Assembly: GCF_040183065.1 (NCBI RefSeq)
Contig: NC_091120.1
Span: forward strand, 16,758,708 to 16,822,707
Length of the DNA stretch: 64,000 nt
Direction of reading: 5' to 3'
DNA from: Periplaneta americana
Taxonomy: Eukaryota; Arthropoda; Insecta; Blattodea; Blattidae
Shown: positions 1 to 64,000 of the stretch, piece after piece
Layout: every line of letters starts with the position of its first letter
Numbering within the stretch: the first letter of the stretch is position 1
Translations under genes and position numbers: made by a program
Notes under the pieces: model-generated
What the model saw: the letters and a program-made list of their open reading frames with translations, nothing else
Databases searched by the model: none
What the model was told of the DNA's origin: nothing

Positions 1-2140
1 ATTTTGCCGGCCTCTCCCGTCCAAACGCAGGAGGATAGAGAGTTGTCCTTTATACTGGAGATAGAGTTCGACGAGCTGTATTCAACGCACTCATCGGCTT
101 TGTTGTCACTTCACGTAGTGAGGAGTTTTGGCGGCAAGAACGTCGGCGGAAGGGTGGTCTAAACCCTTCCCCTTTTTTTCTCGAAAATCAGAAAGTGTTC
201 GCGATTGCCATTTTGATGCTATCGTGTAAGAAGCAAGTCAAGGGGGAATACAGGGCCGCATCCCGTTCCTCGGTATGGCCATTATTTCAGGAATTAGAGA
301 CTCAAATATTACAGGTACCCAAACATTAAGGCTAGAAAAAAGTGCGGCGGATTTGCCGGATATTAGCGGTGATTACTAGATAAGGTGCGAGGATGCTACA
401 GTTAAAAGGGCGGGCCTCTGAGTCGTTTCGTTCTCCTTGTGTAGAAAAAAGTCTGTTTTGGAAGGGCAAAATGACCATTTTTTGAAATTTTGCCGGCCTC
501 TCCCGTCCAAACGCAGGAGGATAGAGAGTTGTCCTTTATACTGGAGATAGAGTTCGACGAGCTGTATTCAACGCACTCATCGGCTTTGTTGTCACTACAC
601 GTAGTGCGGAGTTATGGCGGCAAGAAGGTCGGCGGAAGGGTGGTCTAAACCCTTCCCCTTTTTTTCTCGAAAATCAGGAAGTGTTCGCGATTGCCATTTT
701 GATGCTATCGTGTAAGAAGCAAGTCAAGGGGGTTTACAGGGCCGCATCCCGTTCCTCGGTATGGCCATTATTTCAGGAATTAGAGACTCAAATATTTCAG
801 GTACCCAAAAATTAAGGCTAGAAAAAAGTGCGGCGGATTTGCCGGATATTAGCGGTGATTACTAGATAAGGTGCGAGGATGCTACAGTTAAAAGGGCGGG
901 CCTCTGAGTCGCTTCGTTCTCCTTGTGTAGAAAAAAGTCTGTTTTGGAAGGGCAAAATGACCATTTTTTGAAATTTTGCCGGCCTCTCCCGTCCAAACGC
1001 AGGAGGATATAGAGTTGTCCTTAATACTGGAGATAGAGTTCGACGATCTGTATTCAACGCACTCATCGGCTTTGTTGTCCCTACACGTAGTGCGGAGTTA
1101 TGGCGGCAAGAAGGTCGGCGGAAGGGTGGTCTAAACCCTTCCCCTTTTTTTCTCGAAAATCAGAAAGTATTCGCGATTGCCATTTTGATGCTAACGTGTA
1201 AGAAGCAAGTCAAGGGGGTATACAGGGCCGCATCCCGTTCCTCGGTATGGCCATTATTTCAGGAATTAGAGACTCAAATATTTCAGGTACCCAAAAATTA
1301 AGGCTAGAAAAAAGTGCGGGGGATTTGCCGGATATTAGCGGTGATTACTAGATAAGGTGCGAGGATGCTACAGTTAAAAGGGCGGGCCTCTGAGTCGCTT
1401 CGTTCTCCTTGTGTAGAAAAAAGTCTGTTTTGGAAGGGCAAAATGACCTTTTTTGAAATTTTGCCGGCCTCTCCCGTCCAAACGCAGGAGGATAGAGAGT
1501 TGTCCTTTATACTGGAGATAGAGTTCGACGAGCTGTATTCAACGCACTCATCGGCTTTGTTGTCACTACACGTAGTGCGGAGTTATGGCGGCAAGAAGGT
1601 CGGCGGAAGGGTGGTCTAAACCCTTCCCCTTTTTTTCTCGAAAATCAGAAAGTGTTCGCGATTGCCATTTTGATGCTATCGTGTAAGAAGCAAGTCAAGG
1701 GGGTATACAGGGCCGCGTCCCGTTCCTCGGTATTGCCATTATTTCAGGAATTAGAGACTCAAATATTTCAGGTACCCAAAAATTAAGGCTAGAAAAAAGT
1801 GCGGCGGATTTGCCGGATATTAGCGGTGATTACTAGATAAGGTGCGAGGATGCTACAGTTAAAAGGGCGGGCCTCTGAGTCGCTTCGTTCTCCTTGTGTA
1901 GAAAAAAGTCTGTTTTGGAAGGGCAAAATGACCATTTTTTGAAATTTTGCCGGCCTCTCCCGTCCAAACGCAGGAGGATAGAGAGTTGTCCTTTATACTG
2001 GAGACAGAGTTCGACGAGCTGTATTCAACGCACTCATCGGCTTTGTTGTCACTACACGTAGTGCGGAGTTATGGCGGCAAGAAGGTCGGGGGAAGGGTGG
2101 TATTAACCCTTCCCCTTTTTTTCTCGAAAATCAGAAAGTG
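1..2140 (+). repeat. Array segment repeated 8.7 kb downstream (copy 1)
   Basis: Rare monomer variants in this stretch recur in the same order exactly 8,724 bp later: CACTTCACGTAGTGAGG near 108, the GATATAGAGTTGTCCTTAATA monomer near 1,005, CGGGGGAAGGGTGGTATTAA near 2,087. The match ends near 2,140, where this copy reads TTCGTGATTGCC and the other reads TTCGCGATTGCC. The window starts inside the segment, so its true left end is not visible. Confidence 0.8.
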
Positions 2141-5100
2141 TTCGTGATTGCCATTTTGATGCTATCGTGTAAGAAGCAAGGCAAGGGGGAATACAGGGCC
2201 GCATCCCGTTCCTCGGTATGGCCATTATTTCAGGAATTAGAGACTCAAATATTTCAGGTACCCAAAAATTAAGGCTAGAAAAAAGTGCGGCTGATTTGCC
2301 GGATATTAGCGGTGATTACTAGATAAGGTGCGAGGATGCTACAGTTAAAAGGGCGGGCCTCTGAGTCGCTTCGTTCTCCTTGTGTAGAAAAAAGTCTGTT
2401 TTGGAAGGGCAAAATGACCATTTTTTGAAATTTTGCCGGCCTCTCCCGTCCAAACGCAGGAGGATAGAGAGTTGTCCTTTATACTGGAGATAGAGTTCGA
2501 CGAGCTGTATTCAACGCACTCATCGGCTTTGTTGTCACTACACGTAGTGCGGAGTTATGGCGGCAAGAATGTCGGCGGAAGGGTGGTCTAAACCCTTCCC
2601 CTTTTTTTCTCGAAAATCAGAAAGTGTTCGCGATTGCCATTTTGATGCTATCGTGTAAGAAGCAAGTCAAGGGGGAATACAGGGCCGCATCCCGTTCCTC
2701 GGTATGGCCATTATTTCAGGAATTAGAGACTCAAATATTTCAGGTACCCAAAAATTAAGGCTAGAAAAAAGTGCGGCGGATTTGCCGGATATTAGCGGTG
2801 ATTACTAGATAAGGTGCGAGGATGCTACAGTTAAAAGGGCGGGCCTCTGAGTCGCTTCGTTCTCCTTGTGTAGAAAAAAGTCTGTTTTGGAAGGGCAAAA
2901 TGACCATTTTTTGAAATTTTGCCGGCCTCTCCCGTCCAAACGCAGGAGGATAGAGAGTTGTCCTTTATACTGGAGATAGAGTTCGACGAGCTGTATTCAA
3001 CGCACTCATCGGCTTTGTTGTCACTACACGTAGTGCGGAGTTATGGCGGCAAGAAGGTCGGCGGAAGGGTGGTCTAAACCCTTCCCCTTTTTTTCTCGAA
3101 AATCAGAAAGTGTTCGCGATTGCCATTTTGATGCTATCGTGTAAGAAGCAAATCAAGGGGGTATACAGGGCCGCGACCCGTGCCTCGGTATTGCCATTAT
3201 TTCAGGAATTAGAGACTCAAATATTTCAGGTACCCAAAAATTAAGGCTAGAAAAAAGTGCGGCGGATTTGCCGGATATTAGCGGTGATTACTAGATAAGG
3301 TGCGAGGATGCTACTGTTAAAAGGGCGGGCCTCTGAGTCGCTTCGTTCTCCTTGTGTAGAAAAAAGTCTGTTTTGGAAGGGCAAAATGACCATTTTTTTT
3401 TAAATTTTGCCGGCCTCTCCCGTCCAAACGCAGGAGGATAGAGAGTTGTCCTTTATACTGGAGATAGAGTTCGACGAGCTGTATTCAACGCACTCATCGG
3501 CTTTGTTGTCACTACACGTAGTGCGGAGTTATGGCGGCAAGAAGGTCGGCGGAAGGGTGGTCTAAACCCTTCCCCTTTTTTTCTCGAAAATCAGAAAGTG
3601 TTCGCGATTGCCATTTTGATGCTATCGTGTAAGAAGCAAGTCAAGGGGGTATACAGGGCCGCATCCCGTTCCTCGGTATGGCCATTATTTCAGGAATTAG
3701 AGACTCAAATATTTCAGGTACCCAAAAATTAAGGCTAGAAAAATGTGCGGCGGATTTGCCGGATATTAGCGGTGATTACTAGATAAGGTGCGAGGATGCT
3801 CCAGTTAAAAGGGCGGGCCTCTGAGTCGCTTCGTTCTCCTTGTGTAGAAAAAAGTCTGTTTTGGAAGGGCAAAATGACCATTTTTTGAAATTTTGCCGGC
3901 CTCTCCCGTCCAAACGCAGGAGGATAGAGAGTTCTCCTTTATACTGGAGAGAGAGTTCGACGAGCTGTATTCAACACACTCATCGGCGTTGTTGTCACTA
4001 CACGTAGTGCGGAGTTATGGCGGCAAGAAGGTCGGCGGAAGGGTGGTCTAAACCCTTCCCCTTTTTTTCTCGAAAATCAGAAAGTGTTCGCGATTGCCAT
4101 TTTGATGCTATCGTGTAAGAAGCAAGTCAAGGGGGAATACAGGGCCGCATCCCGTTCCTCGGTATGGCCATTATTTCAGGAATTAGAGACTCAAATATTT
4201 CAGGTACCCAAAAATTAAGGCTAGAAAAAAGTGCGGCGGATTTGCCGGATATTAGCGGTGATTACTAGATAAGGTGCGAGGATGCTACAGTTAAAAGGGC
4301 GGGCCTCTGAGTCGTTTCGTTCTCCTTGTGTAGAAAAAAGTCTGTTTTGGAAGGGCAAAATGACCATTTTTTGAAATTTTGCCGGCCTCTCCCGTCCAAA
4401 CGCAGGAGGATAGAGAGTTGTCCTTTATACTGGAGATAGAGTTCGACGAGCTGTATTCAACGCACTCATCGGCTTTGTTGTCACTACACGTAGTGCGGAG
4501 TTATGGCGGCAAGAAGGTCGGCGGAAGGGTGGTCTAAACCCTTCCCCTTTTTTTCTCGAAAATCAGAAAGTGTTCGCGATTGCCATTTTGATGCTATCGT
4601 GTAAGAAGCAAGTCAAGGGGGTATACAGGGCCGCGTCCCGTTCCTCGGTATTGCCATTATTTCAGGAATTAGAGACTCAAATATTTCAGGTACCCAAAAA
4701 TTAAGGCTAGAAAAAAGTGCGGCGGATTTGCCGGATATTAGCGGTGATTACTAGATAAGGTGCGAGGATGCTACAGTTAAAAGGGCGGGCCTCTGAGTCG
4801 CTTCGTTCTCCTTGTGTAGAAAAAAGTCTGTTTTGGAAGGGCAAAATGACCATTTTTTGAAATTTTGCCGGCCTCTCCCGTCCAAACGCAGGAGGATAGA
4901 GAGTTGTCCTTTATACTGGAGATAGAGTTCGACGAGCTGTATTCAACGCACTCATCGGCTTTGTTGTCACTACACGTAGTGCGGAGTTATGGCGGCAAGA
5001 AGGTCGGCGGAAGGGTGGTCTAAACCCTTCCCCTTTTTTTCTCGAAAATCAGAAAGTGTTCGCGATTGCCATTTTGATGCTATCGTGTAAGAAGCAAGTC

Positions 5101-6239
5101 AAGGGGGTATACAGGGCCGCATCCCGTTCCTCGGTATGGCCATTATTTCAGGAATTAGTGACTCAAATATTTCAGGTACCCAAAAATTAAGGCTAGAAAA
5201 AAGTGCGGCGGATTTGCCGGATATTAGCGGTGCTTACTAGATAAGGTGCGAGGATGCTATAGTTAAAAGGGCGGGCCTCTGAGTCGCTTCGTTCTCCTTG
5301 TGTAGAAATAAGTCTGTTTTGGAAGGGCAAAATGACCATTTTTTGAAATTTTGCCGGCCTCTCCCGTCCAAACGCAGGAGGATAGAGAGTTGTCCTTTAT
5401 ACTGGAGATAGAGTTCGACGAGCTGTATTCAACGCACTCATCGGCTTTGTTGTCACTACACGTAGTGCGGAGTTATGGCGGCAAGAAGGTCCCCTTTTTT
5501 TCTCGAAAATCAGAAAGTGTTCGCGATTGCCATTTTGATGCTATCGTGTAAGAAGCAAGTCAAGGGGGTATACAGGGCCGCATCCCGTTCCTCGGTATGG
5601 CCATTATTTCAGGAATTAGAGACTCAAATATTTCAGGTACCCAAAAATTAAGGCTAGAAAAAAGTGCGGCGGATTTGCCGGATATTAGCGGTGATTACTA
5701 GATAAGGTGCAAGGATGCTACAGTTAAAAGGGCGGGCCTCTGAGTCGCTTCGTTCTCCTTGTGTAGAAAAAAGTCTGTTTTGGAAGGGCAAAATGACCAT
5801 TTTTTGAAATTTTGCCGGCCTCTCCCGTCCAAACGCAGGAGGATAGAGAGTTGTCCTTTATACTGGAGATAGAGTTCGACGAGCTGTATTCAACGCACTC
5901 ATCGGCTTTGTTGTCACTTCACGTAGTGAGGAGTTTTGGCGGCAAGAACGTCGGCGGAAGGGTGGTCTAAACCCTTCCCCTTTTTTTCTCGAAAATCAGA
6001 AAGTGTTCGCGATTGCCATTTTGATGCTATCGTGTAAGAAGCAAGTCAAGGGGGAATACAGGGCCGCATCCCGTTCCTCGGTATGGCCATTATTTCAGGA
6101 ATTAGAGACTCAAATATTACAGGTACCCAAACATTAAGGCTAGAAAAAAGTGCGGCGGATTTTCCGGATATTAGCGGTGATTACTAGATAAGGTGCGAGG
6201 ATGCTACAGTTAAAAGGGCGGGCCTCTGAGTCGTTTCGT

Positions 6240-8388
6240 TCTCCTTGTGTAGAAAAAAGTCTGTTTTGGAAGGGCAAAATGACCATTTTTTTAAATTTTG
6301 CCGGCCTCTCCCGTCCAAACGCAGGAGGATAGAGAGTTGTCCTTTATACTGGCGATAGAGTTCACCGAGCTGTATTCAACGCACTCATCGGCTTTGTTGT
6401 CACTACACGTAGTGCGGAGTTATGGCGGAAAGAAGGTCGGCGGAAGGGTGGTCTAAACCCTTCCCCTTTTTTTCTCGAAAATCAGAAAGTGTTCGCGATT
6501 GCCATTTTGATGCTATCGTGTAAGAAGCAAGTCAAGGGGGAATACAGGGCCGCATCCCGTTCCTCGGTATGGCCATTATTTCAGGAATTAGAGACTCAAA
6601 TATTTCAGGTACCCAAAAATTAAGGCTAGAAAAAAGTGCGGCGGATTTGCCGGATATTAGCGGTGATTACTAGATAAGGTGCGAGGATGCTACAGTTAAA
6701 AGGGCGGGCCTCTGAGTCGCTTCGTTCTCCTTGTGTAGAAAAAAGTCTGTTTTGGAAGGGCAAAATGACCATTTTTTGACATTTTGCCGGCCTCTCCCGT
6801 CCAAACGCAGGAGGATAGAGAGTTGTCCTTTATACTGGAGATAGAGTTCGACGAGCTGTATTCAACGCACTCATCGGCTTTGTTGTCACTACACGTAGTG
6901 CGGAGTTATGGCGGCAAGAAGGTCGGCGGAAGAGTGGTCTAAACCCTTCCCCTTTTTTTCTCGAAAATCAGGAAGTGTTCGCGATTGCCATTTTGATGCT
7001 ATCGTGTAAGAAGCAAGTCAAGGGGGTTTACAGGGCCGCATCCCGTTCCTCGGTATGGCCATTATTTCAGGAATTAGAGACTCAAATATTTCAGGTACCC
7101 AAAAATTAAGGCTAGAAAAAAGTGCGGCGGATTTGCCGGATATTAGCGGTGATTACTAGATAAGGTGCGAGGATGCTACAGTTAAAAGGGCGGGCCTCTG
7201 AGTCGCTTCGTTCTCCTTGTGTAGAAAAAAGTCTGTTTTGGAAGGGCAAAATGACCATTTTTTTAAATTTTGCCGGCCTCTCCCGTCCAAACGCAGGAGG
7301 ATATAGAGTTGTCCTTAATACTGGAGATAGAGTTCGACGATCTGTATTCAACGCACTCATCGGCTTTGTTGTCCCTACACGTAGTGCGGAGTTATGGCGG
7401 CAAGAAGGTCGGCGGAAGGGTGGTCTAAACCCTTCCCCTTTTTTTCTCGAAAATCAGAAAGTGTTCGCGATTGCCATTTTGATGCTATCGTGTAAGAAGC
7501 AAGTCAAGGGGGTATACAGGGCCGCATCCCGTTCCACGGTATGGCCATTATTTCAGGAATTAGAGACTCAAATATTTCAGGTACCCAAAAATTAAGGCTA
7601 GAAAAAAGTGCGGGGGATTTGCCGGATATTAGCGGTGATTACTAGATAAGGTGCGAGGATGCTACAGTTAAAAGGGCGGGCCTCTGAGTCACTTCGTTCT
7701 CCTTGTGTAGAAAAAAGTCTGTTTTGGAAGGGCAAAATGACCATTTTTTTAAATTTTGCCGGCCTCTCCCGTCCAAACGCAGGAGGATAGAGAGTTGTCC
7801 TTTATACTGGCGATAGAGTTCACCGAGCTGTATTCAACGCACTCATCGGCTTTGTTGTCACTACACGTAGTGCGGAGTTATGGCGGAAAGAAGGTCGGCG
7901 GAAGGGTGGTCTAAACCCTTCCCCTTTTTTTCTCGAAAATCAGAAAGTGTTCGCGATTGCCATTTTGATGCTATCGTGTAAGAAGCAAGTCAAGGGGGAA
8001 TACAGGGCCGCATCCCGTTCCTCGGTATGGCCATTATTTCAGGAATTAGAGACTCAAATATTTCAGGTACCCAAAAATTAAGGCTAGAAAAAAGTGCGGC
8101 GGATTTGCCGGATATTAGCGGTGATTACTAGATAAGGTGCGAGGATGCTACAGTTAAAAGGGCGGGCCTCTGAGTCGCTTCGTTCTCCTTGTGTAGAAAA
8201 AAGTCTGTTTTGGAAGGGCAAAATGACCATTTTTTGACATTTTGCCGGCCTCTCCCGTCCAAACGCAGGAGGATAGAGAGTTGTCCTTTATACTGGAGAT
8301 AGAGTTCGACGAGCTGTATTCAACGCACTCATCGGCTTTGTTGTCACTACACGTAGTGCGGAGTTATGGCGGCAAGAAGGTCGGCGGA
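6240..8388 (+). repeat. Three-monomer (1,458-bp) local duplication in the left array
   Basis: The rare variants GGCGATAGAGTTCACCGAG (about 6,352 and 7,810) and TTTTTTGACATTTTGCC (about 6,772 and 8,230) recur 1,458 bp apart. The matching stretch runs from about 6,240 to 6,930 and from 7,698 to 8,388. Outside it the two copies differ (GAGTCGTTTCG against GAGTCACTTCG upstream; GAAGAGTGG against GAAGGGTGG downstream). A three-monomer spacing recurs elsewhere in both arms. Confidence 0.7.
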
Positions 8389-8724
8389 AGGGTGGTCTAA
8401 ACCCTTCCCCTTTTTTTCTCGAAAATCAGAAAGTGTTCGCGATTGCCATTTTGATGCTATCGTGTAAGAAGCAAGTCAAGGGGGTATACAGGGCCGCATC
8501 CCGTTCCTCGGTATGGCCATTATTTCAGGAATTAGAGACTCAAATATTTCAGGTACCCAAAAATTAAGGCTAGAAAAAAGTGCGGCGGATTTGCCGGATA
8601 TTAGCGGTGATTACTAGATAAGGTGCGAGGATGCTACAGTTAAAAGGGCGGGCCTCTGAGTCGCTTCGTTCTCCTTGTGTAGAAAAAAGTCTGTTTTGGA
8701 AGGGCAAAATGACCATTTTTTGAA

Positions 8725-10864
8725 ATTTTGCCGGCCTCTCCCGTCCAAACGCAGGAGGATAGAGAGTTGTCCTTTATACTGGAGATAGAGTTCGACGAGC
8801 TGTATTCAACGCACTCATCGGCTTTGTTGTCACTTCACGTAGTGAGGAGTTTTGGCGGCAAGAACGTCGGCGGAAGGGTGGTCTAAACCCTTCCCCTTTT
8901 TTTCTCGAAAATCAGAAAGTGTTCGCGATTGCCATTTTGATGCTATCGTGTAAGAAGCAAGTCAAGGGGGAATACAGGGCCGCATCCCGTTCCTCGGTAT
9001 GGCCATTATTTCAGGAATTAGAGACTCAAATATTACAGGTACCCAAACATTAAGGCTAGAAAAAAGTGCGGCGGATTTGCCGGATATTAGCGGTGATTAC
9101 TAGATAAGGTGCGAGGATGCTACAGTTAAAAGGGCGGGCCTCTGAGTCGTTTCGTTCTCCTTGTGTAGAAAAAAGTCTGTTTTGGAAGGGCAAAATGACC
9201 ATTTTTTGAAATTTTGCCGGCCTCTCCCGTCCAAACGCAGGAGGATAGAGAGTTGTCCTTTATACTGGAGATAGAGTTCGACGAGCTGTATTCAACGCAC
9301 TCATCGGCTTTGTTGTCACTACACGTAGTGCGGAGTTATGGCGGCAAGAAGGTCGGCGGAAGGGTGGTCTAAACCCTTCCCCTTTTTTTCTCGAAAATCA
9401 GGAAGTGTTCGCGATTGCCATTTTGATGCTATCGTGTAAGAAGCAAGTCAAGGGGGTTTACAGGGCCGCATCCCGTTCCTCGGTATGGCCATTATTTCAG
9501 GAATTAGAGACTCAAATATTTCAGGTACCCAAAAATTAAGGCTAGAAAAAAGTGCGGCGGATTTGCCGGATATTAGCGGTGATTACTAGATAAGGTGCGA
9601 GGATGCTACAGTTAAAAGGGCGGGCCTCTGAGTCGCTTCGTTCTCCTTGTGTAGAAAAAAGTCTGTTTTGGAAGGGCAAAATGACCATTTTTTGAAATTT
9701 TGCCGGCCTCTCCCGTCCAAACGCAGGAGGATATAGAGTTGTCCTTAATACTGGAGATAGAGTTCGACGATCTGTATTCAACGCACTCATCGGCTTTGTT
9801 GTCCCTACACGTAGTGCGGAGTTATGGCGGCAAGAAGGTCGGCGGAAGGGTGGTCTAAACCCTTCCCCTTTTTTTCTCGAAAATCAGAAAGTATTCGCGA
9901 TTGCCATTTTGATGCTAACGTGTAAGAAGCAAGTCAAGGGGGTATACAGGGCCGCATCCCGTTCCTCGGTATGGCCATTATTTCAGGAATTAGAGACTCA
10001 AATATTTCAGGTACCCAAAAATTAAGGCTAGAAAAAAGTGCGGGGGATTTGCCGGATATTAGCGGTGATTACTAGATAAGGTGCGAGGATGCTACAGTTA
10101 AAAGGGCGGGCCTCTGAGTCGCTTCGTTCTCCTTGTGTAGAAAAAAGTCTGTTTTGGAAGGGCAAAATGACCTTTTTTGAAATTTTGCCGGCCTCTCCCG
10201 TCCAAACGCAGGAGGATAGAGAGTTGTCCTTTATACTGGAGATAGAGTTCGACGAGCTGTATTCAACGCACTCATCGGCTTTGTTGTCACTACACGTAGT
10301 GCGGAGTTATGGCGGCAAGAAGGTCGGCGGAAGGGTGGTCTAAACCCTTCCCCTTTTTTTCTCGAAAATCAGAAAGTGTTCGCGATTGCCATTTTGATGC
10401 TATCGTGTAAGAAGCAAGTCAAGGGGGTATACAGGGCCGCGTCCCGTTCCTCGGTATTGCCATTATTTCAGGAATTAGAGACTCAAATATTTCAGGTACC
10501 CAAAAATTAAGGCTAGAAAAAAGTGCGGCGGATTTGCCGGATATTAGCGGTGATTACTAGATAAGGTGCGAGGATGCTACAGTTAAAAGGGCGGGCCTCT
10601 GAGTCGCTTCGTTCTCCTTGTGTAGAAAAAAGTCTGTTTTGGAAGGGCAAAATGACCATTTTTTGAAATTTTGCCGGCCTCTCCCGTCCAAACGCAGGAG
10701 GATAGAGAGTTGTCCTTTATACTGGAGATAGAGTTCGACGAGCTGTATTCAACGCACTCATCGGCTTTGTTGTCACTACACGTAGTGCGGAGTTATGGCG
10801 GCAAGAAGGTCGGGGGAAGGGTGGTATTAACCCTTCCCCTTTTTTTCTCGAAAATCAGAAAGTG
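8725..10864 (+). repeat. Array segment repeated from the window start (copy 2)
   Basis: Second copy of the 1-2,140 segment at a constant offset of 8,724 bp (18 monomers). It has the same diagnostic variants in the same order, including the CACTTCACGTAGTGAGG monomer near 8,832 and the TATTAACCC variant near 10,822. The offset is constant across more than four monomers, so this is one block duplication rather than chance sharing of variants. Confidence 0.8.
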
Positions 10865-10869
10865 TTCGC

Positions 10870-13800
10870 GATTGCCATTTTGATGCTATCGTGTAAGAAG
10901 CAAGTCAAGGGGGTATACAGGGCCGCATCCCGTTCCTCGGTATGGCCATTATTTCAGGAATTAGAGACTCAAATATTTCAGGTACCCAAAAATTAAGGCT
11001 AGAAAAATGTGCGGCGGATTTGCCGGATATTAGCGGTGATTACTAGATAAGGTGCGAGGATGCTACAGTTAAAAGGGCGGGCCTCTGAGTCGCTTCGTTC
11101 TCCTCGTGTAGAAAAAAGTCTGTTTTGGAAGGGCAAAATGACCATTTTTTGACATTTTGCCGGCCTCTCCCGTCCAAACGCAGGAGGATAGAGAGTTGTC
11201 CTTTATACTGGAGATAGAGTTCGACGAGCTGTATTCAACGCACTCATCGGCTTTGTTGTCACTACACGTAGTGCGGAGTTATGGCGGCAAGAAGGTCGGC
11301 GGAAGGGTGGTCTAAACCCTTCCCCTTTTTTTCTCGAAAATCAGAAAGTGTTCGCGATTGCCATTTTGATGCTATCGTGTAAGAAGCAAATCAAGGGGGT
11401 ATACAGGGCCGCGTCCCGTGCCTCGGTATTGCCATTATTTCAGGAATTAGAGACTCAAATATTTCAGGTACCCAAAAATTAAGGCTAGAAAAAAGTGCGG
11501 CGGATTTGCCGGATATTAGCGGTGATTACTAGATAAGGTGCGAGGATGCTACTGTTAAAAGGGCGGGCCTCTGAGTCGCTTCGTTCTCCTTGTGTAGAAA
11601 AAAGTCTGTTTTGGAAGGGCAAAATGACCATTTTTTTGAAATTTTGCCGGCCTCTCCCGTCCAAACGCAGGAGGATAGAGAGTTGTCCTTTATACTGGAG
11701 ATAGAGTTCGACGAGCTGTATTCAACGCACTCATCGGCTTTGTTGTCACTACACGTAGTGCGGAGTTATGGCGGCAAGAAGGTCGGCGGAAGGGTGGTCT
11801 AAACCCTTCCCCTTTTTTTCTCGAAAATCAGAAAGTGTTCGCGATTGCCATTTTGATGCTATCGTGTAAGAAGCAAGTCAAGGGGGTATACAGGGCCGCA
11901 TCCCGTTCCTCGGTATGGCCATTATTTCAGGAATTAGAGACTCAAATATTTCAGGTACCCAAAAATTAAGGCTAGAAAAATGTGCGGCGGATTTGCCGGA
12001 TATTAGCGGTGATTACTAGATAAGGTGCGAGGATGCTCCAGTTAAAAGGGCGGGCCTCTGAGTCGCTTCGTTCTCCTTGTGTAGAAAAAAGTCTGTTTTG
12101 GAAGGGCAAAATGACCATTTTTTGAAATTTTGCCGGCCTCTCCCGTCCAAACGCAGGAGGATAGAGAGTTGTCCTTTATACTGGAGATAGAGTTCGACGA
12201 GCTGTATTCAACGCACTCATCGGCTTTGTTGTCACTACACGTAGTGCGGAGTTATGGCGGCAAGAAGGTCGGCGGAAGGGTGGTCTAAACCCTTCCCCTT
12301 TTTTTCTCGAAAATCAGAAAGTGTTCGCGATTGCCATTTTGATGCTATCGTGTAAGAAGCAAGTCAAGGGGGAATACAGGGCCGCACCCCGTCCCTCTGT
12401 ATGGCCATTATTTCAGGAATTAGAGACTCAAATATTACAGGTACCCAAAAATTAAGGCTAGAAAAAAGTGCGGCGGATTTGCCGGATATTAGCGGTGATT
12501 ACTAGATAAGGTGCGAGGATGCTACAGTTAAAAGGGCGGGCCTCTGAGTCGCTTCGTTCTCCTTGTGTAGAAAAAAGTCTGTTTTGGAAGGGCAAAATGA
12601 CCATTTTTTGAAATTTTGCCGGCCTCTCCCGTCCAAACGCAGGAGGATAGAGAGTTGTCCTTTATACTGGAGATAGAGTTCGACGAGCTGTATTCAACGC
12701 ACTCATCGGCTTTGTTGTCACTACACGTAGTGCGGAGTTATGGCGGCAAGAAGGTCGAAAATCAGAAAGTGTTCGCGATTGCCATTTTGATGCTATCGTG
12801 TAAGAAGCAAATCAAGGGGGTATACAGGGCCGCGTCCCGTGCCTCGGTATTGCCATTATTTCAGGAATTAGAGACTCAAATATTTCAGGTACCCAAAAAT
12901 TAAGGCTAGAAAAAAGTGCGGCGGATTTGCCGGATATTAGCGGTGATTACTAGATAAGGTGCGAGGATGCTACTGTTAAAAGGGCGGGCCTCTGAGTCGC
13001 TTCGTTCTCCTTGTGTAGAAAAAAGTCTGTTTTGGAAGGGCAAAATGACCATTTTTTTGAAATTTTGCCGGCCTCTCCCGTCCAAACGCAGGAGGATAGA
13101 GAGTTGTCCTTTATACTGGAGATAGAGTTCGACGAGCTGTATTCAACGCACTCATCGGCTTTGTTGTCACTACACGTAGTGCGGAGTTATGGCGGCAAGA
13201 AGGTCGGCGGAAGGGTGGTCTAAACCCTTCCCCTTTTTTTCTCGAAAATCAGAAAGTGTTCGCGATTGCCATTTTGATGCTATCGTGTAAGAAGCAAGTC
13301 AAGGGGGAATACAGGGCCGCATCCCGTTCCTCGGTATGGCCATTATTTCAGGAATTAGAGACTCAAATATTACAGGTACCCAAAAATTAAGGCTAGAAAA
13401 AAGTGCGGCGGATTTGCCGGATATTAGCGGTGATTACTAGATAAGGTGCGAGGATGCTACAGTTAAAAGGGCGGGCCTCTGAGTCGCTTCGTTCTCCTTG
13501 TGTAGAAAAAAGTCTGTTTTGGAAGGGCAAAATGACCATTTTTTGAAATTTTGCCGGCCTCTCCCGTCCAAACGCAGGAGGATAGAGAGTTCTCCTTTAT
13601 ACTGGAGAGAGAGTTCGACGAGCTGTATTCAACACACTCATCGGCTTTGTTGTCACTACACGTAGTGCGGAGTTATGGCGGCAAGAAGGTCGGCGGAAGG
13701 GTGGTCCAAACCCTTCCCCTTTTTTTCTCGAAAATCAGAAAGTGTTCGCGATTGCCATTTTGATGCTATCGTGTAAGAAGCAAGTCAAGGGGGTATACAG

Positions 13801-16800
13801 GGCCGCGTCCCGTTCCTCGGTATTGCCATTATTTCAGGAATTAGAGACTCAAATATTTCAGGTACCCAAAAATTAAGGCTAGAAAAAAGTGCGGCGGATT
13901 TGCCGGATATTAGCGGTGATTACTAGATAAGGTGCGAGGATGCTACAGTTAAAAGGGCGGGCCTCTGAGTCGCTTCGTTCTCCTTGTGTAGAAAAAAGTC
14001 TGTTTTGGAAGGGCAAAATGACCATTTTTTGAAATTTTGCCGGCCTCTCCCGTCCAAACGCAGGAGGATAGAGAGTTGTCCTTTATACTGGAGATAGAGT
14101 TCGACGAGCTGTATTCAACGCACTCATCGGCTTTGTTGTCACTACACGTAGTGCGGAGTTATGGCGGCAAGAAGGTCGGCGGAAGGGTGGTCTAAACCCT
14201 TCCCCTTTTTTTCTCGAAAATCAGAAAGTGTTCGCGATTGCCATTTTGATGCTATCGTGTAAGAAGCAAGTCAAGGGGGTATACAGGGCCGCATCCCGTT
14301 CCTCGGTATGGCCATTATTTCAGGAATTAGAGACTCAAATATTTCAGGTACCCAAAAATTAAGGCTAGAAAAATGTGCGGCGGATTTGCCGGATATTAGC
14401 GGTGATTACTAGATAAGGTGCGAGGATGCTACAGTTAAAAGGGCGGGCCTCTGAGTCGCTTCGTTCTCCTCGTGTAGAAAAAAGTCTGTTTTGGAAGGGC
14501 AAAATGACCATTTTTTGACATTTTGCCGGCCTCTCCCGTCCAAACGCAGGAGGATAGAGAGTTGTCCTTTATACTGGAGATAGAGTTCGACGAGCTGTAT
14601 TCAACGCACTCATCGGCTTTGTTGTCACTACACGTAGTGCGGAGTTATGGCGGCAAGAAGGTCGGCGGAAGGGTGGTCTAAACCCTTCCCCTTTTTTTCT
14701 CGAAAATCAGAAAGTGTTCGCGATTGCCATTTTGATGCTATCGTGTAAGAAGCAAATCAAGGGGGTATACAGGGCCGCGTCCCGTGCCTCGGTATTGCCA
14801 TTATTTCAGGAATTAGAGACTCAAATATTTCAGGTACCCAAAAATTAAGGCTAGAAAAAAGTGCGGCGGATTTGCCGGATATTAGCGGTGATTACTAGAT
14901 AAGGTGCGAGGATGCTACTGTTAAAAGGGCGGGCCTCTGAGTCGCTTCGTTCTCCTTGTGTAGAAAAAAGTCTGTTTTGGAAGGGCAAAATGACCATTTT
15001 TTTGAAATTTTGCCGGCCTCTCCCGTCCAAACGCAGGAGGATAGAGAGTTGTCCTTTATACTGGAGATAGAGTTCGACGAGCTGTATTCAACGCACTCAT
15101 CGGCTTTGTTGTCACTACACGTAGTGCGGAGTTATGGCGGCAAGAAGGTCGGCGGAAGGGTGGTCTAAACCCTTCCCCTTTTTTTCTCGAAAATCAGAAA
15201 GTGTTCGCGATTGCCATTTTGATGCTATCGTGTAAGAAGCAAGTCAAGGGGGTATACAGGGCCGCATCCCGTTCCTCGGTATGGCCATTATTTCAGGAAT
15301 TAGAGACTCAAATATTTCAGGTACCCAAAAATTAAGGCTAGAAAAATGTGCGGCGGATTTGCCGGATATTAGCGGTGATTACTAGATAAGGTGCGAGGAT
15401 GCTCCAGTTAAAAGGGCGGGCCTCTGAGTCGCTTCGTTCTCCTTGTGTAGAAAAAAGTCTGTTTTGGAAGGGCAAAATGACCATTTTTTGAAATTTTGCC
15501 GGCCTCTCCCGTCCAAACGCAGGAGGATAGAGAGTTGTCCTTTATACTGGAGATAGAGTTCGACGAGCTGTATTCAACGCACTCATCGGCTTTGTTGTCA
15601 CTACACGTAGTGCGGAGTTATGGCGGCAAGAAGGTCGGCGGAAGGGTGGTCTAAACCCTTCCCCTTTTTTTCTCGAAAATCAGAAAGTGTTCGCGATTGC
15701 CATTTTGATGCTATCGTGTAAGAAGCAAGTCAAGGGGGAATACAGGGCCGCACCCCGTCCCTCTGTATGGCCATTATTTCAGGAATTAGAGACTCAAATA
15801 TTACAGGTACCCAAAAATTAAGGCTAGAAAAAAGTGCGGCGGATTTGCCGGATATTAGCGGTGATTACTAGATAAGGTGCGAGGATGCTACAGTTAAAAG
15901 GGCGGGCCTCTGAGTCGCTTCGTTCTCCTTGTGTAGAAAAAAGTCTGTTTTGGAAGGGCAAAATGACCATTTTTTGAAATTTTGCCGGCCTCTCCCGTCC
16001 AAACGCAGGAGGATAGAGAGTTGTCCTTTATACTGGAGATAGAGTTCGACGAGCTGTATTCAACGCACTCATCGGCTTTGTTGTCACTACACGTAGTGCG
16101 GAGTTATGGCGGCAAGAAGGTCGAAAATCAGAAAGTGTTCGCGATTGCCATTTTGATGCTATCGTGTAAGAAGCAAATCAAGGGGGTATACAGGGCCGCG
16201 TCCCGTGCCTCGGTATTGCCATTATTTCAGGAATTAGAGACTCAAATATTTCAGGTACCCAAAAATTAAGGCTAGAAAAAAGTGCGGCGGATTTGCCGGA
16301 TATTAGCGGTGATTACTAGATAAGGTGCGAGGATGCTACTGTTAAAAGGGCGGGCCTCTGAGTCGCTTCGTTCTCCTTGTGTAGAAAAAAGTCTGTTTTG
16401 GAAGGGCAAAATGACCATTTTTTTGAAATTTTGCCGGCCTCTCCCGTCCAAACGCAGGAGGATAGAGAGTTGTCCTTTATACTGGAGATAGAGTTCGACG
16501 AGCTGTATTCAACGCACTCATCGGCTTTGTTGTCACTACACGTAGTGCGGAGTTATGGCGGCAAGAAGGTCGGCGGAAGGGTGGTCTAAACCCTTCCCCT
16601 TTTTTTCTCGAAAATCAGAAAGTGTTCGCGATTGCCATTTTGATGCTATCGTGTAAGAAGCAAGTCAAGGGGGAATACAGGGCCGCATCCCGTTCCTCGG
16701 TATGGCCATTATTTCAGGAATTAGAGACTCAAATATTACAGGTACCCAAAAATTAAGGCTAGAAAAAAGTGCGGCGGATTTGCCGGATATTAGCGGTGAT

Positions 16801-17655
16801 TACTAGATAAGGTGCGAGGATGCTACAGTTAAAAGGGCGGGCCTCTGAGTCGCTTCGTTCTCCTTGTGTAGAAAAAAGTCTGTTTTGGAAGGGCAAAATG
16901 ACCATTTTTTGAAATTTTGCCGGCCTCTCCCGTCCAAACGCAGGAGGATAGAGAGTTCTCCTTTATACTGGAGAGAGAGTTCGACGAGCTGTATTCAACA
17001 CACTCATCGGCTTTGTTGTCACTACACGTAGTGCGGAGTTATGGCGGCAAGAAGGTCGGCGGAAGGGTGGTCCAAACCCTTCCCCTTTTTTTCTCGAAAA
17101 TCAGAAAGTGTTCGCGATTGCCATTTTGATGCTATCGTGTAAGAAGCAAGTCAAGGGGGTATACAGGGCCGCGTCCCGTTCCTCGGTATTGCCATTATTT
17201 CAGGAATTAGAGACTCAAATATTTCAGGTACCCAAAAATTAAGGCTAGAAAAAAGTGCGGCGGATTTGCCGGATATTAGCGGTGATTACTAGATAAGGTG
17301 CGAGGATGCTACAGTTAAAAGGGCGGGCCTCTGAGTCGCTTCGTTCTCCTTGTGTAGAAAAAAGTCTGTTTTGGAAGGGCAAAATGACCATTTTTTGAAA
17401 TTTTGCCGGCCTCTCCCGTCCAAACGCAGGAGGATAGAGAGTTGTCCTTTATACTGGAGATAGAGTTCGACGAGCTGTATTCAACGCACTCATCGGCTTT
17501 GTTGTCACTACACGTAGTGCGGAGTTATGGCGGCAAGAAGGTCGGCGGAAGGGTGGTCTAAACCCTTCCCCTTTTTTTCTCGAAAATCAGAAAGTGTTCG
17601 CGATTGCCATTTTGATGCTATCGTGTAAGAAGCAAGTCAAGGGGGTATACAGGGC
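10870..17655 (+). repeat. Higher-order repeat X: 7 monomers, 3,366-bp unit, two copies
   Basis: Variant monomers recur 3,366 bp apart. Examples are the monomer with a 38-bp deletion (AAGGTCGAAAATCAG, 12,752 and 16,118), the GAGAGAGAGTTCGACG / CAACACACTC monomer (13,605 and 16,971), the CGCACCCCGTCCCTCTG variant (12,384 and 15,750) and the CTCCTCGTGTAG variant (11,099 and 14,465). Seven full monomers minus the 38-bp deletion gives the 3,366-bp period. The two copies diverge near 14,300 and 17,660. Part of the unit appears a third time at about 19,060-20,080, 2,903 bp beyond the second copy. Confidence 0.8.
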
Positions 17656-20139
17656 CGCGTCCCGTTCCTCGGTATTGCCATTATTTCAGGAATTAGAGAC
17701 TCAAATATTTCAGGTACCCAAAAATTAAGGCTAGAAAAAAGTGCGGCGGATTTGCCGGATATTAGCGGTGATTACTAGATAAGGTGCGAGGATGCTACAG
17801 TTAAAAGGGCGGGCCTCTGAGTCGCTTCGTTCTCCTTGTGTAGAAAAAAGTCTGTTTTGGAAGGGCAAAATGACCATTTTTTGAAATTTTGCCGGCCTCT
17901 CCCGTCCAAACGCAAGAGGATAGAGAGTTGTCCTTTATACTGGAGATAGAGTTCGACGAGCTGTATTCAACGCACTCATCGGCTTTGTTGTCACTACACG
18001 TAGTGCGGAGTTATGGCGGCAAGAAGGTCGGGGGAAGGGTGGTCTTTTTTCTCGAAAATCAGAAAGTGTTCGTGATTGCCATTTTGATGCTATCGTGTAA
18101 GAAGCAAGGCAAGGGGGAATACAGGGCCGCATCCCGTTCCTCGGTATGGCCATTATTTCAGGAATTAGAGACTCAAATATTTCAGGTACCCAAAAATTAA
18201 GGCTAGAAAAAAGTGCGGCTGATTTGCCGGATATTAGCGGTGATTACTAGATAAGGTGCGAGGATGCTACAGTTAAAAGGGCGGGCCTCTGAGTCGCTTC
18301 GTTCTCCTTGTGTAGAAAAAAGTCTGTTTTGGAAGGGCAAAATGACCATTTTTTGAAATTTTGCCGGCCTCTCCCGTCCAAACGCAGGAGGATAGAGAGT
18401 TGTCCTTTATACTGGAGATAGAGTTCGACGAGCTGTATTCAACGCACTCATCGGCTTTGTTGTCACTACACGTAGTGCGGAGTTATGGCGGCAAAAATGT
18501 CGGCGGAAGGGTGGTCTAAACCCTTCCCCTTTTTTTCTCGAAAATCAGAAAGTGTTCGCGATTGCCATTTTGATGCTATCGTGTAAGAAGCAAGTCAAGG
18601 GGGTATACAGGGCCGCATCCCGTTCCTCGGTATGGCCATTATTTCAGGAATTAGAGACTCAAATATTTCAGGTACCCAAAAATTAAGGCTAGAAAAATGT
18701 GCGGCGGATTTGCCGGATATTAGCGGTGATTACTAGATAAGGTGCGAGGATGCTACAGTTAAAAGGGCGGGCCTCTGAGTCGCTTCGTTCTCCTTGTGTA
18801 GAAAAAAGTCTGTTTTGGAAGGGCAAAATGACCATTTTTTGAAATTTTGCCGGCCTCTCCCGTCCAAACGCAGGAGGATAGAGAGTTGTCCTTTATACTG
18901 GAGATAGAGTTCGACGAGCTGTATTCAACGCACTCATCGGCTTTGTTGTCACTACACGTAGTGCGGAGTTATGGCGGCAAGAAGGTCGGCGGAAGGGTGG
19001 TCTAAACCCTTCCCCTTTTTTTCTCGAAAATCAGAAAGTGTTCGCGATTGCCATTTTGATGCTATCGTGTAAGAAGCAAATCAAGGGGGTATACAGGGCC
19101 GCGTCCCGTGCCTCGGTATTGCCATTATTTCAGGAATTAGAGACTCAAATATTTCAGGTACCCAAAAATTAAGGCTAGAAAAAAGTGCGGCGGATTTGCC
19201 GGATATTAGCGGTGATTACTAGATAAGGTGCGAGGATGCTACTGTTAAAAGGGCGGGCCTCTGAGTCGCTTCGTTCTCCTTGTGTAGAAAAAAGTCTGTT
19301 TTGGAAGGGCAAAATGACCATTTTTTTGAAATTTTGCCGGCCTCTCCCGTCCAAACGCAGGAGGATAGAGAGTTGTCCTTTATACTGGAGATAGAGTTCG
19401 ACGAGCTGTATTCAACGCACTCATCGGCTTTGTTGTCACTACACGTAGTGCGGAGTTATGGCGGCAAGAAGGTCGGCGGAAGGGTGGTCTAAACCCTTCC
19501 CCTTTTTTTCTCGAAAATCAGAAAGTGTTCGCGATTGCCATTTTGATGCTATCGTGTAAGAAGCAAGTCAAGGGGGAATACAGGGCCGCATCCCGTTCCT
19601 CGGTATGGCCATTATTTCAGGAATTAGAGACTCAAATATTACAGGTACCCAAAAATTAAGGCTAGAAAAAAGTGCGGCGGATTTGCCGGATATTAGCGGT
19701 GATTACTAGATAAGGTGCGAGGATGCTACAGTTAAAAGGGCGGGCCTCTGAGTCGCTTCGTTCTCCTTGTGTAGAAAAAAGTCTGTTTTGGAAGGGCAAA
19801 ATGACCATTTTTTGAAATTTTGCCGGCCTCTCCCGTCCAAACGCAGGAGGATAGAGAGTTCTCCTTTATACTGGAGAGAGAGTTCGACGAGCTGTATTCA
19901 ACACACTCATCGGCTTTGTTGTCACTACACGTAGTGCGGAGTTATGGCGGCAAGAAGGTCGGCGGAAGGGTGGTCCAAACCCTTCCCCTTTTTTTCTCGA
20001 AAATCAGAAAGTGTTCGCGATTGCCATTTTGATGCTATCGTGTAAGAAGCAAGTCAAGGGGGTAAACAGGGCCGCGTCCCGTTCCTCGGTATTGCCATTA
20101 TTTCAGGAATTAGAGACTCAAATATTTCAGGTACCCAAA

Positions 20140-23100
20140 AATTAAGGCTAGAAAAAAGTGCGGCGGATTTGCCGGATATTAGCGGTGATTACTAGATAAG
20201 GTGCGAGGATGCTACAGTTAAAAGGGCGGGCCTCTGAGTCGCTTCGTTCTCCTTGTGTAGAAAAAAGTCTGTTTTGGAAGGGCAAAATGTCCATTTTTTG
20301 AAATTTTGCCGGCCTCTCCCGTCCAAACGCAAGAGGATAGAGAGTTGTCCTTTATACTGGAGATAGAGTTCGACGAGCTGTATTCAACGCACTCATCGGC
20401 TTTGTTGTCACTACACGTAGTGCGGAGATATGGCGGCAAGAAGGTCTTCGGAAGGGTGGTCTAAACCCTTCCCCTTTTTTTCTCGAAAATCAGAAAGTGT
20501 TCGCGATTGCCATTTTGATGCTATCGTGTAAGAAGCAAGTCAAGGGGGAATACAGGGCCGCATCCCGTTCCTCGGTATGGCCATTATTTCAGGAATTAGA
20601 GACTCAAATATTTCAGGTACCCAAAAATTAAGGCTAGAAAAAAGTGCGGCGGATTTGCCGGATATTAGCGGTGATTACTAGATAAGGTGCGAGGATGCTA
20701 CAGTTAAAAGGGCGGGCCTCTGAGTCGCTTCGTTCTCCTTGTGTAGAAAAAAGTCTGTTTTGGAAGGGCAAAATGACCATTTTTTGAAATTTTGCCGGCC
20801 TCTCCCGTCCAAACGCAGGAGGATAGAGAGTTGTCCTTTATACTGGGGATAGAGTTCGACGAGCTGTATTCAACACACTCATCGGCTTTGTTGTCACTAC
20901 ACGTAGTGCGGAGTTATGGCGGCAAGAAGGTCGGCGGAAGGGTGGTCTAAACCCTTCCCCTTTTTTTCTCGAAAATCAGAAAGTGTTCGCGATTGCCATT
21001 TTGATGCTATCGTGTAAGAAGCAAGTCAAGGGGGAATACAGGGCCGCATCCCGTTCCTCGGTATGGCCATTATTTCAGGAATTAGAGACTCAAATATTTC
21101 AGGTACCCAAAAATTAAGGCTAGAAAAAAGTGCGGCGGATTTGCCGGATATTAGCGGTGATTACTAGATTAGGTGCGAGGATGCTACAGTTAAAAGGGCG
21201 GGCCTCTGAGTCGTTTCGTTCTCCTTGTGTAGAAAAAAGTCTGTTTTGGAAGGGCAAAATGACCATTTTTTGAAATTTTGCCGGCCTCTCCCGTCCAAAC
21301 GCAGGAGGATAGAGAGTTGTCCTTTATACTGGAGATAGAGTTCGACGAGCTGTATTCAACGCACTCATCGGCTTTGTTGTCACTACACGTAGTGCGGAGT
21401 TATGGCGGCAAGAAGGTCGGCGGAAGGGTGGTCTAAACCCTTCCCCTTTTTTTCTCGAAAATCAGAAAGTGTTCGCGATTGCCATTTTGATGCTATCGTG
21501 TAAGAAGCAAGTCAAGGGGGTATACAGGGCCGCGTCCCGTTCCTCGGTATTGCCATTATTTCAGGAATTAGAGACTCAAATATTTCAGGTACCCAAAAAT
21601 TAAGGCTAGAAAAAAGTGCGGCGGATTTGCCGGATATTAGCGGTGATTACTAGATAAGGTGCGAGGATGCTACAGTTAAAAGGGCGGGCCTCTGAGTCGC
21701 TTCGTTCTCCTTGTGTAGAAAAAAGTCTGTTTTGGAAGGGCAAAATGTCCATTTTTTGAAATTTTGCCGGCCTCTCCCGTCCAAACGCAAGAGGATAGAG
21801 AGTTGTCCTTTATACTGGAGATAGAGTTCGACGAGCTGTATTCAACGCACTCATCGGCTTTGTTGTCACTACACGTAGTGCGGAGATATGGCGGCAAGAA
21901 GGTCTTCGGAAGGGTGGTCTAAACCCTTCCCCTTTTTTTGTCGAAAATCAGAAAGTGTTCGCGATTGCCATTTTGATGCTATCGTGTAAGAAGCAAGTCA
22001 AGGGGGTATACAGGGCCGCATCCCGTTCCTCGGTATGGCCATTATTTCAGGAATTAGAGACTCAAATATTTCAGGTACCCAAAAATTAAGGCTAGAAAAA
22101 AGTGCGGCGGATTTGCCGGATATTAGCGGTGATTACTAGATAAGGTGCGAGGATGCTACAGTTAAAAGGGCGGGCCTCTGAGTCGTTTCGTTCTCCTTGT
22201 GTAGAAAAAAGTGTGTTTTGGAAGGGCAAAATGACCATTTTTTGAAATTTTGCCGGCCTCTCCCGTCCAAACGCAGGAGGATAGAGAGTTGTCCTTTATA
22301 CTGGAGATAGAGTTCGACGAGCTGTATTCAACGCACTCATCGGCTTTGTTGTCACTACACGTAGTGCGGAGTTATGGCGGCAAGAAGGTCGGCGGAAGGG
22401 TGGTCTAAACCCTTCCCCTTTTTTTCTCGAAAATCAGAAAGAGTTCGCGATTGCCATTTTGATGCTATCGTATAAGAAGCAAGTCAAGGGGGTATACAGG
22501 GCCGCGTCCCGTTCCTCGGTATGGCCATTATTTCAGGAATTAGAGACTCAAATATTTCAGGTACCCAAAAATTAAGGCTAGAAAAAAGTGCGGCGCATTT
22601 GCCGGATATTAGCGGTGATTACTAGATAAGGTGCGAGGATGCTACAGTTAAAAGGGCGGGCCTCTGAGTCGCTTCGTTCTCCTTGTGTAGAAAAAAGTCT
22701 GTTTTGGAAGGGCAAAATGACCATTTTTTGAAATTTTGCCGGCCTCTCCCGTCCAAACGCAGGAGGATGGAGAGTTGTCCTTTATACTGGAGATAGAGTT
22801 CGACGAGCTGTATTCAACGCACTCATCGGCTTTGTTGTCACTACACGTAGTGCGGAGTTATGGCTGCAAGAAGGTCGGCGGAAGGGTGGTCTAAACCCAT
22901 CCCCTTTTATTCTCGAAAATCAGAAAGTGTTCCCGATTGCAATTTTGATGCTATCGTGTAAGAAGCAAGTCAAGGGGGAATACAGGGCCGCATCCCGTTC
23001 CTCGGTATGGCCATTATTTCAGGAATTAGAGACTCAAATATTTCAGGTACCCAAAAATTAAGGCTAGAAAATAGTGCGGCGGATTTGCCGGATATTAGCG

Positions 23101-26100
23101 GTGATTACTAGATAAGGTGCGAGGATGCTACAGTTAAAAGGGCGGGCCTCTGAGTCGCTTCGTTCTCCTTGTGTAGAAAAAAGTCTGTTTTGGAAGGGCA
23201 AAATGTCCATTTTTTGAAATTTTGCCGGCCTCTCCCGTCCAAACGCAAGAGGATAGAGAGTTGTCCTTTATACTGGAGATAGAGTTCGACGAGCTGTATT
23301 CAACGCACTCATCGGCTTTGTTGTCACTACACGTAGTGCGGAGTTATAGCGGCAAGAAGGTCGGCGGAAGGGTGGTCTAAACCCTTCCCCTTTTTTTCTC
23401 GAAAATCAGAAAGTGTTCGCGATTGCCATTTTGATGCTATCGTGTAAGAAGCAAGTCAAGGGGGAATACAGGGCCGCATCCCGTTCCTCGGTATGGCCAT
23501 TATTTCAGGAATTAGAGACTCAAATATTTCAGGTACCCAAAAATTAAGGCTAGAAAAAAGTGCGGCGGATTTGCCGGATATTAGCGGTGATTACTAGATA
23601 AGGTGCGAGGATGCTACAGTTAAAAGGGCGGGCCTCTGAGTCGCTTCGTTCTCCTTGTGTAGAAAAAAGTCTGTTTTGGAAGGGCAAAATGTCCATTTTT
23701 TGAAATTTTGCCGGCCTCTCCCGTCCAAACGCAAGAGGATAGAGAGTTGTCCTTTATACTGGAGATAGAGTTCGACGAGCTGTATTCAACGCACTCATCG
23801 GCTTTGTTGTCACTACACGTAGTGCGGAGATATGGCGGCAAGAAGGTCTTCGGAAGGGTGGTCTAAACCCTTCCCCTTTTTTTCTCGAAAATCAGAAAGT
23901 GTTCGCGATTGCCATTTTGATGCTATCGTGTAAGAAGCAAGTCAAGGGGGTATACAGGGCCGCATCCCGTTCCTCGGTATGGCCATTATTTCAGGAATTA
24001 GAGACTCAAATATTTCAGGTACCCAAAAATTAAGGCTAGAAAAAAGTGCGGCGGATTTGCCGGATATTAGCGGTGATTACTAGATAAGGTGCGAGGATGC
24101 TACAGTTAAAAGGGCGGGCCTCTGAGTCGTTTCGTTCTCCTTGTGTAGAAAAAAGTGTGTTTTGGAAGGGCAAAATGACCATTTTTTGAAATTTTGCCGG
24201 CCTCTCCCGTCCAAACGCAGGAGGATAGAGAGTTGTCCTTTATACTGGAGATAGAGTTCGACGAGCTGTATTCAACGCACTCATCGGCTTTGTTGTCACT
24301 ACACGTAGTGCGGAGTTATGGCGGCAAGAAGGTCGGCGGAAGGGTGGTCTAAACCCTTCCCCTTTTTTTCTCGAAAATCAGAAAGAGTTCGCGATTGCCA
24401 TTTTGATGCTATCGTATAAGAAGCAAGTCAAGGGGGTATACAGGGCCGCGTCCCGTTCCTCGGTATGGCCATTATTTCAGGAATTAGAGACTCAAATATT
24501 TCAGGTACCCAAAAATTAAGGCTAGAAAAAAGTGCGGCGCATTTGCCGGATATTAGCGGTGATTACTAGATAAGGTGCGAGGATGCTACAGTTAAAAGGG
24601 CGGGCCTCTGAGTCGCTTCGTTCTCCTTGTGTAGAAAAAAGTCTGTTTTGGAAGGGCAAAATGACCATTTTTTGAAATTTTGCCGGCCTCTCCCGTCCAA
24701 ACGCAGGAGGATGGAGAGTTGTCCTTTATACTGGAGATAGAGTTCGACGAGCTGTATTCAACGCACTCATCGGCTTTGTTGTCACTACACGTAGTGCGGA
24801 GTTATGGCTGCAAGAAGGTCGGCGGAAGGGTGGTCTAAACCCATCCCCTTTTATTCTCGAAAATCAGAAAGTGTTCCCGATTGCAATTTTGATGCTATCG
24901 TGTAAGAAGCAAGTCAAGGGGGAATACAGGGCCGCATCCCGTTCCTCGGTATGGCCATTATTTCAGGAATTAGAGACTCAAATATTTCAGGTACCCAAAA
25001 ATTAAGGCTAGAAAATAGTGCGGCGGATTTGCCGGATATTAGCGGTGATTACTAGATAAGGTGCGAGGATGCTACAGTTAAAAGGGCGGGCCTCTGAGTC
25101 GCTTCGTTCTCCTTGTGTAGAAAAAAGTCTGTTTTGGAAGGGCAAAATGTCCATTTTTTGAAATTTTGCCGGCCTCTCCCGTCCAAACGCAAGAGGATAG
25201 AGAGTTGTCCTTTATACTGGAGATAGAGTTCGACGAGCTGTATTCAACGCACTCATCGGCTTTGTTGTCACTACACGTAGTGCGGAGATATGGCGGCAAG
25301 AAGGTCTTCGGAAGGGTGGTCTAAACCCTTCCCCTTTTTTTCTCGAAAATCAGAAAGTGTTCGCGATTGCCATTTTGATGCTATCGTGTAAGAAGCAAGT
25401 CAAGGGGGAATACAGGGCCGCATCCCGTTCCTCGGTATGGCCATTATTTCAGGAATTAGAGACTCAAATATTTCAGGTACCCAAAAATTAAGGCTAGAAA
25501 AAAGTGCGGCGGATTTGCCGGATATTAGCGGTGATTACTAGATAAGGTGCGAGGATGCTACAGTTAAAAGGGCGGGCCTCTGAGTCGCTTCGTTCTCCTT
25601 GTGTAGAAAAAAGTCTGTTTTGGAAGGGCAAAATGACCATTTTTTGAAATTTTGCCGGCCTCTCCCGTCCAAACGCAGGAGGATAGAGAGTTGTCCTTTA
25701 TACTGGGGATAGAGTTCGACGAGCTGTATTCAACACACTCATCGGCTTTGTTGTCACTACACGTAGTGCGGAGTTATGGCGGCAAGAAGGTCGGCGGAAG
25801 GGTGGTCTAAACCCTTCCCCTTTTTTTCTCGAAAATCAGAAAGTGTTCGCGATTGCCATTTTGATGCTATCGTGTAAGAAGCAAGTCAAGGGGGAATACA
25901 GGGCCGCATCCCGTTCCTCGGTATGGCCATTATTTCAGGAATTAGAGACTCAAATATTTCAGGTACCCAAAAATTAAGGCTAGAAAAAAGTGCGGCGGAT
26001 TTGCCGGATATTAGCGGTGATTACTAGATAAGGTGCGAGGATGCTACAGTTAAAAGGGCGGGCCTCTGAGTCGTTTCGTTCTCCTTGTGTAGAAAAAAGT

Positions 26101-28900
26101 CTGTTTTGGAAGGGCAAAATGACCATTTTTTGAAATTTTGCCGGCCTCTCCCGTCCAAACGCAGGAGGATAGAGAGTTGTCCTTTATACTGGAGATAGAG
26201 TTCGACGAGCTGTATTCAACGCACTCATCGGCTTTGTTGTCACTACACGTAGTGCGGAGTTATGGCGGCAAGAAGGTCGGCGGAAGGGTGGTCTAAACCC
26301 TTCCCCTTTTTTTCTCGAAAATCAGAAAGTGTTCGCGATTGCCATTTTGATGCTATCGTGTAAGAAGCAAGTCAAGGGGGTATACAGGGCCGCGTCCCGT
26401 TCCTCGGTATTGCCATTATTTCAGGAATTAGAGACTCAAATATTTCAGGTACCCAAAAATTAAGGCTAGAAAAAAGTGCGGCGGATTTGCCGGATATTAG
26501 CGGTGATTACTAGATAAGGTGCGAGGATGCTACAGTTAAAAGGGCGGGCCTCTGAGTCGCTTCGTTCTCCTTGTGTAGAAAAAAGTCTGTTTTGGAAGGG
26601 CAAAATGTCCATTTTTTGAAATTTTGCCGGCCTCTCCCGTCCAAACGCAAGAGGATAGAGAGTTGTCCTTTATACTGGAGATAGAGTTCGACGAGCTGTA
26701 TTCAACGCACTCATCGGCTTTGTTGTCACTACACGTAGTGCGGAGTTATGGCGGCAAGAAGGTCGGCGGAAGGGTGGTCTAAACCCTTCCCCTTTTTTTC
26801 TCGAAAATCAGAAAGTGTTCGCGATTGCCATTTTGATGCTATCGTGTAAGAAGCAAGTCAAGGGGGTATACAGGGCCGCGTCCCGTTCCTCGGTATTGCC
26901 ATTATTTCAGGAATTAGAGACTCAAATATTTCAGGTACCCAAAAATTAAGGCTAGAAAAAAGTGCGGCGGATTTGCCGGATATTAGCGGTGATTACTAGA
27001 TAAGGTGCGAGGATGCTACAGTTAAAAGGGCGGGCCTCTGAGTCGCTTCGTTCTCCTTGTGTAGAAAAAAGTCTGTTTTGGAAGGGCAAAATGTCCATTT
27101 TTTGAAATTTTGCCGGCCTCTCCCGTCCAAACGCAAGAGGATAGAGAGTTGTCCTTTATACTGGAGATAGAGTTCGACGAGCTGTATTCAACGCACTCAT
27201 CGGCTTTGTTGTCACTACACGTAGTGCGGAGATATGGCGGCAAGAAGGTCTTCGGAAGGGTGGTCTAAACCCTTCCCCTTTTTTTTCGAAAATCAGAAAG
27301 TGTTCGCGATTGCCATTTTGATGCTATCGTGTAAGAAGCAAGTCAAGGGGGTATACAGGGCCGCATCCCGTTCCTCGGTATGGCCATTATTTCAGGAATT
27401 AGAGACTCAAATATTTCAGGTACCCAAAAATTAAGGCTAGAAAAAAGTGCGGCGGATTTGCCGGATATTAGCGGTGATTACTAGATAAGTTGCGAGGATG
27501 CTACAGTTAAAAGGGCGGGCCTCTGAGTCGTTTCGTTCTCCTTGTGTAGAAAAAAGTGTGTTTTGGAAGGGCAAAATGACCATTTTTTGAAATTTTGCCG
27601 GCCTCTCCCGTCCAAACGCAGGAGGATAGAGAGTTGTCCTTTATACTGGAGATAGAGTTCGACGAGCTGTATTCAACGCACTCATCGGCTTTGTTGTCAC
27701 TACACGTAGTGCGGAGTTATGGCGGCAAGAAGGTCGGCGGAAGGGTGGTCTAAACCCTTCCCCTTTTTTTCTCGAAAATCAGAAAGAGTTCGCGATTGCC
27801 ATTTTGATGCTATCGTAAAGAAGCAAGTCAAGGGGGTATACAGGGCCGCGTCCCGTTCCTCGGTATGGCCATTATTTCAGGAATTAGAGACTCAAATATT
27901 TCAGGTACCCAAAAATTAAGGCTAGAAAAAAGTGCGGCGCATTTGCCGGATATTAGCGGTGATTACTAGATAAGGTGCGAGGATGCTACAGTTAAAAGGG
28001 CGGGCCTCTGAGTCGCTTCGTTCTCCTTGTGTAGAAAAAAGTCTGTTTTGGAAGGGCAAAATGACCATTTTTTGAAATTTTGCCGGCCTCTCCCGTCCAA
28101 ACGCAGGAGGATGGAGAGTTGTCCTTTATACTGGAGATAGAGTTCGACGAGCTGTATTCAACGCACTCATCGGCTTTGTTGTCACTACACGTAGTGCGGA
28201 GTTATGGCTGCAAGAAGGTCGGCGGAAGGGTGGTCTAAACCCATCCCCTTTTATTCTCGAAAATCAGAAAGTGTTCGTGATTGCCATTTTGATGCTATCG
28301 TGTAAGAAGCAAGTCAAGGGGGAATACAGGGCCGCATCCCGTTCCTCGGTATGGCCATTATTTCAGGAATTAGAGACTCAAATATTTCAGGTACCCAAAA
28401 ATTAAGGCTAGAAAATAGTGCGGCGGATTTGCCGGATATTAGCGGTGATTACTAGATAAGGTGCGAGGATGCTACAGTTAAAAGGGCGGGCCTCTGAGTC
28501 GCTTCGTTCTCCTTGTGTAGAAAAAAGTCTGTTTTGGAAGGGCAAAATGACCATTTTTTGAAATTTTGCCGGCCTCTCCCGTCCAAACGCAAGAGGATAG
28601 AGAGTTGTCCTTTATACTGGAGATAGAGTTCGACGAGCTGTATTCAACGCACTCTTCGGCTTTGTTGTCACTACACGTAGTGCGGAGTTATGGCGGCAAG
28701 AAGGTCGGCGGAAGGGTGGTCTAAACCCTTCCCCTTTTTTTCTCGAAAATCAGAAAGTGTTGGCGATTGCCATTTTGATGCTATCGTGTAAGAAGCAAGT
28801 CAAGGGGGTATACAATGCCGCATCCCGTTCCTCGGTATGGCCATTATTTCAGGAATTAGAGACTCAAATATTTCAGGTACCCAAAAATTAAGGCTAGAAA
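20140..28900 (+). repeat. Higher-order repeat Y: 7 monomers, 3,402-bp unit, about 2.5 copies
   Basis: Diagnostic variants AAAATGTCCATT, GGAGATATGGCGG and AAGGTCTTCGG recur 3,402 bp apart (near 20,430, 23,830 and 27,230), and a second set does so near 21,890 and 25,290. Within the unit the same variant monomer appears twice, 1,458 bp (three monomers) apart, so the 7-mer contains an older 3-monomer duplication. Other markers that keep the phase are GTCGTATAAG-type changes (22,468 and 24,412), CCCATCCCCTTTTATTC (22,897 and 24,841; also 28,240) and GGATGGAGAG. The third copy is partial and has picked up private changes such as ATCGTAAAGAAGC near 27,812. Confidence 0.8.
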
Positions 28901-29110
28901 AAATGCGGCGGATTTGCCGGATATTAGCGGTGATTACTAGATAAGGTGCGAGGATGCTACAGTTAAAAGGGCGGGCCTCTGAGTCGCTTCGTTCTCCTTG
29001 TGTAGAAAAAAGTCTGTTTTGGAAGGGCAAAATGACCATTTTTTGAAATTTTGCCGGCCTCTCCCGTCCAAACGCAGGAGGATAGAGAGTTGTCCTTTAT
29101 ACTGGAGATA

Positions 29111-30308
29111 GAGGTCGACGAGCTGTATTCAACGCACTCATCGGCTTTGTTGTGACCACAAGTACTGCGGAGTTATGGCCGCCAGGACGTCGGCAGAAGG
29201 GTGGTTTAAACCCTTCCCCTTTTTTTTTTTCTCGAAAATCAGAAAGTGTTCGCGATTGCCAATTCGATGCTATCGTGTAAGAAGTAAGTCAAGGTGGAAT
29301 ACAGGGCCGCATCCCGTTCCTCGTTATGGCCATTATTTCCGGAATTAGAGGCTGAAATATTTCAGGTACCCAAAAATTAAGGCTAGAAAAAAGTGCGGCG
29401 GATTTGCCGGATTTTTGCGGTGTTTACTGGCGAAGATGCGTGGATGCTACAGTTAAAAGGGCGGGCCTCTGAGCCGCTGTTTTCCTTGTGTAGAGAAAAG
29501 TCTGTTTTGGAAGGTCAAAATGACCATTTTTGGAAATTTTGCCGGCCTCTCCCGTCCAAACGCAGGGGGATAGAAAGTTGTCCTTTATACTGGAGATAGA
29601 GTTCGACGAGCTGTATTCAACGCACTCATCTTCTTTGTTGTGACCACAAGTACTGCGGAGTTATGGCCGCCAGAACGTCGGCGGAAGGGTGGTTTAAATC
29701 CTTCTCCTTTGTTTCTCGAAAATCAGAAAGTGTTCGCGATTGCCAATTCGATGCTATCGTGTAAGAAGTAAGTCAAGGTGGAATACAGGGCCGCATCCCG
29801 TTCCTCGTTATGGCCATTATTTCCGGAATTAGAGACTGAAATATTTCAGGTACCCAAAAATTAAAGCTAGAAACAAGTGCGGCGGATTTGCCGGATTTTT
29901 GCGGTGATTACTGGCGAAGATGCGGGGATGCTACAGTTAAAAGGGCGGGCCTCTGAGCCGCTTCGTTTTCCTTGTGTAGAGAAAAGTCTGTTTTGAAGGT
30001 CAAAATGACCATTTTTGGAAATTTTGCCGGCCTCTCCCGTCCAAACGCAGGGGGTAGAGAGTTGTCCTTTATACTGGAGATAGAGGTCGACGAGCTATAT
30101 TCAACGCACTCATCGGCTTTGTTGTGACCACAAGTACTGGGGAGTTATGGCCGCCAGAATGTCGGCGGAAGGGTGGTTTAAACCCTTCCCCTTTTTTTCT
30201 CGAAAATCAGAAAGTGTTCGCGATTGCCAATTCGATGCAATCGTGTAAGAAGTAAGTCAAGGTGGAATACAGGGCCGCATCCCGTTCCTCGTTATGGCCA
30301 TTATTTCC
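29111..30308 (+). repeat. 486-bp satellite, diverged subfamily B, inner edge of left array
   Basis: The last ~2.5 monomers before the unique sequence belong to a distinct subfamily. Diagnostic changes are GTGACCACAAGTACTGCGG in place of GTCACTACACGTAGTGCGG, CCAATTCGATGC in place of CCATTTTGATGC, GTAAGTCAAGGTGG, TATTTCCGGAATTAG, GATTACTGGCGAAGATGCG and GAGAAAAGTCTG. Copies differ from one another more than the A monomers do, as expected for array edges that escape homogenisation. The A-to-B switch lies around 29,110, between GGAGATAG and GAGGTCGAC. Confidence 0.85.
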
Positions 30309-30327
30309 GGAAATAATGGCCATATCG
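30290..30327. repeat. Palindromic junction where satellite orientation flips (left)
   Basis: The sequence ATGGCCATTATTTCC is followed directly by its reverse complement GGAAATAATGGCCAT, with the axis between 30,308 and 30,309. The pairing extends further outward with one mismatch (CGTTATGG against CCATATCG). To the left lies the + oriented array; to the right lies a - oriented, strongly diverged monomer. The same junction is present at 53,000/53,001. Confidence 0.9.
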
Positions 30328-30750
30328 AGGAACGGAATGTATTCTGTTCCCCCTTGACTTACTTCGGACACGATACCATGAAAATGGGAATCTCGAACAC
30401 AAACTGATTATCGAGAAAAAACACCAAGGCTTATAAACTTCTATTGCGCATACATTCTCGGCGCCTTATCTCCGCCGTATACGTAGTGACAAGAAATCTG
30501 ATAAATGCAGCGAATAGATCTTCACGAAGTCTATCTTTAGTATAAGAGACAACTCTCTGTCCCAAGGCATATGGACGGTAGGGACCGTGATATTTAAAAA
30601 AAGTGGTCATTTTGGGCTTCCAAAAACAGAATTTTCTCTACACGAGTAGAACGAAGGTGCTCAGAGACCCGCGCTTTTCACTGTAGCATCCCCGCATATT
30701 CACTAATATTCACGAATAAAATCGATCAAATCCCTTGCACTTTTTCGTAG
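30309..30750 (-). repeat. Single inverted, highly diverged satellite monomer (left)
   Basis: Read on the - strand, this stretch follows the 486-bp monomer in order: GAGGAACGG, TTGACTTAC, ACACGATA, CGAACAC, GATTATCGAGAAAAA, a diverged centre, AGTATAAGAGACAACTCTCTGTCC, GTGGTCATTTTGGGCTTCC, TTCTCTACAC, AACGAAGG, CTGTAGCATCC and CACTTTTTC. It is far more diverged than any other copy in the window, and the GGAAGGGT hairpin and C/T tract are not preserved. It ends around 30,750 in AT-rich unique sequence. It is probably an old edge copy trapped when the array inverted. Confidence 0.8.
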
Positions 30751-31349
30751 GCTCGTGCTTTTCAGCTGTGCATTTTTTATTCCTTGCAGTGATATAATTC
30801 CTCTTGAAACTGATTGTTGTTTGCCATTAGGTATGCATCGACTTATGAAACGTGAGATTTTTTCAAAATTTTGGCATTTAGTGGTTTTTTGTCTCATCTG
30901 GAAGCTCATTTTTTTATATTTTTTAAAAAATATGTAATTTTTACTCATTATCTAAATAGTCTCGTAATTATTTGGACATTTTTGTAGTAATAATCGCATT
31001 GTACTTTGGATACCTTACACCATCTGCAGTGTCTGTTTCTCGTATTTCACATTTTCTGACATTTATTATCCTTGCAACGGACGAAATATAGATTTAAAAT
31101 TGGGCAAAAAACTTCACTGAGATACCAAGTCCAAGTTCAAAATTGTGGCTATGTTTATTTTAAATTGAATGTAGTTATTGAATTCCATGATTGTACTGAT
31201 ATAAATGTGGGATATGTTATGAATATTTTTCCTTTGGCATTCTTCATTTGTTTTGCCTTGTTTATGTATTTCATGATGTCTTTGTTGCATTGTTGATTTG
31301 AAACATAGAGATATTAGAGCTGTAACATTGCTTTTGCTTATGTTTGCAG
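30751..31349. other. AT-rich low-copy sequence (left)
   Basis: AT-rich sequence with no recognisable gene. Frames of up to 81 codons are present but have no supporting features. The last ~35 bases look like the 3' end of an intron: a possible branch site CTGTAAC near 31,320, then a pyrimidine-rich run TTGCTTTTGCTTATGTTTGC, then AG at 31,348-31,349. The right-arm counterpart has about 20 extra bases here (around 52,136-52,156). Confidence 0.6.
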
Positions 31350-31454
31350 GCTGATTCCTCGGGTAGATGGCAGTATGTCGCTGGAGTGCCTGACAGTGAT
31401 GTTCCCTTCATGTCGCAGACTGGTGTGGTCATATTGGCAGCACTGTCCTCGTGA
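31350..31454 (+). pseudogene. Exon-like segment of 34 codons after a strong splice acceptor (left)
   Basis: Directly after a pyrimidine tract and TTTGCAG, an open frame of 34 codons begins in phase (ADSSGRWQYVAG and so on) and closes with TGA at 31,452-31,454. Base composition jumps from AT-rich to about 50% GC at the putative splice site and falls again after the stop, as at a real terminal exon. I do not recognise the peptide, and I see no upstream exon in the ~600 bp of unique sequence nor a clear AATAAA shortly after the stop. It is most likely a captured 3'-terminal exon or pseudogene fragment; a chance open frame is the alternative. The right arm carries the same segment at 51,835-51,939. 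Confidence 0.35.
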
Positions 31455-32654
31455 CATGCTACAGCTGGACACGTAAAGAGTTGCAATGTGAGGAGAAGGG
31501 AAGTTTGAAATAATGAGTGGTTTAGTTAAATAATACCAGTTTATTTCATGAAATGTATTAAACAGCTTAATTGCACTATAAATACGTGTGTGTGTAATAT
31601 GTATAAAGGAATAGAGGAGAAATAATTCTTAACTATAAGAGACATACTGTAAATTGCATAAAGGCTAATTTCATTGTCAATGATTTTCAGTACCCAACAT
31701 ATTACAACTGTTAATAGGATGCTCACAGTATAAAATGTTGACGTCATTATGTCTAGTGTTTCGTAAAGAGAAGGTGTTGAAGGAATAGATTATGGAGACG
31801 CAATGTGTAATGAATAACCCTCACTGTAGTGACTACAACATTACATGAGTGGCGTTATAAGCAATGTAGAAACAGGATATATTTATGAAGTATATTGTAT
31901 AATGTTGATGATAATTTTTAAATATACATTTGAATATAAATGTTGACTACGCCTGTATACTTTGTATTTTATGACAGTAAAGTAATGTCAGTATGAACAA
32001 AGCGACATGAAGCAGGAATGCTTCCCTTGGACTCTTTGCTTGGAAGCGATCTGCACTTTATACTTAACTAGTGAGCTAACATAACATGCATATACGTCAT
32101 TGAGTTCATACCTTACATTGCAATTGAGGCTAACTACACATGTGTATGACTAGATTTCAGTCTGGTGTGAATAGGACTTAACACGTCCAGCGCCTGAGTG
32201 GTCCCTAGGGTCTGCTATCTATATTTTTTGTGCGTGAAGGCAGTCCTTATGGCTGTCAGCATCCCACTTTATTTCGCGAGCTCTACAGATCTCCTGACGG
32301 CTGTAGTACCTATTGAATATGGATCAGACCGCTGTGGCCCTTGTCTATCGTTGGGGTTTGGATGGGGTTTATTATAGAATCATAAATCTAAACATAATAA
32401 GATGCATATCACTATGAATGCAACATTTTATTTTGATCATTATTTTGTAATGAACTTACAGTAACATTGATACTAACGATTGAACATTGCACCGTACTCT
32501 CTTGCTTTAAAATATTCGAAATGCAGTTTGAAGTTACGGAAAAATTACATTATCGAACTTTGTTTGAATCAGAGTACTTCACATTAGATTTTGTTTGACA
32601 AATAATATAACAAAATACAGTACTGAAACCTGTCTGAAAAATATTTATTCTCAA
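31455..32654. other. AT-rich low-copy sequence (left)
   Basis: About 1.2 kb without a recognisable gene. It contains a short GTGTGTGT run near 31,588, a small inverted repeat TGTAGTGACTACA near 31,824, and a more GC-rich 32,160-32,360 stretch that could be an old transposon fragment, though I cannot name it. Differences from the right arm seen by eye include T/G at 31,720 (right 51,569), T/C at 32,335 (right 50,954, a CpG/TpG difference) and C/T at 32,492 (right 50,797). Confidence 0.6.
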
Positions 32655-33290
32655 TTCACTCTAGTCACACCCAGGTCACTCTTAACTCGCTCTCGCGTTA
32701 ATCCTAAACACTTGCAAGTCACTCCCAAATCACTCTTAAGTCACTTTCCATTCATTGTCGAGTCGATCTTAAGTCACACCTAAGTCTCTCCGTATTCACT
32801 CTTTAGTCACTCCCTATCACTCTCGGTTCCCTCTTAAGTCACTCAAAAGTCATTCTCGATTTGCACATGAATCGCTCTAGATATACTCCATAGTCAATCT
32901 CGATTCACTCCGAAGTCAGTGCCTAGTCACTCCCAAATATTTATGTCACTCCTAAGTCATTCTTAATACACTCTCGATAAGTCCAAAGTCAATTTTAAAA
33001 CTCTCATAAATCAGTTAACACACACATGACTCGATTCACTCTTACCTAACTTACTATGAAGTCACTCTCGATTTTCTCCCTAGTCACTCTTCATTCACTC
33101 CGAAGTCAATCTCGATTCATTCCCAAATCACTTCCAAATTAATCTTACAACACTCCCAAGTCACACTTTAAAAAGTCAGTTTTGAGTCACTCTTAAGTCA
33201 CTCTCGATTCACACTCAAGTTACTCCCAAATCACTCCTGTCAGTCCTAAGTCAATGTTAAACACTCCCACGTCACTCAAAAAATCACTCC
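32655..33290 (+). repeat. Degenerate AGTCACTC minisatellite (left)
   Basis: About 640 bp of loosely repeated 10-11-bp units around AGTCACTCYYA, alternating AAGTCACTC, AAATCACTC and CTCGATTCACTC. The composite unit CTCTTAAGTCACTCTCGATT recurs irregularly. Strong degeneration points to an old array. The frame covering its start is a repeat by-product. Confidence 0.85.
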
Positions 33291-33349
33291 TCATTTCGGA
33301 GTGTCCAGATAAGGAAGACTTTTTGTTGGAATATACTTGTCCACCAATC

Positions 33350-33605
33350 CTAGTAAATTGAATATATTTATAACGCTAAAGAACGAAGAGAGAATGTAAA
33401 TGATTACTTGAATATTATTTATACAGTTAAAGAACGATAACAGAATATAAATAACGTGAATATTATTTATATTGCTAAAGAACGAAAATAGAATACAAAA
33501 AATTATAAATTGAGTATTAATTATATCGCTTACAGAACGTGAACAGAATATGATTGATCATTTGAATATTATTTATATCGCTGAAGAACGATTAAAAAAT
33601 AAAAT
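33350..33605 (+). repeat. AT-rich ~60-bp tandem repeat, about 4-5 copies (left)
   Basis: Repeated block GAATATTATTTATA-CGCTAAAGAACGA-AACAGAATATAAAT with a period near 58-60 bp. The AAGAACGA (or CAGAACGT) core recurs near 33,379, 33,429, 33,478, 33,534 and 33,583. It abuts the tRNA-like segment and ends in an A/T run (TTAAAAAATAAAATGAAAA), so it may be the expanded tail of that SINE; this is inference. Confidence 0.75.
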
Positions 33606-33609
33606 GAAA

Positions 33610-33685
33610 ACTTGAACAAGGCCCGAACTCAGAACCTTCGATTCATTGAGCAAGCACTCTACAGCTGGTTTATGAGACGCAGATA
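33610..33685 (-). mobile_element. tRNA-like SINE remnant (left)
   Basis: On the - strand: AGCTGTAGAGTGCTTGCT resembles a tRNA D-arm/A-box region, followed by an anticodon-arm-like stretch and GGTTCTGAGTTCGGGCC, which resembles a T-arm/B-box. Next comes TTGTTCAAG and then an A/T tail with tandem repeats. The fit to the A-box and B-box consensus is partial and no cloverleaf acceptor stem is intact, so this is not a functional tRNA gene. A decayed tRNA-derived SINE is the best reading; chance similarity cannot be excluded. Confidence 0.45.
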
Positions 33686-33689
33686 TGAA

Positions 33690-34224
33690 TTAGTACCATA
33701 GTTCCGGAACTGCTTCAACAAGAACATGCATTGTGTAACATCGCCATGGATGAATAGAAAATAGGATGCGAAACTACGTTCAGCATTATCTGACGGAAGG
33801 GGGTTCAAATAAGATGATCAGCGCACGACGTCGTGGGTGGTGAACATTAGAACTACGTGTTGGAGAGATTACCCGGAGTTCTCTAATTATCCGTTCCTGT
33901 TGGCTCCGGTAAGAATTTTCAGTGGAAGATGCTGTGAGGAATAAAAATGCAAATGTTTCCTTTCAAATTGGGTTGGGAATATCGATGAGAAATATTTTTC
34001 TACATAGTTTAACATTTTCGTCACCAGGTGCTCTGCTAAATGCATAGAGTAATTAGTTTTTGTTTTCGCTACTTGGTGCGCTGCTAGATGTAAAAAGTTC
34101 TAGTCCGTCCAACAGATGGCAACAAGATCAGTTCCTACATTAGCGTCTCAAGCATGTGTTACGGAACACTGAGTAAGTTACGCATCGTATTACAATTCAT
34201 CCATGACATCGCCGCGACCCGAAG
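33690..34224. other. Low-copy sequence with a 12-bp perfect palindrome (left)
   Basis: No gene seen. CACGACGTCGTG at 33,824-33,835 is a perfect palindrome. A ~29-bp motif (CACCAGGTGCTCTGCTAAATG at 34,022, then TACTTGGTGCGCTGCTAGATG at 34,071) occurs twice about 49 bp apart. The stretch may hold transposon debris linked to the adjacent SINE remnant. Confidence 0.55.
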
Positions 34225-34440
34225 TGGACTATGAAAATATTCCCGTCGTCGTCGACTTCGTCCCGTCTAATTTCGTCTAGGTGGCATTATCGACTTCGTC
34301 TCTTCGTAGTTGAAAAGTCATCTAGGTCTCGTCGTCTTCCACTTCATCTCGTCATCGTCGTCTACTTCGTCTCGTCGTCGAAATCGTCTCGTCTCCGCCG
34401 TCTTCATGTACTTCCTTTTCGTCGTCGACTTCGGCCAGGA
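34225..34440 (+). repeat. CGTC-rich simple repeat (left)
   Basis: About 215 bp of irregular TCGTC, TTCGTCTC and CGTCGTCGACTTCG units, pyrimidine-rich on the + strand and purine-rich on the other. It leads without a break into the 21-bp minisatellite. The 225- and 177-codon frames that cross it are products of repeat composition and are not treated as genes. Confidence 0.8.
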
Positions 34441-34464
34441 TGCCGGGATCTATGTGCAGGCCTC

Positions 34465-34836
34465 CGCTTTCAGGGTTCCGGGTTCCCGGGAAAACTACTT
34501 TGCGTTCCGGGTCCAAGACTCGCAGACCTGGATAAAGAAAAACCAGTTCCAGTTAGGGCTCTGGGACAACACTGTCTTCCGGGTCCAGGACAGCGAGTTC
34601 CGGGTTCAGGACTCAGGTTACGGGTGGACACCCAAACTCCTGGTTCCGGTTCCCAAACTCCGGGTTCCGGTTCAAAAAATCCGGGTTCCAAAGTACGGGT
34701 TTTGGTTCCCAAATTCCGGGCTCCGGTTCCCAAACTCCGGGTCCCAAACCGAGGGTTGCGGATCCCATATTCCCGGTTCCGGATTCCAAACTCCACGTTC
34801 CGGTTACCATACTCCGGGTTCCGGTTTCCAATCTCG
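34465..34836 (+). repeat. 21-bp GC-rich minisatellite, outer block (left)
   Basis: Degenerate copies of the CCGGGTTCCGGxTCC(C)AAACT unit. Copies are more irregular than in the inner blocks and grade into CGTC repeat on one side and the 56-bp satellite on the other. The same unit continues on the far side of the 56-bp satellite, so that satellite appears to be inserted in, or to have grown within, the 21-bp array. Confidence 0.85.
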
Positions 34837-36045
34837 TATGTAATCCATCCATCAATGGATCACTTATGTAATCCACGTATTTCGATCACATATGTAATCC
34901 ATCCATAATTGGATTACGTATGTAATCAACACAGATTTGGATTACGTATGTAATCCATACATAATTGGATTACACATGTAATACACACAGATTTGGATTA
35001 CGTATGTAATCCATTTATAATTGGATTCCACATGTAATCCATCCATAATTGGATCACATATGTAATCCACACAGATTTGGATTACGTACGTAATCAATCT
35101 ATAATTGGATTACATATGTAATCCACACAGATTTGGATTACGTATGTAATCCATCCATAATTGTAATTGTAATCCACACAGATTTGGATTACGTATGTAA
35201 TCCATCTGTAATTGGATTACATCTGTAATCCATCCATAATTGGATTACATATGTAACCCACACAGATTTGGATTGCGTATGTAATCCATCTATAATTGGA
35301 TTACATATGTCATCGACACAGATTTGGATTGCGTATGTAATCCATCCATAATTGGATTACATATGTAATCCACTCAGATTTGGAGTACGTATGTAATCCA
35401 TCCATAATTGGATTACATATGTAATCCACACAGGTTTGGATTGCACATGTAATCCATCCATAATTGGATTACATATGTAATCCACTCAGATTTTGATTAC
35501 GTATGTAATCCATCCATAATTGGATTACATATGTAATCCACACAGATTTGGATTACGTATGTAATCCATCCATAATTGGATTACATATGTAATCCACACA
35601 GGTTTGGATTGCACATGTAATCCATCCATAAATGGATTACATATGTAATCCACTCAGATTTTGATTACGTATGTAATCCATCTACAATTTATTGGGTTGC
35701 ACATGTAATCCATCCATAATTGGATTACATATGTAACCCACACAGATTTGGATTACGTATGTAATCCATCCATAATTGGATTACATATGTAATCCACTCA
35801 GATTTGGCTTAAGAATGTAATCCATCCACAATTGGATCACATGTAATCCACGTATTTGGATTGCACATGTAATCCTTCCATAATTGGATTACATATCTAA
35901 TCCACACAGATTTGGATGTCATGTAATCCATCCATAATTGGATTACACATGTATTCCACAGATTTGGATTTCATACGTAATCCATCCATAATTGGATCAC
36001 ATATGCAATCCAAGAATATAATCCACACAGAATTTGATTACGTAT
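34837..36045 (+). repeat. 56-bp satellite made of two 28-bp palindromic half-units (left)
   Basis: About 21 copies. Each 56-bp unit has two related 28-bp halves, one centred on TGGATTACATATGTAATCCA (a perfect 20-bp palindrome) and the other on TGGATTACGTATGTAATCCA (palindromic but for one position; some copies read ACGTACGT and are perfect). The half-units are separated by CACAGATT or TCCATAAT. Nearly the whole array can form cruciforms or hairpins. Copies drift towards both ends. The array is about 130 bp shorter than its right-arm partner. Confidence 0.95.
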
Positions 36046-36049
36046 AAAA

Positions 36050-38160
36050 CCCTAAACTCCGGGTATGAATCCAAACTCCGGGTTTCGGTTTTCAAATTCC
36101 GGGCAGGGATGCCAAGCTCCGGGTTCAGGTTCCCAAATTCCGGGTATAGTTCCCTCTAAACTCCGGGTTGCGGATCCAAAGCTCCGGGTTCGGGATTCCA
36201 AACTCCAGGTTCCAGTTCCCAAACTCCGGGCAGTATTCCAAAACTCCGGGTTCTGCGGTCGCAAACTCCGGGTTCCGGTCACGAACCCCTGGTCCCAGGT
36301 TGGAAATTCCGGGTTCCCGAACTCCGGGTACAGGTTCCAAAGCTCCGGTTACCTGTTCCCAAACTCCGGGTCCAAAACTCCAGTTCCGAAACTGAGGGTT
36401 CCGGTTCCCAAACTCCGGGCAGTATTCCAAATCTCCGGGTTGTCGTATCGCAAACACAGGGTTCCAGGTCCAAAACTCCGAGTTCCAGGTCCAAAGCTCC
36501 GGGTTCCGGGTCCAACACTCTGAGTTCCGTGTACAAAACTCCGTTTTCCGGGTCCAAACACTCCGGGTTCCCGGTCCAAAACTCCGGGTTCCGGGTACAA
36601 AACTCCGGGTTCCGGGTACAACACTCCGGGTTCCGGGTCAAAAATTCGGGTTCCGGTCACAAACTCCTGAGCCGGTTTGGAAACTCCGGGTTCCGGATCC
36701 AAAACTCCGGTTTCCGGCTCCAAAACTCCGGGTTCCGGTTCCAACACTCGTGGTTCCCGGTCCAAAACTCCGTGTTCCGGTCCAAAACTCCGAGTTCCGG
36801 GTCCATAACTCCGGGTTCCTGGTCCAAAACTCCGGGTTCCGTTCCAACACTCCGGGTTTCGGGTCCAAAACTCCTGGCTCCGTTCCAAAACTCTAGGTTC
36901 TGGGTCAAAACTCTCGGTTCCGGGTCCAAAACTCCGGGTTCCGCTTCCGAATCGTAGCGTTTTGGTTCCCATACTCCTGGTTCCGCTCACAAACTCCTGA
37001 GACGGTTTGGAAACTTCGGGTTTCCTGGTCCAAAGCTCCGGGTTCCGGATTCAAAACCTACGGGTTCCGGTCACAAACTCCTGAGCCGGTTTGGAAACTC
37101 CGAGTTCCGGGACCAAAACTCCGGGTTACGGGTCCAAAACTCCGGGTTCCGTTCCAAAACTCGGGGTTCCTTTCCAAAACTCTCGGTTCCGGGTCCAAAA
37201 CTCCGGGTTCCGTTTCCAACACTCCGAGTTCAGGGCCCAAAACTCCGGGTTCCAGGCGCAAAACTCCGGATTCCGTGTCCAAATCTACGGGTTCCGGGTC
37301 CAAAACTCCGGGTTCGAGGCCCAATGCTGCGGGTTCCGGGTCAAAAATTCGGGTTCCGGGTCAAAACCTTCGGGTTCCTGTTCGCATACTCCGGGCAGTA
37401 TTCCAAAACTCCGGGTTCCGGGTCCAATACTCCGGGTTATGGGTCCAACATTCCGGGTTCCGGGTTCAAAAGTCCGATTTCCAGGTACATAGCTTTGGGT
37501 TCCCGTTTCAAAACTCCGGGTTTCCGGTGCAAAACTCCGTGTTCCGGGTACAAATCTCCTGGTTCCGGGTACAAAACTCCGGGTTCCGGGTCCAAAGATC
37601 CGGGTTCCGGGTCTAAAGTTCCGGGTTCCGGGTCCAACACTCCGTGTTCCGTGTCCAAAACTACGGGTTCCGGTTCCAAAACTCCGTGTCCAAAACTCCG
37701 GGTTCCGGGTCAAAAACTCCGGGTTCCGGGCACAAACTCCGGGTTCCGGTTTAAAACTCCGGGTACCTAGTCTAAAACTCCGGGTTCCGAGTCCGAAACT
37801 CCAGGTTCCAGTTCGCATACTCCGGGCAGTACTCCAAAACTCCGGGTTGCGGGACATAAACTCTGGGTTTATAGTCCAAAACTCCGGGTTCCGGGTCCAA
37901 AACTCCCGGTCCCGTTCCCAAAACTCCGGTTCCGTGTCCAAAACTCCGGGTTCCGGTTCCAAAACTCCTGGTTCCGGGTCCAAAACTCCTGGTTCCGGGT
38001 CAAAAACTCCTGTTCAGGGCCCAAAACTCCGGGTACCGGGCCCAAAGCTCCGTGTTCTGGGTCCAAAACTCCGGGTTACAATTCGCATACTCCGGGCGGA
38101 ATTCCAAAACTCCGGGTTCTGGTGTCGCAAACTCCGGGTTCCGGTCTAAAACTCCTGGTC
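36050..38160 (+). repeat. 21-bp GC-rich minisatellite, main block (left)
   Basis: About 100 copies of CCAAAACTCCGGGTTCCGGGT and variants. The unit is seven codons long with no stop in any of six frames, which explains every long frame here (up to 232 codons) and their heptad peptides (VPGPKLR, FRVQNSG, GTRSFGP, DPEPGVL). Punctuating variant units recur: CTCCTGAGCCGGTTTGGAAA (3 copies) and CGCATACTCCGGGCAGTATT. G-runs are spaced GGG-N4-GGG-N11. The block is 2.1 kb, against 4.9 kb in the right arm. Confidence 0.95.
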
Positions 38161-39362
38161 CCGATTTGTATTTTCAACAAATTTTTTTGAATTTTACAAA
38201 AAAATGAAAAAATATGAAATGAAATTTTAAAAAATTTGAGAGAAATATTTTTAAAAAATTCAGAAATAAATTTGAAAATAAAACTTAAAAAATATAACTA
38301 TTAGAAAATAATTTTCAAAATTGAAATTCCTTTTAAAAATTTTTTTTTATCCTTGAAATTTTTTTTAAAGATTTTTTTTAAATTTTTTGAATATTTTATG
38401 AGGCCTGTTTAAGATTTTTTTAAAATTTGAAAATCTTTTTTTTTAATTTTACAAAAACAAATAAAAATTGTCAAAATATTTTCAAAAAATGTTAAATAAT
38501 GAAATTTTCAGAAAAATCTTATTTTACAAATGAATTTGAAAATTGATATTAAAAAATTTAAAAAAAATTTTGGAAAACAAATTTAAAATCAATACTTTCA
38601 AAAAATTTTAAAAAAAAACGAATTATAATTTCCAAAATTTTTTCTGAAAAGTTTTTTTCGTTTTTTTTTTGTTTTTGAAAAAATTTTTTTGTGGAAATTT
38701 TATTTTTTTAAATTTAAATTTTTTTAAAAATTTCGTTTCGTATTTTTTTTAAATTGTGTTCTGATCCTTTATTTTATTTTAATTACTTTTTTTAAATTTT
38801 TTTGAAGAGGTCTTCCTTGTAAATTTTATTATTTAGAGTTTTAAAAAGTTTTTGTCAATTTTTTATTTGATCTAAAATTATTTTTGGAAAATTTAAAAAA
38901 ATTTTTTAACAAAGTATTTTGAAGATTTCATTAACATTATGTTTTTAATTTATCTTTTCTTTTACTTTTTTATATTTTTTTTGATCAGATAATTTAAAAA
39001 AAAAATTGTCATATTTTCAAAAAATGTTACATAATAAAATTTTCAAAAAAATGTCAAAAAAATATTTTGAAAAAAAAATTTCAAAAAATATTTTTTTTTA
39101 ATTTTGAAACAAATTTTAAAAAGAATTTGAATTTTGACATTTTTTTCTGAAAATTTTTAAATTTATTTTACATTTCTCAAATTTATTTATGAATTTTTTT
39201 GTAAATATTGCAAATTTTTTTAAACTTCATTTCATATATTTTTTTTTTATATTTTTTGTCTTTTTAATTTCTTGTCATTTTTATTAAATTTTTTTGAAAA
39301 TATATATTTTTTTTAATTTTCGAAAAAATTTTTTTTAATTTTTTATTTTTCTTAGATTTATA
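38161..39362. repeat. A/T-only block, T-rich on + strand (left half of core palindrome)
   Basis: About 1.2 kb composed almost entirely of A and T runs, with T in excess on this strand. It starts with GATTTGTATTTTCAACAAAT and ends with CTTAGATTTATA, both mirrored at the right block (TTGTTGAAAATACAAATC near 42,152 and TATAAATCTAAG at 40,945-40,956). The rare GGCC of AGGCCT at 38,401 gives a further anchor. No gene is present. Confidence 0.9.
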
Positions 39363-40740
39363 TTCCGGTTCCAAAACTCGTGGTTCCCGGTCCAAAACTC
39401 CGAGTTCCAGGACCAAAGCTCCGGGTTCCGAGTCCAACACTCCGGGTTCCGTTTCCAACACTCCGGGTTCCGTGCCCAAAACTCCGGGTTCCATGCCCAA
39501 AACTCTGGGTTCCGTGTCCAAAACTACGGGTTCCGGGTCCAAAGCTCCGGGTTCGAGGCCCAAAGCTACGGGTTCCGGGTACAAAAGTCCGGGTTCCGGT
39601 TCCAAACTCGGGGTTCCCGGTCCAAAACTCCGTCTTCCGGGTCCAAAGCTCCGGGTACCGTGTCCAAAACTCCATTTTCCGGGTTCAACACTCCGGGTTC
39701 CGGGTCCAACACTCTGGGTTCCGGGCTCAAAACTCCAGGTTCCGGGCCAAAACTCCGGGTTCCGGGTACAAAACTCCAGGTTCCGGTTCGCATACTCCGT
39801 GCAGTATTCCAAAACTCCGGGTTGCGGGACAAAAACTCCGGGTTCCTGGTCCAAAACTCCGTGTTCCGGGTCCAAAACTCCCGGTCGCGTTACCAAAACT
39901 ACGGGTTCCGGGTGGAAAACTCCGGGTTCCGGGTCAAAGACTCCGGGTCCCTGGTGGAAAACTCCGGGTTCCGGGCCCAAAACACCGGGTTCTGGTGTGA
40001 CAAACTCCGGGTTCTGGTCGCAATCTCCTGGTCCCGATTTGGAAATTCCGTGTCCCGTTCCCTAAACCCCGGGTTCCGTGTCCAAAACTCCGCGGTCCGT
40101 TCTCAATCTCCGGGTTCCGGGTTCAAACTCCGGGTTCCGGGCGGAAAACGCCGGGTTCCGGTCCAAATCTCCAGGTTCCTGGCCCAAAACTCCGGGTTCC
40201 GCGTACAACACTCCGGGTTCCGGGTCCAAAACTCCGGGTTCCCGTTCTCAAGCTCCGTGTTCCGGATTCCAAACTCCGGGTTCCAGTTCGCCAACTCCAG
40301 GTACCATTCCAAAACTCCGGGTTCTCGGTTTGTAAACTCCGGTTCCAAAACTACGGTATCCGGTTCCAAAACTCCGGGTTCTGGGTCCAAAACTCCGGGG
40401 TTCCGGTTTCAAAACTCCGGTTCCGGTTCCCAAACTCCGGTTTCCGTTTCCCAAACTCCAGGTTCCGAGTCACAAACTCCGGGTTCCGCGTCACAAACTG
40501 CGGGTTTCGAGTCAAAAACTGCGGATTCCGGTTCCGAAAAACCGCTTCAAGTTACGAAACTCCGGGTCCCGGTTGCTAAACTCCGGGTTCCGGTGCTAAA
40601 CTCCAGATTCCGTTTTCCAGTATATGGGTGCTGTTCCCAAAATCAGGGCTACAAACACCGGTTTTTCGGGTCCCAAAGTCGGGTTCGTAACCCAAAATGC
40701 GGGTTCCTGTCACAAACTCATGTTCCTAAACAAAACTGAG
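39363..40740 (+). repeat. 21-bp minisatellite in the central, unpaired spacer
   Basis: About 65 copies of the 21-bp unit in the same orientation as the left block, with no mirror partner inside the core palindrome. Copies degrade towards the right end (about 40,540-40,740), where the unit becomes hard to follow. The 359-codon frame at 39,660-40,739 lies wholly in this repeat and is not treated as a gene. This block is the candidate loop of the palindrome. Confidence 0.9.
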
Positions 40741-40944
40741 ATTCAAGAAACAAATTGAAAAAAATTAAGAAAGATTTCCATAAATTCTATTTTGAAAAAA
40801 TAATTTAAAACACTGAAAAAAATGTTTTCAAAAAAATTTTTTTTTTAATTTTTACAAAAAATATAAAAATGTCAAAATTTTTTAAATTTTAAATAATAAA
40901 ATTTCGTAAATAACTTTTGAAAAAAATTTCAAAAAAACAATAAA
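40741..40944. other. A-rich stretch in the central spacer
   Basis: About 200 bp of A/T runs between the central minisatellite and the right half of the core palindrome. I find no mirror partner at the expected place on the left, where the minisatellite directly abuts the A/T block at 39,362. One side of the spacer was therefore lost or the other was gained. No gene is seen. Confidence 0.6.
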
Positions 40945-42155
40945 TATAAATCTAAGAAAGTTTAAAAAATTAAAAAAAATTTTTCGAAAATTAAAAAAAT
41001 ATATATTTTCAAAAAAATTTAATAAAAATGACAAGAAATTAAAAAAAAAATAAAAAAAAAAAATAAAAAAATATGAAATGAAGTTTAAAAAAATTTGCAA
41101 TATTTACAAAAAAATTCATAAATAAATTTGAGAAAAGTAAAATAAATTAAAAAATTTTCAGAAAAAAAATTTCAAAATTCAAATTCTTTTTAAAATTTGT
41201 TTCAAAATTTAAAAAAAAATATTTTTTGAAAAATTTTTTTTTCAAAATATTTTTTTGACAATTTTTTGAAAATTTTATTATGTAACATTTTTTGAAAATA
41301 TGACAATTTTTTTTGAAAAATTATGTTCAAAAAAAAAATATAAAAAAAGTAAAAGAAAAGATAAATTAAAAACATAATGTTAATGAAATCTTCAAAATAC
41401 TTTGTTAAAAAAATTTTTTAATTTTCCAAAAATAATTTTAGGTCAAATAAAAAAATGACAAAAAATATTCAAAACTCTAAATAATAAAATTTACAAGGAA
41501 AACCTCTTCAAAAAAATTAAAAAAAGTAATTAAAATAAAATAAAAGATCAGAACAGAATTTAAAAAAATTACGAAACGAAATTTTTAAAAAAATTTAAAT
41601 TTAAAAAAATAAAAAATTTTCACAAAAAATTTATTTTCAAAAAACAAAAAAAAAAAAATGAAAAAAACATTTCAGAAAAAATTTTGGAAAATAAAATCCT
41701 TTTTTTTTTTAATTTTTTGAAAGTATTTATTTTAAATTTGTTTTCCAAAATTTTTTTTAAATTTTTTAATATCAATTTGCAAATTCATTTGTAAAATAAG
41801 ATTTTTTGAAAATTTCATTATTTAACATTTTTTGAAAATATTTTGATAATTTTTTAATTGTTTTTGTAAAATTAAAAAAAAAGATTTTCAAATTTTAAAA
41901 AAATCTTAAATAGGCCTAATAAAATTTTCAAAAAATTAAAAAAAAATCTTTAAAAAAAATTTCGAGGGTATAAAGAAATTTTTAAAAGGAATTTCAATTT
42001 TGAAAATTATTTTGTAATAATTATATTTTTTAAGTTTTATTTTGAAATTTATTTCTGAATTTTTTAAAAATATTTCTCTCAAATTTTTTAAAAAATCATT
42101 TCTAATTTTTTCATTTTTTTGTAAAATTCAAAAAATTTGTTGAAAATACAAATCG
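40945..42155. repeat. A/T-only block, A-rich on + strand (right half of core palindrome)
   Basis: Reverse complement of 38,161-39,362, now with A in excess on the + strand. AGGCCT recurs at 41,912-41,917. Small length differences in homopolymer runs separate the two copies (paired sums range from 80,307 to 80,318), as expected for slippage. No gene is present. Confidence 0.9.
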
Positions 42156-45100
42156 TGACCAGGAGTTTTAGACCGGAACCCGGAGTTTGCGACACCAGAG
42201 CCCGGAGTTTTGGAATTCTGCCCGGAGTATGCGAACTGTAACCCGGAGTTTTGGACCCGGAACACGGAGTTTTGGGCACGCAACCCGGAGTTTTGGGCCC
42301 TGAACAGGAGTTTTGGACCCGGAACCAGGAGTTTTGGACCCGGAACCCGGAGTGTTGGACCCGGAACCCGGAGTTTTGTGAACGGGACCGGGAGTTTTGG
42401 ACCCGGAACCCGGAGTTTTGGACTAGAAACCCGGAATTTATGTCCCGCAACCCGGAGTTTTGGAGTACTGCCCGGAGTATGTGAACTGGAACCTGGAGTT
42501 TCGGACCCGGAACCCGGAGTTTTAGACTAGGAACCCGGAGTTTTAAGCCGGAACCCGGAGTTTGTGCCCGGAACCCACCGTTTTTGACCCGGAACCCGGA
42601 GTTTTGGACCCGGAGCTTTGGAGGCCGGAACCCGGAGTTTTTGAACCGGAACCCGTAGTTTTGGACACGGAACCCGTAGTGTTGGACCCGGAACCCGGAA
42701 CTTTGGACCCGGAACCCGGAGTGTTGGACCCATAACCCGGAGTATTGGACCCGGAACCCGGAGATTTGGAATACTACCCGGAGTATGCGAAGAGGAACCC
42801 GGAGATTTTGACCCGGTACCCGAATTTTTGACCCGGAACTCGCAGCATTGGGCCTCGAACCCGGAGTTTTGGACCCGGAACCCGTAGTTTTGGACACGGA
42901 ACCCGGAGTTTTGCGCCAGGAACCCGGAGTTTTGTGCCAGGAACCCGGAGTGTTGGACCCGGAACACGGAGCTTTGGACCTGCAAATTGTAGTTTTGGAC
43001 CTGGAACCCAGAGTTTTGGAACCGGAACCCGGAGTTTTGGACCCGGAAGCCGGAGTTTTCGACCCGGAACCCGGAGTTTCCAAACCGGCTCAGGAGTTTG
43101 TGACCGGAACCCGTATTTTTGAACCCGGAACCCGGAGTTTGGACCCGGAAGCCCGGAGTTTCCAAACCGGCTCAGGAGTTTGTGACCGGAACCAGGAGTT
43201 TGGGAATCAAAACCCTAAGTTTCGGAAGCGGAACCCTGAGTTTTGGACTCGGAACCGAGAGTTTTGGACCCAGAACCTAGAGTTTTGGAACGGAGCCAGG
43301 AGTTTTGGACCCGAAACCCGGAGTGTTGGAACGGAACCCGGAGTTTTGGACCCGGAACCCGGAGTGTTGGACCAGGAACCCGGAGTTTTGGACCAGGAAT
43401 CCGGAGTTTTGGACCCGTAACCCGGAGTTTCGGACCCGGAACCCGGAGTTTTAGACTAGGAACCCGGAGTTTTGAACCCGGAGCTTTGGAGGCCGGAACC
43501 CGGAGTTTTTGAACCGGAACCCGTAGTTTTGGACACGGAACCCGTAGTGTTGGACCCGGAACCCGGAACTTTGGACCCGGAACCCGGAGTGTTGGACCCA
43601 TAACCCGGAGTATTGGACCCGGAACCCGGAGATTTGGAATACTACCCGGAGTATGCGAAGAGGAACCCGGAGATTTTGACCCGGTACCCGAATTTTTGAC
43701 CCGGAACCCGCAGCATTGGGCCTCGAACCCGGAGTTTTGGACCCGGAACCCGTAGTTTTGGACATGGAACCCGGAGTTTTGCGCCAGGAACCTGGAGTTT
43801 TGGGCCCGGAACCCGGAGTGTTGGACCCGGAACCCGGAGCTTTGGACCTGCAACTCGTAGTTTTGGACATGGAACCCCGAGTTTTGGAACCGGAACCCGG
43901 AGTTTTGGACCCGGAAGCCGGAGTTTTGGACCCGGAATCCGGAGTTTCCAAACCGGTTCAGGAGTTTGTGACCGGAACCCGGATTTTTGAACCCGGAACC
44001 CGGAGTTTGGACCCGGAAGCCCGGAGTTTCCAAACCGGCTCAGGAGTTTGTGACCGGAACCAGGAGTTTGGGAATCAAAACCCTAAGTTTCGCAAGCGGA
44101 ACCCTGAGTTTTGGACCCGGAAGCGAGAGTTTTGGACCCAGAACCTAGAGTTTTGGAACGGAGCCAGGAGTTTTGGACCCGAAACCCGGAGTGTTGGAAC
44201 GGAACCCGGAGTTTTGGACCCGGAACCCAGAGTGTTGGAACAGGAACCCGGAGTTTTGGAACAGGAATCCGGAGTTTTGGAATACTGCACTGAGTATGCG
44301 AACAGAAACCCGGAGGTTTGGACCCGGAACCCGAATATTTGACCCGGAACCCGGAGCTCTGGGCCTCTAACCCGGAGTTTTGCACCCGGAACCCGGAGTT
44401 TTGGACACGGACCCGGAGTTTTGGGCCCGGAACCCGGAGTATTCGGCCCGGATCCCGGTGTGTTGGACTCGGAACCCGGAGTTTTGGACCTGGAACTCGT
44501 AGTTTTGGACCCGGAAAACGGAGTTTTGTACCGGGAACCCCGAATTTTGGAACCGGAACCCGGAGTTTTGGACCAGGAACGCGGAGTTTTGGACCAGGAA
44601 CCCGGAGTGTTGGACCCGGAACCCGGAGCTTTGGTCCTGGAACCCGAAATGTTGTACCCGGAACCCGGAGTTTTGGGAACGGGACCCGGAGTTTTGGACC
44701 AGGAACGCGGAGTTTTGGACTAGGAACCCGGAGATTTGGACCAGAAAACCTTTGTTTTGGAACGGGAACCCGAATTTTTGGACCTGGAACCCGGACTTTT
44801 GGACCCGGAACCCGAAGTGTTGGACCCGGAACCCGGAGTGTTGGACCCATAACCCGGAGTTTTGGACCAGGAACCCGGAATTTTGGGCCCGGAAGCCGGA
44901 ATTTTTGGTCCCGGAACCCGGAGTGTTGGACGCGGAATCCGGAGCTTTGGACCGTGGGATCCCGAGTTTTGGAACCGGAACCCGGAGTTTTGGACCCGGA
45001 ACCTGTAGTTTTGGACCCGGAACCCGGAGTTTTTGTCCCGGAGCCCGGAGTTTCCAAACCGGCTCAGGAGTTTGTGACCGGAACCCGGAATTTTTGGACC

Positions 45101-47105
45101 TGGAATCCGGAGTTTTGTACCCGGAAACCCGGAGTTTCCAAACCGGCTGAGGAGTTTGTGACCGGAACCCGAATTTTTGACCCGGAACCCGGAGTTTTGT
45201 ATCCGGTACCCGGAGCTTTGGGCCTCGAACCCGGAGTTTTGGACCCGGAAACCGGAGTTTTGGACCCGGAAAACGGTGTTTTGGACACGGAACTCAGAGC
45301 GTTGGACCCGGAACGCGGAGCTTTGCAAAAGGAACCCGGAGCTTTGGACCTGGATCTCGGAGTTTTGGACATGGAACTCGGAGTTTTGGACCCGGAACAG
45401 GGAGTTTTGGACCGGGAACCCCGAGTTTTGGAACCGGAACCCGGAGTTTTGGACCCGGAACCAGGAGTTTTGGACCCGGAACCAGGAGTTTTGGACCCGG
45501 AACCCGGAGTTTCCGAACCGACTCAGGCGTATGTGAGCGGAACCCGGAGTTTGGGAACCAAAACCCTAAGTTTCGCCACCGGAACCCGGAGTTTTGGACC
45601 CGGAACCGAGAGTTTTGGAAAGGAACCCGGAGTTTTGGAACGGAACCCGGAGTTTTGGACCCGGAACCCGGAGTTTTGAACCGGAACCCGTAGTTTTTGA
45701 CCGGAGTTTCCAAACCGGTTCAGGAGTTTGTGACCGAAACCCAGAGTTTGGGAACCAAAACCCTGAGTTTTGGACCCGGAACCGAGAGTTTTGGTCCCAG
45801 AATCCTGAATTTTGGGACGGAGACCGTAGTTTTTGACCCGAAACCCGGAGTGTTGGAACGGAACCCGGAGTTTTGACCCCGAACCTGGAGTTTTGTACCC
45901 GGGACCCGGATTTTTCGACCGGAAAGCTGGAGTTTTGGACCGGGAACCCGGAGTTTTGGACCTGGAACCAGGAGTTTTGGACCCTGAATCCGGAGTGTTG
46001 GACCCGGAACCCGGTTGTTGGATCCATTACCTGGAGTTTTGGACCCGGAACCCGGAGTTTTGGAATACTGCCCGGAGTATGCGAACAGGAACCCGGAGGT
46101 TTGGACCCGGAACCCGAATTTGTGACCCGGAACCCGTTGCTTTGGACCTCGAACCCGGAGCTTTGGACCCGGAACCCGTAGTTTTGGACACGGAACCCGG
46201 AGTTTTGGGCACGGTACATGGAGATTTGGGCCCGGAACCCGGAGTGTTGGACCCGGAACACGGAGCTTTGGTCCTGGAACTCGGAGTTTTGGACGCGGAA
46301 CACGGAGCTTTGGACCGGGAACCACGAGTTTTGGAACCGGAACCCGGAGTTTTGGACCCGGAACCCGGAGTTTTGGATCCGGAACCCGGAGTTTTGGACC
46401 CGGAACCCGTAGTTTCGAAACCGGCTCAGGAGTTTGTGACCGGAACCCGGAGTTTTGGACCCGGAACTCGGAGTTTTGGACCCGGAACTCGGAGTTTTGG
46501 ACCCGGAAACCCGGAGTTTCCAAACCGGCTAAGGAGTTTGTGACCGGAACCCGAATTATTGACCCGGAACTCGGAGTTTTGTACCCGGAACCCGGAGTTT
46601 TCGACCGGGAACCCGGAGTGTTTGGACCCGGAAAACGGAGTTTTGGACACGGAACTCAGAGTGTTGGACCCGGAACTCGGAGTTTTGGACCTGGAACCCG
46701 GAGTTTGCGATACCAGAACCCGGAGTTTTGGAATACTGCCCGGAGTTTGGGAACCGGAACCCTAAGTTTCGGAACTGGAGTTTTGAACCCGGAGTTTGGG
46801 AACAGGTAACCGGAGCTTTGGAACCGGTACCCAGAGTTCGGCAGCCCGGAATTTCCAACCTGGGACCAGGGGTTCGTGACCGGAACCCGGAGTTTGCGAC
46901 CGCAGAACCCGGAGTTTTGGAATACTGCCCGGAGTTTGGGAACTGGAACCTGGAGTTTGGAATCCCGAATCCGGAGCTTTGGATCCGCAACCCGGAGTTT
47001 AGAGGGAACTATACCCGGAATTTGGGAACCGGAACCCGAAGCTTTGCATCCCTGCCCGGAATTTGAAAACCGAAACCCGGAGATAGGATTCATACCCGGA
47101 GTTTA
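42156..47105 (-). repeat. 21-bp GC-rich minisatellite, expanded main block (right)
   Basis: About 235 copies of the same unit, read on the - strand. The outer ~0.6-1 kb pairs with 36,050-37,000 of the left arm and the inner ~0.8 kb pairs with 37,390-38,160; the ~2.9 kb between is extra. It contains a higher-order repeat: the stretch from about 42,620 to 43,190 recurs 868 bp later (GGAATACTACCCGGAGTATG near 42,767 and 43,635). The punctuating unit AAACCGGCTCAGGAG and its variants occurs about ten times, against three on the left. Frames up to 453 codons are by-products of the stop-free unit. Confidence 0.95.
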
Positions 47106-47109
47106 GGGT

Positions 47110-48452
47110 TTTATACGTAATCAAATTCTGTGTGGATTACATTCTTGGATTGCATATGTGATCCAATTATGGATGGATTACGTATGAAATCCAAATCCGT
47201 GGAATACATGTATAATCCAATTATGGATGGATTACATGACATCCAAATCTGTGTGGATTAGATATGTAATCCAATTATGGAAGGATTACATGTGCAATCC
47301 AAATACGTGGATTACATGTGATCCAATTGTGGATGGATTACATAAGCCAAATCTGAGTGGATTACATATGTAATCCAATTATGGATGGATTACATACGTA
47401 CTCTAAATCTGAGTGGATTACATATGTAATCCAATTATGGATGGATTACATGTGCAACCCAATAAATTGTAGATGGATTACATACGTAATCAAAATCTGA
47501 GTGGATTACATATGTAATCCAATTATGGATGGATTACATGTGCAATCCAAACCTGTGTGGATTACATATGTAATCCAATTATGGATGGATTACATACGTA
47601 ATCCAAATCTGTGTGGATTACATATGTAATCCAATTATGGATGGATTACATACGTAATCAAAATCTGAGTGGATTACATATGTAATCCAATTATGGATGG
47701 ATTACATGTGCAATCCAAACCTGTGTGGATTACATATGTAATCCAATTATGGATGGATTACATACGTACTCCAAATCTGAGTGGATTACATATGTAATCC
47801 AATTATGGATGGATTACATACGTAATCCAAATCTGTGTGGGTTACATATGTAATCCAATTATGGATGGATTACAGATGTAATCCAATTACAGATGGATTA
47901 CATACGTAATCCAAATCTGAGTGGATTACAATTACAATTATGGATGGATTACATACGTAATCCAAATCTGTGTGGATTACATATGTAATCCAATTATAGA
48001 TGGATTACGTACGTAATCCAAATCTGTGTGGATTACATATGTAATCCAATTATGGATGGATTACAGATGTAATCCAATTACAGATGGATTACATACGTAA
48101 TCCAAATCTGTGTGGATTACAATTACAATTATGGATGGATTACATACGTAATCCAAATCTGTGTGGATTACATATGTAATCCAATTATAGATGGATTACG
48201 TACGTAATCCAAATCTGTGTGGATTACATATGTGATCCAATTATGGATGGATTACATGTGGAATCCAATTATAAATGGATTACATACGTAATCCAAATCT
48301 GTGTGTATTACATGTGTAATCCAATTATGTATGGATTACATACGTAATCCAAATCTGTGTTGATTACATACGTAATCCAATTATGGATGGATTACATATG
48401 TGATCGAAATACGTGGATTACATATGTGATCCATTGGTGGATGGATTACATA
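47110..48452 (-). repeat. 56-bp palindromic satellite (right)
   Basis: About 24 copies, the mirror of 34,837-36,045 but about 130 bp (two to three units) longer. Some copies on this side carry the perfect TGGATTACGTACGTAATCCA version. A local duplication is visible around 47,860-48,200, where GATTACAGATGTAATCCAAT and the truncated GGATTACAATTACAATTATGG units both occur twice, about 190 bp apart. Confidence 0.95.
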
Positions 48453-48824
48453 CGAGATTGGAAACCGGAACCCGGAGTATGGTAACCGGAACGTGGAGTT
48501 TGGAATCCGGAACCGGGAATATGGGATCCGCAACCCTCGGTTTGGGACCCGGAGTTTGGGAACCGGAGCCCGGAATTTGGGAACCAAAACCCGTACTTTG
48601 GAACCCGGATTTTTTGAACCGGAACCCGGAGTTTGGGAACCGGAACCAGGAGTTTGGGTGTCCACCCGTAACCTGAGTCCTGAACCCGGAACTCGCTGTC
48701 CTGGACCCGGAAGACAGTGTTGTCCCAGAGCCCTAACTGGAACTGGTTTTTCTTTATCCAGGTCTGCGAGTCTTGGACCCGGAACGCAAAGTAGTTTTCC
48801 CGGGAACCCGGAACCCTGAAAGCG
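48453..48824 (-). repeat. 21-bp GC-rich minisatellite, outer block (right)
   Basis: Mirror of 34,465-34,836, with the same degenerate order of units and almost no differences. This indicates that the outer block is stable, unlike the long inner block. Confidence 0.85.
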
Positions 48825-48848
48825 GAGGCCTGCACATAGATCCCGGCA

Positions 48849-49064
48849 TCCTGGCCGAAGTCGACGACGAAAAGGAAGTACATGAAGACGGCGGAGACGA
48901 GACGATTTCGACGACGAGACGAAGTAGACGACGATGACGAGATGAAGTGGAAGACGACGAGACCTAGATGACTTTTCAACTACGAAGAGACGAAGTCGAT
49001 AATGCCACCTAGACGAAATTAGACGGGACGAAGTCGACGACGACGGGAATATTTTCATAGTCCA
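48849..49064 (-). repeat. CGTC-rich simple repeat (right)
   Basis: Mirror of 34,225-34,440; it reads as GACGA-rich on the + strand. No length difference from the left copy was seen. Confidence 0.8.
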
Positions 49065-49600
49065 CTTCGGGTCGCGGCGATGTCATGGATGAATTGTAAT
49101 ACGATGCGTAACTTACTCAGTGTTCCGTAACACATGCTTGAGACGCTAATGTAGGAACTGATCTTGTTGCCATCTGTTGGACGGACTAGAACTTTTTACA
49201 TCTAGCAGCGCACCAAGTAGCGAAAACAAAAACTAATTACTCTATGCATTTAGCAGAGCACCTGGTGACGAAAATGTTAAACTATGTAGAAAAATATTTC
49301 TCATCGATATTCCCAACCCAATTTGAAAGGAAACATTTGCATTTTTATTCCTCACAGCATCTTCCACTGAAAATTCTTACCGGAGCCAACAGGAACGGAT
49401 AATTAGAGAACTCCGGGTAATCTCTCCAACACGTAGTTCTAATGTTCACCACCCACGACGTCGTGCGCTGATCATCTTATTTGAACCCCCTTCCGTCAGA
49501 TAATGCTGAACGTAGTTTCGCATCCTATTTTCTATTCATCCATGGCGATGTTACACAATGCATGTTCTTGTTGAAGCAGTTCCGGAACTATGGTACTAAT
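49065..49600. other. Low-copy sequence with a 12-bp perfect palindrome (right)
   Basis: Mirror of 33,690-34,224. CACGACGTCGTG lies at 49,454-49,465. No gene is seen. Confidence 0.55.
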
Positions 49601-49603
49601 TCA

Positions 49604-49679
49604 TATCTGCGTCTCATAAACCAGCTGTAGAGTGCTTGCTCAATGAATCGAAGGTTCTGAGTTCGGGCCTTGTTCAAGT
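49604..49679 (+). mobile_element. tRNA-like SINE remnant (right)
   Basis: Mirror copy of 33,610-33,685, here on the + strand. It carries the D-arm-like AGCTGTAGAGTGCTTGCT and the T-arm-like GGTTCTGAGTTCGGGCC, followed by TTGTTCAAG and an A/T-rich tail. The A-box and B-box fit is partial. Confidence 0.45.
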
Positions 49680-49683
49680 TTTC

Positions 49684-49939
49684 ATTTTATTTTTTAATCG
49701 TTCTTCAGCGATATAAATAATATTCAAATTATCAATCATATTCTGTTCACGTTCTGTAAGCGATATAATTAATACTCAATTTATAATTTTTTGTATTCTA
49801 TTTTCGTTCTTTAGCAATATAAATAATATTCACGTTATTTATATTCTGTTATCGTTCTTTAACTGTATAAATAATATTCAAGTAATCATTTACATTCTCT
49901 CTTCGTTCTTTAGCGTTATAAATATATTCAATTTACTAG
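49684..49939 (-). repeat. AT-rich ~60-bp tandem repeat (right)
   Basis: Mirror of 33,350-33,605, with CGTTCTTTAGC as the recurring core on the + strand. One substitution from the left copy is visible near 49,731 (AAATTATCAATC here, against GATTGATCATTT read on the left). Confidence 0.75.
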
Positions 49940-49998
49940 GATTGGTGGACAAGTATATTCCAACAAAAAGTCTTCCTTATCTGGACACTCCGAAATGA

Positions 49999-50634
49999 GG
50001 AGTGATTTTTTGAGTGACGTGGGAGTGTTTAACATTGACTTAGGACTGACAGGAGTGATTTGGGAGTAACTTGAGTGTGAATCGAGAGTGACTTAAGAGT
50101 GACTCAAAACTGACTTTTTAAAGTGTGACTTGGGAGTGTTGTAAGATTAATTTGGAAGTGATTTGGGAATGAATCGAGATTGACTTCGGAGTGAATGAAG
50201 AGTGACTAGGGAGAAAATCGAGAGTGACTTCATAGTAAGTTAGGTAAGAGTGAATCGAGTCATGTGTGTGTTAACTGATTTATGAGAGTTTTAAAATTGA
50301 CTTTGGACTTATCGAGAGTGTATTAAGAATGACTTAGGAGTGACATAAATATTTGGGAGTGACTAGGCACTGACTTCGGAGTGAATCGAGATTGACTATG
50401 GAGTATATCTAGAGCGATTCATGTGCAAATCGAGAATGACTTTTGAGTGACTTAAGAGGGAACCGAGAGTGATAGGGAGTGACTAAAGAGTGAATACGGA
50501 GAGACTTAGGTGTGACTTAAGATCGACTCGACAATGAATGGAAAGTGACTTAAGAGTGATTTGGGAGTGACTTGCAAGTGTTTAGGATTAACGCGAGAGC
50601 GAGTTAAGAGTGACCTGGGTGTGACTAGAGTGAA
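49999..50634 (-). repeat. Degenerate AGTCACTC minisatellite (right)
   Basis: Mirror of 32,655-33,290; it reads as GAGTGACTT units on the + strand. The length equals the left copy, so this array has not been expanding since the arms separated. Confidence 0.85.
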
Positions 50635-51834
50635 TTGAGAATAAATATTTTTCAGACAGGTTTCAGTACTGTATTTTGTTATATTATTTGTCAAACAAAA
50701 TCTAATGTGAAGTACTCTGATTCAAACAAAGTTCGATAATGTAATTTTTCCGTAACTTCAAACTGCATTTCGAATATTTTAAAGCAAGAGAGTACGATGC
50801 AATGTTCAATCGTTAGTATCAATGTTACTGTAAGTTCATTACAAAATAATGATCAAAATAAAATGTTGCATTCATAGTGATATGCATCTTATTATGTTTA
50901 GATTTATGATTCTATAATAAACCCCATCCAAACCCCAACGATAGACAAGGGCCGCAGCGGTCTGATCCATATTCAATAGGTACTACAGCCGTCAGGAGAT
51001 CTGTAGAGCTCGCGAAAAAAAGTGGGATGCTGACAGCCATATGGACTGCCTTCACGCACAAAAAATATAGATAGCAGACCCTAGGGACCACTCAGGCGCT
51101 GGACGTGTTAAGTCCTATTCACACCAGACTGAAATCTAGTCATACACATGTGTAGTTAGCCTCAATTGCAATGTAAGGTATGAACTCAATGACGTATATG
51201 CATGTTATGTTAGCTCACTAGTTAAGTATAAAGTGCAGATCGCTTCCAAGCAAAGAGTCCAAGGGAAGCATTCCTGCTTCATGTCGCTTTGTTCATACTG
51301 ACATTACTTTACTGTCATAAAATACAAAGTATACAGGCGTAGTCAACATTTATATTCAAATGTATATTTAAAAATTATCATCAACATTATACAATATACT
51401 TCATAAATATATCCTGTTTCTACATTGCTTATAACGCCACTCATGTAATGTTGTAGTCACTACAGTGAGGGTTATTCATTACACATTGCGTCTCCATAAT
51501 CTATTCCTTCAACACCTTCTCTTTACGAAACACTAGACATAATGACGTCAACATTTTATACTGTGAGCCTCCTATTAACAGTTGTAATATGTTGGGTACT
51601 GAAAATCATTGACAATGAAATTAGCCTTTATGCAATTTACAGTATGTCTCTTATAGTTAAGAATTATTTCTCCTCTATTCCTTTATACATATTACACACA
51701 CACGTATTTATAGTGCAATTAAGCTGTTTAATACATTTCATGAAATAAACTGGTATTATTTAACTAAACCACTCATTATTTCAAACTTCCCTTCTCCTCA
51801 CATTGCAACTCTTTACGTGTCCAGCTGTAGCATG
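50635..51834. other. AT-rich low-copy sequence (right)
   Basis: Mirror of 31,455-32,654. Differences from the left include positions 50,797, 50,954, about 51,017 (a poly-A change in GCGAAAAAAAGTGG) and 51,569. No gene is seen. Confidence 0.6.
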
Positions 51835-51939
51835 TCACGAGGACAGTGCTGCCAATATGACCACACCAGTCTGCGACATGAAGGGAACATCACTGTCAGG
51901 CACTCCAGCGACATACTGCCATCTACCCGAGGAATCAGC
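51835..51939 (-). pseudogene. Exon-like segment of 34 codons after a splice acceptor (right)
   Basis: Mirror copy of 31,350-31,454 on the - strand. The acceptor (CTGCAAACATAAGCAAAAGC on the + strand), the 34-codon frame and the TGA are all kept without a visible change. The intact frame in both arms is weak support for function, since the arms are nearly identical overall. Confidence 0.35.
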
Positions 51940-52558
51940 CTGCAAACATAAGCAAAAGCAATGTTACAGCTCTAATATCTCTATGTTTTAAATCAACAAT
52001 GCAACAAAGACATCATGAAATACATAAACAAGGCAAAAACAAATGAAGAATGCCAAAGGAAAAATATTCATAACATATCCCACATTTATATCAGTACAAT
52101 CATGGAATTCAATAACTACATTCAATTTAAAATAAATAATAATATCGGTTTGCAACATAGCCACAATTTTGAACTTGGACTTGGTATCTCAGTGAAGTTT
52201 TTTGCCCAATTTTAAATCTATATTTCGTCCGTTGCAAGGATAATAAATGTCAGAAAATGTGAAATACGAGAAACAGACACTGCAGATGGTGTAAGGTATC
52301 CAAAGTACAATGCGATTATTACTACAAAAATGTCCAAATAATTACGAGACTATTTAGATAATGAGTAAAAATTACATATTTTTTAAAAAATATAAAAAAA
52401 TGAGCTTCCAGATGAGACAAAAAACCACTAAATGCCAAAATTTTGAAAAAATCTCACGTTTCATAAGTCGATGCATACCTAATGGCAAACAACAATCAGT
52501 TTCAAGAGGAATTATATCACTGCAAGGAATAAAAAATGCACAGCTGAAAAGCACGAGC
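51940..52558. other. AT-rich low-copy sequence with a ~20-bp insertion (right)
   Basis: Mirror of 30,751-31,349, with about 20 extra bases (TAATAATATCGGTTTGCAA region, about 52,136-52,156) between AAAATAAA and CATAGCC. Which arm is ancestral cannot be told from this window. No gene is seen. Confidence 0.6.
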
Positions 52559-53000
52559 CTACGAAAAAGTGCAAGGGATTTGATCGATTTTATTCGTGAA
52601 TATTAGTGAATATGCGGGGATGCTACAGTGAAAAGCGCGGGTCTCTGAGCACCTTCGTTCTACTCGTGTAGAGAAAATTCTGTTTTTGGAAGCCCAAAAT
52701 GACCACTTTTTTTAAATATCACGGTCCCTACCGTCCATATGCCTTGGGACAGAGAGTTGTCTCTTATACTAAAGATAGACTTCGTGAAGATCTATTCGCT
52801 GCATTTATCAGATTTCTTGTCACTACGTATACGGCGGAGATAAGGCGCCGAGAATGTAGGCGCAATAGAAGTTTATAAGCCTTGGTGTTTTTTCTCGATA
52901 ATCAGTTTGTGTTCGAGATTCCCATTTTCATGGTATCGTGTCCGAAGTAAGTCAAGGGGGAACAGAATACATTCCGTTCCTCGATATGGCCATTATTTCC
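52559..53000 (+). repeat. Single inverted, highly diverged satellite monomer (right)
   Basis: Mirror of 30,309-30,750, oriented + against the - oriented array that follows. It is nearly identical to the left copy (one difference near 52,852, GTAGGCGC here against the left GCGCATAC read in reverse), although both are far from the array consensus. The divergence therefore predates the duplication that made the two arms. Confidence 0.8.
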
Positions 53001-53019
53001 GGAAATAATGGCCATAACG
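52982..53019. repeat. Palindromic junction where satellite orientation flips (right)
   Basis: ATGGCCATTATTTCC meets GGAAATAATGGCCAT with the axis at 53,000/53,001. It is the same junction as at 30,308/30,309, so it existed before the arms were duplicated. Confidence 0.9.
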
Positions 53020-55983
53020 AGGAACGGGATGCGGCCCTGTATTCCACCTTGACTTACTTCTTACACGATAGCATCGAATTGGCAATCGCGAACACTTTCT
53101 GATTTTCGAGACATTCGAGACATTCTGGCGGCCATAACTCCGCAGTACTTGTGGTCACAACAAAGCCGATGAGTGCGTTGAATACAGCTCGTCGACTTCT
53201 ATCTCCAGTATAAAGGACAACTTTCTATCCCCCTGCGTTTGGACGGGAGAGGCCGGCAAAATTTCCAAAAATGGTCATTTTGACCTTCCGAAACAGACTT
53301 TTCTCTACACAAGGAAAACAGCGGCTTAGAGGCCCGCCCTTTTAACTGTAGCATCCACGCATCTTCGCCAGTAATCACCGCAAAAATCCGGCAAATCCGC
53401 CGCACTTTTTTCTAGCCTTAATTTTTGGGTACCTGAAATATTTCAGCCTCTAATTCCGGAAATAATGGCCATAACGAGGAACGGGATGCGGCCCTGTATT
53501 CCACCTTGACTTACTTCTTACACGATAGCATCGAATTGGCAATCGCGAACACTTTCTGATTTTCGAGAAAAAAAGGGGAAGGGTTTAAACCACCCTTCCG
53601 CCGACATTCTGGCGGCCATAACTCCGCAGTACTTGTGGTCACAACAAAGCCGATGAGTGCGTTGAATACAGCTCGTCGACCTCTATCTCCAGTATAAAGG
53701 ACAACTCTCTATCCCCCTGCGTTTGGACGGGAGAGGCCGGCAAAATTTCAAAAAATGGTCATTTTGACCTTCCAAAACAGACTTTTCTCTACACTAGGAA
53801 AACGAAGCGGCTCAGAGGCCCGCCCTTTTAACTGTAGCATCCCCGCATCTTCGCCAGTAATCACCGCAAAAATCCGACAAATCCGCCGCACTTTTTTCTA
53901 GCCTTAATTTTTGGGTACCTGAAATATTTCAGCCTCTAATTCCGGAAATAATGGCCATAACGAGGAACGGGATGCGGCCCTGTATTCCACCTTGACTTAC
54001 TTCTTACACGATAGCATCGAATTGGCAATTGCGAACACTTTCTGATTTTCGAGAAAAAAAGGGGAACCACCCTTCCGCCGACGTTCTGGCGGCCATAACT
54101 CCGCAGTACTTGTGGTCACAACAAAGCCGATGAGTGCGTTGAATACAGCTCGTCGAACTCTATCTCCAGTATAAAGGACAACTTTCTATCCCCCTGCGTT
54201 TGGACGGGAGAGGCCGGCAAAATTTCCAAAAATGGTCATTTTGACCTTCCAAAACAGACTTTACTCTACACAAGGAAAACAGCGGCTCAGAGGCCCGCCC
54301 TTTTAACTGTAGCATCCACCCATCTTCGCCAGTAATCACCGCAAAAATCCGGCAAATCCGCCGCACTTTTTTCTAGCCTTAATTTTTGGGTACCTGAAAT
54401 ATTTCAGCCTCTAATTCCGGAAATAATGGCCATAACGAGGAACGGGATGCGGCCCTGTATTCCTCCTTGACTTACTTCTTACACGATAGCATCGAATTGG
54501 CAATCGCGAACACTTTCTGATTTCCGCCGACATTCTGGCGGCCATAACTCCGCAGTACTTGTGGTCACAACAAACCCGATGAGAGCGTTGAATACAGCTC
54601 GTCGACCTCTATCTCCAGTATAAAGGACAACTCTCTATCCCCCTGCGTTTGGACGGGAGAGGCCGGCAAAATTTCCAAAAATGGTCATTTTGACCTTCCA
54701 AAACAGACTTTTCTCTACACAAGGAAAACGAAGCGGATCAGAGGCCCGCCCTTTTTAACTGTAGCATCCGGGCATCTTTGCCAGTAATCACCGCAAAAAT
54801 CCGGCAAATCCGCCGCACTTTTTTCTAGCCTTAATTTTTGGGTACCTGATATATTTCAGCCTCTAATTCCGGAAATAATGGCCATAAAGAGGAACGGGAT
54901 GCGGCCCTGCATTCCACCTGGACTTACTTCTTACACGATACCATCGAATTGGCAATCGCGAACACTTTCTGATTTTCGAGAAAAAAAGGGGAAGGGTTTA
55001 AACCACCCTTCCGCCGACGTTCTGGCGGCCATAACTCAGCAGTACTTGTGGTCACAACAAAGCCGATGAGTGCGTTGAATACAGCTCGTCGAACCCTATC
55101 TCCAGTATAAAGGACAACTTTCTATCCCCCTGCGTTTGGACGGGAGAGGCCGGCAAAATTTCCAAAAATGGTCATTTTGACCTTCCAAAACAGACTTTTC
55201 TCTACACAAGGAAACAGCGGCTCAGAGGCCCGCCCTTTTAACTGTAGCATCCACGCATCTTCGCCAGTAATCACCGCAAAAATCCGGCAAATCCGCCGCA
55301 CTTTTTTCTAGCCTTAATTTTTGGGTACCTGAAATATTTCAGTCTCTAATTCCGGAAATAATGGCCATAACGAAGAACGGGATGCGGCCCTGTATTCCAC
55401 CTTGACTTACTTCTTACACGATAGCATCGAATTGGCAATCGCGAACACTTTCTGATTTTCGAGAAAAAAAGGGGAAGGGTTTAAACCACCCTTCCGCCGA
55501 CGTTCTGGCGGCCATAACTCCGCAGTACTTGTGGTCACAACAAAGCCGATGAGTGCGTTGAATACAGCTCGTGGAACTCTATCTCCAGTATAAAGGACAA
55601 CTCTCTATCCCCCTGCGTTTGGACGGGAGAGGCCGGCAAAATTTCAAAAAATGGTCATTTTGACTTCCAAAACAGACTTTTCTCTACACAAGGAAAACGA
55701 AGCGGCTCAGAGGCCCGCCCTTTTAACTGTAGCATCCCCGCATCTTTGCCAGTAATCACCGCAAAAATCCGGCAAATCCGCCGCACTTTTTTCTAGCCTT
55801 AATTTTTGGGTACCTGAAATATTTCAGCCTCTAATTCCGGAAATAATGGCCATAAAGAGGAACGGGATGCGGCCCTGTATTCCACCTGGACTTACTTCTT
55901 ACACGATAGCATCGAATTGGCGATCGCGAACACTTTCTGATTTTCGAGAAAAAAAGGGGAAGGACCACCCTTCCGCCGACGTT
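53001..55983 (-). repeat. 486-bp satellite, subfamily B, inner edge of right array
   Basis: About six B-type monomers (TACTTGTGGTCACAAC, GAATTGGCAATCGCG, CATCTTCGCCAGTAATC), against about 2.5 on the left. Several carry different small deletions at the hairpin (near 53,107, 54,062, 54,522 and 55,962). The first unit has the 9-bp tandem duplication CGAGACATT CGAGACATT at about 53,107. The B-to-A switch is near 55,984, roughly 60 bp later in monomer phase than on the left, so the two switches are not simple mirror images. Confidence 0.85.
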
Positions 55984-58900
55984 CTTGCCGCCATAACTCC
56001 GCACTACGTGTAGTGACAACAAAGCCGATGAGTGCGTTGAATACAGCTCGTCGAACTCTATCTCCAGTATAAAGGACAACTCTCTATCCTCCTGCGTTTG
56101 GACGGGAGAGGCCGGCAAAATTTCAAAAAATGGTCATTTTGCCCTTCCAAAACAGACTTTTTTCTACACAAGGAGAACGAAGCGACTCAGAGGCCCGCCC
56201 CTTTAACTGTAGCATCCTACACCTTATCTAGTAATCACCGCTAATATCCGGCAAATCCGCCGCACTTTTTTCTAGCCTTAATTTTTGGGTACCTGAAATA
56301 TTTGAGTCTCTAATTCCTGAAATAATGGCCATACCGAGGAACGGGATGCGGCCCTGTATTCCCCCTTGACTTGCTTCTTACACGATAGCATCAAAATGGC
56401 AATCGCGAACACTTTCTGATTTTCGAGAAAAAAAGGGGACCACCCTTCCGCCGACATTCTTGCCGCCATAACTCCGCACTACGTGTAGTGACAACAAAGC
56501 CGATGAGTGCGTTGAATACAGCTCGTCGAACTCTATCTCCAGTATAAAGGACAACTCTCTATCCTCCTGCGTTTGGACGGGAGAGGCCGGCAAAATTTCA
56601 AAAAATGGTCATTTTGCCCTTCCAAAACAGACTTTTTTCTACACAAGGAGAACGAAGCGACTCAGAGGCCCGCCCTTTTAACTGTAGCATCCTCGCACCT
56701 TATCTAGTAATCACCGCTAATATCCGGCAAATCTGCCGCACTTTTTTCTAGCCTTAATTTTTGGGTACCTGAAATATTTGAGTCTCTAATTCCTGAAATA
56801 ATGGCCATACCGAGGAACGGGATGCGGCCCTGTATTCCCCCTTGACTTGCTTCTTACACGATAGCATCAAAATGGCAATCGCGAACACTTTCTGATTTTC
56901 GAGAAAAAAAGGGGAAGGGTTTAGACCACCCTTCCGCCGACCTTCTTGCCGCCATAACTCCGCACTACGTGTAGTGACAACAAAGCCGATGAGTGCGTTG
57001 AATACAGCTCGTCGAACTCTATCTCCAGTATCAAGGACAACTCTCTATCCTCCTGCGTTTGGACGGGAGAGGCCGGCAAAATTTCAAAAAATGGTCATTT
57101 TGCCCTTCCAAAACAGACTTTTTTCTACACAAGGAGAACGAAGCGACTCAGAGGCCCGCCCTTGTAACTGTAGCATCCTCGCACCTTATCTAGTAATCAC
57201 CGCTAATATCCGGCAAATCCGCCGCACTTTTTTCTAGCCTTAATTTTTGGGTACCTGAAATATTTGAGTCTCTAATTCCTGAAATAATGGCCATACCGAG
57301 GAACGGGATGCGGCCCTGTATTCCCCCTTGACTTGCTTCTTACACGATGGCATCAAAATGGCAATCGCGAACAATTTCTGATTTTCGAGAAAAAAAGGGG
57401 AAGGGTTTAGACCACCCTTCCGCCGACGTTCTTGCCGCCATAACTCCGCACTACGTGTAGAGACAACAAAGCCGATGAGTGCGTTGAATACAGCTCGTCG
57501 ATCTCTATCTCCAGTATAAAGGACAACTCTCTATCCTCCTGCGTTTGGACGGGAGAGGCCGGCAAAATTTCAAAAAATGGTCATTTTGCCCTTCCAAAAC
57601 AGACTTTTTTCTACACAAGGAGAACGAAACGAATCAAAGGCCCGCCCTTTTAACTGTAGCATCCTCGCACCTTATCTAGTAATCACCGCTAATATCCGGC
57701 AAATCCGCCGCACTTTTTTCTAGCCTTAATTTTTGGGTACCTGAAATATTTGAGTCTCTAATTCCTGAAATAATGGCCATACCGAGGAACGGGATGCGGC
57801 CCTGTATACCCCCTTGACTTGCTTCTTACACGATAGCATCAAAATGGCAATCGCGAACACTTTCTGATTTTCGAGAAAAAAAGGGGAAGGGTTTAGACCA
57901 CCCTTCCGCCGACCTTCTTGCCGCCATAACTCCGCACTACGTGTAGTGACAAGAAAGCCGATGAGTGCGTTGAATACAGCTCGTCGAACTCTATCTCCAG
58001 TATAAAGGACAACTCTCTATCCTCCTGCGTTTGGACGGGAGAGGCCGGCAAAATTTCAAAAAATGGTCATTTTGCCCTTCCAAAACAGACTTTTTTCTAC
58101 ACAAGGAGAACGAAGCGACTCAGAGGCCCGCCCTTTTAACTGTAGCATCCTCGCACCTTATCTAGTAATCACCGCTAATATCCGGCAAATCCGCCGCACT
58201 TTTTTCTAGCCTTAATTTTTGGGTACCTGAAATATTTGAGTCTCTAATTCCTGAAATAATGGCCATACCGAGGAACGGGATGCGGCCCTGTATTCCCCCT
58301 TGACTTGCTTCTTACACGATGGCATCAAAATGGCAATCGCGAAAACTTTCTGATTTTCGAGAAAAAAAGGGGAAGGTAAACCCTTCCGCCGACTTTCTTG
58401 CCGCCATAACTCCGCACTACGTGTAGTGACAACAAAGCCGATGAGTGCGTTGAATACAGCTCGTCGAACTCTATCTCCAGTATAAAGGACAACTCTCTAT
58501 CCTCCTGCTTTTGGACGGGAGAGGCCGGCAAAATTTCAAAAAATGGTCATTTTGCCCTTCCAAAACAGACTTTTTTCTACACAAGGAGAACGAAGCGACT
58601 CAGAGGCCCGCCCTTTTAACTGTAGCATCCTCGCACCTTATCTAGTAATCACCGCTAATATCCGGCAAATGCGCCGCACTTTTTTCTAGCCTTAATTTTT
58701 GGGTACCTGAAATATTTGAGTCTCTAATTCCTGAAATAATGGCCATACCGAGGAACGGGATGCGGCCCTGTATTCCCCCTTGACTTGCTTCTTACACGAT
58801 AGCATCAAAATGGCAATCGCGAACACTTTCTGATTTTCGAGAAAAAAAGGGGAAGGGTTTAGACCACCCTTCCGCCGACCTTCTTGCCGCCATAACTCCG

Positions 58901-61900
58901 CACTACGTGTAGTGACAACAAAGCCGATGAGTGCGTTGAATACAGCTCGTCGAACTCTATCTCCAGTATAAAGGACAACTCTCTATCCTCCTGCGTTTGG
59001 ACGGGAGAGGCCGGCAAAATTTCAAAAAATGGTCATTTTGCCCTTCCAAAACAGACTTTTTTCTACACAAGGAGAACGAAGCGACTCAGTGGCCCGCCCT
59101 TTTAACTGTAGCATCCTCGCACCTTATCTAGTAATCACCGCTAATATCCGGCAAATCCGCCGCACCTTTTCTAGCCTTAATTTTTGGGTACCTGAAATAT
59201 TTGAGTCTCTAATTCCTGAAATAATGGCCATACCGAGGAACGGGATGCGGCCCTGTATACCCCCTTGACTTGCTTCTTACACGATAGCATCAAAATGGCA
59301 ATCGCGAACACTCTCTGATTTTCGAGAAAAAAAGGGGAAGGGTTAAGACCACCCTTCCGCCGACCTTCTTGCCGCCATAACTCCGCACTACGTGTAGTGA
59401 CAACAAAGCCGATGAGTGCGTTGAATACAGCTCGTCGAACTCTATCTCCAGTATAAAGGACAACTGTCTATCCTCCTGCGTTTGGACGGGAGAGGCCGGC
59501 AAAATTTCAAAAAATGGTCATTTTGCCCTTCCAAAACAGACTTTTTTCTACACAAGGAGAACGAAGCGACTCAGAGGCCCGCCCTTTTAACTGTAGCATC
59601 CTCGCACCTTATCTAGTAATCACCGCTAATATCCGGCAAATCTGCCGCACTTTTTTCTAGCCTTAATTTTTGGGTACCTGAAATATTTGAGTCTCTAATT
59701 CCTGAAATAATGGCCATACCGAGGAACGGGATGCGGCCCTGTATTCCCCCTTGACTTGCTTCTTACACGATAGCATCAAAATGGCAATCGCGAACACTTT
59801 CTGATTTTCGAGAAAAAAAGGGGAAGGGTTTAGACCACCCTTCCGCCGACCTTCTTGCCGCCATAACTCCGCACTACGTGTAGTGACAACAAAGCCGATG
59901 AGTGCGTTGAATACAGCTCGTCGAACTCTATCTCCAGTATAAAGGACAACTCTCTATCCTCCTGCGTTTGGACGGGAGAGGCCGGCAAAATTTCAAAAAA
60001 TGGTCATTTTGCCCTTCCAAAACAGACTTTTTTCTACACAAGGAGAACGAAACGAATCAAAGGCCCGCCCTTTTAACTGTAGCATCCTCGCACCTTATCT
60101 AGTAATCACCGCTAATATCCGGCAAATCCGCCGCACTTTTTTCTAGCCTTAATTTTTGGGTACCTGAAATATTTGAGTCTCTAATTCCTGAAATAATGGC
60201 CATACCGAGGAACGGGATGCGGCCCTGTATACCCCCTTGACTTGCTTCTTACACGATAGCATCAAAATGGCAATCGCGAACACTTTCTGATTTTCGAGAA
60301 AAAAAGGGGAAGGGTTTAGACCACCCTTCCGCCGACCTTCTTGCCGCCATAACTCCGCACTACGTGTAGTGACAAGAAAGCCGATGAGTGCGTTGAATAC
60401 AGCTCGTCGAACTCTATCTCCAGTATAAAGGACAACTCTCTATCCTCCTGCGTTTGGACGGGAGAGGCCGGCAAAATTTCAAAAAATGGTCATTTTGCCC
60501 TTCCAAAACAGACTTTTTTCTACACAAGGAGAACGAAGCGACTCACAGGCCCGCCCTTTTAACTGTAGCATCCTCGCACCTAATCTAGTAATCACCGCTA
60601 ATATCCGGCAAATCCGCCGCACTTTTTTCTAGCCTTAATTTTTGGGTACCTGAAATATTTGAGTCTCTAATTCCTGAAATAATGGCCATACCGAGGAACG
60701 GGATGCGGCCCTGTATTCCCCCTTGACTTGCTTCTTACACGATGGCATCAAAATGGCAATCGCGAAAACTTTCTGATTTTCGAGAAAAAAAGGGGAAGGG
60801 TTTAGACCACCCTTCCGCCGACTTTCTTGCCGCCATAACTCCGCACTACGTGTAGTGACAACAAAGCCGATGAGTGCGTTGAATACAGCTCGTCGAACTC
60901 TATCTCCAGTATAAAGGACAACTCTCTATCCTCCTGCTTTTGGACGGGAGAGGCCGGCAAAATTTCAAAAAATGGTCATTTTGCCCTTCCAAAACAGACT
61001 TTTTTCTACACAAGGAGAACGAAGCGACTCAGAGGCCCGCCCTTTTAACTGTAGCATCCTCGCACCTTATCTAGTAATCACCGCTAATATCCGGCAAATC
61101 CGACGCACTTTTTTCTAGCCTTAATTTTTGGGTACCTGAAATATTTGAGTCTCTAATTCCTGAAATAATGGCCATACCGAGGAACGGGATGCGGCCCTGT
61201 ATTCCCCCTTGACTTGCTTCTTACACGATAGCATCAAAATGGCAATCGCGAACACTTTCTGATTTTCGAGAAAAAAAGGGGAAGGGTTTAGACCACCCTT
61301 CCGCCGACCTTCTTGCCGCCATAACTCCGCACTACGTGTAGTGACAACAAAGCCGATGAGTGCGTTGAATACAGCTCGTCGAACTCTATCTCCAGTATAA
61401 AGGACAACTCTCTATCCTCCTGCGTTTGGACGGGAGAGGCCGGCAAAATTTCAAAAAATGGTCATTTTGCCCTTCCAAAACAGACTTTTTTCTACACAAG
61501 GAGAACGAAACGAATCAAAGGCCCGCCCTTTTAACTGTAGCATCCTCGCACCTTATCTAGTAATCACCGCTAATATCCGGCAAATCCGCCGCACTTTTTT
61601 CTAGCCTTAATTTTTGGGTACCTGAAATATTTGAGTCTCTAATTCCTGAAATAATGGCCATACCGAGGAACGGGATGCGGCCCTGTATACCCCCTTGACT
61701 TGCTTCTTACACGATAGCATCAAAATGGCAATCGCGAACACTTTCTGATTTTCGAGAAAAAAAGGGGAAGGGTTTAGACCACCCTTCCGCCGACCTTCTT
61801 GCCGCCATAACTCCGCACTACGTGTAGTGACAAGAAAGCCGATGAGTGCGTTGAATACAGCTCGTCGAACTCTATCTCCAGTATAAAGGACAACTCTCTA

Positions 61901-64000
61901 TCCTCCTGCGTTTGGACGGGAGAGGCCGGCAAAATTTCAAAAAATGGTCATTTTGCCCTTCCAAAACAGACTTTTTTCTACACAAGGAGAACGAAGCGAC
62001 TCAGAGGCCCGCCCTTTTAACTGTAGCATCCTCGCACCTTATCTAGTAATCACCGCTAATATCCGGCAAATCCGCCGCACTTTTTTCTAGCCTTAATTTT
62101 TGGGTACCTGAAATATTTGAGTCTCTAATTCCTGAAATAATGGCCATACCGAGGAACGGGATGCGGCCCTGTATTCCCCCTTGACTTGCTTCTTACACGA
62201 TGGCATCAAAATGGCAATCGCGAAAACTTTCTGATTTTCGAGAAAAAAAGGGGAAGGGTTTAGACCACCCTTCCGCCGACTTTCTTGCCGCCATAACTCC
62301 GCACTACGTGTAGTGACAACAAAGCCGATGAGTGCGTTGAATACAGCTCGTCGAACTCTATCTCCAGTATAAAGGACAACTCTCTATCCTCCTGCTTTTG
62401 GACGGGAGAGGCCGGCAAAATTTAAAAAAATGGTCATTTTGCCCTTCCAAAACAGACTTTTTTCTACACAAGGAGAACGAAGCGACTCAGAGGCCCGCCC
62501 TTTTAACTGTAGCATCCTCGCACCTTATCTAGTAATCACCGCTAATATCCGGCAAATCCGCCGCACTTTTTTCTAGCCTTAATTTTTGGGTACCTGAAAT
62601 ATTTGAGTCTCTAATTCCTGAAATAATGGCCATACCGAGGAACGGGATGCGGCCCTGTATTCCCCCTTGACTTGCTTCTTACACGATAGCATCAAAATGG
62701 CAATCGCGAACACTTTCTGATTTTCGAGAAAAAAAGGGGAAGGGTTTAGACCACCCTTCCGCCGACCTTCTTGCCGCCATAACTCCGCACTACGTGTAGT
62801 GACAACAAAGCCGATGAGTGCGTTGAATACAGCTCGTCGAACTCTATCTCCAGTATAAAGGACAACTCTCTATCCTCCTGCGTTTGGACGGGAGAGGCCG
62901 GCAAAATTTCAAAAAATGGTCATTTTGCCCTTCCAAAACAGACTTTTTTCTACACAAGGAGAACGAAGCGACTCAGTGGCCCGCCCTTTTAACTGTAGCA
63001 TCCTCGCACCTTATCTAGTAATCACCGCTAATATCCGGCAAATCCGCCGCACCTTTTCTAGCCTTAATTTTTGGGTACCTGAAATATTTGAGTCTCTAAT
63101 TCCTGAAATAATGGCCATACCGAGGAACGGGATGCGGCCCTGTATACCCCCTTGACTTGCTTCTTACACGATAGCATCAAAATGGCAATCGCGAACACTT
63201 TCTGATTTTCGAGAAAAAAAGGGGAAGGGTTAAGACCACCCTTCCGCCGACCTTCTTGCCGCCATAACTCCGCACTACGTGTAGTGACAACAAAGCCGAT
63301 GAGTGCGTTGAATACAGCTCGTCGAACTCTATCTCCAGTATAAAGGACAACTGTCTATCCTCCTGCGTTTGGACGGGAGAGGCCGGCAAAATTTCAAAAA
63401 ATGGTCATTTTGCCCTTCCAAAACAGACTTTTTTCTACACAAGGAGAACGAAGCGACTCAGTGGCCCGCCCTTTTAACTGTAGCATCCTCGCACCTTATC
63501 TAGTAATCACCGCTAATATCCGGCAAATCCGCCGCACTTTTTTCTAGCCTTAATTTTTGGGTACCTGAAATATTTGAGTCTCTAATTCCTGAAATAATGG
63601 CCATACCGAGGAACGTTATGCGGCCCTGTATTCCCCCTTGACTTGCTTCTTACACGATAGCATCAAAATGGCAATCGCGAACACTTTCTGATTTTCGAGA
63701 AAAAAAGGGGAAGGGTTTAGACCACCCTTCCGCCGACCTTCTTGCCGCCATAACTCCGCACTACGTGTAGTGACAAGAAAGCCGATGAGTGCGTTGAATA
63801 CAGCTCGTCGAACTCTATCTCCAGTATAAAGGACAACTCTCTATCCTCCTGCGTTTGGACGGGAGAGGCCGGCAAAATTTCAAAAAATGGTCATTTTGCC
63901 CTTCCAAAACAGACTTTTTTCTACACAAGGAGAACGAAGTGACTCAGAGGCCCGCCCTTGTAACTGTAGCATCCTCGCACCTTATCTAGTAATCACCGCT
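55984..64000 (-). repeat. 486-bp satellite array, subfamily A, right arm
   Basis: About 16.5 A-type monomers running off the window edge, reverse-oriented relative to the left array. Variant markers here (GAAACGAATCAAAGG, CTGCTTTTGGACGG, GACAAGAAAGCCG, GATGGCATC) were not seen in the left array, and the left-array markers (AAAATGTCCATT, CTTCGGAAGG) were not seen here. The two arrays have therefore been homogenised separately, even though the low-copy arms beside them are nearly identical. Confidence 0.95.
57600..63450 (-). repeat. Higher-order repeats Z in right array (3-, 5- and 8-monomer spacing)
   Basis: AACGAATCAA variants start at 57,628, 60,051 and 61,509: spacing 2,423 bp (five monomers less a small deletion) and then 1,458 bp (three monomers). 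The TGCTTTTGGACG variants (about 58,505, 60,935 and 62,393) and GACAAGAAAGCC variants (about 57,949, 60,372 and 61,830) keep the same spacing. A larger block with GCCGCACCTTTTCTAGCC and GACAACTGTCTATCC recurs 3,887 bp apart (59,160 with 63,047; 59,460 with 63,347), which is eight monomers. Confidence 0.8.

What the first reader, a model, noticed from the sequence alone, without database searches (positions are those of the whole stretch)
1..64000. Giant nested palindrome with satellite-bearing arms and a 1.6-kb loop
Everything in the window is mirrored about a core at 39,363-40,944, with arms of at least 21-23 kb. The arms combine a 486-bp satellite, a flipped relict monomer, unique sequence, five other tandem repeats and A/T blocks in strict mirror order. 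Palindromes of this size are known from sex chromosomes and amplified regions, where gene conversion keeps arms alike. One built almost wholly of different satellites would be unusual, and may mark a centromere, a B or sex chromosome, or a fold-back amplification.
Basis: partly seen in the sequence, partly recalled or inferred. Interest (0 to 1): 0.82.

Follow-up and report, generated by a model that had tools for sequence, protein, structure and literature searches.

The report
Recurrent giant satellite palindromes in cockroach
In what is very probably the American cockroach genome, large mirror-image DNA blocks sit between two facing satellite arrays at many chromosomal places, and in most of the few copies compared the two sides of one block are more alike than the sides of different blocks.

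Summary
The mirror structure is real. The window is C4:16,758,708-16,822,707 of a 3.23-Gb, 91-scaffold genome whose statistics fit Periplaneta americana PAMFEO1_priV1. Two 486-bp satellite arrays, about 0.4 Mb together, face each other across a 22.7-kb nested palindrome. Outer arms differ at 8 of 4,521 aligned sites, A/T blocks match at 94.6%, and the 1.58-kb loop is asymmetric.

It is not a one-off. Searches of the same genome gave 41 loci with the arm or its edge, on 14 of 17 chromosomes and 2 unplaced scaffolds. Neighbouring edges within 40 kb faced inward 21 times, outward 0, tandem 3. At 8 of 8 outer ends fetched from four other loci, related 486-bp satellite again runs head-to-head into the palindrome. 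Own left and right ends are 97-99% alike at three of those four; different chromosomes differ by 7-14%. Arm-to-arm gene conversion is the favoured reading, with exceptions between two C4 loci.

Several loci per chromosome argue against a single centromere, a sex- or B-chromosome marker, or one amplification. The closest known kind is the Tribolium satellite "macro-dyad", which lacks this large complex centre. Function is untested.

The parts
1..30308 (+). 486-bp satellite array, left arm; continues leftward outside the window to between 16.55 and 16.56 Mb (probes)
30293..30324 (.). junction of array and relict monomer: perfect 32-bp palindrome centred at 30308/30309, inside it TTCCGGAA
   Evidence: read from sequence
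30309..30753 (-). relict 486-type monomer, inverted, about 76% identical to the array; outer edge of the arm in the family
30754..32640 (+). non-tandem part of left arm, no coding match found; related sequence at many loci
32641..34836 (+). left arm with 11/22-bp, 48-bp, 17/23-bp and 21-bp minisatellites
34837..36012 (+). 28-bp repeat array; a 201-base piece folds into hairpins (DNA z -7.67)
36071..38163 (+). long 21-bp minisatellite, left
38164..39363 (+). A/T-rich block, left (94.6% to the right one)
39364..40943 (+). asymmetric core (loop): 21-bp minisatellite plus A/T tail; match over query 1-1579 at C4:4,675,468-4,677,066, 77%
40944..42150 (-). A/T-rich block, right; the order core(+) then A/T(-) is shared with C4 4.68 Mb
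42158..46773 (-). long 21-bp minisatellite, right (longer than left)
47146..48452 (-). 28-bp repeat array, right
48453..52555 (-). right arm, mirror of the left arm
52556..53000 (+). relict monomer, right; palindromic junction centred at 53000/53001
53001..64000 (-). 486-bp satellite array, right arm; continues to between 16.993 and 16.996 Mb on C4 (probes)

Best explanation
The window holds one locus of a dispersed family of satellite/palindrome/satellite blocks in (very probably) Periplaneta americana. Each block has a central inverted repeat (relict satellite monomer, arm, hairpin minisatellites, A/T-rich loop), and satellite arrays face inward on both sides. SHOWN: the architecture here; inward-facing recurrence of the arm edge at many loci, and mirrored 28-bp arrays at 12 clusters; head-to-head satellites at 8 of 8 ends fetched from four other loci; greater likeness within a locus than between chromosomes at the loci compared. 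INFERRED: the palindrome is ancestral; its arms pair within a chromatid or between sisters and convert each other; arrays grow and turn over by unequal exchange or fold-back replication at a palindromic TTCCGGAA in the monomer, with the centre as a fixed inversion point; ectopic conversion or duplication spread it between loci. At chromosome scale it probably acts as structural or heterochromatic repeat rather than as a gene, either selfishly or by shaping chromatin.
For: Recurrence: two arm queries and an arm-edge pattern match on many chromosomes (the reversed-pattern control gave 0). Of neighbouring sites within 40 kb, 21 face inward, 0 outward, 3 are tandem; within 100 kb 23, 2 and 3. Among the 100 places listed of 2,228 matches to the 28-bp motif (control 0), I count 22 clusters: 12 in plus-then-minus order, 9 on one strand only, 1 mixed. 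Head-to-head 486-bp satellite lies outside the edge at 8 of 8 ends from 4 other loci.

Conversion: the window's arms differ at 8 of 4,521 sites, whereas matches on other chromosomes to the window's arm are 78-93% identical, short fragments apart. Own left against own right 700-base ends, about 600 of them satellite: C9 99.1% over 550, C8 98.7% over 699, C1 96.7% over 701. The same ends differ by 0.074-0.139 between chromosomes.

Ancestral centre: C4 4.68 Mb carries the same asymmetric core(+) followed at once by the A/T block(-), yet its left arm is 98% to the window's, less alike than the window's own arms. Bulk monomers of the two arms are mixed in mean distance: 0.0209 within left, 0.0190 within right, 0.0207 between. 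The first monomers inside both junctions share a variant that differs from the bulk.
Against: The two C4 loci do not follow the rule at their satellite ends: the window's left end is nearer to the left end of the 4.67-Mb locus (0.010) than to its own right end (0.026), and the 4.67-Mb left end is nearer to the window's left end (0.010) than to its own right end (0.041). The 4.67-Mb right arm matches the window's at 91% against 98% for its left. Nearest-neighbour monomers are mostly local (Lmid 91 of 119), so exchange between arms is not continuous. Independent re-formation of palindromes at an A/T-rich fold point is not excluded; loop letters of other loci were not read, and a shared loop in the same order is shown only for two loci of one chromosome. 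For C9, C8 and C1 the left-right comparison covers mainly satellite, not the arms. Of 52 merged sites inward pairs account for 34 and 18 had no partner among the scored matches, though supply opposite-strand markers for some of these. No function was tested.
Confidence: 0.6

Rival explanations
1. A giant foldback transposon: the arms are long terminal inverted repeats, and the satellites are tandem growth of the terminal repeat after insertion, starting from the inverted relict monomer.
For: Dispersed inverted pairs with shared edges; the relict monomer and the satellite are homologous; minisatellites inside long inverted repeats recall Drosophila FB and Galileo elements (recalled; Galileo papers seen only in a listing).
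Against: At 8 of 8 ends fetched the edge borders satellite, not unique DNA, so no target-site duplication could be found. No protein family above its cut-off in 10 reading frames, nine of the arm and one of the monomer. Satellite on both sides at every end fetched is hard to get from insertion alone.
Confidence: 0.18
2. Each palindrome formed separately and recently by a fold-back (U-turn) at an A/T-rich hairpin-prone centre, so arms are alike because they are young, without conversion.
For: Window arms and three other loci's ends are more alike within the locus than between chromosomes; hairpin-forming repeats near the centre; perfect 32-bp palindromes at both array junctions of the window.
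Against: Two loci on C4 share the same asymmetric loop, and 21 inward pairs and 12 clusters with mirrored 28-bp arrays would need the same fold order each time.
Confidence: 0.13
3. A (peri)centromere module: A/T core, inner inverted repeats and outer satellite in mirror order, as in fission yeast.
For: The same order of parts as that layout (recalled); Tribolium macro-dyads lie in putative centromeric regions (PMC13081366, passages).
Against: Several loci per chromosome, for example five on C9 from 122 to 171 Mb, which does not suit one centromere per chromosome. No CENP-A or cytology data.
Confidence: 0.07
4. Assembly artefact (missed-adapter or fold-back chimera).
For: Palindromes and satellites are classic trouble spots; read coverage could not be examined.
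Against: Arms differ by indels, by A/T-block changes and by a minisatellite twice as long on one side; longest exact inverted match is 1,292 bp; 260 kb without N; the same plan recurs at many loci.
Confidence: 0.02

Closest known systems
Tribolium macro-dyad symmetries (T. madens TmSat1/TmSat2; T. freemani, T. castaneum), PMC13081366, passages seen
   Same: Satellite arrays that switch orientation and form palindromes of tens of kb; conserved inversion sites where one opposing subunit is degenerate (23.5% or 10.7% diverged there; about 24% here).
   Different: Here the inversion site is a 22.7-kb complex palindrome with non-tandem arms, several minisatellites and an A/T loop, not one degenerate subunit; the repeat unit differs in length (about 110-bp units there, 486 bp here; sequences were not compared); loci are scattered over tens of Mb per chromosome rather than in megabase (peri)centromeric blocks; different insect order. 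The paper states that such symmetries were documented exclusively in Tribolium.
Primate Y-chromosome palindromes kept alike by gene conversion (recalled; ape sex-chromosome paper seen in a listing only)
   Same: Arms above 99% with a unique spacer.
   Different: No genes found in the arm frames tested; spread over many chromosomes; flanked by satellites.
Drosophila FB / Galileo foldback elements (recalled; listing only)
   Same: Dispersed long inverted repeats containing tandem repeats.
   Different: Span 14.6-36 kb for the pairs within 40 kb, no transposase found in the arm, no target-site duplication seen, flanked by satellite at every end fetched.
Fission yeast centromere layout (recalled)
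   Same: A/T-rich core, inner inverted repeats, outer repeats in opposite orientation.
   Different: Many loci per genome and several per chromosome; no centromere protein evidence.

Membership tests
Satellite macro-dyad symmetry (Tribolium type) | One satellite in two facing arrays of many kb | tested here: met
   this locus; facing satellite at 8 of 8 ends of 4 other loci, array lengths there not measured
Satellite macro-dyad symmetry (Tribolium type) | Conserved inversion site with a degenerate opposing subunit | tested here: met
   relict monomer at the edge; but the site also holds a 22.7-kb palindrome not described for the Tribolium type in the passages read
Satellite macro-dyad symmetry (Tribolium type) | Located in (peri)centromeric satellite blocks | tested here: inconclusive
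   top-scored loci lie nearer chromosome ends, several per chromosome; centromere positions unknown
Gene-conversion palindrome | Own arms more alike than paralogous arms | tested here: inconclusive
   met for the window's arms and for mainly satellite ends of C9, C8, C1; not met between the two C4 loci at their ends and for the 4.67-Mb right arm
Foldback transposon | Long inverted repeats at dispersed sites | tested here: met
Foldback transposon | Element ends in unique DNA with a target-site duplication | tested here: not met
   8 of 8 ends fetched, plus both ends in the window, border satellite
Foldback transposon | Transposase, or related autonomous copy | tested here: inconclusive
   10 reading frames, two sub-cut-off hits only; interiors of other loci not read
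Regional centromere | One site per chromosome | tested here: not met
   up to 5 loci per chromosome
Regional centromere | CENP-A or kinetochore binding | not testable with these tools
   no chromatin data

The most novel reading that the evidence does not exclude
These palindromes are a chromosome-wide set of shape-defined modules: satellite sequence changes from chromosome to chromosome while the mirror layout with its hairpin and A/T centre is kept by conversion and copied between chromosomes. They would set up heterochromatin or centromere-competent chromatin, and by recombining between chromosomes they would produce the natural translocation rings known in this cockroach.
Probability: 0.13. 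Interest if true: 0.88.

Novelty: new variant of a known kind. Interest (0 to 1): 0.67.

Why it matters
Satellite macro-dyads were stated in March 2026 to be documented exclusively in Tribolium (PMC13081366, passage). A cockroach case with a 486-bp satellite, a complex centre and many dispersed loci suggests that mirror organisation of satellites can recur in distant insects. It also offers a natural set of replicate palindromes for measuring arm-to-arm conversion. [quoted passage not shown] dispersed homologous palindromes are a testable substrate for such exchanges (inference).

Tried and rejected
Ribosomal or other RNA palindrome: no Rfam family at gathering score in the window; at permissive E-value 25 hits in 28,800-42,200, all below gathering score, 21 of them in the 28-bp hairpin array. 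Coding content: 10 reading frames (nine of the arm, one of the monomer), eight with no Pfam match and two with weak matches below the cut-off (Gliadin 0.021, PH_LRR1 0.047). My early value of 91.5% for the arms, which would have argued against conversion, was an alignment artefact. The mafft matrix of ends misaligns C9 left and right (0.106) because of a shift within the tandem repeat; BLAST gives 99.1% over 550 bp. Other rows, such as C4 4.67 right, which has an internal rearrangement, may suffer in the same way. A genome-wide count of the 486-bp monomer by pattern did not complete, nor a search with the C1 satellite, so the total amount of this satellite is unknown.

Literature, listings unless said otherwise: '486 bp' with satellite terms gave one wheat paper; cockroach genome papers; foldback and giant transposons, 11 papers; satellite DNA with cockroach and Periplaneta gave three papers, none on this by its listing; palindrome with satellite array gave eight, none on a cockroach by title; centromere with central core and insect gave two reviews; macro-dyad with Tribolium terms, 12 of 139 listed; Periplaneta with heterochromatin and karyotype gave seven; satellitome with Blattodea or cockroach showed 6 of 1,089, none on this by listing; 'macro-dyad symmetries' with satellite gave two papers, one of which only cites the other. 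The PAMFEO1 genome paper has no occurrence of 'satellite' or 'tandem' in its main text; I read passages only. These searches cover open-licence PMC papers alone.
Full report
What was checked. The window is mirrored about 39,364-40,943, as reported. From the outside inwards each side has a 486-bp satellite array, an inverted relict monomer (about 76% to the array), a non-tandem arm, several minisatellites, a 28-bp repeat array (a 201-base piece folds as DNA with z -7.67, 0 of 200 shuffles as good), a long 21-bp array and an A/T-rich block. The loop is 1,580 bp. Arm letters from 30,313 to 34,840 align over 4,521 sites with 8 mismatches and internal gaps of 19 bases and 1 base. The two bins that cover most of the 28-bp part are 98.6% alike, and the A/T blocks match at 1,129 of 1,193 sites. 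The right long 21-bp array is 4.6 kb against 2.1 kb on the left.

Where it is. The window is C4:16,758,708-16,822,707 of a genome of 3,231,669,367 bases in 91 contigs. C4 begins with CCTAA repeats. Contigs C1 to C17 are 137.7 to 229.4 Mb long, the eighth largest 188.08 Mb. The Periplaneta americana paper gives 3.23 Gb, 17 chromosomes plus 74 unplaced contigs, scaffold N50 188.1 Mb and telomere AACCTAACCT (PMC12774602, passages). I take the organism to be that; it is an inference, but a strong one.

The whole locus. With gaps under 100 bp, plus-strand satellite fills 16,690,025-16,789,022 and minus-strand satellite 16,811,701-16,949,999. The stretches at 16.97-16.985 Mb are satellite throughout, and 600-base probes carry it to 16.993 Mb on the right and to 16.56 Mb on the left, not to 16.996 or 16.55 Mb. 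A second plus array was met at probes from 29.0 to 29.3 Mb, and a further copy of the central unit lies near 29.44 Mb: edge on the plus strand, A/T match and 28-bp repeats on the minus strand.

Monomers. I extracted 537 near-full-length monomers. Mean distance is 0.0209 in the left middle, 0.0190 in the right middle and 0.0207 between them, so the arms are not separable on average, though nearest neighbours are mostly local. The first three full monomers inside the left junction and the first six inside the right one are a different variant. Seven of these nine match a monomer of the C4 4.67-Mb locus at 95-99% and two at 90-91%; the outer left array matches it at 96% on average, the bulk of both arms at 91.5-92.7%. 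My inference is that a younger variant has replaced the middle of both arms in opposite orientation.

The family. The arm query 30,800-33,300 gave 53 matches, the edge query 43, and a 34-base edge pattern 101 with 0 for the reversed control. The first two score only the best 40 of 1,045 and 1,753 candidates, so counts are lower bounds; the pattern also picks up dispersed monomer-like copies. Merged, 21 neighbouring pairs within 40 kb face inward, 0 outward and 3 are tandem; within 100 kb 23, 2 and 3. I count 41 loci with the arm or its edge (some of them single, two of them the wide C7 pairs), 39 on 14 of 17 chromosomes and 2 on unplaced scaffolds. Of the 52 sites merged had no partner among those matches. 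The 28-bp motif has 2,228 matches (control 0); the 100 places listed form 22 clusters by my count, 12 in plus-then-minus order, 9 on one strand only, and a mixed one at C8 14.6 Mb. add inward pairs such as C1 228.57, C8 46.57, C9 67.62, C10 4.12 (57 kb wide) and C12 156.23 Mb.

Flanks of other loci. I fetched the two outer ends of four loci (C9 171.3, C8 25.3, C1 10.2, C4 4.67 Mb; 700 bases each, about 600 outside the edge). In 8 of 8, 486-bp satellite runs head-to-head into the palindrome edge, at about 84-93% to the window's monomer in the longer pieces. Own left against own right is 99.1% over 550, 98.7% over 699 and 96.7% over 701 for C9, C8 and C1; between chromosomes these ends differ by 0.074-0.139. 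The C4 loci are less tidy. The 4.67-Mb ends match each other at 90.5 to 97% by piece. The window's left end is nearer to the 4.67-Mb left end (0.010) than to its own right end (0.026). The fold-back palindrome around TTCCGGAA is kept, exactly or nearly, at the window, C4 4.67, C1 and C8 loci but not at C9 (read).

Ancestral centre. The loop query matches C4:4,675,468-4,677,066 over its full length at 77% on the plus strand, and the A/T block follows at once on the minus strand there (4,677,067, 85%), as in the window. No left A/T block of that quality was listed for that locus. The same asymmetric centre at two loci suggests that the palindrome is older than their separation. The window's arms (8 differences in 4,521) are more alike than the window and the 4.67-Mb left arm (98%). 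Arm-to-arm conversion is the simplest reading; conversion or copying between loci would explain the mixed C4 ends. The case rests on few loci and needs full arm trees.

Position on chromosomes. The 39 chromosomal loci lie at a median of 15.8 Mb from a chromosome end against 46.1 Mb expected (0 of 10,000 random placements as low). In 11 of 13 chromosomes with two or more loci all lie in one half (probability 2e-05 if sides were random). Both tests use mainly top-scored loci. Matches found later reach the interior, for example C9 67.6 Mb and partial ones at C12 44-60 Mb, so the end bias may be weaker for the wider family.

Interpretation. Multiple loci per chromosome make a single-centromere, sex-chromosome, B-chromosome or one-event amplification reading unlikely. 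A foldback transposon is possible, but no end with unique flanks was seen and no coding match was found in the arm frames tested. The closest description I found in print is the Tribolium macro-dyad (PMC13081366, passages), which shares facing satellites and a degenerate subunit at the inversion site but, in what I read, lacks a large complex centre. The link to ring multivalents of this cockroach (PMC5821447, passage) is my inference.

Noticed in passing
C4:28.9-29.44 Mb (probes L071-L074, L053, and L031): A second 486-bp array (96-99% to the window's monomer in probes) 12 Mb away on the same chromosome, with another copy of the central unit near 29.44 Mb.
   Followed up: partly
C39 (219 kb, unplaced; L032 = 1-6,000, L033 = 74,001-82,000): Both stretches sampled are minus-strand 486-bp satellite close to the bulk variant; some search hits repeat at 12.0-kb spacing, suggesting an internal duplication.
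   Followed up: no
window 12,755 and 16,121; C4:16,753,147 and 16,763,267: Phase breaks in the left array and hits exactly 10,120 bp apart suggest segment duplications within the array.
   Followed up: no
C7:168,659,486-168,756,249 and C7:188,532,809-188,597,323: Inward-facing edge pairs at 97 and 64 kb, much wider than the others; perhaps palindromes with large insertions, or chance pairs.
   Followed up: no
genome-wide, rows ending GATAGCATCAAAATGGGAA: Dispersed monomer-like copies on many chromosomes (for example C2, C7, C13), possibly a mobile source of the satellite.
   Followed up: no
C8:14,628,451-14,663,385: Cluster of 28-bp hairpin repeats with minus, plus and minus blocks, two of the minus blocks repeating at about 10-kb spacing: not a simple palindrome.
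   Followed up: no
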